Shown here: positions 1-37,899 of the stretch, piece by piece | Position numbering within the stretch: the stretch's first letter is position 1 | Layout of the letters: every line of letters starts with the position of its first letter | IMG/VR virus record: IMGVR_UViG_3300022696_000130 | Coordinates: 1 to 37,899 of that record | Strand: one strand, 5' to 3' | Source of the DNA: a virus | DNA length: 37,899 bases | Notes under the pieces: model-generated | Databases searched by the model: none | What the model saw: only the letters and a program-made list of their open reading frames with translations | Told to the model about the DNA's origin: nothing | Program-made: the position numbers and the translations under genes

Positions 1-939
1 GGAGAACGGGTTGTCCATAATCCGGCTTTCTGTGATTTGAGTCGCGAAGGTCGTTGCATACTTGCAGCCGAACAGAACCGAGTTCGAGGTAGCAGCCTCG
101 GTGGTCGAAGGCAGGTTGTTCGAGAACATAACCTCGAAGCGGTCAATGTTGGGAACCTTCCCAGTGATGGACTGAGCGGTGTTCATGCCAGTCGCATAGG
201 CCAGGCCGAAGGTGTTGTTGCTCATGGACTTCAGAACTTCGGAAGCCCAGGTCGGCAGCACAACAAAGCGGCCTTCTTCTGGAGCGTTGTTCTCGTCCAG
301 GTAACGAGCGTACTTGAGAATCAGGGCATGAAGCTCGTCGCCAGTGTTGGCGGAGGTCGCAGCAGCGGAAGTGCCGAGGGAGATAGTCGATCCCTTAGCG
401 GTAGAGCCACCATTGACAATCGCGCCGGTTGCAGCGGTGTAGCCACTGAAGTCACAGCTGGCATTCGCGTTGTAACCAGTGATGGTTGTCGCCAATTGAC
501 CACCAGCAACCGCACCAGCAGCGGCCATAGAGGTCAGCAGGTTCAGGTCAATGACTTGCTTCATTTGCTGGGAAGCGTCGTCAGCCCACTCGTTCATCAG
601 CTTGATGTCAGACTGGAACTCATCAACCCGGTCAATGGCAAAGGAGAAACCTTCACCTTGATCGATTTTGAGGGTGAGGTACGGACTTTCAGGATTCTGA
701 ACTGGCAGAACCATACCTTTTTTGTAGCGAAAGGTTTCAATCTTGGCGCGGGTCCGAATGTACACGGTGTCCCCTTGCGCCTTGATGTCGCCTTCGTAAT
801 CGGTGTTGGAAATCATGCCCCAGACAGTCTTGGGGTAAAATTTCTTTACCAGCAGTGCGGAATATACCGCAGGGATATACTGACTGGTCGAGCCAGTTGA
901 ATAGTCGGGATTACCCGGTTGAACAGGATAAACGGCCAT
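1..939 (-). CDS. Major capsid protein, 3' end beyond window
   Basis: The first 313 codons of a capsid subunit are visible; the reading frame is still open at base 1, so the C terminus lies outside the window. The N-terminal region (AVYSALLVKKFYPKTVWG, then NTDYEGDIKAQGDTVYIRT near residues 24-61) is the pattern I associate with P22/HK97-fold major capsid proteins of podovirus-like phages. The ATG at 937-939 is preceded by GGAGAATAATT. It follows the scaffold gene by 10 bases, the usual head-gene order. The identity of the subfamily is inferred; that it is the capsid gene is well supported by position and sequence. Confidence 0.88.
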   Translation of the reverse strand, partial: MAVYPVQPGNPDYSTGSTSQYIPAVYSALLVKKFYPKTVWGMISNTDYEGDIKAQGDTVYIRTRAKIETFRYKKGMVLPVQNPESPYLTLKIDQGEGFSFAIDRVDEFQSDIKLMNEWADDASQQMKQVIDLNLLTSMAAAGAVAGGQLATTITGYNANASCDFSGYTAATGAIVNGGSTAKGSTISLGTSAAATSANTGDELHALILKYARYLDENNAPEEGRFVVLPTWASEVLKSMSNNTFGLAYATGMNTAQSITGKVPNIDRFEVMFSNNLPSTTEAATSNSVLFGCKYATTFATQITESRIMDNPFS

Positions 940-949
940 AATTATTCTC

Positions 950-1903
950 CTATGAAGTTATTCTTCCCTCCGCAGCAGCCGCAAGGAGATCGTTCCACAA
1001 CGCTTGCGACTCTTCGGATGAATATTTGCCTCGTCGATCATCAATCTCAAACTGCTTGATCGACTCTTGCGTCCAAGTTGTTTTTTCGTCGGCCTTCGGG
1101 CTGGTTGCCCTGGTCGAACGGGAGGGAGCGATTGCAGCATCCCGTTGCTTGGTAGAGGCTTTCTTTCCCGGGGTAGGTGCTTCTGTTGCCCCAAGAAAAG
1201 TATTGAAAATCTCTGCCATTGCTTCGGCGTTCCAACTCTGGTTCGCCATTGTCATCATTTCCCCATAGGTCATCAGGCCCATAGGCCCAGGCTGCTGGAG
1301 AAATTCGAGAAAAGCCGGGTCTTCGTTTTCCCAAGGCTCACGCCAGTTCCCCTTAACCTGTTGGTCAAGGACTTCGTTAAAGGCCTTACGCGCTGAAACG
1401 ACCTGGGCTTCTTCTACCTTGTCCAGCTTTTCCTCTACCGGCTTCATTTGAGAACCAAGCAGGGTCTTCCCCTCTTCCTTCAGGAACTCCTTCAGGTAGT
1501 CATAGAGGTCGTCCCCATACTCTTCCCGGAACTTGACGAGTTTTTCATTCACCGCTTCAGTAGTTGGTTCTACTGTGTCTGGTTCTTTTTTCTCGCCCAA
1601 TCGCTCCAGGATGCTTTGCTTCAGTTCCCGCAGTTCTTTGTGAAGGCGAGGAACTTCTTTGTCGTACTTTGACTGAAGAGTGCTGTATTTTTGCCTGAAA
1701 TCTTCTTCCTCTTCGTCATTGTCGTCTTCTGAAGTCTCTTCCTCTTCTTCTTCCGGCTCTTGGTCTTCGGCAGTCTCCTCAGTCTCGCTTTCTTCTTCAG
1801 CGGCTTGAGTGTCTTCGGCGGTCTCTTCGTCTGGGTTCATACCCGCGAAGAGGTCTTCTGCCATCGTTGCTGCTTCTTCGACCTGTTTTGGGATTCCAGC
1901 CAT
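950..1903 (-). CDS. Capsid scaffolding protein
   Basis: A 317-residue, very acidic protein directly upstream of the capsid gene. Residues about 25-68 are almost wholly Glu/Asp/Thr, followed by a predicted coiled coil around 70-115 (QKYSTLQSKYDKEV, LHKELRELKQSILERL) and a charged, disordered C terminus rich in Ser/Lys/Arg. Acidic, coiled-coil-forming proteins in this position act as internal scaffolds that guide procapsid assembly and then leave or are degraded. AAAGGACAAGAAA lies before the ATG. No protease motif is seen, so a fused protease is unlikely. Confidence 0.8.
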   Translation of the reverse strand: MAGIPKQVEEAATMAEDLFAGMNPDEETAEDTQAAEEESETEETAEDQEPEEEEEETSEDDNDEEEEDFRQKYSTLQSKYDKEVPRLHKELRELKQSILERLGEKKEPDTVEPTTEAVNEKLVKFREEYGDDLYDYLKEFLKEEGKTLLGSQMKPVEEKLDKVEEAQVVSARKAFNEVLDQQVKGNWREPWENEDPAFLEFLQQPGPMGLMTYGEMMTMANQSWNAEAMAEIFNTFLGATEAPTPGKKASTKQRDAAIAPSRSTRATSPKADEKTTWTQESIKQFEIDDRRGKYSSEESQALWNDLLAAAAEGRITS

Positions 1904-1940
1904 TTTCTTGTCCTTTCAGGGGCCGACTTTACGGTCTCCC

Positions 1941-2189
1941 TTAATAGAGATCAGAAGGATCAACTGTTCCTTCCGGTTCCTTGTATTGATCGCATTTTGT
2001 AAAAGTTTCCAAGAGACTGTCAACTGCCGTTGCATATCCCTTATGAATATCGTTCATAGAACTGTCGTTTTTTTTGAACGCTTCATAGTTCTGACGAGAC
2101 AACTCAGCAAGATATTCCATGAAGTCCTGGCCGTCAGTCCCATGTTTGATACGCTTGAACATCTCTATGACTTGTTCTTTAGGCAGCAT
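1941..2189 (-). CDS. Small head-operon protein, unknown
   Basis: An 82-residue, mostly helical, charged protein between the portal and scaffold genes. Its start overlaps the end of the portal gene by 11 bases, which indicates translational coupling. I do not recognise a family. Small conserved proteins in this slot occur in several podovirus-like head operons, so a role in head assembly is a reasonable inference but not shown by any motif. Confidence 0.7.
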   Translation of the reverse strand: MLPKEQVIEMFKRIKHGTDGQDFMEYLAELSRQNYEAFKKNDSSMNDIHKGYATAVDSLLETFTKCDQYKEPEGTVDPSDLY

Positions 2190-4260
2190 TGTTCACCCCT
2201 GCTTTTGAACCGTCCGGGTTTGTTCCTTGTGGCTTGGCAACAGCACCACCACCATTAGCGACCTGTCCATTTTGCTGGATCGGGTCTACTCCCGCCTGAG
2301 CCATAAGCATCTGTTGGATCACCTGTTCAATATCCTGTACTCCCTCCAATCTCTTCATGTCCGGGAGGGAGATGTTGTTGGCCTTGGCAATCTGGGCAGC
2401 AATCGAGCCCAAATTCTCCGGGCCAAGAATCTGGCTCATCACCGGGGTCATAGCGAGCTGGAGGTACTCAATCTTCCTCTGTGCCTGCTGTTCTTTGATC
2501 TGGAGCCCATGAACACCCTTGGCGACGACTCGTGCATCCCCTTTGATGTCCGGGTTGTCAGAGAACTGCATTTTGTAGTCATAGCACATGGAGATGTAAG
2601 GCTCGATGATGTCATCGTCAACATTGGCGACGGTTGCCTTGATAGACCGGGAAGCAGCCGCCAACAGTTCTGTAAAGACAGTTGCCGTACCGGATGTGAC
2701 ACCAACCTGGTTCTGCCCCTGTGTGTAGGCTGGGACTGTCATCTCGTCAAGAACCTGAGAAAGGAACTTATACGCGGTGATAAGTTCCTGGCAGTGCATC
2801 TGCGGCTGGTAGTAATTAACCGCTGGGCCTTCCGTCTTCATCTGCAAGGAAGTCGATTCGACAACACGCCACGGGTAGATCGGAATACGCGTATCAACGC
2901 GATCCTTATCCACCTCAGCCATTGGCCCTGAAGCGATTGCAATATTGTTAATCAAGGCCCGTGCGACAGCGTTAAGGGCATCTTCAACAGGAGCGCCGAA
3001 TTCAAGCAGGCCTTCACCCACATAGGTCTCTGGGTTTTTCGCCCATGAAGTCGAATGGTAGGGTTTTCTGCCGAGAGAATCAGGGTTAAGGACAGCCTTT
3101 ATGACGTGCTTGCCAATCTTCCAGCAATTGGCGTGATATTGGCGATCAGGATCGAGCTGCTCCTCAACGCCCCACTCCATGAGAAGGCTTCCTTTCACAG
3201 TCCCTGTGAGTTCCTGGGCGTAAACAAGGTCTTCTTCTTTCTGGAATGATGTGTTTTGAGTCGGCGGGTTGGTCGGGTAGTTGGGGATTTTCTGGATCGC
3301 CCTTTTGATTTCGTTCTCCCCCTCGATGGTGAACCACTTTGCTTTAAGTTTTCCACTTTCCAGCTCACGCAGAACCATGCGAATGCGGTCAGAATCGTAG
3401 CCACTGACACCGATAAGGTCGTAAAGAGACTCTTTGGTGAGTTCGTGGACTTCGATGATGTCGCCGTCGTTGAGTTCCTTCACGCCTGAAGCGGGGAAAA
3501 TGTTAAATGGAGACACACAATAAACGTCGTGGGCGAGGACTTCCTGGGCCTCAATAGCGTAGGTATCGCCCTGAGGAACCCAAACCTGCTTCTTTTTCTT
3601 AGTCAGGATCGGGCCTTTGATGACAGCAAAAGGAAGGCGCGTGTAATACCAGAGAAAATCCTTGAAGGCCTTATTCCAGCCACCTTCTTCATTGTCGTCC
3701 CTGATCTCCTTGGCAGTCAGTTCACAACGCTCTTTTGCGTCCTTACTGATCTCTTCCTTTGCCTCTTCAACCTTCTGCTCGTAGTATTCCTGAATGATTT
3801 TAGCTACTTGGTTCTTGTCTACAACCTTCCCATCGGCAACAAGCTGCTGTTCGACAACCATTGCCTCCTGAAGAACCGCCTGCTTGACTTCTTCTATTTT
3901 CTCGTCAGGCAAATCAGGGACGGTTGTTGGCTGCAAAACCCAGGGATAATCTGAATCGCCACGATAAATGTCTTTTATCCACGACTCAGCAGAGCGGCAC
4001 TTCGTCTCCAGGTTTCTGATATAGATGTCAGTTCCCTTAAAGGCCTTGATCGCCGCTGCTTTTTTGTTGTCGTATTCACCTTTGGAACGCTTGAGAAGAA
4101 GCGCCATCTGGTTTCTGACAGGTTTGAAGTCCTCAAGGTTCTTTTGCCACACCTTATCAACGTGCTGTGACAGCTTATCGATGACAGGCTCATCTTCCGG
4201 TATGGCTTCCCGGAGAAACTCCATGTCGTCCTGATTGGGGTCGGCAACAATCGGGTCCAT
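2179..4260 (-). CDS. Portal protein
   Basis: A 693-residue protein lying between the large terminase and scaffold genes. The stretch around residues 413-450 (GEGLLEFGAPVEDALNAVAR, then ALINN...ASGP) matches the conserved core of portal proteins, where a helix contacts DNA in the central channel. The first 200 residues are highly charged and helical, with a long insertion rich in Lys/Glu at about 120-195. The C terminus is a Gly/Ala/Pro/Asn-rich tail. Its length fits the P22-like class (about 700 residues) rather than the shorter siphovirus class. The portal forms the dodecameric vertex through which the terminase pumps DNA. The ATG has AAGGATCATAA upstream. Confidence 0.88.
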   Translation of the reverse strand: MDPIVADPNQDDMEFLREAIPEDEPVIDKLSQHVDKVWQKNLEDFKPVRNQMALLLKRSKGEYDNKKAAAIKAFKGTDIYIRNLETKCRSAESWIKDIYRGDSDYPWVLQPTTVPDLPDEKIEEVKQAVLQEAMVVEQQLVADGKVVDKNQVAKIIQEYYEQKVEEAKEEISKDAKERCELTAKEIRDDNEEGGWNKAFKDFLWYYTRLPFAVIKGPILTKKKKQVWVPQGDTYAIEAQEVLAHDVYCVSPFNIFPASGVKELNDGDIIEVHELTKESLYDLIGVSGYDSDRIRMVLRELESGKLKAKWFTIEGENEIKRAIQKIPNYPTNPPTQNTSFQKEEDLVYAQELTGTVKGSLLMEWGVEEQLDPDRQYHANCWKIGKHVIKAVLNPDSLGRKPYHSTSWAKNPETYVGEGLLEFGAPVEDALNAVARALINNIAIASGPMAEVDKDRVDTRIPIYPWRVVESTSLQMKTEGPAVNYYQPQMHCQELITAYKFLSQVLDEMTVPAYTQGQNQVGVTSGTATVFTELLAAASRSIKATVANVDDDIIEPYISMCYDYKMQFSDNPDIKGDARVVAKGVHGLQIKEQQAQRKIEYLQLAMTPVMSQILGPENLGSIAAQIAKANNISLPDMKRLEGVQDIEQVIQQMLMAQAGVDPIQQNGQVANGGGAVAKPQGTNPDGSKAGVNNAA

Positions 4261-4269
4261 TTATGATCC

Positions 4270-4692
4270 TTATTTCAGGTTTTCGAGCTTGTAAATGGTC
4301 TTAAGATAAGCAGCGTCAAGCTCGTCAAGCAGGTTCATGATCGGATCGCACCCGGAAGCAATTGCCTCGCGGTTTTGAGCAATCCACTCCGCTTCTTCTT
4401 TGACATGACGCAAAATATCTTTTGGCACAGAAGCTCTCTGAGAGTAAAGACCCTTTAAAAGACCGTATTTCCCTTGATAGCACTCGACAATATCATCAAC
4501 TTGGTCAACGATCTCGTCGTAGAGTTCCCCCAGGGCCATGTGTTGAGCGAAAGAATTTGTCTCCCAGTGGGCAAAATGAAGCAGGTTTCGTGTCGTAAAG
4601 ACCTTGGAAACCAGTTCGGCAATTGCTGTACCTGGGGACTCTTGCGGTTTTTTGTTGATATACACTCTCAAAACATCTGCTGGGTTGGCCAT
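4270..4692 (-). CDS. Dps/ferritin-fold protein (DUF5856-like)
   Basis: A 140-residue all-helical protein. AHWETNSFAQHMALGELYDE (residues 41-60), followed by D66 and E70, keeps the Dps-like arrangement: His-Trp, then H51, D66 (+15) and E70 (+19), the spacing of ferroxidase ligands in Dps proteins. Compared with Dps there is a three-residue deletion between the HW pair and H51; H39 sits exactly 12 before H51. I associate this sequence with the phage family DUF5856. It has an SD AGGAGAGG and sits between the portal gene and a small basic gene in the head operon. Whether it binds iron or only keeps the fold cannot be decided from sequence. Confidence 0.65.
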   Translation of the reverse strand: MANPADVLRVYINKKPQESPGTAIAELVSKVFTTRNLLHFAHWETNSFAQHMALGELYDEIVDQVDDIVECYQGKYGLLKGLYSQRASVPKDILRHVKEEAEWIAQNREAIASGCDPIMNLLDELDAAYLKTIYKLENLK

Positions 4693-4700
4693 GACCTCTC

Positions 4701-4877
4701 CTATAAGTCTTTTAGAATATCCATCTCTTGCTGCCGACGAGATTTCACCTTATCTACCGCGTCCTCGGTGTAGACCTTTTCCTTTTTCTTCGGGGTCTTC
4801 TTCTCCGGGAGCGCGGTCTCTTCTTTTTCCATCATGATGCGCTTAAGCTGCTTCAGTCGTTCCATCAGGGAGGCCAT
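4701..4877 (-). CDS. Small basic helical protein (58 aa), unknown
   Basis: A 58-codon open frame starting at the ATG at 4875-4877 with AAAGGACAGACT upstream and ending at TAG 4701-4703. It fills the gap between the Dps-like and beta-rich genes and is in the same direction with normal spacing. The protein is about one third Lys/Arg/Glu, with a central PEKKTPKKKEK stretch flanked by helices. No family is recognised. Its place in the head operon and its composition are compatible with a small internal or DNA-associated protein, but that is a guess. Confidence 0.6.
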   Translation of the reverse strand: MASLMERLKQLKRIMMEKEETALPEKKTPKKKEKVYTEDAVDKVKSRRQQEMDILKDL

Positions 4878-4888
4878 AGTCTGTCCTT

Positions 4889-5560
4889 TTAGGTTTGTTT
4901 GGTGAATTCCCCAAGTGACCCAAGGGAATCTACTTCATAGTGGATGTCGAACTCAAGCAGCCTTGCGTCTGCCCCATAAGTATCACCAGCATCATTCCCA
5001 AGACGGGCAATGCGAACAATGAGCATTGTGCTGATTGCTTCGCCTGTCATGTCAATATCGCCAAGAGGGGTTATCAGGTGCTGCTCTGCGGTGTTGAGAT
5101 CAGCAGTTGGGCCAGCTGTTGTCGAGCTTGATACAATCGCTGAGAAAGCCCCAGCGACATCGCCAACGCTATAAATTTTATACTGCATCCCCCAGACAAC
5201 ATTCCCCGCCGCACTGGTTGTCTTACACCAATGCACATGCGGCTTAATGATTGTGTCCTGTTTCCATTTGTGCGGAAGCTGTGCGGTGCAGAAAATAACC
5301 TCGGTTCCAGAGGGCGCGAAAAGAAGAGTTCCGTCAGTAGCATCCCTATCCGGGTCTGATACAGCACCGGGCGGGTTGATTGCCGTTGCTGGGAAACGGA
5401 GGTCGTCCCAGTACGCAGTCTCAGACAACGAAAGGATAAAATCCTGGATGCCTTTTAACGTCGCCTGCTTGTTGTCGTCCTGATTGTTTTGCACTGGAAG
5501 GACATCATCGCCAGCTAAGGCTTCGATCATCTCCCAGATACGATAGTTATGGTCTGACAA
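4889..5560 (-). CDS. Beta-rich virion-associated protein, unknown
   Basis: A 223-residue protein with an N-terminal helical segment (about 1-50) and a C-terminal beta-sandwich-like part with alternating hydrophobic strands, including WDDLRFPATAINPPG and KPHVHW. It starts with TTG, chosen because AGGAGGG sits five bases upstream; the terminase stop codon lies inside that SD. Proteins with this jelly-roll-like pattern and a conserved His-x-His-Trp are common beside podovirus-like terminase and portal genes and are probably head decoration or fibre proteins. The function is inferred from context only. Confidence 0.68.
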   Translation of the reverse strand: MSDHNYRIWEMIEALAGDDVLPVQNNQDDNKQATLKGIQDFILSLSETAYWDDLRFPATAINPPGAVSDPDRDATDGTLLFAPSGTEVIFCTAQLPHKWKQDTIIKPHVHWCKTTSAAGNVVWGMQYKIYSVGDVAGAFSAIVSSSTTAGPTADLNTAEQHLITPLGDIDMTGEAISTMLIVRIARLGNDAGDTYGADARLLEFDIHYEVDSLGSLGEFTKQT

Positions 5561-5569
5561 AGAACCCTC

Positions 5570-8032
5570 CTATGTGCAGGCGTTCATGTGGTCGGTAATT
5601 CTCACGACTTTTCTTCCGCTTTCTTTTTGTGGATATTGCCAGTGCGAAGGCGGCGCGTTAATCAAATATCTAAGCGAATCTAACCTATGATCGTTGGTTT
5701 TGACAATTTGCCCCTTATCATCACGGTGATAGAGGCTGAGTTCTCTAAGAACACCCGTGCAGGATTTGAAGATTTTCAAGCGCCCGGAGGTGAAGCGTTC
5801 CCAAACAGCAAAAATTCCCGCTTCTCGTGCATTATTTGCAGGGATAAGCTTTAAGCCAAGCCCTCCACGGGCCTCAGGAAGTCCGTAAATGTCAAAAAGC
5901 TTCTGCCCATCGACCTGGCTTCTCCCACGGGCCGCAGGGTCAATTTCTCCGCGTATCCATGTTCCCCTGGCTTTAATGGCCTTTGCGTGGACGACAGGCT
6001 CCACCAGGCCTTGCATATGCTCTGAATAGACATAAATAACATCATTGTCTGCATCCCAAGCTCCCCAGACGGCGGCAGTGTTGTTCCAGCCAACATCCAT
6101 GCCATAAAGCTTTTTGTAGTGCATCGGGATAGGAAAATCATCGACAACAACATTCTTTGGGTCAATCGGGTAAACGAGACCTTCACCAACGGTTGGTGTC
6201 CCCTTGGAGCGGGCCTCTCTAAGCTGTGGCGGGGTCGAAGCCAGCATCTTGCGCTTGATGTCTTCTGTTAAGTGGGGGACATCATCCCAGGACACGACCT
6301 GGACGTATTTTTTATCTTCAGCGTCTGTTTCCTGTGAGTTGTCCAGAAACGACAACACAAGGTCAGTTACGCCCTGAAGGGGAGTGAACGTCAGTAGCAT
6401 AATCCCCTGGGTCGTCATCAGGCGGATCAAGCCCTCGCCATAGACATCCATTGGGCACTCCTCGTCAACCCAGATAACGTCAACCTCCGTCCCCTGCCAT
6501 GTGGCACGGCCCTGTTCGTAGGTTTTAAGGACAATTGTTGATTCTCCGCCAGAAGAATGACGGACTTTGATGATTTCAAGCGCCTCTGGAACATTGCGGC
6601 GGGTTTTACACTTCTCCGTGATGATCGATTGCTTGGGAAGCATCCCTGAACCCATATCAAGAAGATCGTCTCCAACAAGCTTCTTCTGGATAATGTCTCG
6701 AACAGTCGTAGCCGTATCGCCCCCCACCCAGATTAGAATTGGTCTGTTGAATTTTTTCCCGGCCCACCAGTCTGGGTAGTTCCCTGTCGCATGACAGGTT
6801 ATTTCGTAAGCCCCTGCTTCTGTTTTCCCCGTGTTATGGTGGACAACGCCAGCGGAAAAATAGCATTTGTGCTTTTCCACCGTAAAGTCTATTATAGGCT
6901 GGAAACCGAGTGGAAGGACACAAACAATGCGCTTGCAACCAACAAGAGAAGGATGCCACAGTGGGTAAAACGTCTGAATGCGAGAAACATCACCAGAAGA
7001 TTCTCTTACTCCACGGCCAGGGCAAAGGGTTTGGCACAATTGCCAAAGAGCTTGGTCTTTCGCATAAAGCTGTGTCAATTTATTGTCGTCGTCGTGGAAT
7101 TTTTTCAGCAACTCCTCGTGGAACAAATCGCCAGAAAATCTGCCATGACACGCTAAGATTGCTTGTTGAAGCCGAGAAGAAAACTCAAAAAGACGTGAGT
7201 GAAATTCTTGGTGTGTCTTTGTCAGCCGTAGAACGGGCGTGCTCGAAGCTGGGCCTGAAAACATCTCGAACAGGTCCGAGAAGCGGCAAGGGTCATCCTC
7301 AATGGTCAGGAGGTAGGGGTCTTGCGAAATTTGGTTATATCTGGATATACGCTCCAATGCATCCGAATGCGACAATGCCAGCAGGCCGCGTTCTGGAACA
7401 TCGCCTGGTAATGGAGGTGTCTCTTGGGCGCTATCTTGGGAAAGACGAAGTGGTCGATCACCGAGATGGCCACCCGCGCCATAATTGGCCAGAAAATCTC
7501 CGGCTGTTTGGCTCAAATGCAGACCACTTGAGAGAGACATTAGCTGGTCAATTTGCATCCAGCCGAACTCAGTCAATACCCGGTGCTTACGGGTGCAGTC
7601 AAAAAATTCACCAGTGTCCGTCACAAAACGAAACATTGGCTCAATGCCCTTCAGAATTCCGCCAGAAACTTGACCGTCACATTGTGCTTCACCGTCCCAC
7701 GAAAGAACTGTCGCATCTTTCGAAGAAGCAACTTCTACGGATCGGCGCAATCCAGAATCCATTCGAATGAACGTCCAGGGGCTGACACATCGGTTTCCTG
7801 CGATAAAAGCCCGTTCAATATACTCTCCCCCAGCATTGAAGAATTCAATGTGCTTCGGATAGAGTTCTCTTCGGTATTCACCAGTATCAGGAAAGAAATT
7901 TTTGAACTTATTGTACTTCTGGTCATGAGCAACTACCTCCAGGGCTTCAAGTAGCTCAACTTGCTCCTGGTCATTGAGTTGCTTGGCGTATTGTTCGACC
8001 AGAGTTTTGGTGAGGGCGTCTAAAAGACTCAC
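5570..8032 (-). CDS. Terminase large subunit containing an intein
   Basis: Packaging motor ATPase/nuclease. From the GTG at 8032 the precursor has 820 residues; removal of the 319-residue intein would leave 501, normal for the family. The N-terminal extein ends ...FIAGNR and the C-terminal extein begins TGKTEAG, which together restore Walker A GNRTGKTE. Walker B is VIWVDE (D523/E524). The RNase H-fold nuclease acidic residues are seen in GMDVGW (D646), GEIDPAARGR (D698) and NDHRLDS (D781/D785). The GTG overlaps the preceding stop by four bases (GTGA) and has TGGAG seven bases upstream; an ATG at 8062 is an alternative giving 830 residues. Without splicing the ATPase site would be interrupted, so splicing must be efficient. 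Confidence 0.92.
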   Translation of the reverse strand: MSLLDALTKTLVEQYAKQLNDQEQVELLEALEVVAHDQKYNKFKNFFPDTGEYRRELYPKHIEFFNAGGEYIERAFIAGNRCVSPWTFIRMDSGLRRSVEVASSKDATVLSWDGEAQCDGQVSGGILKGIEPMFRFVTDTGEFFDCTRKHRVLTEFGWMQIDQLMSLSSGLHLSQTAGDFLANYGAGGHLGDRPLRLSQDSAQETPPLPGDVPERGLLALSHSDALERISRYNQISQDPYLLTIEDDPCRFSDLFEMFSGPASSTPVLRLTKTHQEFHSRLFEFSSRLQQAILACHGRFSGDLFHEELLKKFHDDDNKLTQLYAKDQALWQLCQTLCPGRGVRESSGDVSRIQTFYPLWHPSLVGCKRIVCVLPLGFQPIIDFTVEKHKCYFSAGVVHHNTGKTEAGAYEITCHATGNYPDWWAGKKFNRPILIWVGGDTATTVRDIIQKKLVGDDLLDMGSGMLPKQSIITEKCKTRRNVPEALEIIKVRHSSGGESTIVLKTYEQGRATWQGTEVDVIWVDEECPMDVYGEGLIRLMTTQGIMLLTFTPLQGVTDLVLSFLDNSQETDAEDKKYVQVVSWDDVPHLTEDIKRKMLASTPPQLREARSKGTPTVGEGLVYPIDPKNVVVDDFPIPMHYKKLYGMDVGWNNTAAVWGAWDADNDVIYVYSEHMQGLVEPVVHAKAIKARGTWIRGEIDPAARGRSQVDGQKLFDIYGLPEARGGLGLKLIPANNAREAGIFAVWERFTSGRLKIFKSCTGVLRELSLYHRDDKGQIVKTNDHRLDSLRYLINAPPSHWQYPQKESGRKVVRITDHMNACT
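6867..6895 (+). promoter_or_regulatory. Sigma70-like promoter for the antisense HNH gene
   Basis: TTGTGC at 6867-6872 and TATTAT at 6890-6895 are separated by exactly 17 bases. The -10 matches five of six consensus bases and the -35 three of six. Transcription would start near 6902, giving a leader of about 60 bases to the HNH start codon. It lies inside the coding region for the C-terminal splicing block of the intein, so the same bases would serve both uses. Confidence 0.4.
6961..7770 (+). CDS. HNH homing endonuclease encoded antisense to the intein
   Basis: A 269-residue protein from the GTG at 6961, preceded by AGAAGG at 6947-6952. Two helix-turn-helix-like segments come first (about residues 24-47, TIAKELGLSHKAVSIYCRRR; and about 64-100, KDVSEILGVSLSAVERA). 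Next is a typical phage HNH domain: LEHRLVMEVSLGRYLG, EVVDHRDG, NWPENLRLF and ADHLRE, with His167, Asn179 and His189 as likely active-site residues. An upstream in-frame ATG exists at 6910 but lacks an SD. The whole gene lies inside the intein DNA on the opposite strand. The HNH body (to about 7530) faces the intein linker; the last 80 residues are the complement of the N-terminal splicing domain and may be fortuitous. It would be expected to cut intein-less terminase alleles. Confidence 0.85.
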   Translation: MGKTSECEKHHQKILLLHGQGKGFGTIAKELGLSHKAVSIYCRRRGIFSATPRGTNRQKICHDTLRLLVEAEKKTQKDVSEILGVSLSAVERACSKLGLKTSRTGPRSGKGHPQWSGGRGLAKFGYIWIYAPMHPNATMPAGRVLEHRLVMEVSLGRYLGKDEVVDHRDGHPRHNWPENLRLFGSNADHLRETLAGQFASSRTQSIPGAYGCSQKIHQCPSQNETLAQCPSEFRQKLDRHIVLHRPTKELSHLSKKQLLRIGAIQNPFE

Positions 8033-8298
8033 ACGATGACTCCACTTTGCCAGAGAGACCATTGCCTCATCTTGTCGGTGATCTGTCTTTCCGGCAGCTC
8101 GATGCGTTGGGGTGAGATGTCGAAGTCTTGGGCGAGCCTCTCTCTAAGGTCTTTAAAGAACTGGGTCATATCGAGATGATCGTAGTCGTATTCTATCTTG
8201 AGATTTAAATACTCGTTGTCGTAGCGATAGACCATCATCAGGTAGGTCTTGCCATCTTTCTCGACAATCACCATCTTCATCAAATCGGCGGTAATCAT
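8029..8298 (-). CDS. Small protein upstream of large terminase, unknown
   Basis: An 89-residue protein, rich in Asp/Tyr/Met, beginning with a beta-strand-like half (KDGKTYLMMVYRYDNEYLNL) and ending in a helical half. Its ATG overlaps the stop of the preceding 49-aa gene (ATGA) and its own stop overlaps the terminase GTG (GTGA), so it is a coupled member of the packaging operon. No family is recognised. Confidence 0.65.
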   Translation of the reverse strand: MITADLMKMVIVEKDGKTYLMMVYRYDNEYLNLKIEYDYDHLDMTQFFKDLRERLAQDFDISPQRIELPERQITDKMRQWSLWQSGVIV

Positions 8299-8444
8299 TT
8301 CTCTCCCAAGACGTAAGAAAGGCAGGGCTTACCCTGCTCAAAGTGTCGTTTAAGCTCCATATAAAGCCTCTGAGCGTCGTTCTCACTCAGCTCTATAAGA
8401 ACCCCGTCTATCTCCAGAAGAAGGTCTCTAACAAGCTTGACCAC
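8295..8444 (-). CDS. Small helical protein (49 aa), unknown
   Basis: From the GTG at 8444 this frame encodes 49 residues (MVKLVRDLLLEIDGVLIEL...) and ends in a TGA that overlaps the ATG of the next gene. GGGAGGG stands seven bases before the start. It overlaps the end of the 52-aa gene by 17 bases in another frame. Amphipathic helices dominate; no motif is recognised. Support comes from the SD and the clean start/stop overlap. Confidence 0.5.
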   Translation of the reverse strand: MVKLVRDLLLEIDGVLIELSENDAQRLYMELKRHFEQGKPCLSYVLGEK

Positions 8445-8586
8445 CAAAACCCTCCCGTATCAGTTCCATAATCCCCTCTTTTGTGTATAGGCCTTTTATT
8501 GTCTTCCGGGTGTCTTTGACTTCGACAATTGCCTCAAAATATTCCTGTCCCTTTTCAAAGTACCGAGAGACGGAAAGGATTTTCAC
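8428..8586 (-). CDS. Small protein (52 aa), unknown
   Basis: A GTG-started frame whose first bases overlap the stop of the upstream HExxH gene (GTGA), with AGGAGGA six bases before it. The product begins MKILSVSRYFEKGQEYFEAI and looks like a small alpha/beta protein. No family is recognised. The overlap pattern is identical to that of the neighbouring packaging genes, which is the main support for it being real. Confidence 0.55.
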   Translation of the reverse strand: MKILSVSRYFEKGQEYFEAIVEVKDTRKTIKGLYTKEGIMELIREGFGGQAC

Positions 8587-9509
8587 AGCCAGTCCTCCTG
8601 GACGTTTTCTCCCAGGTATTTCTTGTAGGGGGCGAGGCTACCGCCATACTTCTTCACATTTTTGAGAAGATTCCCTGTCGCTAAAGCATCGACAAGACCC
8701 CCAGCGATTCCCAGGGCTGGAGTGGCCGCTTTTGCTGCTGCTTTCCCCTTGGCAAGATAGCGCATGAACGCATCTGAGGCTTTCTTTACAAGTTTCGGGT
8801 CTTGCATCCAGTCCCTTGAGAGTTCAATAACCTGCTTATTCGGTGCGGCAGCTGTTTCATTGTAGGGAGCGCGGCTCATGGTAATGTCGTTCGCCTGGGC
8901 GCTATTGGCCCTGATTTCGTGGTGCGCCCTTTTGTAAACGTCTGATCCCAGTTCTTCGGCGGCCTTGTTTGAGTATTTGTCGTGCGGCATAACCTCGTCA
9001 TTTGCCCGGTCATAAAGGAATCTGCTGCCCCAGCCCTTCTTTGCAGCTTGTTTATGAGCAGTAAGGTTCTTCTTTGCGTTGACAGCGTGGTCTACCTCGT
9101 GGGCAAAAACAGAATTCGCCTTACCGGGGGAAAGGCCTTCTTTAAGCTGCACCAAAGCCTTTGCTTCCCTCCTTCCCGTTTGAGCAGCACCAGCGGCTCC
9201 TTTGTAGGGGAACCTTTCCGGGACTTCGTAAAGGGATTTTTTTATTTGTGGCAAGTCTGCTACAGGCCCAGGCTCCATCGCCGTTGGCATCGGCACTCTT
9301 CGCATCGGGAGAAGGCCGACATTCCCACTCTTCCCCTTGCCAAAAGAAAGTGGGCTTATCTTCAGTGCCGGGTTATCAAGCCACCTATAAATCCCTGAGC
9401 CGGATAAAGACGAAAAGGCGTTGGCCTGGGTGAGGTAGTTCAGATAGTTCTCATAGCCCTTTGAATTCTGGCTGATGGGTCTCACAGGAACGAAGACATT
9501 TGTTCTCAC
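8583..9509 (-). CDS. Zincin-like (HExxH) protein in the packaging operon
   Basis: A 308-residue basic protein starting with GTG that overlaps the small terminase stop (GTGA) and has GGAGGAA upstream. Residues 136-141 read AHEVDH, a His-Glu-x-x-His zinc-metallopeptidase signature set in a helix (NSVFAHEVDHAVN), followed by a His/Lys/Asn-rich region that could supply a third ligand (HHE near residue 196). The C-terminal part (about 250-285) is Ala/Gly-rich and moderately hydrophobic (AAKAATPALGIAGGLVDALA), like proteins that touch membranes. The position between the small and large terminase genes is unusual for a protease. It may be a virion protein injected with DNA, a maturation protease, or an inactive relative. 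Confidence 0.6.
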   Translation of the reverse strand: MRTNVFVPVRPISQNSKGYENYLNYLTQANAFSSLSGSGIYRWLDNPALKISPLSFGKGKSGNVGLLPMRRVPMPTAMEPGPVADLPQIKKSLYEVPERFPYKGAAGAAQTGRREAKALVQLKEGLSPGKANSVFAHEVDHAVNAKKNLTAHKQAAKKGWGSRFLYDRANDEVMPHDKYSNKAAEELGSDVYKRAHHEIRANSAQANDITMSRAPYNETAAAPNKQVIELSRDWMQDPKLVKKASDAFMRYLAKGKAAAKAATPALGIAGGLVDALATGNLLKNVKKYGGSLAPYKKYLGENVQEDWL

Positions 9510-10048
9510 TTCACTTCCTCCGCATCAATCGCATCGTCATGCACAATCTGCTTGGCAACCTCTGTGTTCTTCAAGGCCTCAAGAAGCCTTGGAGCAAGCT
9601 GCTCTATTTTCTCCCGCGCCTGCTCTGCCGTGAGTTGTATCTTCGTTGTGGTGTTGGTGGAATCAATCTTGTCTGCCCACCCATGAATATTCTTCATGTA
9701 AGCTATTTTCCCAGCGGCCATCCCCTTGGTGTTGTAAACGTCCATTTCCGCCCAGTTCGCAATAATCATCCGGGCGTGTTCCAAAATGTCCGTAAACTCC
9801 GGGTACTGCAAATACTGGTAGAATTGCCGCTGGTACATTTTCATCTGGATCATCATCCCCTTGATGCTGGGGATCTCATCGTTTTCTTCACACCACTCAA
9901 AATACTTGTTAATCGCGTTTACCATCCGCCGGGGGGTCATCTTCTTTTTCCGCCCGGTGGTTGTCATCTTACTGTCTAATCGGTCTAAAGGACGCACAAC
10001 AGTCCTATTGTTCTTCTGTAGCTCTTTCTTCCGTTCCGAAAAGTCCAT
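9506..10048 (-). CDS. Terminase small subunit
   Basis: From the ATG at 10048 (GGAGGAAGCG directly upstream) the protein has 180 residues; a GTG at 10069 and an ATG at 10060 are in-frame alternatives with weaker sites. The core YFEWCEENDEIPSIKGMMIQ, then QYLQYPEFTDILEHARMII and KNIHGWADKID, follows the pattern of the small-terminase/DNA-packaging protein family, in which an N-terminal helix-turn-helix recognises the packaging site and the rest oligomerises. A basic N terminus (TTGRKKKMTPRR) precedes it. It is the first gene of the leftward late operon. Confidence 0.82.
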   Translation of the reverse strand: MDFSERKKELQKNNRTVVRPLDRLDSKMTTTGRKKKMTPRRMVNAINKYFEWCEENDEIPSIKGMMIQMKMYQRQFYQYLQYPEFTDILEHARMIIANWAEMDVYNTKGMAAGKIAYMKNIHGWADKIDSTNTTTKIQLTAEQAREKIEQLAPRLLEALKNTEVAKQIVHDDAIDAEEVK

Positions 10049-10469
10049 CGCTTCCTCCATTAAAGGCACTATCCAAGATTCTTCCTCATAAGGTCAAGTT
10101 AAACATTAAAGAACTCTCTGGACTGTTTTTCTATGATGTTGTGCATCTTAGAGGTTCTTATAAGCTTCAGCAGGGGTGGGGGATTGGTAGGGGGGCCATC
10201 GATTGGCAGCTTTAAAACAAACCCAACAACCGGGCTACCGGGGGAGACACAGCCCAGCTTCTAATATAACCACATCTGATGTACCAGCCCCGAGGGATTC
10301 GAGACTACGTTCGTCTAAGCACCTGTTCTCTCGTCGTCAACACACACACTACTTGGTATAAAGTTATGGGTATATTATGCCCTACATTAGAATATAGGGG
10401 ATTGAGTGGGTGTAGACACTCTCTTCTGGAGTGGTCTACCTCTTCTCACCCTTGCAAACGGAGCGGAAA
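10049..10469. promoter_or_regulatory. Divergent control region between late and early genes
   Basis: About 420 bases without a convincing gene, separating the leftward packaging/head operon from the rightward genes. It must hold promoters for both directions. AT-rich tracts that could be -10 elements occur on the plus strand at about 10366-10396 (GGGTATATTATGCC and TTAGAATATAGGGG). On the minus strand TTGACC and GATAGT lie 18 bases apart just upstream of the small terminase. None is strong enough to call individually. The right end contains the first copy of a 43-base hairpin repeat. Confidence 0.5.
10402..10444 (+). repeat. 43-base leader repeat, copy A
   Basis: Begins TTGAGTGGGTG and ends GGTCTACCTCTT; 36 of 43 positions match copy B at 11115-11157 without gaps. 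This copy can fold into a hairpin: GTAGAC pairs with GTCTAC and, inside it, ACTC with GAGT. It lies 25 bases before the first rightward gene. It could be a promoter or activator site, an RNA-binding protein site, or a leader hairpin. Confidence 0.6.
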
Positions 10470-10616
10470 ATGAAAGCACAGATTGTAGGAAACACGGTAA
10501 TACTCCACAGATATTTAAACTACAGATCCTTTTCACAGCTGGGTTTGGAGGATTGCGGCTACGCTGACTCCGACTGGGAGTTTAGGTGGTACTGGCGTTT
10601 TATGCCGTTTGTCTGA
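10470..10616 (+). CDS. First rightward small protein (48 aa), unknown
   Basis: An ATG at 10470 with GGAGCGGAAA upstream opens a 48-codon frame. The product is rich in Trp, Tyr and Phe near its end (WEFRWYWRFMPFV). No family is recognised. Being the first gene after the divergent control region, it is probably expressed early, as many tiny host-directed phage proteins are; this is inference. Confidence 0.5.
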   Translation: MKAQIVGNTVILHRYLNYRSFSQLGLEDCGYADSDWEFRWYWRFMPFV

Positions 10617-10645
10617 TCATCCGTCCTGATTGAGTGGTAAAGACG

Positions 10646-10687
10646 AAGGGGCTGGAAAGCAGGCTTTGCTTGTGATTACAGCCCCTT
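10646..10687 (+). terminator. Intergenic hairpin, possible attenuator
   Basis: AAGGGGCTG at 10646-10654 pairs perfectly with CAGCCCCTT at 10679-10687, and AAGCA with TGCTT inside it. There is no U-tract afterwards, so it may stabilise or attenuate the transcript rather than end it. Confidence 0.45.
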
Positions 10688-10735
10688 AACTTCATTCGGT
10701 AACAAACGGTTCTTTCTCACTTTAAGGAGGCTTTT

Positions 10736-10849
10736 ATGCTCGAATGTTCATGGCTGGTCTTAACCAGCGTCGGCAGCATCTTGATGCTGCTTGTGGTTAT
10801 CGGAGTCGCTGTAGGTGTTATCAGCGACATTTATCATAACAAACAGTAA
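10736..10849 (+). CDS. Single-span membrane peptide (37 aa)
   Basis: AAGGAGGCTTTT precedes the ATG at 10736. The 37-residue product is one hydrophobic helix (LVLTSVGSILMLLVVIGVAV, about residues 7-26) with a short polar tail ending in HNKQ. It probably sits in the inner membrane. Tiny membrane proteins in early phage regions often alter host membrane functions, but nothing here shows which. Too short for family assignment. Confidence 0.6.
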   Translation: MLECSWLVLTSVGSILMLLVVIGVAVGVISDIYHNKQ

Positions 10850-10862
10850 GAGGAGGCACAGA

Positions 10863-11072
10863 ATGAGCCCAGAACTTAAAGACTCTATCCACAGGGCGAA
10901 GCAGGCTTGGAAATTAAGGCACGCTTTTAACCAGCTCAAGTTAATCCAGCAAAACCACGACAAAGAAGAGGCACACAGAGAAGCTGACAAAGTTCTCTGT
11001 GACCTCCTCACAACCCTTGGCTACGAGGACATCGTGGCTGAATACCAGAAAATAGGTAAATGGTACGCATAA
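10863..11072 (+). CDS. Small helical protein (69 aa), unknown
   Basis: The ATG at 10863 follows GAGGAGGCACAG. The product is almost entirely amphipathic helix with many Lys, Gln, His and Glu residues (LRHAFNQLKLIQQNHDKEEA). No motif is recognised. It is the last gene before the terminator at 11079-11108, forming a short transcription unit with the two genes upstream. Confidence 0.6.
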   Translation: MSPELKDSIHRAKQAWKLRHAFNQLKLIQQNHDKEEAHREADKVLCDLLTTLGYEDIVAEYQKIGKWYA

Positions 11073-11078
11073 CAACCA

Positions 11079-11108
11079 GGGGAGCAGGCTTCGGTCTGTT
11101 CCCCTTTT
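11079..11108 (+). terminator. Rho-independent terminator
   Basis: GGGGAGCAG at 11079-11087 pairs with CTGTTCCCC (one G-U pair) ending at 11104, followed by TTTT. It closes the first rightward unit. Confidence 0.7.
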
Positions 11109-11114
11109 AGTGTT

Positions 11115-11157
11115 TTGAGTGGGTGAAGATTCTTTTTTCTGGAATGGTCTACCCCTT
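11115..11157 (+). repeat. 43-base leader repeat, copy B
   Basis: Begins TTGAGTGGGTG and ends GGTCTACCCCTT. It matches copy A (10402-10444) at 36 of 43 positions. It follows directly after a terminator and precedes the gene at 11230, just as copy A precedes the gene at 10470, which favours a role in starting or controlling a new transcript. Confidence 0.6.
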
Positions 11158-11229
11158 CCGGTAGGTCATTCCATCCCCCGGCCCAGCTCAGGGCCAGCTA
11201 AAGCCTTAAACGGCAGAAAGGTAGCAATT

Positions 11230-11568
11230 ATGAAACTCAACATGTTCATCAACAGTACCTTCCAGGAAAGTGACGGAAGCACCACGGTGACCGCGCGCCT
11301 GCGCAACGTCGCTAACTCAAAGTCGTTCAAATTGAAGGACTTCCCCACCGCCGTTGAGAAGCACGACGGCGTTGAAATCGAAGTCAGCGGTGAAGTGACC
11401 GCCGCTGGCAACTACGTCACCCCTGCCAGCTACAAGCTGGTTGGGGAGCCCGTAAAGGGCGCTTACACTCCCCGCCAGACAATGGCGGTGGAGGACTACC
11501 TCGCCTCGCTGACGGCCCCGGAAACGGATGCCCCGCACCCGGCTGACGACATCGAGTCGCCATTCTAA
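11230..11568 (+). CDS. Possible ssDNA-binding protein with SSB-like tail
   Basis: A 112-residue protein from the ATG at 11230 (AAAGGTAGCAATT upstream). Residues about 1-75 alternate in a beta-strand pattern consistent with a small OB-like barrel (MFINSTFQESDGSTTVTARL; EVSGEVTAAGNYV). The C terminus is acidic and ends DDIESPF, closely resembling the bacterial SSB tip (acidic residues then Pro-Phe) used to recruit replication and repair partners. GC content is visibly higher than in its neighbours. The fold call is a guess; the tail is seen directly. It could instead be a structural beta protein. Confidence 0.5.
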   Translation: MKLNMFINSTFQESDGSTTVTARLRNVANSKSFKLKDFPTAVEKHDGVEIEVSGEVTAAGNYVTPASYKLVGEPVKGAYTPRQTMAVEDYLASLTAPETDAPHPADDIESPF

Positions 11569-11643
11569 TTGGAAGCCATCGCCGTCGCGGGGATAGTGCT
11601 CATTGCTATCCTCGCGATACTTTGGCCAGGAGGTGGAAAATGA
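11569..11643 (+). CDS. Putative 24-aa membrane peptide
   Basis: A TTG at 11569, right after the previous stop, opens a 24-codon frame encoding a continuous hydrophobic helix (AIAVAGIVLIAILAILW) then PGGGK. Its stop overlaps the ATG of the next gene (ATGA), typical of this region. No good SD is seen, so translation would depend on coupling to the upstream gene. It could be chance. Confidence 0.35.
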   Translation: MEAIAVAGIVLIAILAILWPGGGK

Positions 11644-11786
11644 AGCAGGCGAGAGAACGGTGCATTACAATCCTTTCCCCGGCAGGAGGATACTACGAAG
11701 CAGTCCCCGCCTCTATGCTGCCTCGGTTCAAGAAATTCGGCTGGACAGAAGCTCCGGCCAACTACAAACGCTACACCAAACGCTAA
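11640..11786 (+). CDS. Small basic protein (48 aa), unknown
   Basis: The ATG at 11640 has CAGGAGGTGGAAA upstream. The 48-residue product is basic and aromatic at its end (KKFGWTEAPANYKRYTKR). No family is recognised. It is followed at once by a terminator-like hairpin. Confidence 0.55.
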   Translation: MKQARERCITILSPAGGYYEAVPASMLPRFKKFGWTEAPANYKRYTKR

Positions 11787-11791
11787 ACACC

Positions 11792-11823
11792 AGCGGGGCT
11801 CCCAACGGGGGCCTCGCTTCTTT
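11792..11823 (+). terminator. Strong hairpin terminator
   Basis: AGCGGGGCTCCC pairs with GGGGGCCTCGCT over 12 base pairs (two G-U) around a three-base loop, followed by TCTTT. It ends the unit that starts near copy B of the 43-base repeat. Confidence 0.6.
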
Positions 11824-11866
11824 GGGGGCCGGGCTTCTTTAGACGCAATTGATACATGGAGGTGAC

Positions 11867-12154
11867 ATGAAAGCAGGCGACCTTGTAATAATGACCAAAG
11901 GCTCCTCGTGGTGGGATAAAGACGATAAAGCAAAGCTCATTCACGCATCTGTAGACGAAATAGAGAAGCAGCGTTGGGACGCAAAGTTTGATGAAAACTC
12001 CAAATACCCAAACTCGGTCTTATCTATCGGATGCATTAACGAAAAGCACGAGCACGGCTTTGGCCATTGGGAACCAGTCGAAGAAAAGCAGCCTGAAGAA
12101 CCAAAAACAAAACCCTTGAAGCTCCCCGACACGAAGAGGAGGTGGACACTATGA
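11867..12154 (+). CDS. SH3-like beta-barrel protein, paralogue 1
   Basis: The ATG at 11867 follows TGGAGGTGAC. It encodes 95 residues. It begins MKAGDLVIMTKG, the Gly-Asp-x-Val start of SH3/KOW-type small barrels, and has a Pro/Lys/Glu linker near the end (VEEKQPEEPKTKPL). It ends KLPDTKRRWTL, which resembles the LPDTKEEWF tail of the gene at 12245 but has lost the final Trp-Phe. It is the first of six similar small barrel proteins in the window. The molecular partner is unknown. Confidence 0.6.
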   Translation: MKAGDLVIMTKGSSWWDKDDKAKLIHASVDEIEKQRWDAKFDENSKYPNSVLSIGCINEKHEHGFGHWEPVEEKQPEEPKTKPLKLPDTKRRWTL

Positions 12155-12264
12155 TTTGGTACTTTCTACTGTTTGTAGTCTTTGTAGCAATCTGTACACC
12201 AGATAAACACTCAACTGACTACTGGGACGCCTGGAGAGAGAAAAATGATCGTAGAAGTAGGTGA
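12151..12264 (+). CDS. Single-span membrane peptide (37 aa)
   Basis: The ATG at 12151 overlaps the previous stop (ATGA) with AGGAGGTGGACACT upstream. The first 16 residues are hydrophobic (MIWYFLLFVVFVAICT), followed by a charged tail with Trp, Arg and Asp. Its end overlaps the next gene by 20 bases. It is probably an inner-membrane peptide; no family is recognised. Confidence 0.55.
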   Translation: MIWYFLLFVVFVAICTPDKHSTDYWDAWREKNDRRSR

Positions 12265-12487
12265 TGTAATCGTCATAACAGCAGGCTTTGAAACAAACTC
12301 CAAGCTTCACGTTAACAAACGGGCCAAAGTCCACCATGTATTCAGCGATGGCGACTTTTCAATCTACGACATAGAAAAAGACACTCCTATCGGTATTGTC
12401 TGGCTTTCCAAAAAAGACAAAATAAAGATCGTTGAGAGAGCAAACCCTCGTAACGGCCTCCCGGACACAAAGGAGGAGTGGTTTTGA
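12245..12487 (+). CDS. SH3-like beta-barrel protein with WF tail, paralogue 2
   Basis: An 80-residue protein preceded by GGAGAGAAAA. MIVEVGDVIVITAGFE is a barrel-type start, followed by alternating strands (GDFSIYDI, IGIVWLSKKDKI). The C terminus LPDTKEEWF is one of eight Trp-Phe endings on this strand. The last codons overlap the start of the zinc-finger gene at 12484, so translation is coupled. Function unknown; a binding or adaptor role is inferred from the small barrel and tag. Confidence 0.65.
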   Translation: MIVEVGDVIVITAGFETNSKLHVNKRAKVHHVFSDGDFSIYDIEKDTPIGIVWLSKKDKIKIVERANPRNGLPDTKEEWF

Positions 12488-12816
12488 ATTATTTGACACC
12501 ATCGGACAAAGACGCCTTCTTGGATTGGCCTGCTAAACACGCCTTCGACCCAAAAACCCACAAAGAATGCCATATCTGCAAAGGACATGGCGGCTGGAAC
12601 CTCAAAATAAGCGCCTACAAGCTCCATGGAGAGGACACAGCGATAAATAGACACCTGTACTCGCATTTCAAAGGAACGTGCTCCCACTGCAATGGATGGG
12701 GCTCTATCCCCCATGAAGAAATGTGTGTTGAACATGTCTGGGAAAGAGAAGAAAGCCTTGGTAACTGCCTCCACAAGCACAAATGCAAAAAATTGTGGGA
12801 AAGAATGGACTGTTGA
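12484..12816 (+). CDS. DnaJ-type zinc-finger protein
   Basis: From TTG at 12484, which overlaps the previous stop (TTGA) and lies seven bases after GGAGGA, this encodes 110 residues. Two CxxCxGxG-type repeats, CHICKGHGGW and CSHCNGWGSI, separated by about 35 residues, match the zinc-binding modules of DnaJ chaperones; each Cys pair would contribute to a zinc site. Further Cys/His residues occur near the end (CLHKHKCKK). There is no J domain. Stand-alone DnaJ-like fingers are common in phages with unknown roles. Confidence 0.6.
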   Translation: MNYLTPSDKDAFLDWPAKHAFDPKTHKECHICKGHGGWNLKISAYKLHGEDTAINRHLYSHFKGTCSHCNGWGSIPHEEMCVEHVWEREESLGNCLHKHKCKKLWERMDC

Positions 12817-12838
12817 CTCTAGCGGTTGAGGAGAAACA

Positions 12839-12985
12839 ATGAAGCTAAAAGACACAAAACGGGCTGAGGCCCAAGAACGGCAGAAGATTTATGACCAGCT
12901 CAGCAAGGTACAAAAGCTGGACATCATCGCTAACCGCAGGGGAGAAAGCAAAAAGGAGAAAGAGCGTATCCTCAAGGGAGAATAG
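12839..12985 (+). CDS. Small charged helical protein (48 aa), unknown
   Basis: The ATG at 12839 follows GAGGAGAAACA. The product is a single highly charged helix (KRAEAQERQKIYDQLSKVQK) ending in a Lys/Glu-rich stretch. No family is recognised. It is three bases upstream of the next gene's ATG and clearly in the same unit. Confidence 0.6.
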   Translation: MKLKDTKRAEAQERQKIYDQLSKVQKLDIIANRRGESKKEKERILKGE

Positions 12986-12987
12986 CC

Positions 12988-13146
12988 ATGAAGAAACACC
13001 TCGACATCGGGCCGGAAGGGATGAAATGCCCTTGCTGCTTCCCTAAACCAGGCAGTAAAGACAGAAAAACCCTTTTCAAGCAGGCGAAGGTCAAGGAAAA
13101 GCGTGAGGCCTTCAGGATCGAAGAACTCAACATGGATTGTGACTGA
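12988..13146 (+). CDS. Small cysteine-containing protein (52 aa), unknown
   Basis: The ATG at 12988 comes just after the previous stop; AAGGGAGAATAGCC provides the SD. The product has a KCPCCFPKPGS knuckle near residues 13-23 and a basic helical second half. One CPCC cluster is not enough for a full zinc site unless it dimerises. No family is recognised. Confidence 0.55.
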   Translation: MKKHLDIGPEGMKCPCCFPKPGSKDRKTLFKQAKVKEKREAFRIEELNMDCD

Positions 13147-13149
13147 TTG

Positions 13150-13182
13150 AAGGCGATGCAGGATTACTCCTGCGTTGCCCTT
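13150..13182 (+). terminator. Intergenic hairpin
   Basis: Thirteen base pairs (three G-U) with one bulged C form between AAGGCGATGCAGG and CCTGCGTTGCCCTT, with a six-base loop. No U-tract follows, so attenuation or transcript protection is as likely as termination. Confidence 0.45.
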
Positions 13183-13205
13183 CAGCCAACCACAAAGGAG
13201 GTACT

Positions 13206-13598
13206 ATGGAAATCAGTAAAGCAGGCGGAGAGAAAAAGGGTGTCTGGATTTCACAGGACGGAAGAGAGACCCCCTACAAGGAAATGGCGACTGTCCACAT
13301 CATTAACGCCTTAAAGAAGATGGCAAGGCAGGCTGAAGCGGTTGAAAATCAACTCAAGCAGATTCTTACCACGGAGCTTAACCAAATCGCAGACCAAAGC
13401 ATTGTCGAGCCCGTCGTATCGTGGATAAAAAACCACGATCTGGTCGCAGACGGCCATGACGCATGGCTGAGCCGCAACAACCCGCATTACTCTGAGCTGA
13501 AGAAAGTCCTGAAAGCAAAGCAGGACGAAGAAAAGAAAGCCCAGGAGAAGAAAGAGTCTTCAAAGACTCTCAGCGACTCTGACGCGGTATGGTTTTAG
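13206..13598 (+). CDS. Helical protein with WF tail (130 aa), unknown
   Basis: The ATG at 13206 has AAAGGAGGTACT upstream. The N-terminal 30 residues look beta-rich (KGVWISQDGRETPYKEMAT), the middle is helical, and the last 30 are a Lys/Glu coil ending TLSDSDAVWF. It does not resemble the small barrels, yet carries the same Trp-Phe ending. The Trp-Phe codons overlap the ATG of the next gene (GTATGGTTTTAG). Function unknown. Confidence 0.65.
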   Translation: MEISKAGGEKKGVWISQDGRETPYKEMATVHIINALKKMARQAEAVENQLKQILTTELNQIADQSIVEPVVSWIKNHDLVADGHDAWLSRNNPHYSELKKVLKAKQDEEKKAQEKKESSKTLSDSDAVWF

Positions 13599-14065
13599 AT
13601 AAAGAAATCGTTGACTTCCTCACCAAAAAAGCATGGAACACTGGAAGGAGAATAGGAAAAAGGCTGGAGCTAAACCAAGCAAACAGACAAAAAGCCATTG
13701 ATATAATTCTTGAAGAGTCCTCCTTCCTGGCAATGGACATCATAGAAAACCCAATAGAGTTTCTGGAAGCCTCTTCTCGGTCAGATTCCCACCTTATCTA
13801 CACAAGACACAATGAATTCCGCTGGGCTCCAAAACACCTCTTCAGCAAAATCCCAGGACGCTTTCAATATGAGCTTAAAAAACACTCTGGAAGCGCCTGC
13901 ATAGACTATCTCAACGCCCATCTCGGAAGCACGGCCTTATTAGCCTTTGATGCGTGGAATGAGCAGTACCACTTCTTTTGCCTTTATGAATGGAGAGATG
14001 ATGAAGAAATTACCGTTCGTCCTCGCCCTGGACTCAGCCCTGGAAAAGGGAGCTGGTTTTACTAA
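13589..14065 (+). CDS. Unknown protein (158 aa), ends GSWFY
   Basis: The start ATG at 13589 lies within the last codons of the previous gene, a coupled overlap of ten bases; no strong SD is seen. The protein has a helical first half and an aromatic, possibly beta second half (LLAFDAWNEQYHFFCLYEWR). It ends GLSPGKGSWFY, one residue beyond a Trp-Phe, so it may be a variant of the tail motif. No family is recognised. Confidence 0.6.
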   Translation: MVLDKEIVDFLTKKAWNTGRRIGKRLELNQANRQKAIDIILEESSFLAMDIIENPIEFLEASSRSDSHLIYTRHNEFRWAPKHLFSKIPGRFQYELKKHSGSACIDYLNAHLGSTALLAFDAWNEQYHFFCLYEWRDDEEITVRPRPGLSPGKGSWFY

Positions 14066-14195
14066 CGGCATCGTTACTTTACGCTGGAATAAGACTTTTC
14101 TTGACCAGCATGGCAATAAGCACGTTGTCACAAAAAAAGAACTCTTAACCGATTTGTGGGAGGTAGTCGATGTGGGAAGCAACAGACCTTCTTAG
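14001..14195 (+). CDS. Small protein (64 aa), unknown
   Basis: The second of two adjacent ATGs (14001) is favoured because GGAG lies five bases before it. The frame overlaps the previous gene by 65 bases and the next by 26. The product begins MKKLPFVLALDSALEKGAG and continues with a beta-like middle (NGIVTLRWNKTFL). The N terminus is mildly hydrophobic but too weak for a clear signal peptide. The long overlaps lower confidence. Confidence 0.45.
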   Translation: MKKLPFVLALDSALEKGAGFTNGIVTLRWNKTFLDQHGNKHVVTKKELLTDLWEVVDVGSNRPS

Positions 14196-14394
14196 CAGGG
14201 TCAAAAAAAGACTCGAAGAAATAGAAACACTGGGCGCAAAGATCGCTTTCGACGAAGATGCGAGCCACGAAACGAGAGAGGCAGGACTGGAGATCAGGAA
14301 TGCCTCTTTATCGTTGCGCAAGGACATTGACAGTGAAGTCGATAACTACTTCGAAGAAATGGCCAAAGCAATGGACCCCAACTATGGCAATTAA
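14170..14394 (+). CDS. Small helical protein (74 aa), unknown
   Basis: The ATG at 14170 follows GGGAGGTAGTCG. The product is helical and acidic (DLLSRVKKRLEEIETLGAKI; DSEVDNYFEEMAKAM), likely a coiled coil or helical hairpin. No family is recognised. It overlaps both neighbours by a few bases. Confidence 0.6.
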   Translation: MWEATDLLSRVKKRLEEIETLGAKIAFDEDASHETREAGLEIRNASLSLRKDIDSEVDNYFEEMAKAMDPNYGN

Positions 14395-14632
14395 AGAAGG
14401 TGATTGGGTTCTTATCAAGGACACATCCACAGCAAACTCTGTCTGCCCAAGCTGGATAGGAACAACAAAACAAATCTACAAAATATACCCATCAGAGGAT
14501 TTTGTTTACGCCATTAAAGGAGAGAAGGGCCAAGATGATTGTTGGTGGCTTACAAACCTTGATGTCGAGCCAACAGACCCACCAAAAATCCCAAAACTTT
14601 CCCTCCCTAGCTCTAAAGACGAATGGTTTTGA
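14384..14632 (+). CDS. SH3-like beta-barrel protein with WF tail, paralogue 3
   Basis: From the ATG at 14384 the product has 82 residues. MAIKEGDWVLIKDTS is the barrel-type opening. CPSWIGTTKQIYKIY and DCWWLTNLDVEP align by eye with CPTWAGYKRQIKLI and GYWWFKEHELSP of the next gene, so the two are tandem paralogues. It ends LPSSKDEWF. The SD is weak; coupling to the upstream gene is likely. Function unknown. Confidence 0.65.
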   Translation: MAIKEGDWVLIKDTSTANSVCPSWIGTTKQIYKIYPSEDFVYAIKGEKGQDDCWWLTNLDVEPTDPPKIPKLSLPSSKDEWF

Positions 14633-14871
14633 AGTTCAGAGAAAGCGATTGGGTTTTTATCAATGAAGACAGCATAACAGCAAAAGAGCACTGCCCTACT
14701 TGGGCTGGGTATAAGCGACAAATAAAGCTCATAAGAGAAGATTACGATTTTCCCTATGGGTTCGAAGGGGGGCAAGGACGCGACGGATATTGGTGGTTCA
14801 AGGAACACGAACTAAGCCCAATAAGCAAAATATCTGAAAACCTTCCAGACTCAGACGAGTCCTGGTTTTAG
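14623..14871 (+). CDS. SH3-like beta-barrel protein with WF tail, paralogue 4
   Basis: Starts at ATG 14623, within the Trp codon of its tandem paralogue, or at TTG 14629, which overlaps that gene's stop. About 80 residues. FRESDWVFINEDS, CPTWAGYKRQIKLI and GYWWFKEHELSP mirror the neighbour's sequence. The C terminus is LPDSDESWF. The paralogues share fold and tail but differ enough to have separated some time ago. Confidence 0.65.
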   Translation: MVLKFRESDWVFINEDSITAKEHCPTWAGYKRQIKLIREDYDFPYGFEGGQGRDGYWWFKEHELSPISKISENLPDSDESWF

Positions 14872-14879
14872 GAGGAGCA

Positions 14880-15536
14880 ATGAATCTGAATAAACAAATT
14901 CGTAAAGAAATTCTCACCAGCTTTGTTTCTGCGCTTGTGAAGCCAAAGATTGAAGAGATCGCCAAAGAAAAAGCAGCCTTAGCAGACAAAGCATTTGAGC
15001 AGGTTTTAGCCTTCTGGAACATAAAATCACTTGAAGAATTCAAGAAAAACGTCCCAAAAAGCTTTTATTCCATGAGTGCCAGCTTTCGTATCATTGCGAC
15101 AATCGAAAAAGAAGACAAAACAACAACAAGGTGCATAACGCTTGAAAGTGATTTTAACCCAAACATCGTTTTTTACCCCTATGGGACCACCAAAGAAGAT
15201 TCTGAAGGCACAAAAAAATTCCCGGTCCCTATAGGCTATTCTTCGAACCCACTTACTAAACTTACAACCCATAGAAGCAAAGAAATTGTCGAAGAACACG
15301 AAAAAATCAATAAAAAGATCATCGCCCTTCAAGGCCACATTGTAGAGATAGAAGAACAAACAAGGTCTTTGCTTGGAAAGTGCAAAACAGACACACAGCT
15401 CTACAAGCATTGGCCAGAAGGCGAAACCTACTACGCCCCCATCCTAAAAAAATACAACACCGGAAGCGCTATCGGCGCAACAGCCGAAACACTGCAAAAA
15501 GCTATCGATAAACTTCTGATGGAGGGAAAGGAATGA
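14880..15536 (+). CDS. Unknown protein (218 aa), faintly Nmad5-like
   Basis: The ATG at 14880 follows AGGAGGAGCA. The first 60 residues are helical (LNKQIRKEILTSFVSALVKP), followed by a beta segment (MSASFRIIATIEKEDKTTTR) and a long helical C-terminal half. The N-terminal pattern reminds me of the Nmad5 proteins, a family predicted to be linked to DNA base modification in phages, but the match is only impressionistic. No catalytic motif is visible. The stop overlaps the next ATG. Confidence 0.55.
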   Translation: MNLNKQIRKEILTSFVSALVKPKIEEIAKEKAALADKAFEQVLAFWNIKSLEEFKKNVPKSFYSMSASFRIIATIEKEDKTTTRCITLESDFNPNIVFYPYGTTKEDSEGTKKFPVPIGYSSNPLTKLTTHRSKEIVEEHEKINKKIIALQGHIVEIEEQTRSLLGKCKTDTQLYKHWPEGETYYAPILKKYNTGSAIGATAETLQKAIDKLLMEGKE

Positions 15537-15769
15537 CATATTACTGTGGTGATTGCGGGAAAGAATGCAGTTTGCTCTTCGATGGTTTTGAAACACCGCG
15601 TTTATGTGAGCCAGACATGCCGATCTCAAGCCTTTGCTGTGATGCACAAGTCTATTCTGATAAAGAACTTAAAAAACTGGCAGACGCAGCTGATTACTGC
15701 TCAGACTACTGGGCGCTGTTGGGTGACAGACAATATGACGAGTGGAGAGAGATGAATGGGCAAGGTTAA
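15533..15769 (+). CDS. Cysteine-rich small protein (78 aa), probable zinc binder
   Basis: ATG at 15533 overlaps the previous stop (ATGA), with GGAGGGAAAGGA upstream. YYCGDCGKEC at the N terminus and SSLCCDAQVYS about 25 residues later form a likely zinc ribbon; the rest is an acidic helix with many Tyr and Asp residues. No family is recognised. Confidence 0.6.
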   Translation: MTYYCGDCGKECSLLFDGFETPRLCEPDMPISSLCCDAQVYSDKELKKLADAADYCSDYWALLGDRQYDEWREMNGQG

Positions 15770-15956
15770 GGAAGCAGCAATTGACCTCAGGAACGCCTCA
15801 GGGCTCCTCAGAGCGACGAACGCAGAGCAATCTATACGAAGGATCCTTCACTACTACTTTGGAGGCTCCAGCGACCTCATAGACGATATTCGCGTTGAGA
15901 AAGCAGCCGCAGAAATCATTGACACTATCGAAGCCAAAATGATGGGCCACTTATGA
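15756..15956 (+). CDS. Small helical protein (66 aa), unknown
   Basis: The ATG at 15756 overlaps the previous gene by 14 bases, with GGAGAGAG before it. The product is an all-helical, alternating basic and acidic protein (AAIDLRNASGLLRATNAEQS). No family is recognised. Its last bases overlap the next ATG. Confidence 0.6.
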   Translation: MGKVKEAAIDLRNASGLLRATNAEQSIRRILHYYFGGSSDLIDDIRVEKAAAEIIDTIEAKMMGHL

Positions 15957-16111
15957 ACCTTAAAGACATCTGTGGAGAACTTTATTTCATCGTCGGCATG
16001 GTTGGTGTGATTGAAAGCAGCACCGACGAGTTTGCCCAGAGCATTGCGGCTAAGGTCATTAAAAAGCTTGAAAAAGCAGCCTCTGAACTGGAAAAGCACC
16101 TGGAAGACTGA
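15953..16111 (+). CDS. Small helical protein (52 aa), unknown
   Basis: The ATG at 15953 overlaps the previous stop (ATGA). The product starts MNLKDICGELYFIVGMVGVI and ends in a Lys/Glu-rich helix (KKLEKAASELEKHLED). The N-terminal hydrophobic stretch is short, so a membrane role is uncertain. No family is recognised. Confidence 0.55.
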   Translation: MNLKDICGELYFIVGMVGVIESSTDEFAQSIAAKVIKKLEKAASELEKHLED

Positions 16112-16126
16112 CTTGGTAGTTTTAAT

Positions 16127-16150
16127 TTGCAGCCTCTTCGGAGGTTGCAA
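16127..16150 (+). terminator. UUCG-capped intergenic hairpin
   Basis: Ten base pairs (one G-U) capped by TTCG: TTGCAGCCTC against GAGGTTGCAA. It is very stable but has no U-tract. It separates the small-gene run from the gene at 16230. Confidence 0.5.
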
Positions 16151-16229
16151 GCTAAAGCCCCCAAGAGAAAGGAGGACAACAGGGCTGGCAACGCATAAGC
16201 GTTAAACCTAATCTAACCAAGGAGTAAAG

Positions 16230-16781
16230 ATGTTCAACAAAAAACTGCGCAAAGACATGGAAGAGCTTAAAGACATCGCCCCCACCAACAGCGAAAAGAT
16301 GGCACAAATGCTATCGATGATGGAAACTCTGTTCACCCCGAAAGAGCTGGCGAAGATCAAAGAAAAAGACCTCCCGGAACTCAGCCACGAGTCAAGCCTC
16401 TTCTACCGCGAATACGAAAAAGCTAAAGAGGAATACCAAAACTACCTCCCAAAGAACCCCCCGGAACACTTCAGAGACACAATACAACCACGCTACCTGG
16501 AACAAATTGCAGAGCTTCGCATCCTCAATCGCCGTCTTTCCGAAAGTTACAGTGGCCGCAACGCCAGGGAAAACTACAGTTTGGATTTGGTCAAAGAAGC
16601 TGCTGGAACAAAAGTCGAGTACACAATGGTCTCTTCCGCGCAAAAGTTCTATGGCAGCTCCCTGTTTCTTCTTGAACGCGGCAAAATTCTGCGCCCCCTT
16701 TTCTCCACAAACAAGATGGACATGATCCTTGGTGTGCTCCACAGTCTTGCAAAGAAACGCAGTGTCTCAACAGAGATGTAG
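16230..16781 (+). CDS. Helical protein (183 aa), unknown
   Basis: The ATG at 16230 follows AAGGAGTAAAG. The first 100 residues are charged and helical with a Pro-rich turn (YLPKNPPEHF). The last 60 contain KVEYTMVSSAQKFYGSSLFL and a basic end. Codon use is more C/G-ending than its neighbours, like the genes at 11230 and 17688. No family is recognised. Confidence 0.65.
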   Translation: MFNKKLRKDMEELKDIAPTNSEKMAQMLSMMETLFTPKELAKIKEKDLPELSHESSLFYREYEKAKEEYQNYLPKNPPEHFRDTIQPRYLEQIAELRILNRRLSESYSGRNARENYSLDLVKEAAGTKVEYTMVSSAQKFYGSSLFLLERGKILRPLFSTNKMDMILGVLHSLAKKRSVSTEM

Positions 16782-16911
16782 GGTCATTCAATGCGAGCGG
16801 TGTTGCTCTGAGGAGTTCCGCTTGGTAGAAAAGCAGGATTACATCGCCATTGAATGCAGGAATTGTCTCTTTGAGCAAAGCCGTATCGAAACCCAAGACT
16901 CCCCGGAGTGA
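16762..16911 (+). CDS. Putative zinc-ribbon miniprotein (49 aa)
   Basis: A GTG at 16762 opens a frame overlapping the previous gene by 20 bases. The product carries CRVIQCERCCSEEF and, 18 residues on, IECRNCLFEQ, a two-knuckle C-x2-C arrangement fitting a zinc ribbon. Earlier TTG/GTG starts exist but extend into the previous gene. There is no clear SD, so it may be translated by coupling. Function unknown. Confidence 0.45.
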   Translation: MSQQRCRVIQCERCCSEEFRLVEKQDYIAIECRNCLFEQSRIETQDSPE

Positions 16912-17206
16912 GAAATATAAGGAATGGGTCAGGCAGATGCCGTGTCTGGTCTGCCTGATGTCCCATCCTTCCCTGATCCACAGAACTGTGAACCGTTCCG
17001 ACCCTCACCATGTCCCTGAAAAGGGGAAAGGAGGCAAAGGCATGGTTGCTTCTGACTACAGGGTTATTCCTCTTTGCCGGGTTCATCATCGTGAAGCGCA
17101 TTTGGGAAGAGAGACTTTTGCCGAGAAGCATAGTTTTGATTATGAGATGGTCATAAGCAGGCTCAATACTCTCTATAAGGAAACGCATGGCATCGATAAC
17201 CTTTGA
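16871..17206 (+). CDS. HNH nuclease-like recombination protein
   Basis: TTG at 16871, nine bases after AGGA, is the favoured start (111 residues); TTG at 16850 is an alternative. The pattern MPCLVC (C25, C28), DPHHVP (H46, H47), then GKGGKG and VIPLCRVHHREAHLG (C69, H72, H73, H77) matches the zinc-supported HNH fold of the Ref/DUF968-like phage nucleases, which act in homologous recombination. It is not related to the homing-type HNH at 6961. Its place next to ssDNA-binding-like and replication genes supports a recombination role, which remains inferred. Confidence 0.65.
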   Translation: MSKAVSKPKTPRSEKYKEWVRQMPCLVCLMSHPSLIHRTVNRSDPHHVPEKGKGGKGMVASDYRVIPLCRVHHREAHLGRETFAEKHSFDYEMVISRLNTLYKETHGIDNL

Positions 17207-17687
17207 CCACTGGAAAATCCTCGACCTTGACGCTGATATTGTGGACATGAAGTCTGATGCGCGGAGCAGGATTGAGGAAATTATCCCAGACATAAAACCG
17301 CACAGCAAAAAAAATGTCGTCGAAAGTATGCAAAAACACTTTGGAATCACGATTAATGATGCTAAGATACAAACATTGAATGAATTATTGCCACAGCTTC
17401 CTGAAGAGGAAGACGCATGGCAAGTGGTGTTCGGGCTCTGTGAATATCTCAGGCTTCATTATCTGCAAAAGAACTATTTGACCTGCATTTTGACGCGAGG
17501 GGTCGCGTCTGTGGAAGAAGATCGGCGTTTAATAACGCTGGAACTCATCGAAGATGACAGAGGTATATTCTGGCTTCCTAACAAGCAGAAACTTTTTCAC
17601 GCGCCGCCGCTATGGGACTGTGTTGTCTCTACTGACCCCCACCTGACACGGGAAATAGCATTGGCCAAACACTGGGAGAAAGAATAA
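17187..17687 (+). CDS. Unknown protein (166 aa)
   Basis: The ATG at 17187 lies 20 bases inside the end of the HNH-like gene, with AAGGAAACGC before it. The product is acidic and soluble, with mixed helices and strands (RRLITLELIEDDRGIFWLPN). No family is recognised. It is directly followed by the ssDNA-binding-like gene with no gap, so the two may act together. Confidence 0.65.
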   Translation: MASITFDHWKILDLDADIVDMKSDARSRIEEIIPDIKPHSKKNVVESMQKHFGITINDAKIQTLNELLPQLPEEEDAWQVVFGLCEYLRLHYLQKNYLTCILTRGVASVEEDRRLITLELIEDDRGIFWLPNKQKLFHAPPLWDCVVSTDPHLTREIALAKHWEKE

Positions 17688-18302
17688 ATGGGAGCAACAT
17701 TCGAAACGCAAGCCTCATCGCAGAAAATCCAACGTCTGGAATCCGGGATGTACCCGGCAAATTGCATTCAAGTTATCGAGCTGGGGACACACGACAATAC
17801 TCACCCCCAGGCAAAACCAGGATCGGTAAAGAAAGAAATCTTGCTGGTGTTTGAGACCGGGGAGCTGATGGAACCCACGGAAGACGGGAAGCAGCTTCCT
17901 TTTGTGCTTTCCTTACGGCTGACAAACTCTCTTGGAGAGAGGGCTTCGCTACGGAAACATCTGGAATCGTGGCGCGGGAAGAAGTTCTCTGACGATGAGA
18001 TCAAATCCTTTGCCGTCAGCAACATCCTGGACAAAGGTTGTTTGCTTAACGTCTCCCTCGTCCAAAAAGGAGACCGTGAGTATAACAACATCACAGCCGT
18101 CAACCCGTTGATGAAAGGGATGGAGCCCCCGGAACGCGTCAATGAACTGATCGACTTTGGCATTCATGACATCGACCAGCCAGTCTTCAAGAAACTCTGG
18201 CCGTGGGTACAAAAGATCATCATGGATTCTTATGAGGCAAAGGCTCTAAACCTTTCCGATCTTGGAATGCCAAAAGACGGCGAAGAACAAATGCCCTTCT
18301 AA
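17688..18302 (+). CDS. Phage ssDNA-binding-like protein with EEQMPF tail
   Basis: A 204-residue protein. The stretch RLESGMYPANCIQVIELG, the strands around FVLSLRLTNSLGERASLRKH, then LESWRGKKFSDDEI and NPLMKGMEPPE follow a widespread phage family found beside recombination and replication genes and regarded as ssDNA-binding (my recollection, DUF669-like). The C terminus GEEQMPF copies the acidic Pro-Phe tip of bacterial SSB. It has no gap to the upstream gene. Role: coating ssDNA and recruiting replication or recombination partners. The family name is uncertain. Confidence 0.6.
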   Translation: MGATFETQASSQKIQRLESGMYPANCIQVIELGTHDNTHPQAKPGSVKKEILLVFETGELMEPTEDGKQLPFVLSLRLTNSLGERASLRKHLESWRGKKFSDDEIKSFAVSNILDKGCLLNVSLVQKGDREYNNITAVNPLMKGMEPPERVNELIDFGIHDIDQPVFKKLWPWVQKIIMDSYEAKALNLSDLGMPKDGEEQMPF

Positions 18303-18377
18303 GCTGCGCTGGCCCCGGCGAGCCCCGGTTGTCCTGCTTACGGGGGAATTGGGCATAAAGAAGAAGACAGGCGTTCT

Positions 18378-18402
18378 GGCCCTACGTTACAAGGGCCTTC
18401 TT
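18378..18402 (+). terminator. Hairpin terminator after the ssDNA-binding-like gene
   Basis: GGCCCT (18378-18383) pairs with AGGGCC (18392-18397), then TTCTT. The 118-base gap around it otherwise holds only GC-rich sequence with short inverted repeats. Confidence 0.5.
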
Positions 18403-18420
18403 AACCCCACAGGAGGACAA

Positions 18421-18858
18421 ATGCACTTTGAAGACGAAGAAGAACTAATGTACCAACTGCGAACAAAGTCTATCGTGAAGATTGACTATTCAGCAACCTG
18501 GACAGGATTGGATGAAGATGGGCTACGCCGACAGCGTGATGGAGCATGGATTCTTCAGAATATCGCAAGAAGGCTTGGTATATCGAATGTTTCAGAATTT
18601 ACTAAACACAGCCTTTACCTAAAAATAATCAACCACCCCAACATTAACTCGCTCATCAAAAAAAGCATTCCAGAAGAGCAGGAGGGGATAAGCATCACAA
18701 GGGTGGGCGAGGGATTCAAGCCTTACGGAATTCAAATCTACTTCAACAACGCAAAGGCAGAGCAGAAATTCAAAGATGCTATTGAAGATGCAACAGAATC
18801 ACTTTGTTCCGATGCTGACTTCATCCTGAAGCCAATTCGGGACCTACTCGGAATGTGA
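18421..18858 (+). CDS. Unknown protein (145 aa)
   Basis: The ATG at 18421 has AGGAGGACAA upstream. The product is mixed alpha/beta with an acidic N terminus (MHFEDEEELMYQLRTKSIVK) and a central helical part (AWILQNIARRLGISNVSEF). No family is recognised. AT-richer codon use than the gene before it suggests a different origin. Confidence 0.6.
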   Translation: MHFEDEEELMYQLRTKSIVKIDYSATWTGLDEDGLRRQRDGAWILQNIARRLGISNVSEFTKHSLYLKIINHPNINSLIKKSIPEEQEGISITRVGEGFKPYGIQIYFNNAKAEQKFKDAIEDATESLCSDADFILKPIRDLLGM

Positions 18859-18866
18859 GGAGAACC

Positions 18867-19385
18867 ATGAAACTTATTCAAGCCCTTAAGCAGACTAAAG
18901 ACTTAAAACGGAAGTCTGCCGATCTGCGGAAAAAGATCAGCCAGTATTGCGCTGATATGGACTTCGAGGCCCCGACCTATGGAAGCGTCGAAATGCAACG
19001 GAAAGAGGTCTCTGGATGGCTACAGGCGTGTGAAGACATCCACAAAGAAATCCTGCGCCTGAATATCGCGATCCAGAGAACCAACCTGGAAACCGAAACC
19101 ACCATCGAGCTTGACGGAAAGTATATCACCAAAAGTATTGCTGAGTGGATTCACCGCCGTCGTGAACTCGCTGGGCTCGATACCCAGGCGTGGCAGGCAC
19201 TCTCCAGCCGTGGGCTAAAGGACGGACGCACCAAGACCACGGCAGGCTCTGAAATCGAGATGAAGGTCAGGCTCTATTTCGACCCCAAGCAGAGGGATAA
19301 CAAGTTAAATGCCTTGCTCTCTGAGCCGTCTATTATTGACGGACACCTTGAGGTTGTTAATGCCATCACAGACCTGATCGAATAG
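18867..19385 (+). CDS. DIP1984-like helical protein
   Basis: From the ATG at 18867 (GTGAGGAGAACC upstream) the product has 172 residues. It is a long helical hairpin: MKLIQALKQTKDLKRKSADL, then LNIAIQRTNLETETTIELDG and SIAEWIHRRRELAGLDTQ. This order, with the Arg-Thr-Asn motif between helices, is that of the DIP1984 family of small bacterial and phage proteins of unknown function. Good match by pattern; the function is unknown even for the family. Confidence 0.65.
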   Translation: MKLIQALKQTKDLKRKSADLRKKISQYCADMDFEAPTYGSVEMQRKEVSGWLQACEDIHKEILRLNIAIQRTNLETETTIELDGKYITKSIAEWIHRRRELAGLDTQAWQALSSRGLKDGRTKTTAGSEIEMKVRLYFDPKQRDNKLNALLSEPSIIDGHLEVVNAITDLIE

Positions 19386-19422
19386 CGAATTTCTGGACGA
19401 TAGGAGATAAAAACCCATAAGC

Positions 19423-19440
19423 AACAAGACGCTGGCACAA
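19423..19440 (+). repeat. 18-base element, copy 1
   Basis: AACAAGACGCTGGCACAA; identical to 26924-26941 except C/T at the eighth base. Both copies lie 35-65 bases after the last gene of an operon and upstream of a terminator. Confidence 0.55.
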
Positions 19441-19456
19441 GCGATAGACTGCCACC

Positions 19457-19501
19457 AGATTCGGATAGCCTTGAAAGCTATTTAGGTTCGACTCCTAATC
19501 T
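19457..19501 (+). ncRNA. tRNA-like RNA fold, not a complete tRNA
   Basis: Two perfect five-base-pair hairpins with seven-base loops stand side by side. ATAGC-CTTGAAA-GCTAT (19465-19481) looks like an anticodon arm with anticodon TGA, and TTAGG-TTCGACT-CCTAA (19482-19498) looks like a T arm. AGAT (19457-19460) can pair with ATCT (19498-19501). A variable loop, a D arm and a seven-pair acceptor stem are missing, so this is not a normal tRNA. It may be a decayed tRNA or a tRNA mimic. Confidence 0.35.
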
Positions 19502-19681
19502 TTCTAAAGGCTGACGGTTTACGGTTAAAGGCAGTAAGACTCATACAAAGGCGAGAGCCTTCAAGCCAGCAAGAAAAAAGGAAGCAAGGATAATCGCGAA
19601 CAGCGAATGTCGCAGAAAAAGTTGGTCTTCTTGTTGACCAGGGAACTTTCTGCGCTTCCCTATTGGGCCAGAACCCCCTTA

Positions 19682-19702
19682 CCCGCTTAAAGCGGGTTTT
19701 TT
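19682..19702 (+). terminator. Rho-independent terminator
   Basis: CCCGCT pairs with AGCGGG around TAA, followed by six T. It separates the upstream operon from the AAA+/VWA operon. Confidence 0.75.
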
Positions 19703-19728
19703 AAACCCCACACTATGGAGCAAGAATA

Positions 19729-20664
19729 ATGGGAGAAAAGAATTTCAGCATCGCAGAGACTTTCAACCTGCCGGACATCCCGGCCAACATCACCGTCAAA
19801 GGATGCGACGAACCAAACGAGTTTGTGCCTAAAATCGACCCGGATTATGTCTTCCGCAAAGATTTGCTTTCGGACATCCTTGCATGGCACATGATGGACA
19901 GCGAAAACGAAGGCTTCTGGTTGGCAGGGCCGACAGGTTCCGGGAAAACGTCGCTTCGGCAGCAGGTTGCAGCACGAATTAACAAGCCTGTAATCACCGT
20001 CAATGCTCATAGCCGTCTGGAGTCGCCTGATCTGATCGGTCACTACGCCCTAGTCAATGGCTCGATGCAATACGTTGACGGGCCTTTAACAACTGCGATG
20101 CAGAACGGCTGGTGGTTTGCCATCGATGAGATTGATTATCTTGACCCGGCAACAGCAGCAGGCTTAAACGCCGTTGCGGAAGGATACCCGCTGGTTATCC
20201 CTGAGAAGAATGGCGAAGTTGTCCACCGGGCGAAGGGTTTCGGCTTTCTGGTCTCTGGCAACACCACAGGAAGCGGAGACGAGACCGGGATGTACCAGGG
20301 AACTCTGCGTCAAAATATGGCCTTTGTTGATCGTTTCTGGATGAGCATCGTTGACTACCCGGAAGAGGCTCACGAGCTGGACATCATGAAGAAAGCTGTT
20401 CCTGAGATTCCTGAAGACATCCACAAGACAATGATCGCTTACGCCGATAAAGTCAGGAAGCAATTTGTCGCTGGCCAGATTGAAATCACCATGAGTACCA
20501 GGACGTTGGTGAAGTGGGCAAAAATGGCTAACTTCTTCCGCCCGTTGAAAGCCAAGGGAATCAACCCGATTCACCACGCTCTTGATCGTGCCTTGGCATT
20601 CAAGGCAACCCTTGAAACCGCAAATGCCTTAAGAGAGATTGCACAGCGGGAGTTTGGAGACTGA
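19729..20664 (+). CDS. MoxR/CobS-like AAA+ ATPase
   Basis: A 311-residue AAA+ ATPase, with GGAGCAAGAATA upstream of the ATG. Walker A is GPTGSGKT (67-74); ESPDLIG follows at about 98-104 as in MoxR/CobS proteins; Walker B is AIDEID (D133/E134); sensor 1 Asn is in VSGNTTG (N178); the C terminus is a helical lid. MoxR-type ATPases work with VWA-domain partners as chaperones or metal-insertion machines; CobS/CobT is the cobaltochelatase example, and phages carry similar pairs. Its partner is the CobT-like gene at 21572. The substrate in this phage is unknown. Confidence 0.85.
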   Translation: MGEKNFSIAETFNLPDIPANITVKGCDEPNEFVPKIDPDYVFRKDLLSDILAWHMMDSENEGFWLAGPTGSGKTSLRQQVAARINKPVITVNAHSRLESPDLIGHYALVNGSMQYVDGPLTTAMQNGWWFAIDEIDYLDPATAAGLNAVAEGYPLVIPEKNGEVVHRAKGFGFLVSGNTTGSGDETGMYQGTLRQNMAFVDRFWMSIVDYPEEAHELDIMKKAVPEIPEDIHKTMIAYADKVRKQFVAGQIEITMSTRTLVKWAKMANFFRPLKAKGINPIHHALDRALAFKATLETANALREIAQREFGD

Positions 20665-20666
20665 AT

Positions 20667-21527
20667 ATGAACCCAGACATTGTTTGCATTAACCTCGTCA
20701 TGAGAATTTGGTCAGCACAAAAAAGACTGACAGCAGCAGACATCGGACTGCCCCCGGACCAGGACATTCCACACGAGCTGGGGAGCCTTGGTGTTAAGCG
20801 CGTCTATGACCCGGAGAAGCTGAAAGATTTCTTAAGCCTCCGCAGGAAAGCAGAGCGACTGTGCCAGAACTATGGAGTGAAGTTCCTTGGCGGTTACGCC
20901 GTTGGGAAAGATAAAGCTCCAGTCGTCGTAGAGAAGCTCGAAGAGATCAAGAAAGAATTCGAGGAACAAAAGAATGCGTTCCTTGAAGACTATGAGAAGG
21001 CATGTGAACTCTGGTTCAACAAAGTCCCAGACAAATGGAAGCAGGCGATCAAAAACGCAATAGAACCAAAAGAAAAGGTAGAAAGGGCTATCTCCTTTAA
21101 TTACCAGGCTTACAACGTCCAGGGCATTGACGGCATCTCAGCAACGCTGGAAGAGGCCTTTGATGGGCTTCCAAGAGAGATTGCACGGAACATCAGGGAA
21201 ATCGCTACCGATGTCTACGAGAAGTCCTTCTCCGGCAAGGAAAAGGTCTCTCAGAAGGCGCTACGGCCCCTTAAGGCGCTCAGTGAAAAGCTGGACAGCC
21301 TCAGCTTCCTCGACAGTGAGATTGCAGCCAAAGCCACAGAACTGAACGCAACCTTGACGCAGAGCCTCCCGAAGAAAGGATACCTGGAAGGCAGAGACAA
21401 GTTTACTGTCATCGGTCTTTTAAGCGGGTTGATGAAGTTTGGTACGAAAGAAGGAGAAGAAGAGCAGGCTCTCGACGAGGAAGACGCTGAACGCATTGAA
21501 AAAGCGCCCCCATCAGCCTGGTTTTAA
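20667..21527 (+). CDS. Middle protein of the ATPase/VWA operon, WF tail
   Basis: A 286-residue, largely helical, charged protein placed one codon after the ATPase gene, with GGAGACTGAAT before the ATG. No enzyme motif is visible. Residues about 95-125 and 210-245 look like coiled coils. The C terminus, ERIEKAPPSAWF, is the longest protein in the window to carry the Trp-Phe ending. It may bridge the ATPase and the VWA protein, or be the substrate adaptor; this is inferred from gene order alone. Confidence 0.7.
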   Translation: MNPDIVCINLVMRIWSAQKRLTAADIGLPPDQDIPHELGSLGVKRVYDPEKLKDFLSLRRKAERLCQNYGVKFLGGYAVGKDKAPVVVEKLEEIKKEFEEQKNAFLEDYEKACELWFNKVPDKWKQAIKNAIEPKEKVERAISFNYQAYNVQGIDGISATLEEAFDGLPREIARNIREIATDVYEKSFSGKEKVSQKALRPLKALSEKLDSLSFLDSEIAAKATELNATLTQSLPKKGYLEGRDKFTVIGLLSGLMKFGTKEGEEEQALDEEDAERIEKAPPSAWF

Positions 21528-21533
21528 TCACAC

Positions 21534-21561
21534 GCCCCCTGGAAACAGGGGGCTCTCTTTT
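21534..21561 (+). terminator. GAAA-capped hairpin between middle and VWA genes
   Basis: GCCCCCTG pairs with CAGGGGGC around a GAAA tetraloop, followed by TCTCTTTT. It would lower expression of the VWA gene relative to the ATPase, unless read through. Confidence 0.6.
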
Positions 21562-21571
21562 AGGAGAAATT

Positions 21572-23146
21572 ATGTCGAACCTGTTTATACGCTCACTCCC
21601 AGTCGTCGCATCGGCTATGGGAAATAAAATGGGCGTTGAAGTCATCATTGGTGACATGGGTGCATGTACTGACGGGAAAAGAATCTATCTGCCTGAACTA
21701 CCTGAAGGCGACGACCTGTTCACGCTTGCACGGGGCTATATCGACCACGAATCAGCACACATTGAAGACACCAACTTTAGTGTCTGGCCGAAAGATAAAG
21801 GCCCTGAGCAGACAATGACCAACATCATTGAAGACATCCGCATTGAAAAGAAAAGAAGTGACCGATACCCAGGTTGCTCCGTCAACCTGAAGAAGCTTGT
21901 GCAGTTACTTGCAGACAAAGGAGACTTCAGCCCGGATCAAAACGATCCTGGTGAAGTGTTCTCAGCATGGATTTTGTCGCGTGGTCGCTTTGACTACTTG
22001 AAGCAGGATGGCGTTGAGAAAATCGCTGACGAAACAGAAAAGCTGCTCCGCGATATGATTGGTGATGATGTCATGGACGACGCTCGCAAACTTATGGGCG
22101 AAATCCCAAGCCTAAAAAGCACGGAAAACTCTAAAGAGCTTGCCAACAAAATTCTCGACCTTCTCGGAAAACAGAAAAATAAACCAAAGAAACAAGACCA
22201 GAACCAACAGGGACAGGGAGGGCAAGGAGGCGGAGAAAAGAAAGACGGATCGCCCCAAAAAGGCGGTGGATCGCAGGAAAAGAAAGACGCTATTGATAAA
22301 ATCCTGAACAACAAAAAGGATTTCGGCAATATCAGCCAGATTCTCCAGGAGGAATTAAACGATAAAGCAACCTCAGATCCGGATAAGTCTTCAGGCTCTT
22401 ACCCAGGAGAAGAATTTGCTTCACACAACAGAAGGACAAACTTCGACACCAGCAAAGTCAGAGAAAAAACGGTTGGGCTTCGGACAAAACTTTCACGCAT
22501 GGTCGCAGCACAACGTCTCAAAAGAACGCACGAAAGACAGACGGGGAGGAAGGTGAATTACAGAGTCCTGCACAGAATCGCCGCCAATAACCCACGCGTT
22601 TTCTGCGCCAAGGAACTTCGCACCGACGACAATACAGCAGTCGCCATATTGCTTGATCGCTCTGGATCAATGGCGGGAAGGGAAATTAAAATTGCACGGG
22701 AAGCAACCTATGCTATCGCTGACGCTCTTGATCTTATCCCAGGCGTTGCTGTAACAACTGCTGCGTTCCCAAGCACCAGAAATAGAATCCTTGTCATAAC
22801 CCCATTCGGGAAAAGCGTGAAGAGAACGCAGGATGCCTATGGCATTGAAGCAACGGGTGGAACGCCAATGCTCGAAGCCATCAACTGGGCCAGAACGAAA
22901 ATGATGCAGCGCACCGAGCCGCGTAAGATTTGCCTGGTTATCACAGATGGAGGCCCCTCAGACCCTCAGCGTGTCAAAAAGACAATCAAGAAGATGGAGA
23001 GAGAAGGCATTGAAATGATGGGGATTTGGATTCAATCCAGAGTTGATTCTCTCTTTGAAACAAGCATCATGATCAACAACGTATCTGAGCTGACAAAAAA
23101 TCTCTTCAAGCTGTTTGAAAAGAAGCTGGTAAAGAAAACGGTATAA
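21572..23146 (+). CDS. CobT-like protein with HExxH and VWA domains
   Basis: A 524-residue protein, with AGGAGAAATT upstream. Residues 57-64 read IDHESAHI, a His-Glu-x-x-His site as in phage CobT-like proteins, followed by NIIEDIRIEKK (84-94). Residues 200-240 are a Gly/Gln/Lys linker. A C-terminal VWA domain has the metal-site motif LLDRSGSM (360-367), a GGTP loop near 428 and LVITDGG near 455. Together with the MoxR/CobS-like ATPase it should form a two-part machine in which the VWA domain binds a client and the ATPase remodels it. Whether it handles a metal cofactor is not known. Confidence 0.82.
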   Translation: MSNLFIRSLPVVASAMGNKMGVEVIIGDMGACTDGKRIYLPELPEGDDLFTLARGYIDHESAHIEDTNFSVWPKDKGPEQTMTNIIEDIRIEKKRSDRYPGCSVNLKKLVQLLADKGDFSPDQNDPGEVFSAWILSRGRFDYLKQDGVEKIADETEKLLRDMIGDDVMDDARKLMGEIPSLKSTENSKELANKILDLLGKQKNKPKKQDQNQQGQGGQGGGEKKDGSPQKGGGSQEKKDAIDKILNNKKDFGNISQILQEELNDKATSDPDKSSGSYPGEEFASHNRRTNFDTSKVREKTVGLRTKLSRMVAAQRLKRTHERQTGRKVNYRVLHRIAANNPRVFCAKELRTDDNTAVAILLDRSGSMAGREIKIAREATYAIADALDLIPGVAVTTAAFPSTRNRILVITPFGKSVKRTQDAYGIEATGGTPMLEAINWARTKMMQRTEPRKICLVITDGGPSDPQRVKKTIKKMEREGIEMMGIWIQSRVDSLFETSIMINNVSELTKNLFKLFEKKLVKKTV

Positions 23147-23152
23147 TCAGCA

Positions 23153-23177
23153 AGGCCCCTCTTCGGAGGGGCTTTTC
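23153..23177 (+). terminator. UUCG-capped terminator
   Basis: AAGGCCCCTC...GAGGGGCTT form a nine-pair stem (with one unpaired G) capped by TTCG, then TTTT. It ends the ATPase/VWA operon. Confidence 0.8.
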
Positions 23178-23199
23178 TGCATAAAAGGAGGATACAGAC

Positions 23200-23445
23200 A
23201 TGAAAAAAATCAGGGCAAAACATTACATCGTGACGCGCTATTGGCTCGACTACTACACGACGACTCACTGTACCTTGTGCGGCAATAGCGGAGTCATTGA
23301 CTCCCGTGGAGTTAAGTCAGCACTGGGGAAAGAAGTTGGCCGATTGAATTGGTGCATCTGCCCAAACGGTCAACAAATGCGAAAAATTCGCGGAGATAAA
23401 TTACCTATACCGGACGTTGACAACACCGGATACAAGAGGAGGTAG
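23200..23445 (+). CDS. Zinc-knuckle small protein (81 aa), unknown
   Basis: The ATG at 23200 follows AAAAGGAGGATACAGAC. The product contains HCTLCGNSGVI and, 26 residues on, WCICPNGQQMRK, which can make one C-x2-C/C-x-C zinc site; this C...CICPNGQ pattern is common in small phage proteins of unknown function. The N and C termini are basic. First gene after the terminator. Confidence 0.62.
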   Translation: MKKIRAKHYIVTRYWLDYYTTTHCTLCGNSGVIDSRGVKSALGKEVGRLNWCICPNGQQMRKIRGDKLPIPDVDNTGYKRR

Positions 23446-23447
23446 AA

Positions 23448-23765
23448 ATGACACTGGAAGAAATTAAAAAGAAGCGCGAAAAACAATCTCCATATATTGC
23501 TGGCGAAGTCGCCGACTGGCTCATCGCAGAGGTTGAGCGGCTACAGAGAAGGTGTGAAGAACTTGGAACAGCGTACTCGGCAATGACAGAAATGTACCAG
23601 GAGGCAGTCGATAAAACAGCCACCAGTTGCGCTGAGATTGCAGAAGGGCTACCAGATAAAAAAGTTTATCCAACAGATCGTCCTTGGTTTGTTCTGTACC
23701 CAGCACCAGCGAAAAAAGCTGCCGACGTTATCCGCAAGGAGTTCGGACTGAAAGGAAGAGAGTGA
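23448..23765 (+). CDS. Helical protein (105 aa), unknown
   Basis: Starts two bases after the previous stop with AAGAGGAGGTAGAA upstream. The product is helical with a coiled coil around DWLIAEVERLQRRCEELGTA. No family is recognised. The next two genes share a similar coil (EVERLRDTSLK; ELDRYKKVVDEA), so the three may be distantly related or co-evolved. Confidence 0.6.
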   Translation: MTLEEIKKKREKQSPYIAGEVADWLIAEVERLQRRCEELGTAYSAMTEMYQEAVDKTATSCAEIAEGLPDKKVYPTDRPWFVLYPAPAKKAADVIRKEFGLKGRE

Positions 23766-24025
23766 TGGATATCAGCACTTACGACTTCAAAGGCGCTTAC
23801 CATTGTTACGAATGCAGAATGAAAGAACTTGAAGATGGTACTGGGGATTTTGTTAGGGCAGAGGACTATGACAAACTCCGCGCAGAGGTTGAGAGACTGC
23901 GGGATACATCATTAAAGGCTCTAGGAGAAATGAAATTATATTTTGATCAGTACCCTCACATGAAAAAAGGATACATCGTTGACGTAATTGAAGAATTACA
24001 AAAGGCGTTAGAAGGAGAAGAGTGA
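23765..24025 (+). CDS. Small coiled-coil protein (86 aa), unknown
   Basis: The ATG at 23765 overlaps the previous stop (TGATG). The product has CYECRMKELEDG near the N terminus and a coil (EDYDKLRAEVERLRDTSLKA). AGGAAGAG provides the SD. No family is recognised. Starts with MDISTYDF; the downstream gene starts MDIYEPAL, probably chance. Confidence 0.6.
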   Translation: MDISTYDFKGAYHCYECRMKELEDGTGDFVRAEDYDKLRAEVERLRDTSLKALGEMKLYFDQYPHMKKGYIVDVIEELQKALEGEE

Positions 24026-24438
24026 TGGATATTTATGAACCAGCTCTTTTTGGAAGCCCTGAATGTTTAGGGTGCAAGCAACCCCGCGCAGAACTCAAAG
24101 CAGCCAAGGCTGAAGCAGATACGCTTTGTATAGCAATACACCAACGTCACTACAAAACGACGGCCCCTGAATTTGATCTATGCGATTCCGTTCCGGGAGT
24201 CATTTCACAAATTGACAATATGGTTGCTGGTTTATTTTCCGAACTTGACCGCTACAAGAAAGTGGTTGATGAGGCTTGTGGTTTGTTGAAAATAGCAAGC
24301 TGCCCAAATCGCAACTGCACAGGTGGAGTATTGCAGGTTGGCATTAACGGCGACGATATAGAGCAATGCCAATGGTGTTATTTTCGAGATGAATTACTCC
24401 GCGAACTGGAGGCCAACAATGTTTCTCGTCAACCCTGA
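24025..24438 (+). CDS. Cysteine-containing coiled-coil protein (137 aa), unknown
   Basis: The ATG at 24025 overlaps the previous stop (TGATG) with AGGAGAAG upstream. The product has ECLGCKQPRAELKAAKAEAD at the start and SCPNRNCTGG and EQCQWCYF near the end; these C-x2-C pairs could form a zinc ribbon with GVLQVGINGD between them. Function unknown. Confidence 0.6.
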   Translation: MDIYEPALFGSPECLGCKQPRAELKAAKAEADTLCIAIHQRHYKTTAPEFDLCDSVPGVISQIDNMVAGLFSELDRYKKVVDEACGLLKIASCPNRNCTGGVLQVGINGDDIEQCQWCYFRDELLRELEANNVSRQP

Positions 24439-24874
24439 GAAACTCAAAGAAGAACTTATCCCCCTGACAATGGAGGAAAGGGGAGAGTTTATCACCCGCA
24501 AGGTTGCACAGATGCTCTCTGGGGAGTTTAAGGAAGACTGGGCATACCCTGACAAGGGGAAGACCAAAAAAATCGCTGACAGCCCTTATACAGAAGCCTT
24601 TGAGCTTTTCTGGAAGAGCTACCACCCTGATAGAAGGACAGGGAAGGGAGCAGCATTTAAATCGTGGAAGAAAGTTGCCAAAAACAGAGCCCAGGAAATA
24701 GCGCTTCTCGATCTTTGCACCAAGGCCCTGGCGTGGCAAAAAACATCACGACAATGGTGCGAAGGATTCGTCCCCTTACCTGCGACCTACCTCAACCAAA
24801 GGCGCTGGGAAGACGAAGCTCCAGAACAAAAGGAAGGCTACTGTGACATCAACGGAAACTGGCAGGAAAGATAA
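24419..24874 (+). CDS. Phage replication-organiser-like protein
   Basis: The ATG at 24419 has CTGGAGGCCAACA upstream; product 151 residues. YTEAFELFWKSYHPDRRTGK followed by GAAFKSWKK (57-85), and FVPLPATYLNQRRWEDE (about 119-135) are hallmarks of the C-terminal domain found in phage replication initiators and helicase-loading proteins (Phe-x-x-Phe-Trp...Lys-Gly-x-Ala...Pro-x-Thr-Tyr-Leu-x-x-x-Arg-Trp). The N-terminal DNA-binding part is reduced. It lies two genes upstream of the primase finger and one upstream of the helicase, fitting a role in loading the helicase. Confidence 0.65.
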   Translation: MFLVNPEKLKEELIPLTMEERGEFITRKVAQMLSGEFKEDWAYPDKGKTKKIADSPYTEAFELFWKSYHPDRRTGKGAAFKSWKKVAKNRAQEIALLDLCTKALAWQKTSRQWCEGFVPLPATYLNQRRWEDEAPEQKEGYCDINGNWQER

Positions 24875-24971
24875 CCAGAATACTCTTCTAATTCAATAAT
24901 CCTTGCATCTTATAGCCTCAGTCTGCATGATTGAGGCTATTGATTTTATTCCCCCACAAATGAGGTTGATT

Positions 24972-25826
24972 ATGCTGGTCAGGCCGCAAGATTTAGAGCA
25001 GCAATTCTATGCTATGCGCAAAGTTGAACCCTCCAAAAAAGGCCTTTCAACAGGCTTTCAAGTTCTCGACCCCTACATGCTTTTGGCCAAGGGCTACATG
25101 ATGATCGCAACAGGGTATCCTGGCTGTGGTAAATCAGAATTTATTGACGCAATCCTCGTCAACATGGCTGTTTCCTATGGCTGGAAAACGCTTTACTTCT
25201 CACCGGAAAACCACCCCATCGAAGAGCACATGAGCAAGCTGGCGGAAAAGTTCTATGGCAAGAGAATGCGAAAGCTCACACAGGAAGAATCAGCAGCCTC
25301 TTTAGAATTTCTGACAAGCCATTTCTCATGGATAGACCTCGAAGAGCCAAACCTTGAAGCCATCATCAACCTTACCAAAGCAGACCACAAAGAAAGAGCA
25401 ATCGATTGTATCGTCATTGACCCCTGGAACGCAGTTACACATAGTCGCGGATCGACAATGATCCATGAATACCTTTCAAACGCCCTCTCTAAAATCATCC
25501 GCCTTGCCAGAACACTCAAAATATTCGTCGTCATCGTCGCTCACCCCGCAAAACCAGTAAAAGACAAAGAAGGGAAGATCGGAATTCCCACTCTCTACGA
25601 CATCTCGGATGGCGCAATGTGGAGAAATAAGGCTGACTACGGAATCGTCTTTCACCGCCCGGACATGATGAAAAACCAGATACTCATCTCGGTTCAGAAA
25701 ATCAAACAGAAATGGATGGGGCATTTGGGGAACATTACGATGGATTACCATTGGGAATCAGGTCGTTTCAAAAGCATTGAAGACAAAGAGTTTTTATTGC
25801 CGACTGAAATCCCTTTACCCTTTTAG
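24972..25826 (+). CDS. DnaB/Twinkle-like replicative helicase domain
   Basis: From the ATG at 24972 (GAGG six bases upstream) the protein has 284 residues; longer starts exist without an SD. It is a RecA-like ATPase: STGFQVLDPYMLLAKGYMMI, Walker A GYPGCGKS (48-55), YFSPEN, Walker B CIVIDPWN (D150), FVVIVAHP (sensor), RNKADYGIVFHR. This matches the C-terminal helicase domain of DnaB/gp4/Twinkle proteins without the N-terminal primase half. It ends EIPLPF. Expected to be the ring helicase at the phage fork, working with the adjacent zinc finger protein. Confidence 0.8.
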   Translation: MLVRPQDLEQQFYAMRKVEPSKKGLSTGFQVLDPYMLLAKGYMMIATGYPGCGKSEFIDAILVNMAVSYGWKTLYFSPENHPIEEHMSKLAEKFYGKRMRKLTQEESAASLEFLTSHFSWIDLEEPNLEAIINLTKADHKERAIDCIVIDPWNAVTHSRGSTMIHEYLSNALSKIIRLARTLKIFVVIVAHPAKPVKDKEGKIGIPTLYDISDGAMWRNKADYGIVFHRPDMMKNQILISVQKIKQKWMGHLGNITMDYHWESGRFKSIEDKEFLLPTEIPLPF

Positions 25827-25835
25827 GAGTGAGAG

Positions 25836-26288
25836 ATGCCTGACTACGGGAAGATTTTAAGAGATGCAGAGCGCAGAGGAGAAAGCAGAGTCAGAGCAGG
25901 CTTTGATCGCATCCGCCAACTGAAAGCATTGATAAAAACCTGTGAAGATATGGGGGGAGACATTGCAGATTTCTGGAAGAAAGAAGCCCAGGAGGAGATG
26001 AATTTCCTAAAGAGCAACATTATCAAGGCAAAAATCCCATCCAAGATCACAGAAGACGACATAGAGCAGGCTCGGAACTACCCAGTAGATAAACTCATCG
26101 ACTTTAAAAATGGCGCAGCAACAGCATGGTGTCACGAAGACAAAAACCCATCCCTCGCCCGCCTCACCCGAATCAACAAAGTAAAATGCTACCCCTGTGA
26201 TAAGACCTTCGACAGTATCGACATCGCCATGCACCAATATGGGTGCGACTTTATAACCGCAGTCAAAACATTGACGGGAGGACATTGA
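25836..26288 (+). CDS. Stand-alone CHC2-type primase zinc finger
   Basis: A 150-residue protein (TAGGAGTGAG upstream). The first 90 residues are helical. WCHEDKNPSLARL (98-110) then VKCYPCDKTFDSIDIAMHQY (116-135) and FITAVKTL follow the DnaG N-terminal zinc domain that reads template sequence. Likely ligands are C99/H100 with C118 and C121; the usual Cys three before the His is replaced by Ala, with Cys next to the His instead. No TOPRIM catalytic domain is attached or seen nearby, so it may assist another primase. Confidence 0.68.
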   Translation: MPDYGKILRDAERRGESRVRAGFDRIRQLKALIKTCEDMGGDIADFWKKEAQEEMNFLKSNIIKAKIPSKITEDDIEQARNYPVDKLIDFKNGAATAWCHEDKNPSLARLTRINKVKCYPCDKTFDSIDIAMHQYGCDFITAVKTLTGGH

Positions 26289-26624
26289 ATGAAGATAGAA
26301 ATCAAATGCCTGGACGGTAACTGCTGGATCAACATGCCTATCGAAAAACTCAAGGGGTCGTCAATTCTGGAGTATATGGCCGATGAGATGACACCGACTG
26401 TCGCCGCAATCTACGACGGGGAAAAGCCTGTTTTCTTTCTGTCCAACACAGACAAGCACTCACAGATGATGCGGGGGAAAGGTCATGTCTGCTTTTCAAC
26501 GTCCGAATTCCAGGCCATCATGTCAGCAGAAACCCAGACGTTCTCCAAGATGGTGGTACACACCTTCCCAGGCTCAAGCGTTGTCGATATTCGAAGAGCG
26601 GAAGTACAGGAGAGTTTTGCATGA
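26289..26624 (+). CDS. Unknown protein (111 aa)
   Basis: The ATG at 26289 follows the previous stop directly; GGGAGGACATTGA gives the SD. The product is alpha/beta: MKIEIKCLDGNCWINMPIEK, ATG-proximal strands, then VAAIYDGEKPVFFLSNTDK. No family is recognised. It overlaps the next gene by four bases and probably belongs to the replication operon. Confidence 0.6.
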   Translation: MKIEIKCLDGNCWINMPIEKLKGSSILEYMADEMTPTVAAIYDGEKPVFFLSNTDKHSQMMRGKGHVCFSTSEFQAIMSAETQTFSKMVVHTFPGSSVVDIRRAEVQESFA

Positions 26625-26863
26625 AGAATGACGACCTTCCAACTCTGGCAGAGGATGCGGAAATTGGTCGGGTCGAAGTCTATAAGGTGAGAACTCACTA
26701 CGCTACAATCCGCTGCCCGGACATCACGTTCAACAAAAAAGTCCCCATGAGGGACACCATGAGTCGTGAGCAATGTCTTCTCCGGGTCTATACTCAAGCG
26801 GCCTGTGCAAAAAAATGCAAAATCGGAAGAAATTTACTTGAAGAATGGAAGAAGCAGAGGTAA
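26621..26863 (+). CDS. Small basic protein (80 aa), unknown
   Basis: ATGA overlap with the previous gene; CAGGAGAGTTTTGC upstream. The product begins acidic and ends basic (CAKKCKIGRNLLEEWKKQR). Three Cys residues near the end are not in a clear zinc pattern. Last gene of the replication operon. Confidence 0.6.
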   Translation: MKNDDLPTLAEDAEIGRVEVYKVRTHYATIRCPDITFNKKVPMRDTMSREQCLLRVYTQAACAKKCKIGRNLLEEWKKQR

Positions 26864-26923
26864 ACTTCTTTCACGCTTAAAACTGGTACGGGGGCGTGGC
26901 CAGAAAATTAAATAGCCAAAGCA

Positions 26924-26941
26924 AACAAGATGCTGGCACAA
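26924..26941 (+). repeat. 18-base element, copy 2
   Basis: AACAAGATGCTGGCACAA; one mismatch to 19423-19440. It lies 61 bases after the end of the replication operon and 43 bases before a terminator. Confidence 0.55.
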
Positions 26942-26983
26942 TAAACCTATGGAGAGTGGACCACCCCCTCCCCACTCCCCTAG

Positions 26984-27025
26984 AAAGCCCTTTGGATGTC
27001 TTGTTCGTCCAAAGGGCTTTCGCTT
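26984..27025 (+). terminator. Strong rho-independent terminator
   Basis: AAAGCCCTTTGGA (26984-26996) and TCCAAAGGGCTTT (27008-27020) pair over 13 bases with an 11-base loop, followed by CGCTTTTT. It ends the replication operon. Confidence 0.85.
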
Positions 27026-27044
27026 TTTAAAAAAGGGAATAAAC

Positions 27045-27260
27045 ATGACAAAGAAAATCTCTTTCCTTCAAGACCCTCCAGGAAGACGCCACACACGAGC
27101 TTTAACCAAATTGACAAACCTCTGTTTAAGAAACTTCGAAAAACCATCTAAAGAAAACTTTTCCATCCTGAGAACTTTTGTCGAAAAATTTCTCGTCCCA
27201 ATGGCTGAAGACCCAACCAACGAAGAAAAAATCAAAGCCGTCGTGGATAAAAGCAAGTAA
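27045..27260 (+). CDS. Small basic helical protein (71 aa), unknown
   Basis: The ATG at 27045 follows AAAAGGGAATAAAC. The product is basic and helical (RHTRALTKLTNLCLRNFEKP). No family is recognised. First gene after the terminator at 26984, so it may have its own promoter nearby, though none is evident. Confidence 0.6.
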   Translation: MTKKISFLQDPPGRRHTRALTKLTNLCLRNFEKPSKENFSILRTFVEKFLVPMAEDPTNEEKIKAVVDKSK

Positions 27261-27275
27261 AAGGAGCTGGTTCTG

Positions 27276-27623
27276 ATGAAAGAATTCTCTTTTGGAGATG
27301 TTGTCAGAATTGATGAAAGCCCTTCAGGTTGGTTCTATTGGGTTTGTGGAGTTATGACGTATTCAGAAACAGCCACAAAGAAGATTTATCTTCTTTGCAA
27401 CGACGCAACCTATGGCGCTCCTTATACTCATGAAAGGCTTAAGCTGGCTACACAAAGCGATGACTATAGCCAAAAAAAGGCGACATTATACAGGAACAAA
27501 TATATCAAGGAGTGTGAATCATGGGCGCACAAAACCCTCTTATCTCTGAAAATCTGTGTTCCACCACACTACAAAATAAGAAATCCCATTGTCCTCGACG
27601 AGGGGGAAGGAGCCTGGTTCTGA
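27276..27623 (+). CDS. SH3-like beta-barrel protein with WF tail, paralogue 5
   Basis: A 115-residue protein; AAAAGGAGCTGGTTCTG lies upstream. The opening KEFSFGDVVRIDESPSGW fits the small-barrel family, followed by WVCGVMTYSETATKKIYLL and THERLKLA. The C terminus is VLDEGEGAWF, here with codons TGG TTC, showing that the tail is kept at protein level rather than as a fixed DNA word. Function unknown. Confidence 0.65.
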   Translation: MKEFSFGDVVRIDESPSGWFYWVCGVMTYSETATKKIYLLCNDATYGAPYTHERLKLATQSDDYSQKKATLYRNKYIKECESWAHKTLLSLKICVPPHYKIRNPIVLDEGEGAWF

Positions 27624-27932
27624 CATAAATAAAACCCAGTGGCCCCTCGCCACCCCTATCGGGGGCCTATCGCCTGCGCCAGAGCAGGGTAAAGGATAAA
27701 CAGGCAATTGTGGTAACGCCGGTGCAGTTGGGACGACTCCCGGAAACTCGAAAGAGATTGATGGCGTTCCAGGCCAAGAGGATGGGAGAGACTTTATGAT
27801 CCCACCAAGTGTCGCTCACTTAAAACGCACCTGATAATTCACTGGGGATAAAGCTGGCTGCTGACAAGCATTAGGGTTTTTCCGAAGAGACCACATCGGA
27901 TGGGGGGTAGTACGCCCAGAAATGGAGGACAG
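27624..27932 (+). other. Structured non-coding region
   Basis: 309 bases without a convincing gene. Several short hairpins are visible: GTGGC/GCCAC near 27640, CCCC/GGGG near 27655, CCTGC/GCAGG near 27675 and TGGGA/TCCCA near 27783-27805. No U-tract follows any of them. A structured leader or small RNA for the downstream barrel genes is possible. Confidence 0.4.
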
Positions 27933-28241
27933 ATGAAAGTAGGAGATAGGGTTAAATTCAAATCAGTCAAAGAGGTGCACGAACTCAGAAAAACACCTGA
28001 AGGTGTTCATGGTGGGTGGCCTGATGAGATGGATGAGCTTGCTGGGCAGACAGGGACTGTTGCTGCTATAGCCGAACACTCTAGCTTTTTAGAAATTAAA
28101 TACGACAATGGGGAAAAATATTCATGGAGCATTTCCGAAGACATGCTTGAAGCCATTGGGCCGGAAATAAAGCCAAAAGCACCAGGAAAGAAAAAAAGCC
28201 TGCTTGATATGATGACAGTCGGGAAGGAGGCGTGGTTTTGA
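27933..28241 (+). CDS. SH3-like beta-barrel protein with WF tail, paralogue 6
   Basis: The ATG at 27933 follows GGAGGACAG; product 102 residues. MKVGDRVKFKSVKEVH, then LAGQTGTVAAIAEHSSFLEI and KYDNGEKYSWSISEDML form a clear KOW/SH3-type small barrel, the best example in the window. A Lys/Pro linker (PEIKPKAPGKKK) leads to MMTVGKEAWF. Similar barrels bind nucleic acids or proteins; which one here is unknown. Confidence 0.7.
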   Translation: MKVGDRVKFKSVKEVHELRKTPEGVHGGWPDEMDELAGQTGTVAAIAEHSSFLEIKYDNGEKYSWSISEDMLEAIGPEIKPKAPGKKKSLLDMMTVGKEAWF

Positions 28242-28573
28242 TGCCCTTTGCCTCAATGCGATCCCCTAATTTCAAAATTACAAAATCAACGAAAAGTACG
28301 CTTGTCCTTGAAGATGTCGGCCCCTGGGATACGCACATGACAATTACAAATGGGGTCGAAGATGTCTTGCATGAACTGTCTTCAACGCTTGATAGAAGGA
28401 GACTTTTTTATTGGGACTCAGATGGTAACTTCACGCAGATCATTTACCAAATGGTCGACGGAAAAGCAAAACTTCTCAGGCTTAATCCTTTGGTTTCACC
28501 ATCGCAAGTTGAGGATATAGACTCTGAAGGACAATCAACAGAGGTTCCTGACAGCGACAAACTCTGGTTTTAG
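28241..28573 (+). CDS. Beta-rich protein with WF tail (110 aa), unknown
   Basis: The ATG at 28241 overlaps the previous stop (TGATG); TTG at 28238, better spaced from GGAGG, is an alternative start. The product is beta-rich (FKITKSTKSTLVLEDVG; LFYWDSDGNFTQIIY) and ends TEVPDSDKLWF. It does not show the Gly-Asp-Val opening of the barrels, so the tail is shared by a different protein type. Confidence 0.62.
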   Translation: MPFASMRSPNFKITKSTKSTLVLEDVGPWDTHMTITNGVEDVLHELSSTLDRRRLFYWDSDGNFTQIIYQMVDGKAKLLRLNPLVSPSQVEDIDSEGQSTEVPDSDKLWF

Positions 28574-28622
28574 ATTTATCTTGATTCCTTTGTGAAAACA
28601 ACCTATTGTGGAGGTATGAATT

Positions 28623-28937
28623 ATGGACGATGTGAACAAGCAATCTCTGGTAAAACAGATCAAACGCGCCAAAAAAGTCCTTGTGGAGATGGAGAAGAAA
28701 GCAGCCTCAATAAAGACCGACAAAGAACTTAGAAATAAGACCTTCTTTGCCATCATCGCCTTTGACAAGGATGAAGACTTTGCTGAGACAGCCTCTTTCT
28801 GTAACGCTTCGCCGCCCCTTATCGCGAATATCGTTGTTGATCTGATAAATGGTGTCCCAGGAGTCAAAGAGTTTATGGCAACACAGATGGCAGAGGCTAT
28901 TGCGGAGGCAGAACCAAAAAGCAATGCTTTGAACTAA
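28623..28937 (+). CDS. Small helical protein (104 aa), unknown
   Basis: The ATG at 28623 follows GTGGAGGTATGAATT. The product has a basic N-terminal coiled coil (VKQIKRAKKVLVEMEKKAAS) and an acidic, Ala-rich C-terminal half. No family is recognised. Confidence 0.6.
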   Translation: MDDVNKQSLVKQIKRAKKVLVEMEKKAASIKTDKELRNKTFFAIIAFDKDEDFAETASFCNASPPLIANIVVDLINGVPGVKEFMATQMAEAIAEAEPKSNALN

Positions 28938-28941
28938 TCTG

Positions 28942-29038
28942 TTGGGTGCTACCGTCCAAAGTGGGCGGGGGAAGGTTGCCGCCTCGACCCTGCTTAAGTA
29001 CAGGCTGGTATTGTGCCACCACGAGTCAGCCCACCCAA
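28942..29038 (+). promoter_or_regulatory. Branched RNA leader upstream of 29048 gene
   Basis: TTGGGTG (28942-28948) pairs with CACCCAA (29032-29038), closing a junction with hairpins GGCGG/CCGCC (28964-28983) and GGCTG/CAGCC (29003-29031). The 3' strand of the closing stem abuts the GGAGG of the next gene, so folding could expose or hide that site. Confidence 0.4.
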
Positions 29039-29047
29039 GGAGGCCTT

Positions 29048-29383
29048 ATGGACGACTGGTTCTACAATGAAACCCCCGTGGAAAGCATTGATGAAAGAAT
29101 GGAAAGAGAATTCAAAAGTGCTTGGAAGCTTCAACGGGAAACCACAGAAAAATATAGACCGCCAGACAAAGGAATCCTCGAAGCTATTTATGGAAAGATC
29201 ATTCGAGCTAACAGAAAAAACATCGAACCAAAGACGCTTTATACTTCTCCTGAGCTTTTGCAAGAAATAAAAATTGAAGCCAACGGAAACTCAGCTGCTA
29301 TAGAGGTAAAAGAAGAGGAATTTTATGTCTTTGGCTTACGCGTCGTCGTAGTCTACGAAAGGGGTCATCTTGAAGTTTGCTAA
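29048..29383 (+). CDS. Unknown protein (111 aa)
   Basis: The ATG at 29048 follows AAGGAGGCCTT. The protein begins MDDWFYNETPVESIDERM, is helical for about 60 residues, and ends with two beta strands (EEEFYVFGLRVVVVYERG). The end resembles other small phage proteins with a terminal beta hairpin, but no family is recognised. It overlaps the next gene by 14 bases. Confidence 0.6.
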   Translation: MDDWFYNETPVESIDERMEREFKSAWKLQRETTEKYRPPDKGILEAIYGKIIRANRKNIEPKTLYTSPELLQEIKIEANGNSAAIEVKEEEFYVFGLRVVVVYERGHLEVC

Positions 29384-29516
29384 AGACATCTGCCCTTGGT
29401 GCAAGAAACACCTTATGCCGCGAATGGATGGCCGTCTCAGGTCACATTACGTTGATGGAACAAAGAAGAAGTGCGAAGGGTCTTACAAGAGGCCGGAGGA
29501 AAATGATGAGCAATAA
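29370..29516 (+). CDS. Zinc-ribbon miniprotein (48 aa)
   Basis: A TTG at 29370, preceded by AAAGGGGTCATC, opens a 48-codon frame. The product has DICPWCKKHLM, then RSHYVDGTKKKCEG; two Cys, a His and a later Cys could bind zinc. It ends PEENDEQ and overlaps the next gene by 11 bases. Function unknown. Confidence 0.5.
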   Translation: MKFAKDICPWCKKHLMPRMDGRLRSHYVDGTKKKCEGSYKRPEENDEQ

Positions 29517-29754
29517 GGTCTTTGTTGTGACAATGCAGCGATGGGGAGATTCAGAGAAGCACAACTATGTTATTGGCGCGTTCTCCACAAGAAAAAGGGC
29601 AGAGTATGCAGGGGAGCTTGAGCGTTGGTGGAGAGGCGGGAAATATAAGGCAAAAATAGACGAAATAGAAATAGATAAAATTGACCAAGAGATAATCGAC
29701 TATGGGAATGAGTGCGGGGTAAAGGAGGAGAAAGATGCCGGTCTTAGCAATTAA
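29506..29754 (+). CDS. Small protein (82 aa), unknown
   Basis: The second of two adjacent ATGs (29506) is favoured by its spacing from GGAGGA. The product begins with strands (MSNKVFVVTMQRWGDSEKHN) then a helix (TRKRAEYAGELERWWRGGKY) and acidic end. No family is recognised. Confidence 0.6.
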   Translation: MSNKVFVVTMQRWGDSEKHNYVIGAFSTRKRAEYAGELERWWRGGKYKAKIDEIEIDKIDQEIIDYGNECGVKEEKDAGLSN

Positions 29755-29806
29755 AATATTAATCGCCTTGTGGTTTGTGGGAGTAGCAGCGAACGGAGGC
29801 TTTTGA
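29735..29806 (+). CDS. Membrane peptide (23 aa)
   Basis: AAAGGAGGAGAAAG precedes the ATG at 29735, one of the strongest SDs in the region. The 23-residue product is a single hydrophobic helix (VLAIKILIALWFVGVAA) ending NGGF. Its stop overlaps the next ATG (TGATG). Short, but the SD and coupling support it. Confidence 0.5.
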   Translation: MPVLAIKILIALWFVGVAANGGF

Positions 29807-30186
29807 TGAGCCGCGACCAGTATTTAACGGTAGAAGTCTTAGGTGGGTGTTGGCACGAACCAAAGGATTCAATTGAATCGATTGGTTGGCTAAAAGTAGG
29901 TGGTGCTGTGTGGTGCAAACATTGCCACGAACCAATGCCTTGGCTAAATAAACCAATGAAGTCAAAGCAAAACAACTTCTCTACCTGGGAAGGATTCGGC
30001 AAACTCTGGGGATTCTGCCAGAAGCAGGAGTGGGCACCAGAACTACACAGAAAAATATGGTCAGGATATTGCGGCATGAAAAGGCTTACTCTGACCAACG
30101 AACTTACAAACCCAGATCGCTTTGCAGATGCAGTCTATGAATTTCACAAATCATTACAAAAAAAGCAGCCAGCCCCAAGGGAATAG
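29806..30186 (+). CDS. Unknown protein with Cys/His/Trp (126 aa)
   Basis: The ATG at 29806 has GGAGGCTTTTG upstream. The sequence has VWCKHCHEPMPW, then FSTWEGFGKLWGFCQKQEW and IWSGYCGMKRL. This Trp/Cys-rich pattern (Phe-Ser-Thr-Trp...Phe-Gly-Lys-Leu-Trp) is found in a set of uncharacterised phage proteins. A zinc site from the C-x2-C-H cluster is likely. Function unknown. Confidence 0.62.
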   Translation: MSRDQYLTVEVLGGCWHEPKDSIESIGWLKVGGAVWCKHCHEPMPWLNKPMKSKQNNFSTWEGFGKLWGFCQKQEWAPELHRKIWSGYCGMKRLTLTNELTNPDRFADAVYEFHKSLQKKQPAPRE

Positions 30187-30278
30187 GAGACTGGCCGCAA
30201 ATACCTTAACCCCACAGATAAGGTTGGAGGAATCCTATCCCAACTTATAAATTATCTCAAGCAGAAAAGGGAGGCCTT

Positions 30279-30515
30279 ATGGTCAAATGCCCAGAGTGTG
30301 GAAACTCTTACACAAAGGGTTATGTCCACGGCAGAAATGCGTCAGCAGAGATTTGCGACGCTCAGGTACAGAAGTTTCAGGTTCTGATAAGAAATATCGT
30401 GGAGATGGCCGAGCATGGGGCTACAGCAGGCCTGACTGCCGGGGAAGTCAGTAGCGAAATCTATAACCTTGTGAGAAAGGAACTTGAATGGCCAGATACT
30501 CGACAGAAGGTGTAA
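30279..30515 (+). CDS. Small zinc-knuckle protein (78 aa), unknown
   Basis: The ATG at 30279 follows AAGGGAGGCCTT. It starts MVKCPECGNSYTKGYVHG, a rubredoxin-type knuckle, with one more Cys at about residue 28, and a helical rest. In the 92-base gap upstream, ACCTTA and TAAGGT form a six-pair hairpin. Function unknown. Confidence 0.6.
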   Translation: MVKCPECGNSYTKGYVHGRNASAEICDAQVQKFQVLIRNIVEMAEHGATAGLTAGEVSSEIYNLVRKELEWPDTRQKV

Positions 30516-30517
30516 AC

Positions 30518-30841
30518 ATGGTTGAACTCAAGCAAGAGGTCTATGACATCCACTGCCCTTTGCTGCCTGGAAAGATCAACTTTACCAGCAGAAGTTGCCG
30601 CCTCAAGCAGGCCAGCAATGACCCCGCTATAAAGAAAACCTGCAAAAAGAATTGCAATCCAAAGGCCCCAGTCAATCTTAACGACCCCTCGACAAGAGAC
30701 GCTTTAGACCTTCGCTACCGCCAGATCATGCACCACGTTAAAAAGGGAAGAAAGAACATCGAAATTGCTAAACACCTTGGTGTCGGAAGCAACATCGTTG
30801 CCCGAACAAAAACCAAGGCAAAGAAAAGAGGAGACCTATAA
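30518..30841 (+). CDS. Small DNA-binding-like protein (107 aa)
   Basis: ATG at 30518, preceded by AGAAGGTGTAAAC; an earlier in-frame ATG at 30488 would overlap the previous gene. The N-terminal half has four Cys residues (C13, C27, C42, C46 by this start) that may bind zinc. The C-terminal half is basic with a helix-turn-helix-like segment, NIEIAKHLGVGSNIVARTKT, of the type found in recombinases and Xre-like regulators. It may be a transcription regulator, which is inference. Confidence 0.55.
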   Translation: MVELKQEVYDIHCPLLPGKINFTSRSCRLKQASNDPAIKKTCKKNCNPKAPVNLNDPSTRDALDLRYRQIMHHVKKGRKNIEIAKHLGVGSNIVARTKTKAKKRGDL

Positions 30842-31011
30842 TGCCCTGTATCCCTTGCCCCCACGGAAAAGATTGCCAGGATACCTGCCCAATCTGCACC
30901 ACGTCTGTTGAAGAACAAGAGCGCTTAATTGCCAGCATCGAAAAGATCATTGTAGAATCAAGCACATCGACCACCCGTGCTATGCCCGGATCAGCCCCCA
31001 CCTCCTGCTGA
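30841..31011 (+). CDS. Cysteine-rich miniprotein (56 aa)
   Basis: The ATG at 30841 overlaps the previous stop (TAATG). The N terminus is MPCIPCPHGKDCQDTCPICT, six Cys in 20 residues, likely a compact zinc site, followed by a helix and a Ser/Thr/Pro tail. The 3' end of the gene forms the left arm and part of the right arm of the terminator at 30984. Confidence 0.6.
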   Translation: MPCIPCPHGKDCQDTCPICTTSVEEQERLIASIEKIIVESSTSTTRAMPGSAPTSC

Positions 31012-31026
31012 TTCGGGCCTTTTTTT
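30984..31026 (+). terminator. Terminator overlapping a gene end
   Basis: GCCCGGATCAG (30984-30994) pairs with CTGATTCGGGC (31008-31018) over 11 bases (one G-U), then C and seven T. The coding region of the 56-aa gene ends inside it. Confidence 0.8.
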
Positions 31027-31079
31027 AGGAGCTACTATGGCAACACTATCAGTCACAGCAAACGGTCTTAAAGGACTTT

Positions 31080-31388
31080 GTGAGAGCATTGCGGGGGGGT
31101 GTTGTCTTGGCGGAGAAAGAAGATGACAACCCCTCGACTGCTCTCTTGGGGCAATCGTTTGAAAGCTACAGAATTGACGAGATCGATGTTGCCTACGAGG
31201 TCATGAAGGCCTCGGAGAGAATCAGCGGGAAGGCAACAATGATTGATACCGGGGAAGTCGTCTCCTTTTGTTTTCATTTAGACAGATGGGCTCTCGATAG
31301 AGAAAAGCAGGACATCACAGAATTGACGAATAAGATTTACAAAAAAATATCCACTTCGATTCAGGAGAAAAAACATGACAGACATTAG
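31080..31388 (+). CDS. Unknown protein, possibly frameshifted at a G7 run
   Basis: As drawn it starts at GTG 31080 (AAAGGA four bases upstream) and encodes 102 residues, alpha/beta, with STALLGQSFESYRIDEIDVA and GEVVSFCFHLDRWA. However, an ATG at 31037 with an excellent SD (AGGAGCTACT) opens another frame that stops at 31126. Removing one G from the seven at 31093-31099 would join the two frames into a 116-residue protein starting MATLSVTANGLKGLCESIAG. Either a +1 shift, a sequencing error in the G run, or two overlapping genes. Confidence 0.5.
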   Translation: MRALRGGVVLAEKEDDNPSTALLGQSFESYRIDEIDVAYEVMKASERISGKATMIDTGEVVSFCFHLDRWALDREKQDITELTNKIYKKISTSIQEKKHDRH

Positions 31389-31668
31389 GGGGTTCCCGGT
31401 CATCACTATCGGGAAGGACTTTGAAATCAAAAGGGATAAGAACTGCTGGGAGGTTGTCCGGATTTCCCACAGCATCAGCAAGAAAACAGGGGAACCAACA
31501 ACAGGTCGAAAGTCACGCTACTACAATAGCCTTGGCCACGCCCTCCAGAGAATTATTGACGAGAAGGCAGGCTATGCAGAGAGTCTTGATTCCGTCGTTG
31601 AGCATGTTGACCAAGCCAAGGAAGAGGTTATCCAGGAGCTTAAAAAGTATGGACTCCCACAGCCATGA
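31375..31668 (+). CDS. Small protein (97 aa), unknown
   Basis: The ATG at 31375 follows AGGAGAAAAAAC and overlaps the previous gene by 14 bases. The product starts with strands (GFPVITIGKDFEIKRDKNCW; VVRISHSISKK), has RKSRYYNSLGHALQRIIDEK, and ends in a helix. Proteins of this layout (core followed by YYxxLxxAL) are common and uncharacterised in phages. It sits just upstream of the nuclease gene. Confidence 0.6.
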   Translation: MTDIRGFPVITIGKDFEIKRDKNCWEVVRISHSISKKTGEPTTGRKSRYYNSLGHALQRIIDEKAGYAESLDSVVEHVDQAKEEVIQELKKYGLPQP

Positions 31669-31680
31669 TTGGAAAGACAA

Positions 31681-32613
31681 ATGAAGACAACAGTTACAAA
31701 CAAATACGGGCTCCCACAGGAAGTCGTCAACGCAATCCTTAAAGACCGCTATACAGCAGACGATGATGAGGAGTACGACTACTCAGTTACAACAATCGTC
31801 GCCCCAATCCAGCAAACAATCCTCGCCAGAAAAAACAAAAACAATCTTGTCGTCAGGGATGTGACTGATTTCTTCTGGTCTTTTCTCGGCTCCATTGCTC
31901 ACCAGGTTTTAGAGGAAGGATGGCATCAATCATTGAACTCTATTGTCGAGAAGAGACTTTACATTGATGTTCTCGGCCTTCGGATCAGTGGGAAGTTTGA
32001 CTGCTACGGAAATGAGGAGATCAGGGATTACAAATCAACTAAGGTCTACAAGGTGACAAAAGGTGACTACGAAGATTGGGAGAAGCAGCTTAACGTCTAT
32101 GCTTATTTCTGCGAAGAGAATGGCTATCCCGTCAAGGCAATCAGGATCATTGCTTTGCTCTTCGACTGGAAAGAACATGAGGGCTATAAAAAGGATTATC
32201 CGCCTGCTCCTATACAGGTCATCAAAATCCCCTTTTGGAGGAAAGAACGGCAAAGAAAGTATATCGAAAGCCGTGTAAAGAAGCTCCTGAGAGCGTCTGA
32301 GATGGACGATCTCACCCTGGCCCATACCTACCCCTGCTCAAAGAAGGAGATGTGGCAGAATGTTAAAAACGTATCGATCAAGAAAAAGGGGAACAAGGTT
32401 GCAACGCGCTCTTTCAAAACCGAAAAGGAAGCTCAGGCTGTCTTCAATGAGTCGTACAAAGAAAAGAAGGGTTATGAAGTTATTACGAATTACAGCCCCA
32501 GGAAGCGTTGTTTTAAATTCTGCCCGGTGGCAAACCATTGCCCACAACACAAGCAGCTCTGTATAGAGGAAGGAGTTCTCCCTGAGGAGAAAGAGGAACC
32601 AACAATTTTTTAG
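31681..32613 (+). CDS. PD-(D/E)XK nuclease of the RecB/Cas4 type
   Basis: From the ATG at 31681 (GGAAAGACAA upstream) the product has 310 residues. GSIAHQVLEEGW (H74), EKRLYID (E90), ISGKFDCYG (D107), EIRDYKSTK (D116, K118) and WEKQLNVYAYF (Q136, Y140) reproduce the His, Asp, Asp-x-Lys and Gln-x3-Tyr motifs of RecB-family exonucleases. The C-terminal CFKFCPVANHCPQHKQLC cluster resembles the iron-sulphur or zinc knuckle of Cas4/AddB nucleases. Probably processes DNA ends in phage recombination or replication. It ends EEPTIF. Confidence 0.78.
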   Translation: MKTTVTNKYGLPQEVVNAILKDRYTADDDEEYDYSVTTIVAPIQQTILARKNKNNLVVRDVTDFFWSFLGSIAHQVLEEGWHQSLNSIVEKRLYIDVLGLRISGKFDCYGNEEIRDYKSTKVYKVTKGDYEDWEKQLNVYAYFCEENGYPVKAIRIIALLFDWKEHEGYKKDYPPAPIQVIKIPFWRKERQRKYIESRVKKLLRASEMDDLTLAHTYPCSKKEMWQNVKNVSIKKKGNKVATRSFKTEKEAQAVFNESYKEKKGYEVITNYSPRKRCFKFCPVANHCPQHKQLCIEEGVLPEEKEEPTIF

Positions 32614-32621
32614 GAGGATGA

Positions 32622-32858
32622 ATGGGTGTATTTAATACTATCTTGTGGCCGATTATCTTTTTTGCTTCGCTTGTCGCTGCTTTTACTGCCTGCAACTATC
32701 TTTATTACAACGCAAGAGGACGCGATATTTCTGCTTTTCTCGATAGCCATTATGGAATGGTCGTACCTCCAGATCAGGCCCGGTGGTTCACTATCACCGT
32801 TACCACAACCGATGTTCAGTTTAGCCCTGAGCAGCTCAAAATCACTATTTTCGAATAA
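32622..32858 (+). CDS. Small membrane protein (78 aa)
   Basis: The ATG at 32622 follows AGGAGGATGA. The N-terminal third is a transmembrane helix (TILWPIIFFASLVAAFTA, about residues 6-23) ending at a Cys that is not in a good lipobox. The rest is soluble and beta-like (WFTITVTTTDVQFSPEQLKI). Probably anchored in the inner membrane. No family is recognised. Confidence 0.62.
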   Translation: MGVFNTILWPIIFFASLVAAFTACNYLYYNARGRDISAFLDSHYGMVVPPDQARWFTITVTTTDVQFSPEQLKITIFE

Positions 32859-32875
32859 GGGAGTTCATATTAGTT

Positions 32876-33175
32876 ATGGATGGATATGCGACGACCGATC
32901 CGTGCGATCATGCTCAAACAGAAAGAAGCGGCGGAGCCCTGGAGCACAGGCTTCACGAAAACATGAAGCAGACAGAAAGGGCGCATCAACAACTAAAAGC
33001 CCTGGAAACACACCTAATTAGGCTTAGAGGGGATGCTCCTCAGAAAGATGAAAAAGACCTACCACCTCAAAGCAACGACAACCTTATTTCAAAAGCAGAA
33101 GCAATAAATCGGTCTCTTATTCGCCTTAACGAAGGCCTTGAAAATATCGTCTGTCAATTTGAAGAATATCTTTAA
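32876..33175 (+). CDS. Coiled-coil protein (99 aa), unknown
   Basis: The ATG at 32876 follows GGGAG at a long spacing of about 12 bases, so expression may be low. The product is helical (LHENMKQTERAHQQLKALET) with a Pro/Gln-rich hinge (DEKDLPPQSNDN). No family is recognised. Confidence 0.55.
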   Translation: MDGYATTDPCDHAQTERSGGALEHRLHENMKQTERAHQQLKALETHLIRLRGDAPQKDEKDLPPQSNDNLISKAEAINRSLIRLNEGLENIVCQFEEYL

Positions 33176-33180
33176 TCAGT

Positions 33181-33244
33181 TGCCCCCTGCTGGTTGTCTC
33201 CCTTAACAGGGTGCATGGTTCCCCACCAAGACCAGTAGGGGGCA
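33181..33244 (+). promoter_or_regulatory. Long hairpin next to the SD of the 33255 gene
   Basis: TGCCCCCTGCTGGT (33181-33194) pairs with ACCAGTAGGGGGCA (33231-33244) over 14 bases with one G-U pair, enclosing 36 bases. The GGAGGTG ribosome binding site starts immediately after the stem, and there is no U-tract. It may control translation or mark a processing site. Confidence 0.5.
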
Positions 33245-33254
33245 GGAGGTGAAA

Positions 33255-33722
33255 ATGGCTTTAAAGAAAAACGCCAAGACGAAAAGAAGCGAAGCAGAAA
33301 AAGCGGGTGAACATTATTGCCGGGAAAAATTGGGCTGTATTCTCACCCGTCGTCCAGTCAGGACACAGTGGCAATCGATTGATTTCTTTGCTGCCGATAT
33401 TGTCGGGAAGCGCAATGACGGTAGCCATGTCTATGTTCAGGTGACAGCAGGCCAGTCATCTGCCGTTTCCGAAAGAAGGAAGAAACTTGAAAGAATTCCG
33501 TGGCACACAACAGATACGGTCCAGCTTGTTCAATTGGTTCAAACGCCAGACCCCGCCAACGCCAGAAGAACCAAATACTACTTCAGGGTCCATGAGTATC
33601 TGCTCGGAGGAGAAAGCAAGAAAGACTCTGGGAATGGAAGAGGCTGGATCACCCACGAAGTCGCCATCGATGTCCCTAAAGAATGGTTCAAAGCTGCCCC
33701 CAAGGATACCTTCGAAGATTAA
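33255..33722 (+). CDS. Nuclease-like protein (155 aa)
   Basis: ATG at 33255 with GGAGGTGAAA upstream (GTG at 33249 is an alternative). RSEAEKAGEHYCREKLGC, then QSIDFFAADIVGKRNDGSHV and YVQVTAGQSSAVSERRKKL recall small PD-(D/E)XK or resolvase-like nucleases (Glu in the first helix, Asp before the strand, then x-x-Gln-Val), but the usual Glu-x-Lys is replaced by Gln-x-Thr. It may therefore be inactive or a different fold. It follows a large leader hairpin and overlaps the zincin gene downstream. Confidence 0.5.
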   Translation: MALKKNAKTKRSEAEKAGEHYCREKLGCILTRRPVRTQWQSIDFFAADIVGKRNDGSHVYVQVTAGQSSAVSERRKKLERIPWHTTDTVQLVQLVQTPDPANARRTKYYFRVHEYLLGGESKKDSGNGRGWITHEVAIDVPKEWFKAAPKDTFED

Positions 33723-33990
33723 TCTTTATGGAATCCCGATAAGGACAGTCGTTGATAATAGTCTTTTAGAGAAGGGGAAGATAGGCGCTGCTTATTACCA
33801 CCGCCAGGAGATCGCTATCGCTGTTGGAGAGCTAAAGCAGGAGACTCTGGAGCAGGCTTATATCCATGAAGTTGTCCACTGGGTATTGTTCTTGATGGGA
33901 AAGGAGGAGCTTCTAAACGACGAAGACTTGGTTGACACGATGGCCCAACTGTTATATCAAGGGCTTACATCTCAGGAGATCGAGGCCTAG
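33670..33990 (+). CDS. Small zincin-like protein (HEVVH)
   Basis: The last open frame of the rightward block. The ATG at 33670 lies 53 bases inside the previous gene; the product has 106 residues. NLYGIPIRTVVDNSLLEKGK, then IAIAVGELKQETLEQAYIHE and HEVVHWVLFLMG (H66-H70) follow the layout of minimal metallopeptidases of the kind related to ImmA/SprT, in which the two His bind zinc and Glu acts as base. Substrate unknown; phage copies are sometimes antirepressor or repressor-cleaving proteins, but there is no sign of lysogeny genes here. Confidence 0.62.
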   Translation: MSLKNGSKLPPRIPSKINLYGIPIRTVVDNSLLEKGKIGAAYYHRQEIAIAVGELKQETLEQAYIHEVVHWVLFLMGKEELLNDEDLVDTMAQLLYQGLTSQEIEA

Positions 33991-34020
33991 TGACCACCTG
34001 GAAAAGGTAGGCAAAGAATT

Positions 34021-34048
34021 AAGCCCAGTTCGCGCTGGGCTTTTTTCA
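34021..34048 (+). terminator. Terminator between converging operons
   Basis: AAGCCCAG and CTGGGCTT pair around TTCGCG, followed by TTTT (six T in all with the stem). It separates the rightward operon from the leftward virion genes; the minus-strand reading also has a short T-rich tail. Confidence 0.82.
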
Positions 34049-34064
34049 TGTCGTGGGTCTGAAC

Positions 34065-34343
34065 CTACCGCCAACGCTTATAAACCTGCATAACGACAGT
34101 CTCACCAACCAGATCAAACCCAGTCCCAACAATATGCGCCTGAAGAATCCAGTCGCCGTCCTGGTCGAGATCATCGGCAACAGTCGTGTACTGAAGCGTA
34201 CTGTCTACAATCGACGCAGACCATGAAGAACTTGTCCCGTCAGGCTTTTTATAGAGAATCTCCTGAGAAGTCACATCCGTTAGATCAGCGCCAGTCTCAA
34301 GCTCGATCAGAATCCCAACCTCGTCTACATAAAGTTTACCCAT
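34065..34343 (-). CDS. Ig/BppU-like virion protein (92 aa)
   Basis: A small all-beta protein with GGAGGCTTACA upstream. DLTDVTSQEILYKKPDGTSS, TLQYTTVADDLDQDGDWILQ and VMQVYKRW follow the phage Ig-like domain found in baseplate upper proteins and similar virion parts (Asp-Leu-Thr...Lys-Pro-Asp-Gly...Gly-x-Trp-x-Leu-Gln). Last gene of the right-hand virion operon before the terminator. Structural role inferred from fold type. Confidence 0.65.
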   Translation of the reverse strand: MGKLYVDEVGILIELETGADLTDVTSQEILYKKPDGTSSSWSASIVDSTLQYTTVADDLDQDGDWILQAHIVGTGFDLVGETVVMQVYKRWR

Positions 34344-34657
34344 TGTAAGCCTCCAGGGGCTGTTTTGATTTGGAAAAAAACTTTCGCGTCACAGAAGAGT
34401 ATAGAAACCTGTACCCGGAAACAATTGACACCCTGCTCACGGAACCTGTTGTTTTGGAAGATGAGGAGAAAAAGAAGGTAACAAGAGATTCCCGGTAAAA
34501 GGTCTGTGGCATTATGTCCTCGACAAGAAAGTCTGCTTAAGATAAACCAAAGAGCGTCGTGCAAAGCGCTGTACAGCCACTGGGACGACGATCTCTACCA
34601 AGGTAGACAACCACCTTGGATAAACGCTTGGGCCTCCTGAGAGCCACTCTGGGTACA
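34344..34657. other. Gap in the virion operon with gene-like remnant
   Basis: 314 bases between two leftward virion genes. On the plus strand 34370-34498 is open and reads like real protein (FRVTEEYRNLYPETIDTLLT, then PVVLEDEEKKK), and shifting -1 at AAAAAG leads to FPVKGLWHYVLDKKVCLR. A hairpin CCAAGGT/ACCTTGG lies at 34598-34619. I see no leftward gene. It may be a broken plus-strand gene. Confidence 0.35.
34370..34498 (+). pseudogene. Possible frameshifted small gene
   Basis: From TTG 34370 a 42-codon frame with a natural-looking composition ends at TAA 34496-34498. In the -1 frame, from the A run at about 34469, coding-like sequence continues to TAA at about 34543. There is no good SD (AGGGG lies 12 bases upstream). 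It runs against the surrounding operon. Confidence 0.25.
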
Positions 34658-35254
34658 TTACACAGGTGTCCTTGTTTTTTTATCAACGCTCACACTGAAC
34701 TGGTGTAGCAGGGTATTGCCGTCATCGTCGTAGATGCTGACGCTCTGCTCATCCCCGGAAATGATCGCTTTGTTGGTCTGCATCTTGCGCCCCTTGGAAC
34801 CCTCGCTCGCGGCCTGCTCAAGAAGAATCCGGTCAGCCGTACTCACCCCTGTGGACACTTCCACCGTAATCACCTCCACCTGCTTGGGGGTGTAGTTAAT
34901 GTCCACCTCAATGGACCCCGGAAGGGTACTTCTGTCAAAGCAGGCAACCCCTTCCTGGCCATCATCCGTGATAATGGTCCCAATGATTGTCAGTGCGTGG
35001 CTGACAACCCCACAGGGGATAATTCTGGCTCCGCTATTACACATAACGTACCGCTCTGTCGCCTTGATCGGACCTTTGGGGATATTGCCAAAGGCGGAGA
35101 GAAACACATCGTACTTCCTCAGCTCCTCATCGTTCTTGCGGAGGGTTCGCATCTCCTTATAAATGTCGATGGGGTGGATCGTGTCCATGGAAAGGGTGTC
35201 TTCATGGAGGTATATGTCACGGTTCGGCCCATCAATGTGATCAATCAGAGGCAT
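34658..35254 (-). CDS. Conserved phage virion protein (198 aa)
   Basis: TGGAGTAAACG precedes the ATG. It begins MPLIDHIDGPNRDIYLHEDT, then MDTIHPIDIYKEMRTLRK, ITDDGQEGVACFDRS and VDINYTPKQVEVI. I recognise this as a conserved phage family usually placed near tail or fibre genes, but without a firm function. The central part is beta-rich; the C-terminal part contains a helix (ADRILLEQAASEGSKGRKMQ) and a final beta hairpin. Confidence 0.68.
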   Translation of the reverse strand: MPLIDHIDGPNRDIYLHEDTLSMDTIHPIDIYKEMRTLRKNDEELRKYDVFLSAFGNIPKGPIKATERYVMCNSGARIIPCGVVSHALTIIGTIITDDGQEGVACFDRSTLPGSIEVDINYTPKQVEVITVEVSTGVSTADRILLEQAASEGSKGRKMQTNKAIISGDEQSVSIYDDDGNTLLHQFSVSVDKKTRTPV

Positions 35255-35257
35255 CGT

Positions 35258-35581
35258 TTACTCCACGATGATAAAGCCGTTACTGTCAATGTAGCCGCCG
35301 TACTTTTTGATGATCTCCGTCATGGCGGCGATGGTCAGAGCGTAAGAAATCCCAGCCACACTAATATACCCCGGAGGAGGGTTAACCTGATCCTGCAAAG
35401 GATACACATCAATCATGACGGTAGAGAGCTTGACGTTAACTCGGCCCCAGTTATCCACCACATTCAGCGTCTTGTAGTTGTCGTCCATTTCAACACGCTG
35501 AACAATGATGGATAACCAAGGCTCCGAGTCTGGAGTCGGGAGGTCAATCGAAAGCTTCTGACTTCGCAGTCTGGTAATCAT
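35258..35581 (-). CDS. Virion operon protein (107 aa), unknown
   Basis: The ATG at 35581 overlaps the upstream stop (TGATG); 107 residues. N-terminal beta strands (PDSEPWLSIIVQRVEMDDNY) and an extended middle lead to PGYISVAGISYALTIAAMTE and a C-terminal GGYIDSNGFIIVE. It sits between two virion genes and pairs with the 198-aa gene downstream in gene order. No family is recognised. Confidence 0.65.
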   Translation of the reverse strand: MITRLRSQKLSIDLPTPDSEPWLSIIVQRVEMDDNYKTLNVVDNWGRVNVKLSTVMIDVYPLQDQVNPPPGYISVAGISYALTIAAMTEIIKKYGGYIDSNGFIIVE

Positions 35582-37098
35582 CAGACGTTGTTCTCCACCG
35601 GGGGAACGCAAGAAACCGTCACCGTGGCGGCGGCATTATTCAGGGTGTAGAGGGCTTTGGCCTGAGTGACCCCACCATCGCCTTCGCAAACAAACACGGC
35701 GTTCTTGTTGGTCCCTGCCGTTCCACCAAGGGTGTCACCATCATAGTCAAATTCGTAGACGATGTTATTACCACTACGGAATGCCGAGGCATTGACGTTA
35801 CCTTTGACAGGGTTAGTAGCGGAGTTCTCCACGGTCACGGCCCCAGCGGTGTTGTAGTCTGCGGCGAAGAACGTGTGGAACCATGCCTCCAGGTCGGAAA
35901 CGGCGTCAGCACCAACAGTGGTGACGACCGACAAGTAGAAGGGGTAGGACTTCATAGCCCCAGAGTCGTCGTAGAAGATGACATCCTGCTTGTCGTTCCC
36001 CACCAACCCCTCAATGAAGAGACCTCCAACCCCGGTGCCGGAGCGGGGGACGATCTTCCCTGCCGCCGAGTATGTGTACCAGGTTTCCACCCGCTTCCCA
36101 TAGGTGGTGTTGGCCGCATGAGCATTGATGTCAACATCGACAGCGGCAACCGCGTCGAGGTACGCGACACATTGAGCAAGACTGGCCCCGTTCGGATTAC
36201 GGAGAATCCAAGAAAAGCTTCCATCAGCCTGAGTGAATCCGCTCTTGACTTCTGGGGTGTCCACCTCTTCGATCCTCATGTTCTGCCACACCCCAACCTG
36301 AAGGGCTGAGTCGGCATTGTAGACGCTGGCAAGTGGGTGGTCTGTGGTGTTGGTAGTCAAATGCTGGGTCTCGTTGACAGCAAGGCCGGTCGAGTACCCA
36401 CCAAGTTCCGCGATACCGAGGTCATTGACGGTATCTTTCCGGTCGAAGTTGTAACCATAGGTTCTAATGGACACGGCTTCAAAGGCCCTGGTATCAAAAT
36501 TCCCGGCCCCGGAATCTGAAGGAGTATTGGCCGTGGAGCCGTAAACCTGAACCGCCTCGTCAAATTGCCCCGGCTTGGCAAAGTCAACCGGAGTGAGGGT
36601 ATTCAGGTCGGGGTTCGCGGAGCTTGACAGCATGTAGTAGGGCTGGCTGGCCGCTTCAATCGTGGACAGTCCTTTGTTACCAAAGAAGATACGATCAACC
36701 CCGCCATCAAGAGCGTACTCGTTCCAACCGGAGCCACGGATGATTTTTCTGTCAGCGTCAGTCGCCGGTTTCTTCGAGTTGATGTAACTGTAGGCCCCAG
36801 CGAACTTGAAGGTGCCGGAGGTCCAGCGGTCGTACTGGCGAAGGGTCTCATCAACCTTCCGCTCTTGATTCTCGAAGGCATAAGCCGCCTCGAACTTGAT
36901 CCCAAGAACCTCATCAAGGGGATTGGCCTCAAGACCGGAACCGAGGTCCACCTGAGCCAACTCCTGCAGAGTGATGAACTCGATGGTTCCATTGGTCGTA
37001 TCGAAGAATACGTTACCATCAGGGGTCCCTGCCCGACCTTGGGAAGACTGAACCAAGGCTACATCGTAATTGGATAAATCAATCAAAACTGGTTGCAT
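35581..37098 (-). CDS. Large virion/tail structural protein (505 aa)
   Basis: GGAGAACAGGAGTAAATT precedes the ATG. The protein is rich in Asn, Thr, Gly and aromatic residues, with repeated strand patterns typical of virion proteins; NGTIEFITLQELAQVDLGSG, SWILRNPNGASLAQCVAYLD and VETWYTYSAAGKIVPRSGTG are examples. GC-rich, C-ending codons suggest high expression. It might be a tail or baseplate component; I cannot assign a named family. It contains few Cys and no enzyme motif. Confidence 0.7.
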   Translation of the reverse strand: MQPVLIDLSNYDVALVQSSQGRAGTPDGNVFFDTTNGTIEFITLQELAQVDLGSGLEANPLDEVLGIKFEAAYAFENQERKVDETLRQYDRWTSGTFKFAGAYSYINSKKPATDADRKIIRGSGWNEYALDGGVDRIFFGNKGLSTIEAASQPYYMLSSSANPDLNTLTPVDFAKPGQFDEAVQVYGSTANTPSDSGAGNFDTRAFEAVSIRTYGYNFDRKDTVNDLGIAELGGYSTGLAVNETQHLTTNTTDHPLASVYNADSALQVGVWQNMRIEEVDTPEVKSGFTQADGSFSWILRNPNGASLAQCVAYLDAVAAVDVDINAHAANTTYGKRVETWYTYSAAGKIVPRSGTGVGGLFIEGLVGNDKQDVIFYDDSGAMKSYPFYLSVVTTVGADAVSDLEAWFHTFFAADYNTAGAVTVENSATNPVKGNVNASAFRSGNNIVYEFDYDGDTLGGTAGTNKNAVFVCEGDGGVTQAKALYTLNNAAATVTVSCVPPVENNV

Positions 37099-37101
37099 AA
37101 T

Positions 37102-37428
37102 TTACTCCTGTTCTCCTATGAGTTGACCTAATTTTTCAGCAAGGCGTTCATTTTCCCTACGTATTTCTGCAAGAAGGTTTTCGTGCCTTCTCTTCATCTC
37201 ATTAATATATGCCGTAGCCCGATCACGTTCTTCCTTGACTCCAAGATCGTAGGCTTCCAACTCAAAACCACGGGCAAATTCAAGAAGTTGAAAGACCTCA
37301 GCATCATTTAATTTCTTTGGCCACTGTCCAAGAGGCTCCTGTTTAGAGGAGATAAGGTTGTAATCACCCCTCACACCATCACGGGTAAACTGGTTAGCGT
37401 AGGCTCCTTGAAGTGTAAGGTCAGGCAT
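37102..37428 (-). CDS. Coiled-coil protein in tail operon (108 aa)
   Basis: The ATG at 37428 overlaps the upstream stop region and has GAGGTTGAGAGA before it. The first half includes LNDAEVFQLLEFARGFELEA, the second half is a strong coiled coil (HENLLAEIRRENERLAEKLG). It ends IGEQE. The coil suggests a trimeric or bundled part of a tail or neck assembly, or a small chaperone; not determined. Confidence 0.62.
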   Translation of the reverse strand: MPDLTLQGAYANQFTRDGVRGDYNLISSKQEPLGQWPKKLNDAEVFQLLEFARGFELEAYDLGVKEERDRATAYINEMKRRHENLLAEIRRENERLAEKLGQLIGEQE

Positions 37429-37899
37429 TTCTCTCAACCTCCAGCTTTGCTAGTAAAGAAGAACCCCCTTCGGTTATTGTGATCTCCTGTCCATATTCGA
37501 CATAACCATTCTTCATGATTTGAACATAAACAAGATTATTTCTTAGGCCGGTATAGGTATAGGTACTTGTGGAACAGGACTCAACCCCTCCTAAGTTAGA
37601 ACCAAGGCTTCCTTCTGGGATATTATCCTGATCGTATATCCTGACTTCTGCGCCAACCAAACTAACATTTGCAGATATAACCAGATCATCTGTTATTGGG
37701 GCGGGGCCATTACCCCAGTCATACTCAAAAGGCCCGGCATCATACCTTTCTGTAGACAAGTCTATGTAGCTAAGCCTTGGGTTCATCAAAACATCAACTG
37801 CAAGCCATGGGTTTTCTTTCACCAGCGCATGGTTTGTAAAAAGGTCTGACGCTGTTGGCATTTCTACTTGAGGGGAAGAACTAGAGGCTGGGCTAAAAT
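37421..37899 (-). CDS. Virion protein, 5' part beyond window
   Basis: The frame stays open to the right edge, reading FSPASSSSPQVE before the first internal ATG at 37861, which has no SD. So the gene probably begins outside the window. A Ser/Pro linker leads into a helical segment (ASDLFTNHALVKENPWLAVD) and an Ig-like beta domain (LVISANVSLVGAEVRIYDQD; CSTSTYTYTGLRNNLVYVQI) that looks like the carbohydrate-binding or regulatory-like folds of tail proteins. It is the most upstream leftward gene seen on this side. Confidence 0.6.
   Translation of the reverse strand, partial: FSPASSSSPQVEMPTASDLFTNHALVKENPWLAVDVLMNPRLSYIDLSTERYDAGPFEYDWGNGPAPITDDLVISANVSLVGAEVRIYDQDNIPEGSLGSNLGGVESCSTSTYTYTGLRNNLVYVQIMKNGYVEYGQEITITEGGSSLLAKLEVERNA

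Follow-up and report, generated by a model that had tools for sequence, protein, structure and literature searches.

A phage terminase intein overlapped in antisense by an HNH homing-type endonuclease gene

Mobile inteins of phages have been described with the endonuclease fused in frame to the splicing domain, as in the dCTP deaminase intein of cyanophage CL131, which combines HintN with an in-frame HNH_3 endonuclease (PMC6293099), and inteins in the large terminase subunit (TerL) of mycobacteriophages are known to splice, two of them having been shown to cleave (PMC5050341). Antisense homing genes are known from a different setting, the group I intron of Didymium squamulosum that harbours I-DsqI, for which expression and cleavage were shown (PMC9548176), and HNH endonucleases have been found hidden in insertions of the DNA methylases of phages ShiLan and Pacc40 (PMC11855218). 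In the open-licence literature that we searched, we found no published report of an antisense endonuclease within an intein.

The locus analysed here lies in a 37,899-nt stretch of viral DNA (IMG/VR record IMGVR_UViG_3300022696_000130; the whole stretch is referred to as the window) and resembles the large mobile inteins of CL131 and of mycobacteriophage TerL in its HINT domain, in the placement of the endonuclease region between blocks B and F and in its probable homing life cycle, and the latter also in its location in the TerL ATPase domain. It differs from both in that the endonuclease is a separate gene on the opposite strand, with its own start and outside the intein polypeptide. With I-DsqI it shares an antisense homing gene inside a self-splicing element, whereas I-DsqI belongs to an element that is spliced at the RNA level, resides in eukaryotic rDNA and encodes no second protein from the same bases. 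With ShiLan and Pacc40 it shares an HNH gene concealed in another reading frame of an insert through which the host gene stays open. A hidden methylase HNH of this type (Mycobacterium phage Filuzino gp74) is distantly homologous to the antisense HNH proteins, but there both frames are read from one strand and a search for a splicing domain gave none, while ours is antisense in an intein. Free-standing HNH proteins of phages phiH, Thibault and Soul22 have a homologous core, but are encoded by genes of their own without an intein, and mini-inteins at the same TerL site have homologous splicing parts but lack the HNH region. The features of the locus are as follows (window coordinates):

5570..6832, minus strand: TerL C-extein, remaining ATPase and RNase H-like nuclease
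6833..7789, minus strand: intein, 319 aa, C1...VVHHN, within the Walker A motif GNR^TGKT
6833..6982, minus strand: C-terminal splicing half, residues 270-319, with IIDFTVEKHKCY at 6860-6895 and VVHHN at 6833-6847
6995..7492, minus strand: intein linker, spanning residues ~100-265 and modelled with low confidence; most of the HNH gene lies across from it
7505..7789, minus strand: N-terminal splicing half, residues 1-95, with approximate boundaries judged by the confidence of the model
within 7505..7789, minus strand: block A with C1, and block B (CTRKH, 7583-7597)
7790..8032, minus strand: TerL N-extein from the GTG start at 8032, ending ...FIAGNR
6947..6952, plus strand: Shine-Dalgarno-like AGAAGG of the HNH gene
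6961..7770, plus strand: gene for the 269-aa HNH endonuclease, starting at GTG and running antisense to the intein
6976..7251, plus strand: two helix-turn-helix units, HNH residues 6-44 and 62-97
7396..7530, plus strand: HNH catalytic motif EHR...VVDH...HN..ENL...NADHL

The minus-strand open reading frame (ORF) at 5570-8062 encodes TerL (830 aa, or 820 aa from GTG 8032) and matches Terminase_6N (6.8e-22) and Terminase_6C (6.9e-13) in profile searches. The N-extein start was placed at GTG 8032 on the basis of a relative (L007) whose TerL begins MSLLDSL, the upstream ATG 8062 being also possible. The gene is flanked by one for the small subunit of the terminase at 9506-10069 and by one for a head-tail adaptor at 2179-4260. 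Elsewhere in the window, positions 21572-23146 (plus strand) encode a 524-aa protein that matches phage CobT/cobaltochelatase-like families.

The initial annotation had placed a 319-codon intein in this minus-strand terminase, with splicing blocks at both ends and no endonuclease in its centre, and this was borne out: an in-frame insert at exactly 6833-7789 splits Walker A (...FIAGNR/CVSPWTFI...SAGVVHHN/TGKTEAG), both ends are HINT-like and the HNH is found on the opposite strand only. The insert is absent from the same site in empty terL homologues that are up to 97% identical or better. All residues expected of a splicing intein (C1, the block-B His, the C-terminal His-Asn and a Cys, Ser or Thr at +1) are present in the window intein, and C1, the block-B His (H69) and the terminal Asn (N319) are invariant across 41 relatives, although a few groups (including L137 and L154) end in KN rather than HN, and protein splicing is uncertain in these. 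PF14890 is matched by 29 of the 41 relatives, the window intein alone falling below threshold, and the intein profile aligns with the NpuDnaB intein at 5.5e-18. Model confidence is high for residues 1-90 and for residues 280-319 and intermediate around 270, and the modelled HINT fold matches the solved DnaB, RecA and DnaE mini-inteins; the middle (about 100-265), which is the region absent from mini-inteins, has no confident structure (pLDDT mostly 37-69). An intron in place of an intein was excluded, as 6300-8300 had no match to any Rfam family, group I and group II introns included, up to an E-value of 1 and the frame is open throughout the insert. By anatomy and by the footprint described below, the element is thus a mobile intein, yet it is not a canonical large intein, since the fused in-frame endonuclease of that class is missing and the endonuclease lies outside the intein polypeptide.

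On the plus strand, an ORF runs from stop to stop over 6898-7770, with GTG 6961 as its likely start. Its product matches PHROG 20891 (4.1e-21), PHROG 10730 (2.7e-19) and HNH_3 (1.9e-5; at 24.7 bits just below the cutoff of 24.8), the catalytic residues are invariant in 40 relatives, and the model (pLDDT 87) contains two helix-turn-helix units and the beta-beta-alpha-metal core that, together with the motif, characterizes HNH endonucleases. The canonical HNH gene that had been read opposite the intein, with its core at about 7396-7530, helix-turn-helix segments and a ribosome binding site of its own, is therefore present in each of these particulars. In structural comparison I-HmuI is matched weakly (Z 5.1 over 81 residues, a score that unrelated entries also reach), so the family assignment rests on the sequence profiles; Foldseek with the HNH model returned no PDB match below 1e-3, and a second structural comparison scored mostly its helix-turn-helix part. 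A promoter scan revealed no sigma-70-like promoter for HNH on the plus strand and the neighbouring genes are oriented oppositely to it, which counts against the two-gene reading proposed below, and in some relatives the HNH gene has no recognisable Shine-Dalgarno sequence.

The two genes overlap in a defined codon phase, in which HNH position 1 faces intein position 1, position 2 faces position 3 and position 3 faces position 2, and this phase is identical in 87 of 87 loci among the matches listed in the HNH-based survey (see below). Neither frame is expected to be open by chance: when the HNH protein is kept constant, synonymous resampling yields a stop-free intein phase with P ~5e-5 (mean 9 stops), and when the intein is kept constant, the HNH frame was open in 0 of 20,000 draws (mean 12.2 stops). 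In the equivalent antisense phase, five free-standing related HNH genes used as controls contain 5-17 stops (5-8 in phiH, Thibault and Soul22). Homology and selection in the relatives are nevertheless stronger evidence against chance than openness. The N-terminal splicing domain, which is folded in the model, is faced on the other strand by HNH residues ~182-269, and on the models roughly 88 codons are thus dual-coded with both products structured.

In the shared phase, silent changes in HNH fall on intein position 2 and silent changes in the intein on HNH position 2, so selection on the two proteins can be told apart by codon position. Over 15 pairs, changes at intein-frame position 2 versus position 3 numbered 1407:3510 in the exteins and 110:378 in the splicing-only parts, but 591:305 opposite the HNH core (Fisher p 2e-98 versus the exteins and 2e-55 versus the splicing-only parts, values that are indicative, as substitution sites were pooled over pairs, some of them related). 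Thus, the pattern flips at the HNH core while the splicing parts remain normal. In the L115 group HNH position 3 changes at a rate of 0.199, against 0.004 for HNH position 2, with flanking TerL sequence behaving normally (0.05-0.10 at position 2, 0.38-0.45 at position 3), and the closest pair of the window (with L007) exhibits a weaker shift, 0.45 versus 0.39, as expected for that divergence. The HNH protein is therefore under purifying selection. The stop avoidance that the initial annotation had put forward as a constraint on the overlap is real, but across from the HNH core it is HNH that is conserved as a protein, the intein linker being maintained there chiefly as an open frame.

The same layout was found in the IMG/VR contigs L006 and L007, in Pectobacterium phage Ymer and in Pseudoalteromonas phage PHS3, and seven more Pectobacterium and Dickeya phages carry the intein at 94-100% identity. 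In public annotation the Ymer terL is a 'hypothetical protein' and that of PHS3 is given as a truncated terminase and, apart from it, an HNH gene, the intein being overlooked in both. An alignment of five HNH proteins was then scanned against IMG/VR and GTDB genomes, matches being taken as best-80 lists rather than as a census. Among the matches listed, 80 viral and two MAG loci have the HNH antisense inside an ORF that matches the intein profile, the sole exception being L169, a distant HNH; in all, the arrangement was seen in 87 of 87 loci (46 clusters at 80% HNH identity), of which nearly all have insertion sites of the type G[GA]N[RQ]^[STC]GK[ST]. Counting both the HNH-based search and the intein-based search described next, which share contigs, at least 160 loci (121 distinct sequences) exhibit the arrangement, 160 of 160 in the same phase. 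A tblastn search of cultured phages with the metagenomic inteins L137 and L109 gave no match. The arrangement is thus far more general than one phage and defines a large family that includes cultured Pectobacterium, Dickeya and Pseudoalteromonas phages.

Because these loci had been found via HNH, we conducted a second search from the intein end, independent of HNH, using the C-terminal intein block and the TerL flank as query (a combined C-terminal alignment of 35 inteins was too divergent for this purpose, and two closer sub-alignments were used instead). It listed 160 loci, 74 without an intein match and 86 with inteins. Among these 86, 73 carry the antisense HNH in the same phase and 13 are mini-inteins without HNH, and there was no long intein without an HNH match, no sense-strand HNH and no visibly broken HNH, status having been read from HMM matches to open frames, which subtle inactivation could escape. 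Relatives in which the HNH frame is routinely broken beside an intact intein, the pattern named beforehand as telling against a functional pairing, were hence not seen. The 13 mini-inteins are ~130 aa long and the region opposite HNH is missing as a unit; L272, L281, L294 and L295 (130-136 aa) occupy the same TerL site and retain exactly the splicing parts. Such mini-inteins are the expected end-state after loss of the endonuclease.

To compare alleles with and without the insert, we collected 80 near-identical terL genes (the best-80 list for an extein query) and found 44 empty alleles plus one that is probably empty (L352), 25 full and 9 mini alleles, and one cut by the contig end. Among these matches listed, the full inteins are 295 aa long with HNH present in 25 of 25, and the nine mini-inteins are 136 aa long without HNH. 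The full allele L354 and the empty allele L342 differ at only 5 of 2,446 flanking bases, none of them more than 7 nt from the insertion, where L354 reads GGG AAT CGT^TCG and L342 reads GGA AAT CGC^AGC. The flanks compared span 831 nt on one side and 1,615 nt on the other, the latter having been examined for mismatches over the 600 nt closest to the insertion. Taking the full 2,446 nt, this clustering has P 2.8e-12, which, like the two probabilities that follow, is indicative, since the alleles are phylogenetically non-independent. For L090 (full) and L232 (empty), two contigs of the same metagenome, 12 mismatches fall between -138 and +330, 9 of them within -9 to +18 (P 5e-10), with the junction-adjacent residues unchanged. 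At +1, each of the 34 intein alleles has a TCN serine codon, and 36 of the 44 empty alleles have AGY (P 1e-14). An aggregate comparison of flanks was dropped and the clean pairs carry the argument: the upstream comparison was ungapped, and the junction codons also vary among the empty alleles themselves (0.153 within 10 nt), which dilutes an aggregate signal. Short co-conversion tracts are a prediction of break-induced copying of an element, and the mismatches clustered at the insertion are best read from these alignments as such a homing footprint. Presence/absence polymorphism and co-converted flanks, as expected of a mobile element, are thus both found. Moreover, L096/L097 and L099/L100 have identical intein DNA within diverged flanks, which would fit recent transfer, though dual coding also slows change.

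We conclude, with a probability of about 0.9, that this is a mobile intein that exists as two genes on two strands, in which HNH would cut the empty terL site. The central claim of the initial annotation, an intein on one strand and a homing-type HNH gene on the other, is thereby supported by anatomy, homology and selection. At the sequence level the reading is carried by these three together with the fixed phase, the three allele states and the co-conversion footprints, and from them we infer protein splicing, HNH expression and empty-site cleavage. In the proposed cycle, the minus strand would encode a self-splicing HINT-fold intein within Walker A, whose removal would restore the P-loop, TerL being active only after splicing. 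An HNH endonuclease carrying two helix-turn-helix units would be produced independently, from a start on the plus strand; it would cut the terL of co-infecting phages that lack the intein, at the sequence encoding the P-loop, and repair from the intein-bearing copy would install intein and HNH together and convert a few flanking bases. HNH would occupy the place between blocks B and F that an in-frame endonuclease takes elsewhere, here antisense and in one fixed phase, and its internal deletion would generate a mini-intein.

The most serious alternative is that the conserved HNH acts as a free-standing enzyme that cuts elsewhere, for example in competing phage genomes, with the intein serving as a safe harbour and no homing role. 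Related HNH proteins are indeed free-standing, an intein may spread passively by recombination, and the cleavage specificity of HNH is deduced from sequence; but the tight association in the 160 loci listed, all in a single phase, the empty/full/mini polymorphism and the short co-conversion tracts centred on the insertion tell against this alternative, and we regard it as improbable. Less probable still is a carrier in the manner of ShiLan, a non-splicing insert that bears the HNH and is tolerated as a TerL loop. While TerL splicing is deduced from sequence and some groups end in KN, such an insert would split Walker A of the packaging ATPase and would leave unaccounted for the invariant C1, block-B His and terminal Asn, the modelled HINT fold, the mini-inteins that retain exactly the splicing parts and the normal synonymous bias in those parts. 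The invariant splicing residues and the modelled fold led us to reject it.

That the HNH frame is a chance or decayed antisense ORF over an intein that alone is functional might seem in keeping with the lack of a promoter-like site on the plus strand, but its likelihood is negligible: the catalytic residues are invariant in 40 relatives, the codon-position pattern is reversed, openness is improbable by chance, and broken copies were not seen among the 86 inteins or in the terL population, where 25 of 25 full-length inteins retain the HNH. As a general explanation it is ruled out by homology, invariant residues, resampling and codon-position pattern.

The two-strand mobile intein thus remains the preferred reading, and it is likely, if less firmly so, that the locus represents a widespread class in tailed phages, in which an antisense fixed-phase endonuclease is inherited with the intein as a unit, homes actively into P-loop genes (that of the terminase and at least one more), may be expressed at a time other than that of the late terminase gene and could exert an antisense-RNA effect on terL. 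An intein endonuclease accordingly need not share the polypeptide, splicing and homing being separable products of one DNA segment. The antisense overlap is unusually extensive; selection can be demonstrated for either side, and the phase is fixed over 121 distinct sequences. Current annotation conceals the element in cultured phages such as Ymer and PHS3, isolates in which a bench test is feasible, and the coexistence of empty, full and mini terL alleles in metagenomes renders the homing cycle (invasion, degeneration and loss) directly testable.

Several loci depart from the common layout. In L113, L114 and L146 the insertion lies three residues further on, after the GK of Walker A, and thus at a second site. 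An antisense-HNH intein is also found in the P-loop of a non-terminase (L145:1736-5434, minus strand) with a DnaG-type zinc finger, Toprim and an MCM-like ATPase, so the intein family has reached another P-loop gene. The intein of L125/L283 (one contig) is ~211 aa long and lacks the N-terminal splicing region with HNH intact, being either an assembly artefact or a splicing-dead element. The TerL precursors of L115, L104 and L264 contain an apparent second intein downstream, with a LAGLIDADG-like match in L115. Finally, TerL of Proteus phage 3H10_20 (L176, 1-2212) is split in two by a same-strand HNH gene, probably an intron, and thus accommodates an HNH in another way.

Follow-up and report, generated by a model that had tools for sequence, protein, structure and literature searches.

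Trp-Phe endings shared by eight phage proteins and their association with a MoxR–DUF3150–VWA gene module

Trp-Phe endings and the MoxR–DUF3150–VWA module of the phage

The window analysed here, the whole 37,899-nucleotide stretch of IMG/VR virus record IMGVR_UViG_3300022696_000130, contains eight rightward genes whose products end in Trp-Phe (WF), one of which belongs to a trio encoding a MoxR-type AAA+ ATPase, a DUF3150 protein and a CobT-like VWA protein (Table 1). In-frame TGG TTY precedes each of the eight stops (12487, 13598, 14632, 14871, 21527, 27623, 28241 and 28573), and the end peptides are those quoted by the original prediction, which had been made from the letters alone. From the composition of the 37 rightward genes (W 2.0%, F 3.4%), 0.042 WF ends are expected per 60 proteins, in agreement with the claim that well under one should occur, and the probability of at least eight is ~1.5e-16 by amino-acid frequencies (about 1e-15 to 1e-16). 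For the word TGGTTYTRR, 14 occurrences were counted where 3.8 ± 2.1 would be expected. The original prediction noted that no leftward virion protein has the ending, and WF closes none of the real leftward genes; two leftward WF-stop words close open frames of merely 3 and 6 codons. By crude gene calls at the loci of related phages, 1 of 2210 genes ends in WF, and 13 relatives that were covered completely or for a large part showed no WF enrichment.

Table 1 WF-tailed genes, doubtful cases and module genes of the window
Coordinates	Strand	Product	C-terminal ending	Pfam match or remark
11849..12154	+	101-aa protein	LPDTKRRWTL	degenerate tail
12245..12487	+	80-aa small protein	LPDTKEEWF	
13206..13598	+	130-aa protein	LSDSDAVWF	
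13589..14065	+	158-aa protein	GSWFY	membership doubtful
14258..14632	+	ORF	LPSSKDEWF	paralogue of 14623 gene
14623..14871	+	82-aa protein	LPDSDESWF	paralogue of 14258 ORF
19729..20664	+	MoxR-type AAA+ ATPase	no aromatic tail	AAA_5 4.6e-21; CbbQ_C 3.9e-11
20667..21527	+	DUF3150 protein, 286 aa	PPSAWF	DUF3150 2.2e-73
21572..23146	+	CobT-like VWA protein	no tail	CobT_C 2e-14; VWA 1.5e-8; CobT 2e-7
27276..27623	+	115-aa protein	LDEGEGAWF	
27900..28241	+	113-aa SH3-like protein	TVGKEAWF	SH3_15 7.6e-8
28232..28573	+	113-aa protein	VPDSDKLWF	

The ending had been described as shared beyond homology. This holds for seven bodies without detectable relation, but the 14258 and 14623 ORFs form a tandem pair of paralogues whose bodies match at E about 1e-15, the remaining body pairs giving no significant match; the true start of the former is probably an internal ATG near 14380. 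Variation of the Phe codon had been offered as a sign of selection on the peptide and is weak evidence, with 7 TTT and 1 TTC in the WF endings versus 95:107 across the rightward genes examined. The LPDSD-type tails, in which the codons for Leu, Pro, Asp and Ser/Thr vary, are better evidence for selection at the peptide level. The two additional cases proposed are weaker: no pattern like GSWFY was met in other elements, and LPDTKRRWTL lacks the Phe, although it resembles a tail and its end was probably overwritten by the ribosome-binding site and start of the following gene.

Three established C-terminal motifs do not fit the endings. All eight end in WF and not in Pro-Phe, the true PF tips lying on other phage proteins, so that membership of the SSB-tip class was rejected. 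The beta-clamp motif QLxLF was likewise discarded, position –4 being K, D, K, D, P, E, K and D and never Gln, as was the sortase LPxTG signal, since LPDTK and LPDSD are followed by neither Gly nor a hydrophobic segment. The small WF proteins have no detectable homologues; searches for homologues of the WF proteins in relatives of the phage gave nothing useful, nor did two of these proteins searched against 277 genomes of one class, and the ending LPDx[DEKN]xxWF, searched as a DNA pattern in IMG/VR, returned three matches that appear to be due to chance.

The module consists of a MoxR-clade AAA+ ATPase, which matches PHROG 249 at 5e-63, the DUF3150 protein and a nearby VWA protein with a MIDAS (DxSxS, T, D). 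The DUF3150 match (PF11348) covers residues 4–256 at 247 bits, the curated cut-off being 24.9. In its AlphaFold2 model (mean pLDDT 85.8), the body of about residues 1–260 is predicted to be ordered and the acidic C-terminus disordered, with residues 272–286 below 50; a fold search of the PDB gave no match better than E 0.8. The profile of the VWA protein matches full-length CobT (9uka) at E 4e-33. Its MIDAS residues D362, S364, S366, T431 and D459 are invariant, as are an HExxH motif and a downstream Glu (H59, E60, H63 and E87) in the N-terminal part, in alignments built for the structure work from rows of the window and genome-scan loci only. A cobaltochelatase CobNST is not supported as the identity of the module: the third gene encodes DUF3150, and CobN was not found in the window, where no ORF exceeds 830 aa and none is CobN-sized, bearing in mind that the contig may be incomplete and CobN may be host-encoded.

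Tail types in plasmids, ICEs and other phages

The same gene trio is present in conjugative plasmids and ICEs; 1128 plasmid records match DUF3150, most of them predicted to be conjugative. Of 87 DUF3150 C-termini, 86 end in F or W and the remaining one in M (DFCM), and an aromatic tail was never found on the MoxR or VWA neighbours at these other loci. The tail differs in type among elements (WF, WFF, WFW, xDF, FYF, YF, WVF and FCL) and is common to DUF3150 and neighbouring genes of the same element, namely a WGR-like gene, the exonuclease Exo and sometimes Bet. For the slot gene, located between MoxR and DUF3150, the DUF3150/slot pairs read TWF/NWF, WFW/WFW, EWF/QWF, FYF/YYF, WDF/WDF, AFDF/SWDF, LFF/WFF, WFF/WFF, VWF/VWF, NWF/NWF, GWVF/GWVF and FCL/FCL. 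The Exo tails follow their systems, with IWF beside VWF, EAFCL beside EDFCL, and SFYF matching SFYF in SXT/R391-type ICEs, and in a Vibrio plasmid YF is the ending of Bet, Exo, DUF3150 and the gene that follows MoxR.

Across 15 systems, DUF3150 and slot-gene tails agree at 38 of 45 positions, as compared with a permutation mean of 17 and a maximum of 31 in 200,000 permutations, a statistic that rests on the slot gene and on hand-picked pairs. This covariation test replaced an earlier tail-sharing test, which was weak because common endings coincide by chance: under its loose rule (two of the last three residues), endings were shared for 12 of 21 DUF3150 anchors versus 57 of 181 non-DUF3150 anchors by chance. 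Elements of Desulfuromonadia hosts carry four types (WF, WFF, WFW and xDF), each internally consistent, and 18 of 21 identities were obtained in this subset, with 8 of 5040 permutations equally good. The Geoalkalibacter plasmid pGSUB1 encodes six WF proteins, an independent parallel expansion. In several systems, namely those of the GLW type (Desulfovibrio and related hosts) and the GFWF, TFWF and VFSF plasmids, the tailed DUF3150 has no tailed partner nearby.

Among phages, homologues of DUF3150 and VWA are absent from 190 loci of relatives, where MoxR gave no more than two weak matches, and no shared tail of their own comparable in enrichment to WF was detected in the relatives. No further DUF3150 phage emerged from IMG/VR when it was searched with one sequence and with two alignments. 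Four CobS/CobT phages without DUF3150 (SSU5, V1VFA-S, CRP-810 and ICP2) showed no shared tails in the stretches examined, and one Cobavirinae phage showed a shared ending of another type.

A candidate client tag and its alternatives

Judged against plasmids and further mobile elements, the WF ending appears to be an element-specific tag, and we consider it likely that the tail acts as a docking or client tag for the phage-encoded MoxR–DUF3150–VWA machine. The Trp-Phe tag would tether several accessory phage proteins to the MoxR ATPase, DUF3150, which bears the tag on its disordered acidic linker, and the CobT-like VWA protein. The putative receptor would be a pocket on the MIDAS face of the VWA protein or inside the pore that the MoxR ring forms, and the ATPase would either serve as an assembly site for the tagged clients or remodel them; tail binding, the binding subunit and the fate of the clients are all inferred. 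In the NorQD system, the NorD C-terminus touches the post-sensor-1 loops of NorQ in the pore (PMC13036017), and acidic target residues are the proposed ligand of the NorD MIDAS (PMC9976466). Since a single bacterial class of hosts shows four tail types, the receptor is probably an element-encoded protein and not a host protein. Furthermore, the machine probably serves recombination, repair or processing of element DNA, since the tagged set of plasmids and ICEs includes the WGR-like protein, a lambda-type exonuclease and sometimes Bet.

A docking partner outside the ATPase and VWA subunits is unlikely. The tail might dock on the DUF3150 body or another element protein, with DUF3150 as a scaffold that binds its own tail and those of others: the family is present in every system, tailed with F or W in 86/87 cases, and the model gives it a well-ordered body, for which the PDB yielded no fold match. 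Nevertheless, a receptor carrying its own ligand would self-associate, and precedent favours the AAA+/VWA pair (PMC9976466, PMC13036017).

The original prediction of a docking motif for one phage or host hub is well supported, albeit indirectly, by the covariation of tail types among DUF3150-bearing elements, but a conserved host hub is disfavoured. Binding to a host factor such as the SSB-tip pocket, the clamp or a protease, in the manner of SSB tips, would fit the acidic or small residues preceding an aromatic C-terminus and the PF-tipped proteins that the phage also encodes (11568, 18302 and 25826). We regard it as improbable: the tail type differs among elements of one host class and agrees inside each, and both the clamp motif and an ssrA-type ending are absent. 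In addition, the counterparts of the PF-tipped proteins, which also often end in PF or F, are present in relatives that have neither WF tails nor MoxR–DUF3150–VWA.

That the tail marks proteins for unfolding or degradation, to be threaded by the MoxR ring and cleaved by the VWA protein through its HExxH domain, is very improbable. The invariant HExxH and downstream Glu residues in the CobT-like part are in favour of this reading, and C-terminal tags are often read by AAA+ machines. On the other hand, the elements presumably need DUF3150, Exo and Bet, and the MoxR/VWA pairs studied to date are known to remodel rather than degrade (PMC9976466, PMC13036017).

A cause at the DNA level, in which junction translational coupling or ribosome-binding sites (ATGGTTTTAG, AAGGAGG) or a mobile 3' module yield WF, is hardly credible. 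At 12487, 13598, 14632 and 28241 a possible start of the next gene coincides with the WF codons, the Shine-Dalgarno-like AAGGAGG lies inside two tails, and the non-coding GGAGCTGGTTCTGATG lies upstream of 27276. However, no next start overlaps the WF codons at 14871, 21527, 27623 and 28573, and most synonymous sites differ among the LPDSD-type tails, so that coupling was rejected as the only cause; other elements also carry their tails as other peptides (WDF, FYF and FCL). Chance combined with paralogy is a negligible explanation, for although two of the eight WF genes are paralogues, the probability computed above and the covariation test argue against it and the phenomenon recurs in other DUF3150 elements.

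Beyond the docking of WF clients on the phage machine, the evidence is evenly balanced for a broader proposal, in which MoxR–DUF3150–VWA is a client-handling machine and an element-specific aromatic code (WF, WFF, WFW, xDF, FYF, YF, WVF, FCL and GLW) enrols its clients and limits cross-talk between the machines of co-resident elements, a gain of two residues being enough to recruit a new protein. The clients would be DNA recombination proteins in plasmids and ICEs and small accessory proteins in the phage. If the tag is uniform within each element and varies from one element to the next, it would amount to an unusual, orthogonal code for addressing proteins. The module is a conserved, unexplained block in SXT/R391-type ICEs and many plasmids; the shared tails link it to Exo, Bet and the WGR-like protein and may mark the substrates of the machine, which offers a rule for finding clients, namely a search for proteins with the element's own DUF3150 ending.

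Comparison with known systems

The literature examined contains no published description of the shared tails. The pCAR1 ORF100–103 cluster, with MoxR and VWA products, was reported to be conserved in R478, Rts1, SXT and R391, and the part of that report devoted to the cluster deals with conserved genes only and does not mention shared tails (PMC2642839). Judged from the pCAR1 region itself, it is very probably the same MoxR–DUF3150–VWA gene block.

As in NorQD, CbbQO, RavA–ViaA and CobST, the genes of a MoxR AAA+ ATPase and a MIDAS-bearing VWA protein adjoin, and the likeness to CobST and CbbQO extends to the match of the VWA protein with full-length CobT and to the CbbQ_C domain of the ATPase. 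The phage module is distinct from these four systems in its third component, DUF3150, and in putative clients with an element-specific aromatic tail. To our knowledge, the MoxR/VWA pairs studied to date act in remodelling and not in degradation. The comparison with SSB made by the original prediction is apt in logic only: the SSB C-terminal tip (DDDIPF) also combines a disordered acidic linker with a short hydrophobic end through which many proteins meet, whereas the real PF/IF tips form a separate set on other phage proteins. Moreover, the SSB tip is carried by a single protein and bound by many others, whereas here many proteins bear the tag, which is WF or another element-specific type and not PF. 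C-terminal signals to AAA+ ATPases are also known in the MIM motifs of ESCRT-III for Vps4 and the ssrA tag for ClpX. As in these systems, one C-terminal signal on several proteins would lead to one AAA+ machine, but there is no sequence relation to them and the type of tag depends here on the element.

Trp-Phe endings in the phage genome

The eight rightward ORFs for which the original prediction proposed an exact C-terminal Trp-Phe (WF) all carry it (8/8), against 0.04 expected per 60 proteins from the W and F frequencies of the 37 rightward genes (P(≥8) ~1.5e-16), bearing out the claimed enrichment. No real leftward gene in the window ends in WF, as had been claimed for the leftward virion proteins, and by crude gene calls the ending occurs in one of 2210 genes in the loci of related phages. 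The bodies had been described as unrelated; the tandem pair starting at 14258 and 14623 proved to be related, whereas the others show no sequence relation. The two additional endings proposed are present but weaker (Table). No homologue of the small WF proteins is suitable for comparing tails between orthologues.

The window is a 37,899-base virus record from IMG/VR. The phage is probably podovirus-like, and its portal is matched by those of Rhizobium phages and of phages of the HMO-2011 type. For its helicase, exonuclease and SSB-like protein, counterparts were identified in IMG/VR phages. The core replication genes are common to the phage and these relatives, often with conserved PF or IF endings; the WF proteins are absent from the IMG/VR relatives sharing those genes. 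In the 190 loci of relatives, DUF3150 and VWA homologues number zero and MoxR gave two weak matches only. Separately, four core replication proteins have SSB-like endings, and their counterparts in related phages often terminate in PF or F too. By eye, the large terminase ORF contains an apparent intein-like insert, crossed antisense by an ORF with HNH-like sequence.

Table. Positions of features in the window and in two compared elements
Feature	Position	Ending or sequence
Large terminase ORF	5570-8062 (-)	
HNH-like ORF	6910-7770 (+)	LEHRLVMEVSLG...VDHRDGHPRHNWPENLRLF
Core replication protein	11568	DDIESPF
Core replication protein	18302	EEQMPF
Core replication protein	25826	EIPLPF
Core replication protein	32613	EEPTIF
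Additional case	ends 12154	LPDTKRRWTL
Additional case	ends 14065	GSWFY
CobT-like VWA gene	21572-23146	
pGSUB1 (L286), three 204-219-aa proteins	3252-8539	GVWF, FVWF, GAWF
Cobavirinae phage L313 (PQ867845.1), small early proteins	4067-14989	[VIL]PxEF[LFM][SERKT], e.g. VPGEFLS, IPKEFLE, LPMEFFK

The MoxR–DUF3150–VWA module and its endings

The WF protein of 286 aa belongs to the DUF3150 family (E 2.2e-73). Its gene is flanked on one side by a MoxR ATPase gene (AAA_5, CbbQ_C) and on the other by the gene of a CobT-like VWA protein, which matches full-length CobT 9uka (E 4e-33) and has the MIDAS residues. The N-terminal part of this VWA family also bears an invariant HExxH (H59, E60, H63), plus E87 and E92; the HExxH and later Glu form a candidate zincin-like signature. 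An AlphaFold2 model built with 27 sequences shows a confident DUF3150 body and a disordered C-terminus (mean pLDDT of 56, 47 and 44 in ten-residue blocks from residue 261), and Foldseek found no PDB match to the fold (best E 0.8). Scans of IMG/VR, from which near relatives of the window may be missing, revealed no second phage with DUF3150.

The gene order recurs in plasmids, where the gene between MoxR and DUF3150 (the slot gene) often has the DUF3150 ending; some elements have a recognisable protein with a WGR domain in this slot. A genome scan added 80 DUF3150 loci. Among 87 DUF3150 proteins, taken from these, from loci on plasmids and islands, and from the window, the C-terminal residue is F in 66, W in 20 and M in one; MoxR and VWA proteins never have such an ending. 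Tail types differ among elements and agree inside each. In 15 slot/DUF3150 pairs, hand-picked as one per cluster from systems with a recognisable slot gene, 38 of 45 positions in the last three residues are identical, versus 17 on average and at most 31 in 200,000 shuffled pairings. Within Desulfuromonadia hosts only, spanning four tail types, 18 of 21 positions are identical, a score reached by 8 of 5040 permutations. With a looser rule that admitted any ORF the signal was weaker: endings are shared in 14 of 20 clusters versus 7.1 in shuffles (3/5000 as good), and under this rule unrelated anchors gave shared endings in 57 of 181 cases.

Tailed proteins beyond the slot gene

The lambda-type exonuclease (YqaJ) ends in SFYF in SXT/R391-type ICEs, FCL in P. 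aeruginosa pF061_2 and WF in a P. frederiksbergensis plasmid, and in Vibrio plasmid pVPS91 Bet, Exo, DUF3150 and the product of the gene that follows MoxR all have a YF ending. Geoalkalibacter plasmid pGSUB1 encodes six WF proteins, four outside the operon, so the window phage is one of two elements here with an expanded tailed set. Three pGSUB1 proteins, two of them adjacent, lie far from its DUF3150 operon (Table).

Some tailed systems, of the GLW type and others, have no tailed partner near DUF3150. The systems whose DUF3150 ends in GLW, Desulfovibrio-type and some others (loci L206, L208, L218, L232, L267, L269, L270 and L277), have no convincing one within 10 kb. Four phage records with CobS/CobT and without DUF3150 show no shared tails in the stretches read. 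In the Cobavirinae phage L313, which has CobS/CobT and lacks DUF3150, ~17 small early proteins (60-74 aa) possibly form a second, independent shared-tail set, though paralogy and start codons overlapping as ATGA may account for part of it.

A possible docking code

The simplest reading of the shared tails is a docking tag, whose reader would be a component encoded by every system: the VWA protein, MoxR or the DUF3150 body. Docking peptides at C-termini are already known; what is new is the proposed element-specific code. Since plasmids have the tail on Exo, Bet and WGR-like proteins, the putative machine formed by the module probably works on complexes engaged in recombination or repair.

DUF3150 is named in no paper found by a literature search whose scope excluded most subscription papers and all preprints. 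An older study describes the cluster as conserved in pCAR1, R478, Rts1, SXT and R391 (PMC2642839), and the searched passages of work on SXT Exo/Bet do not discuss the endings. In NorQD, the C-terminus of the VWA partner touches loops in the MoxR pore (PMC13036017), and the MIDAS is proposed to bind acidic residues of the target (PMC9976466). An acidic linker followed by a terminal aromatic residue with its free carboxylate would fit both the observed and the proposed NorQD contact.
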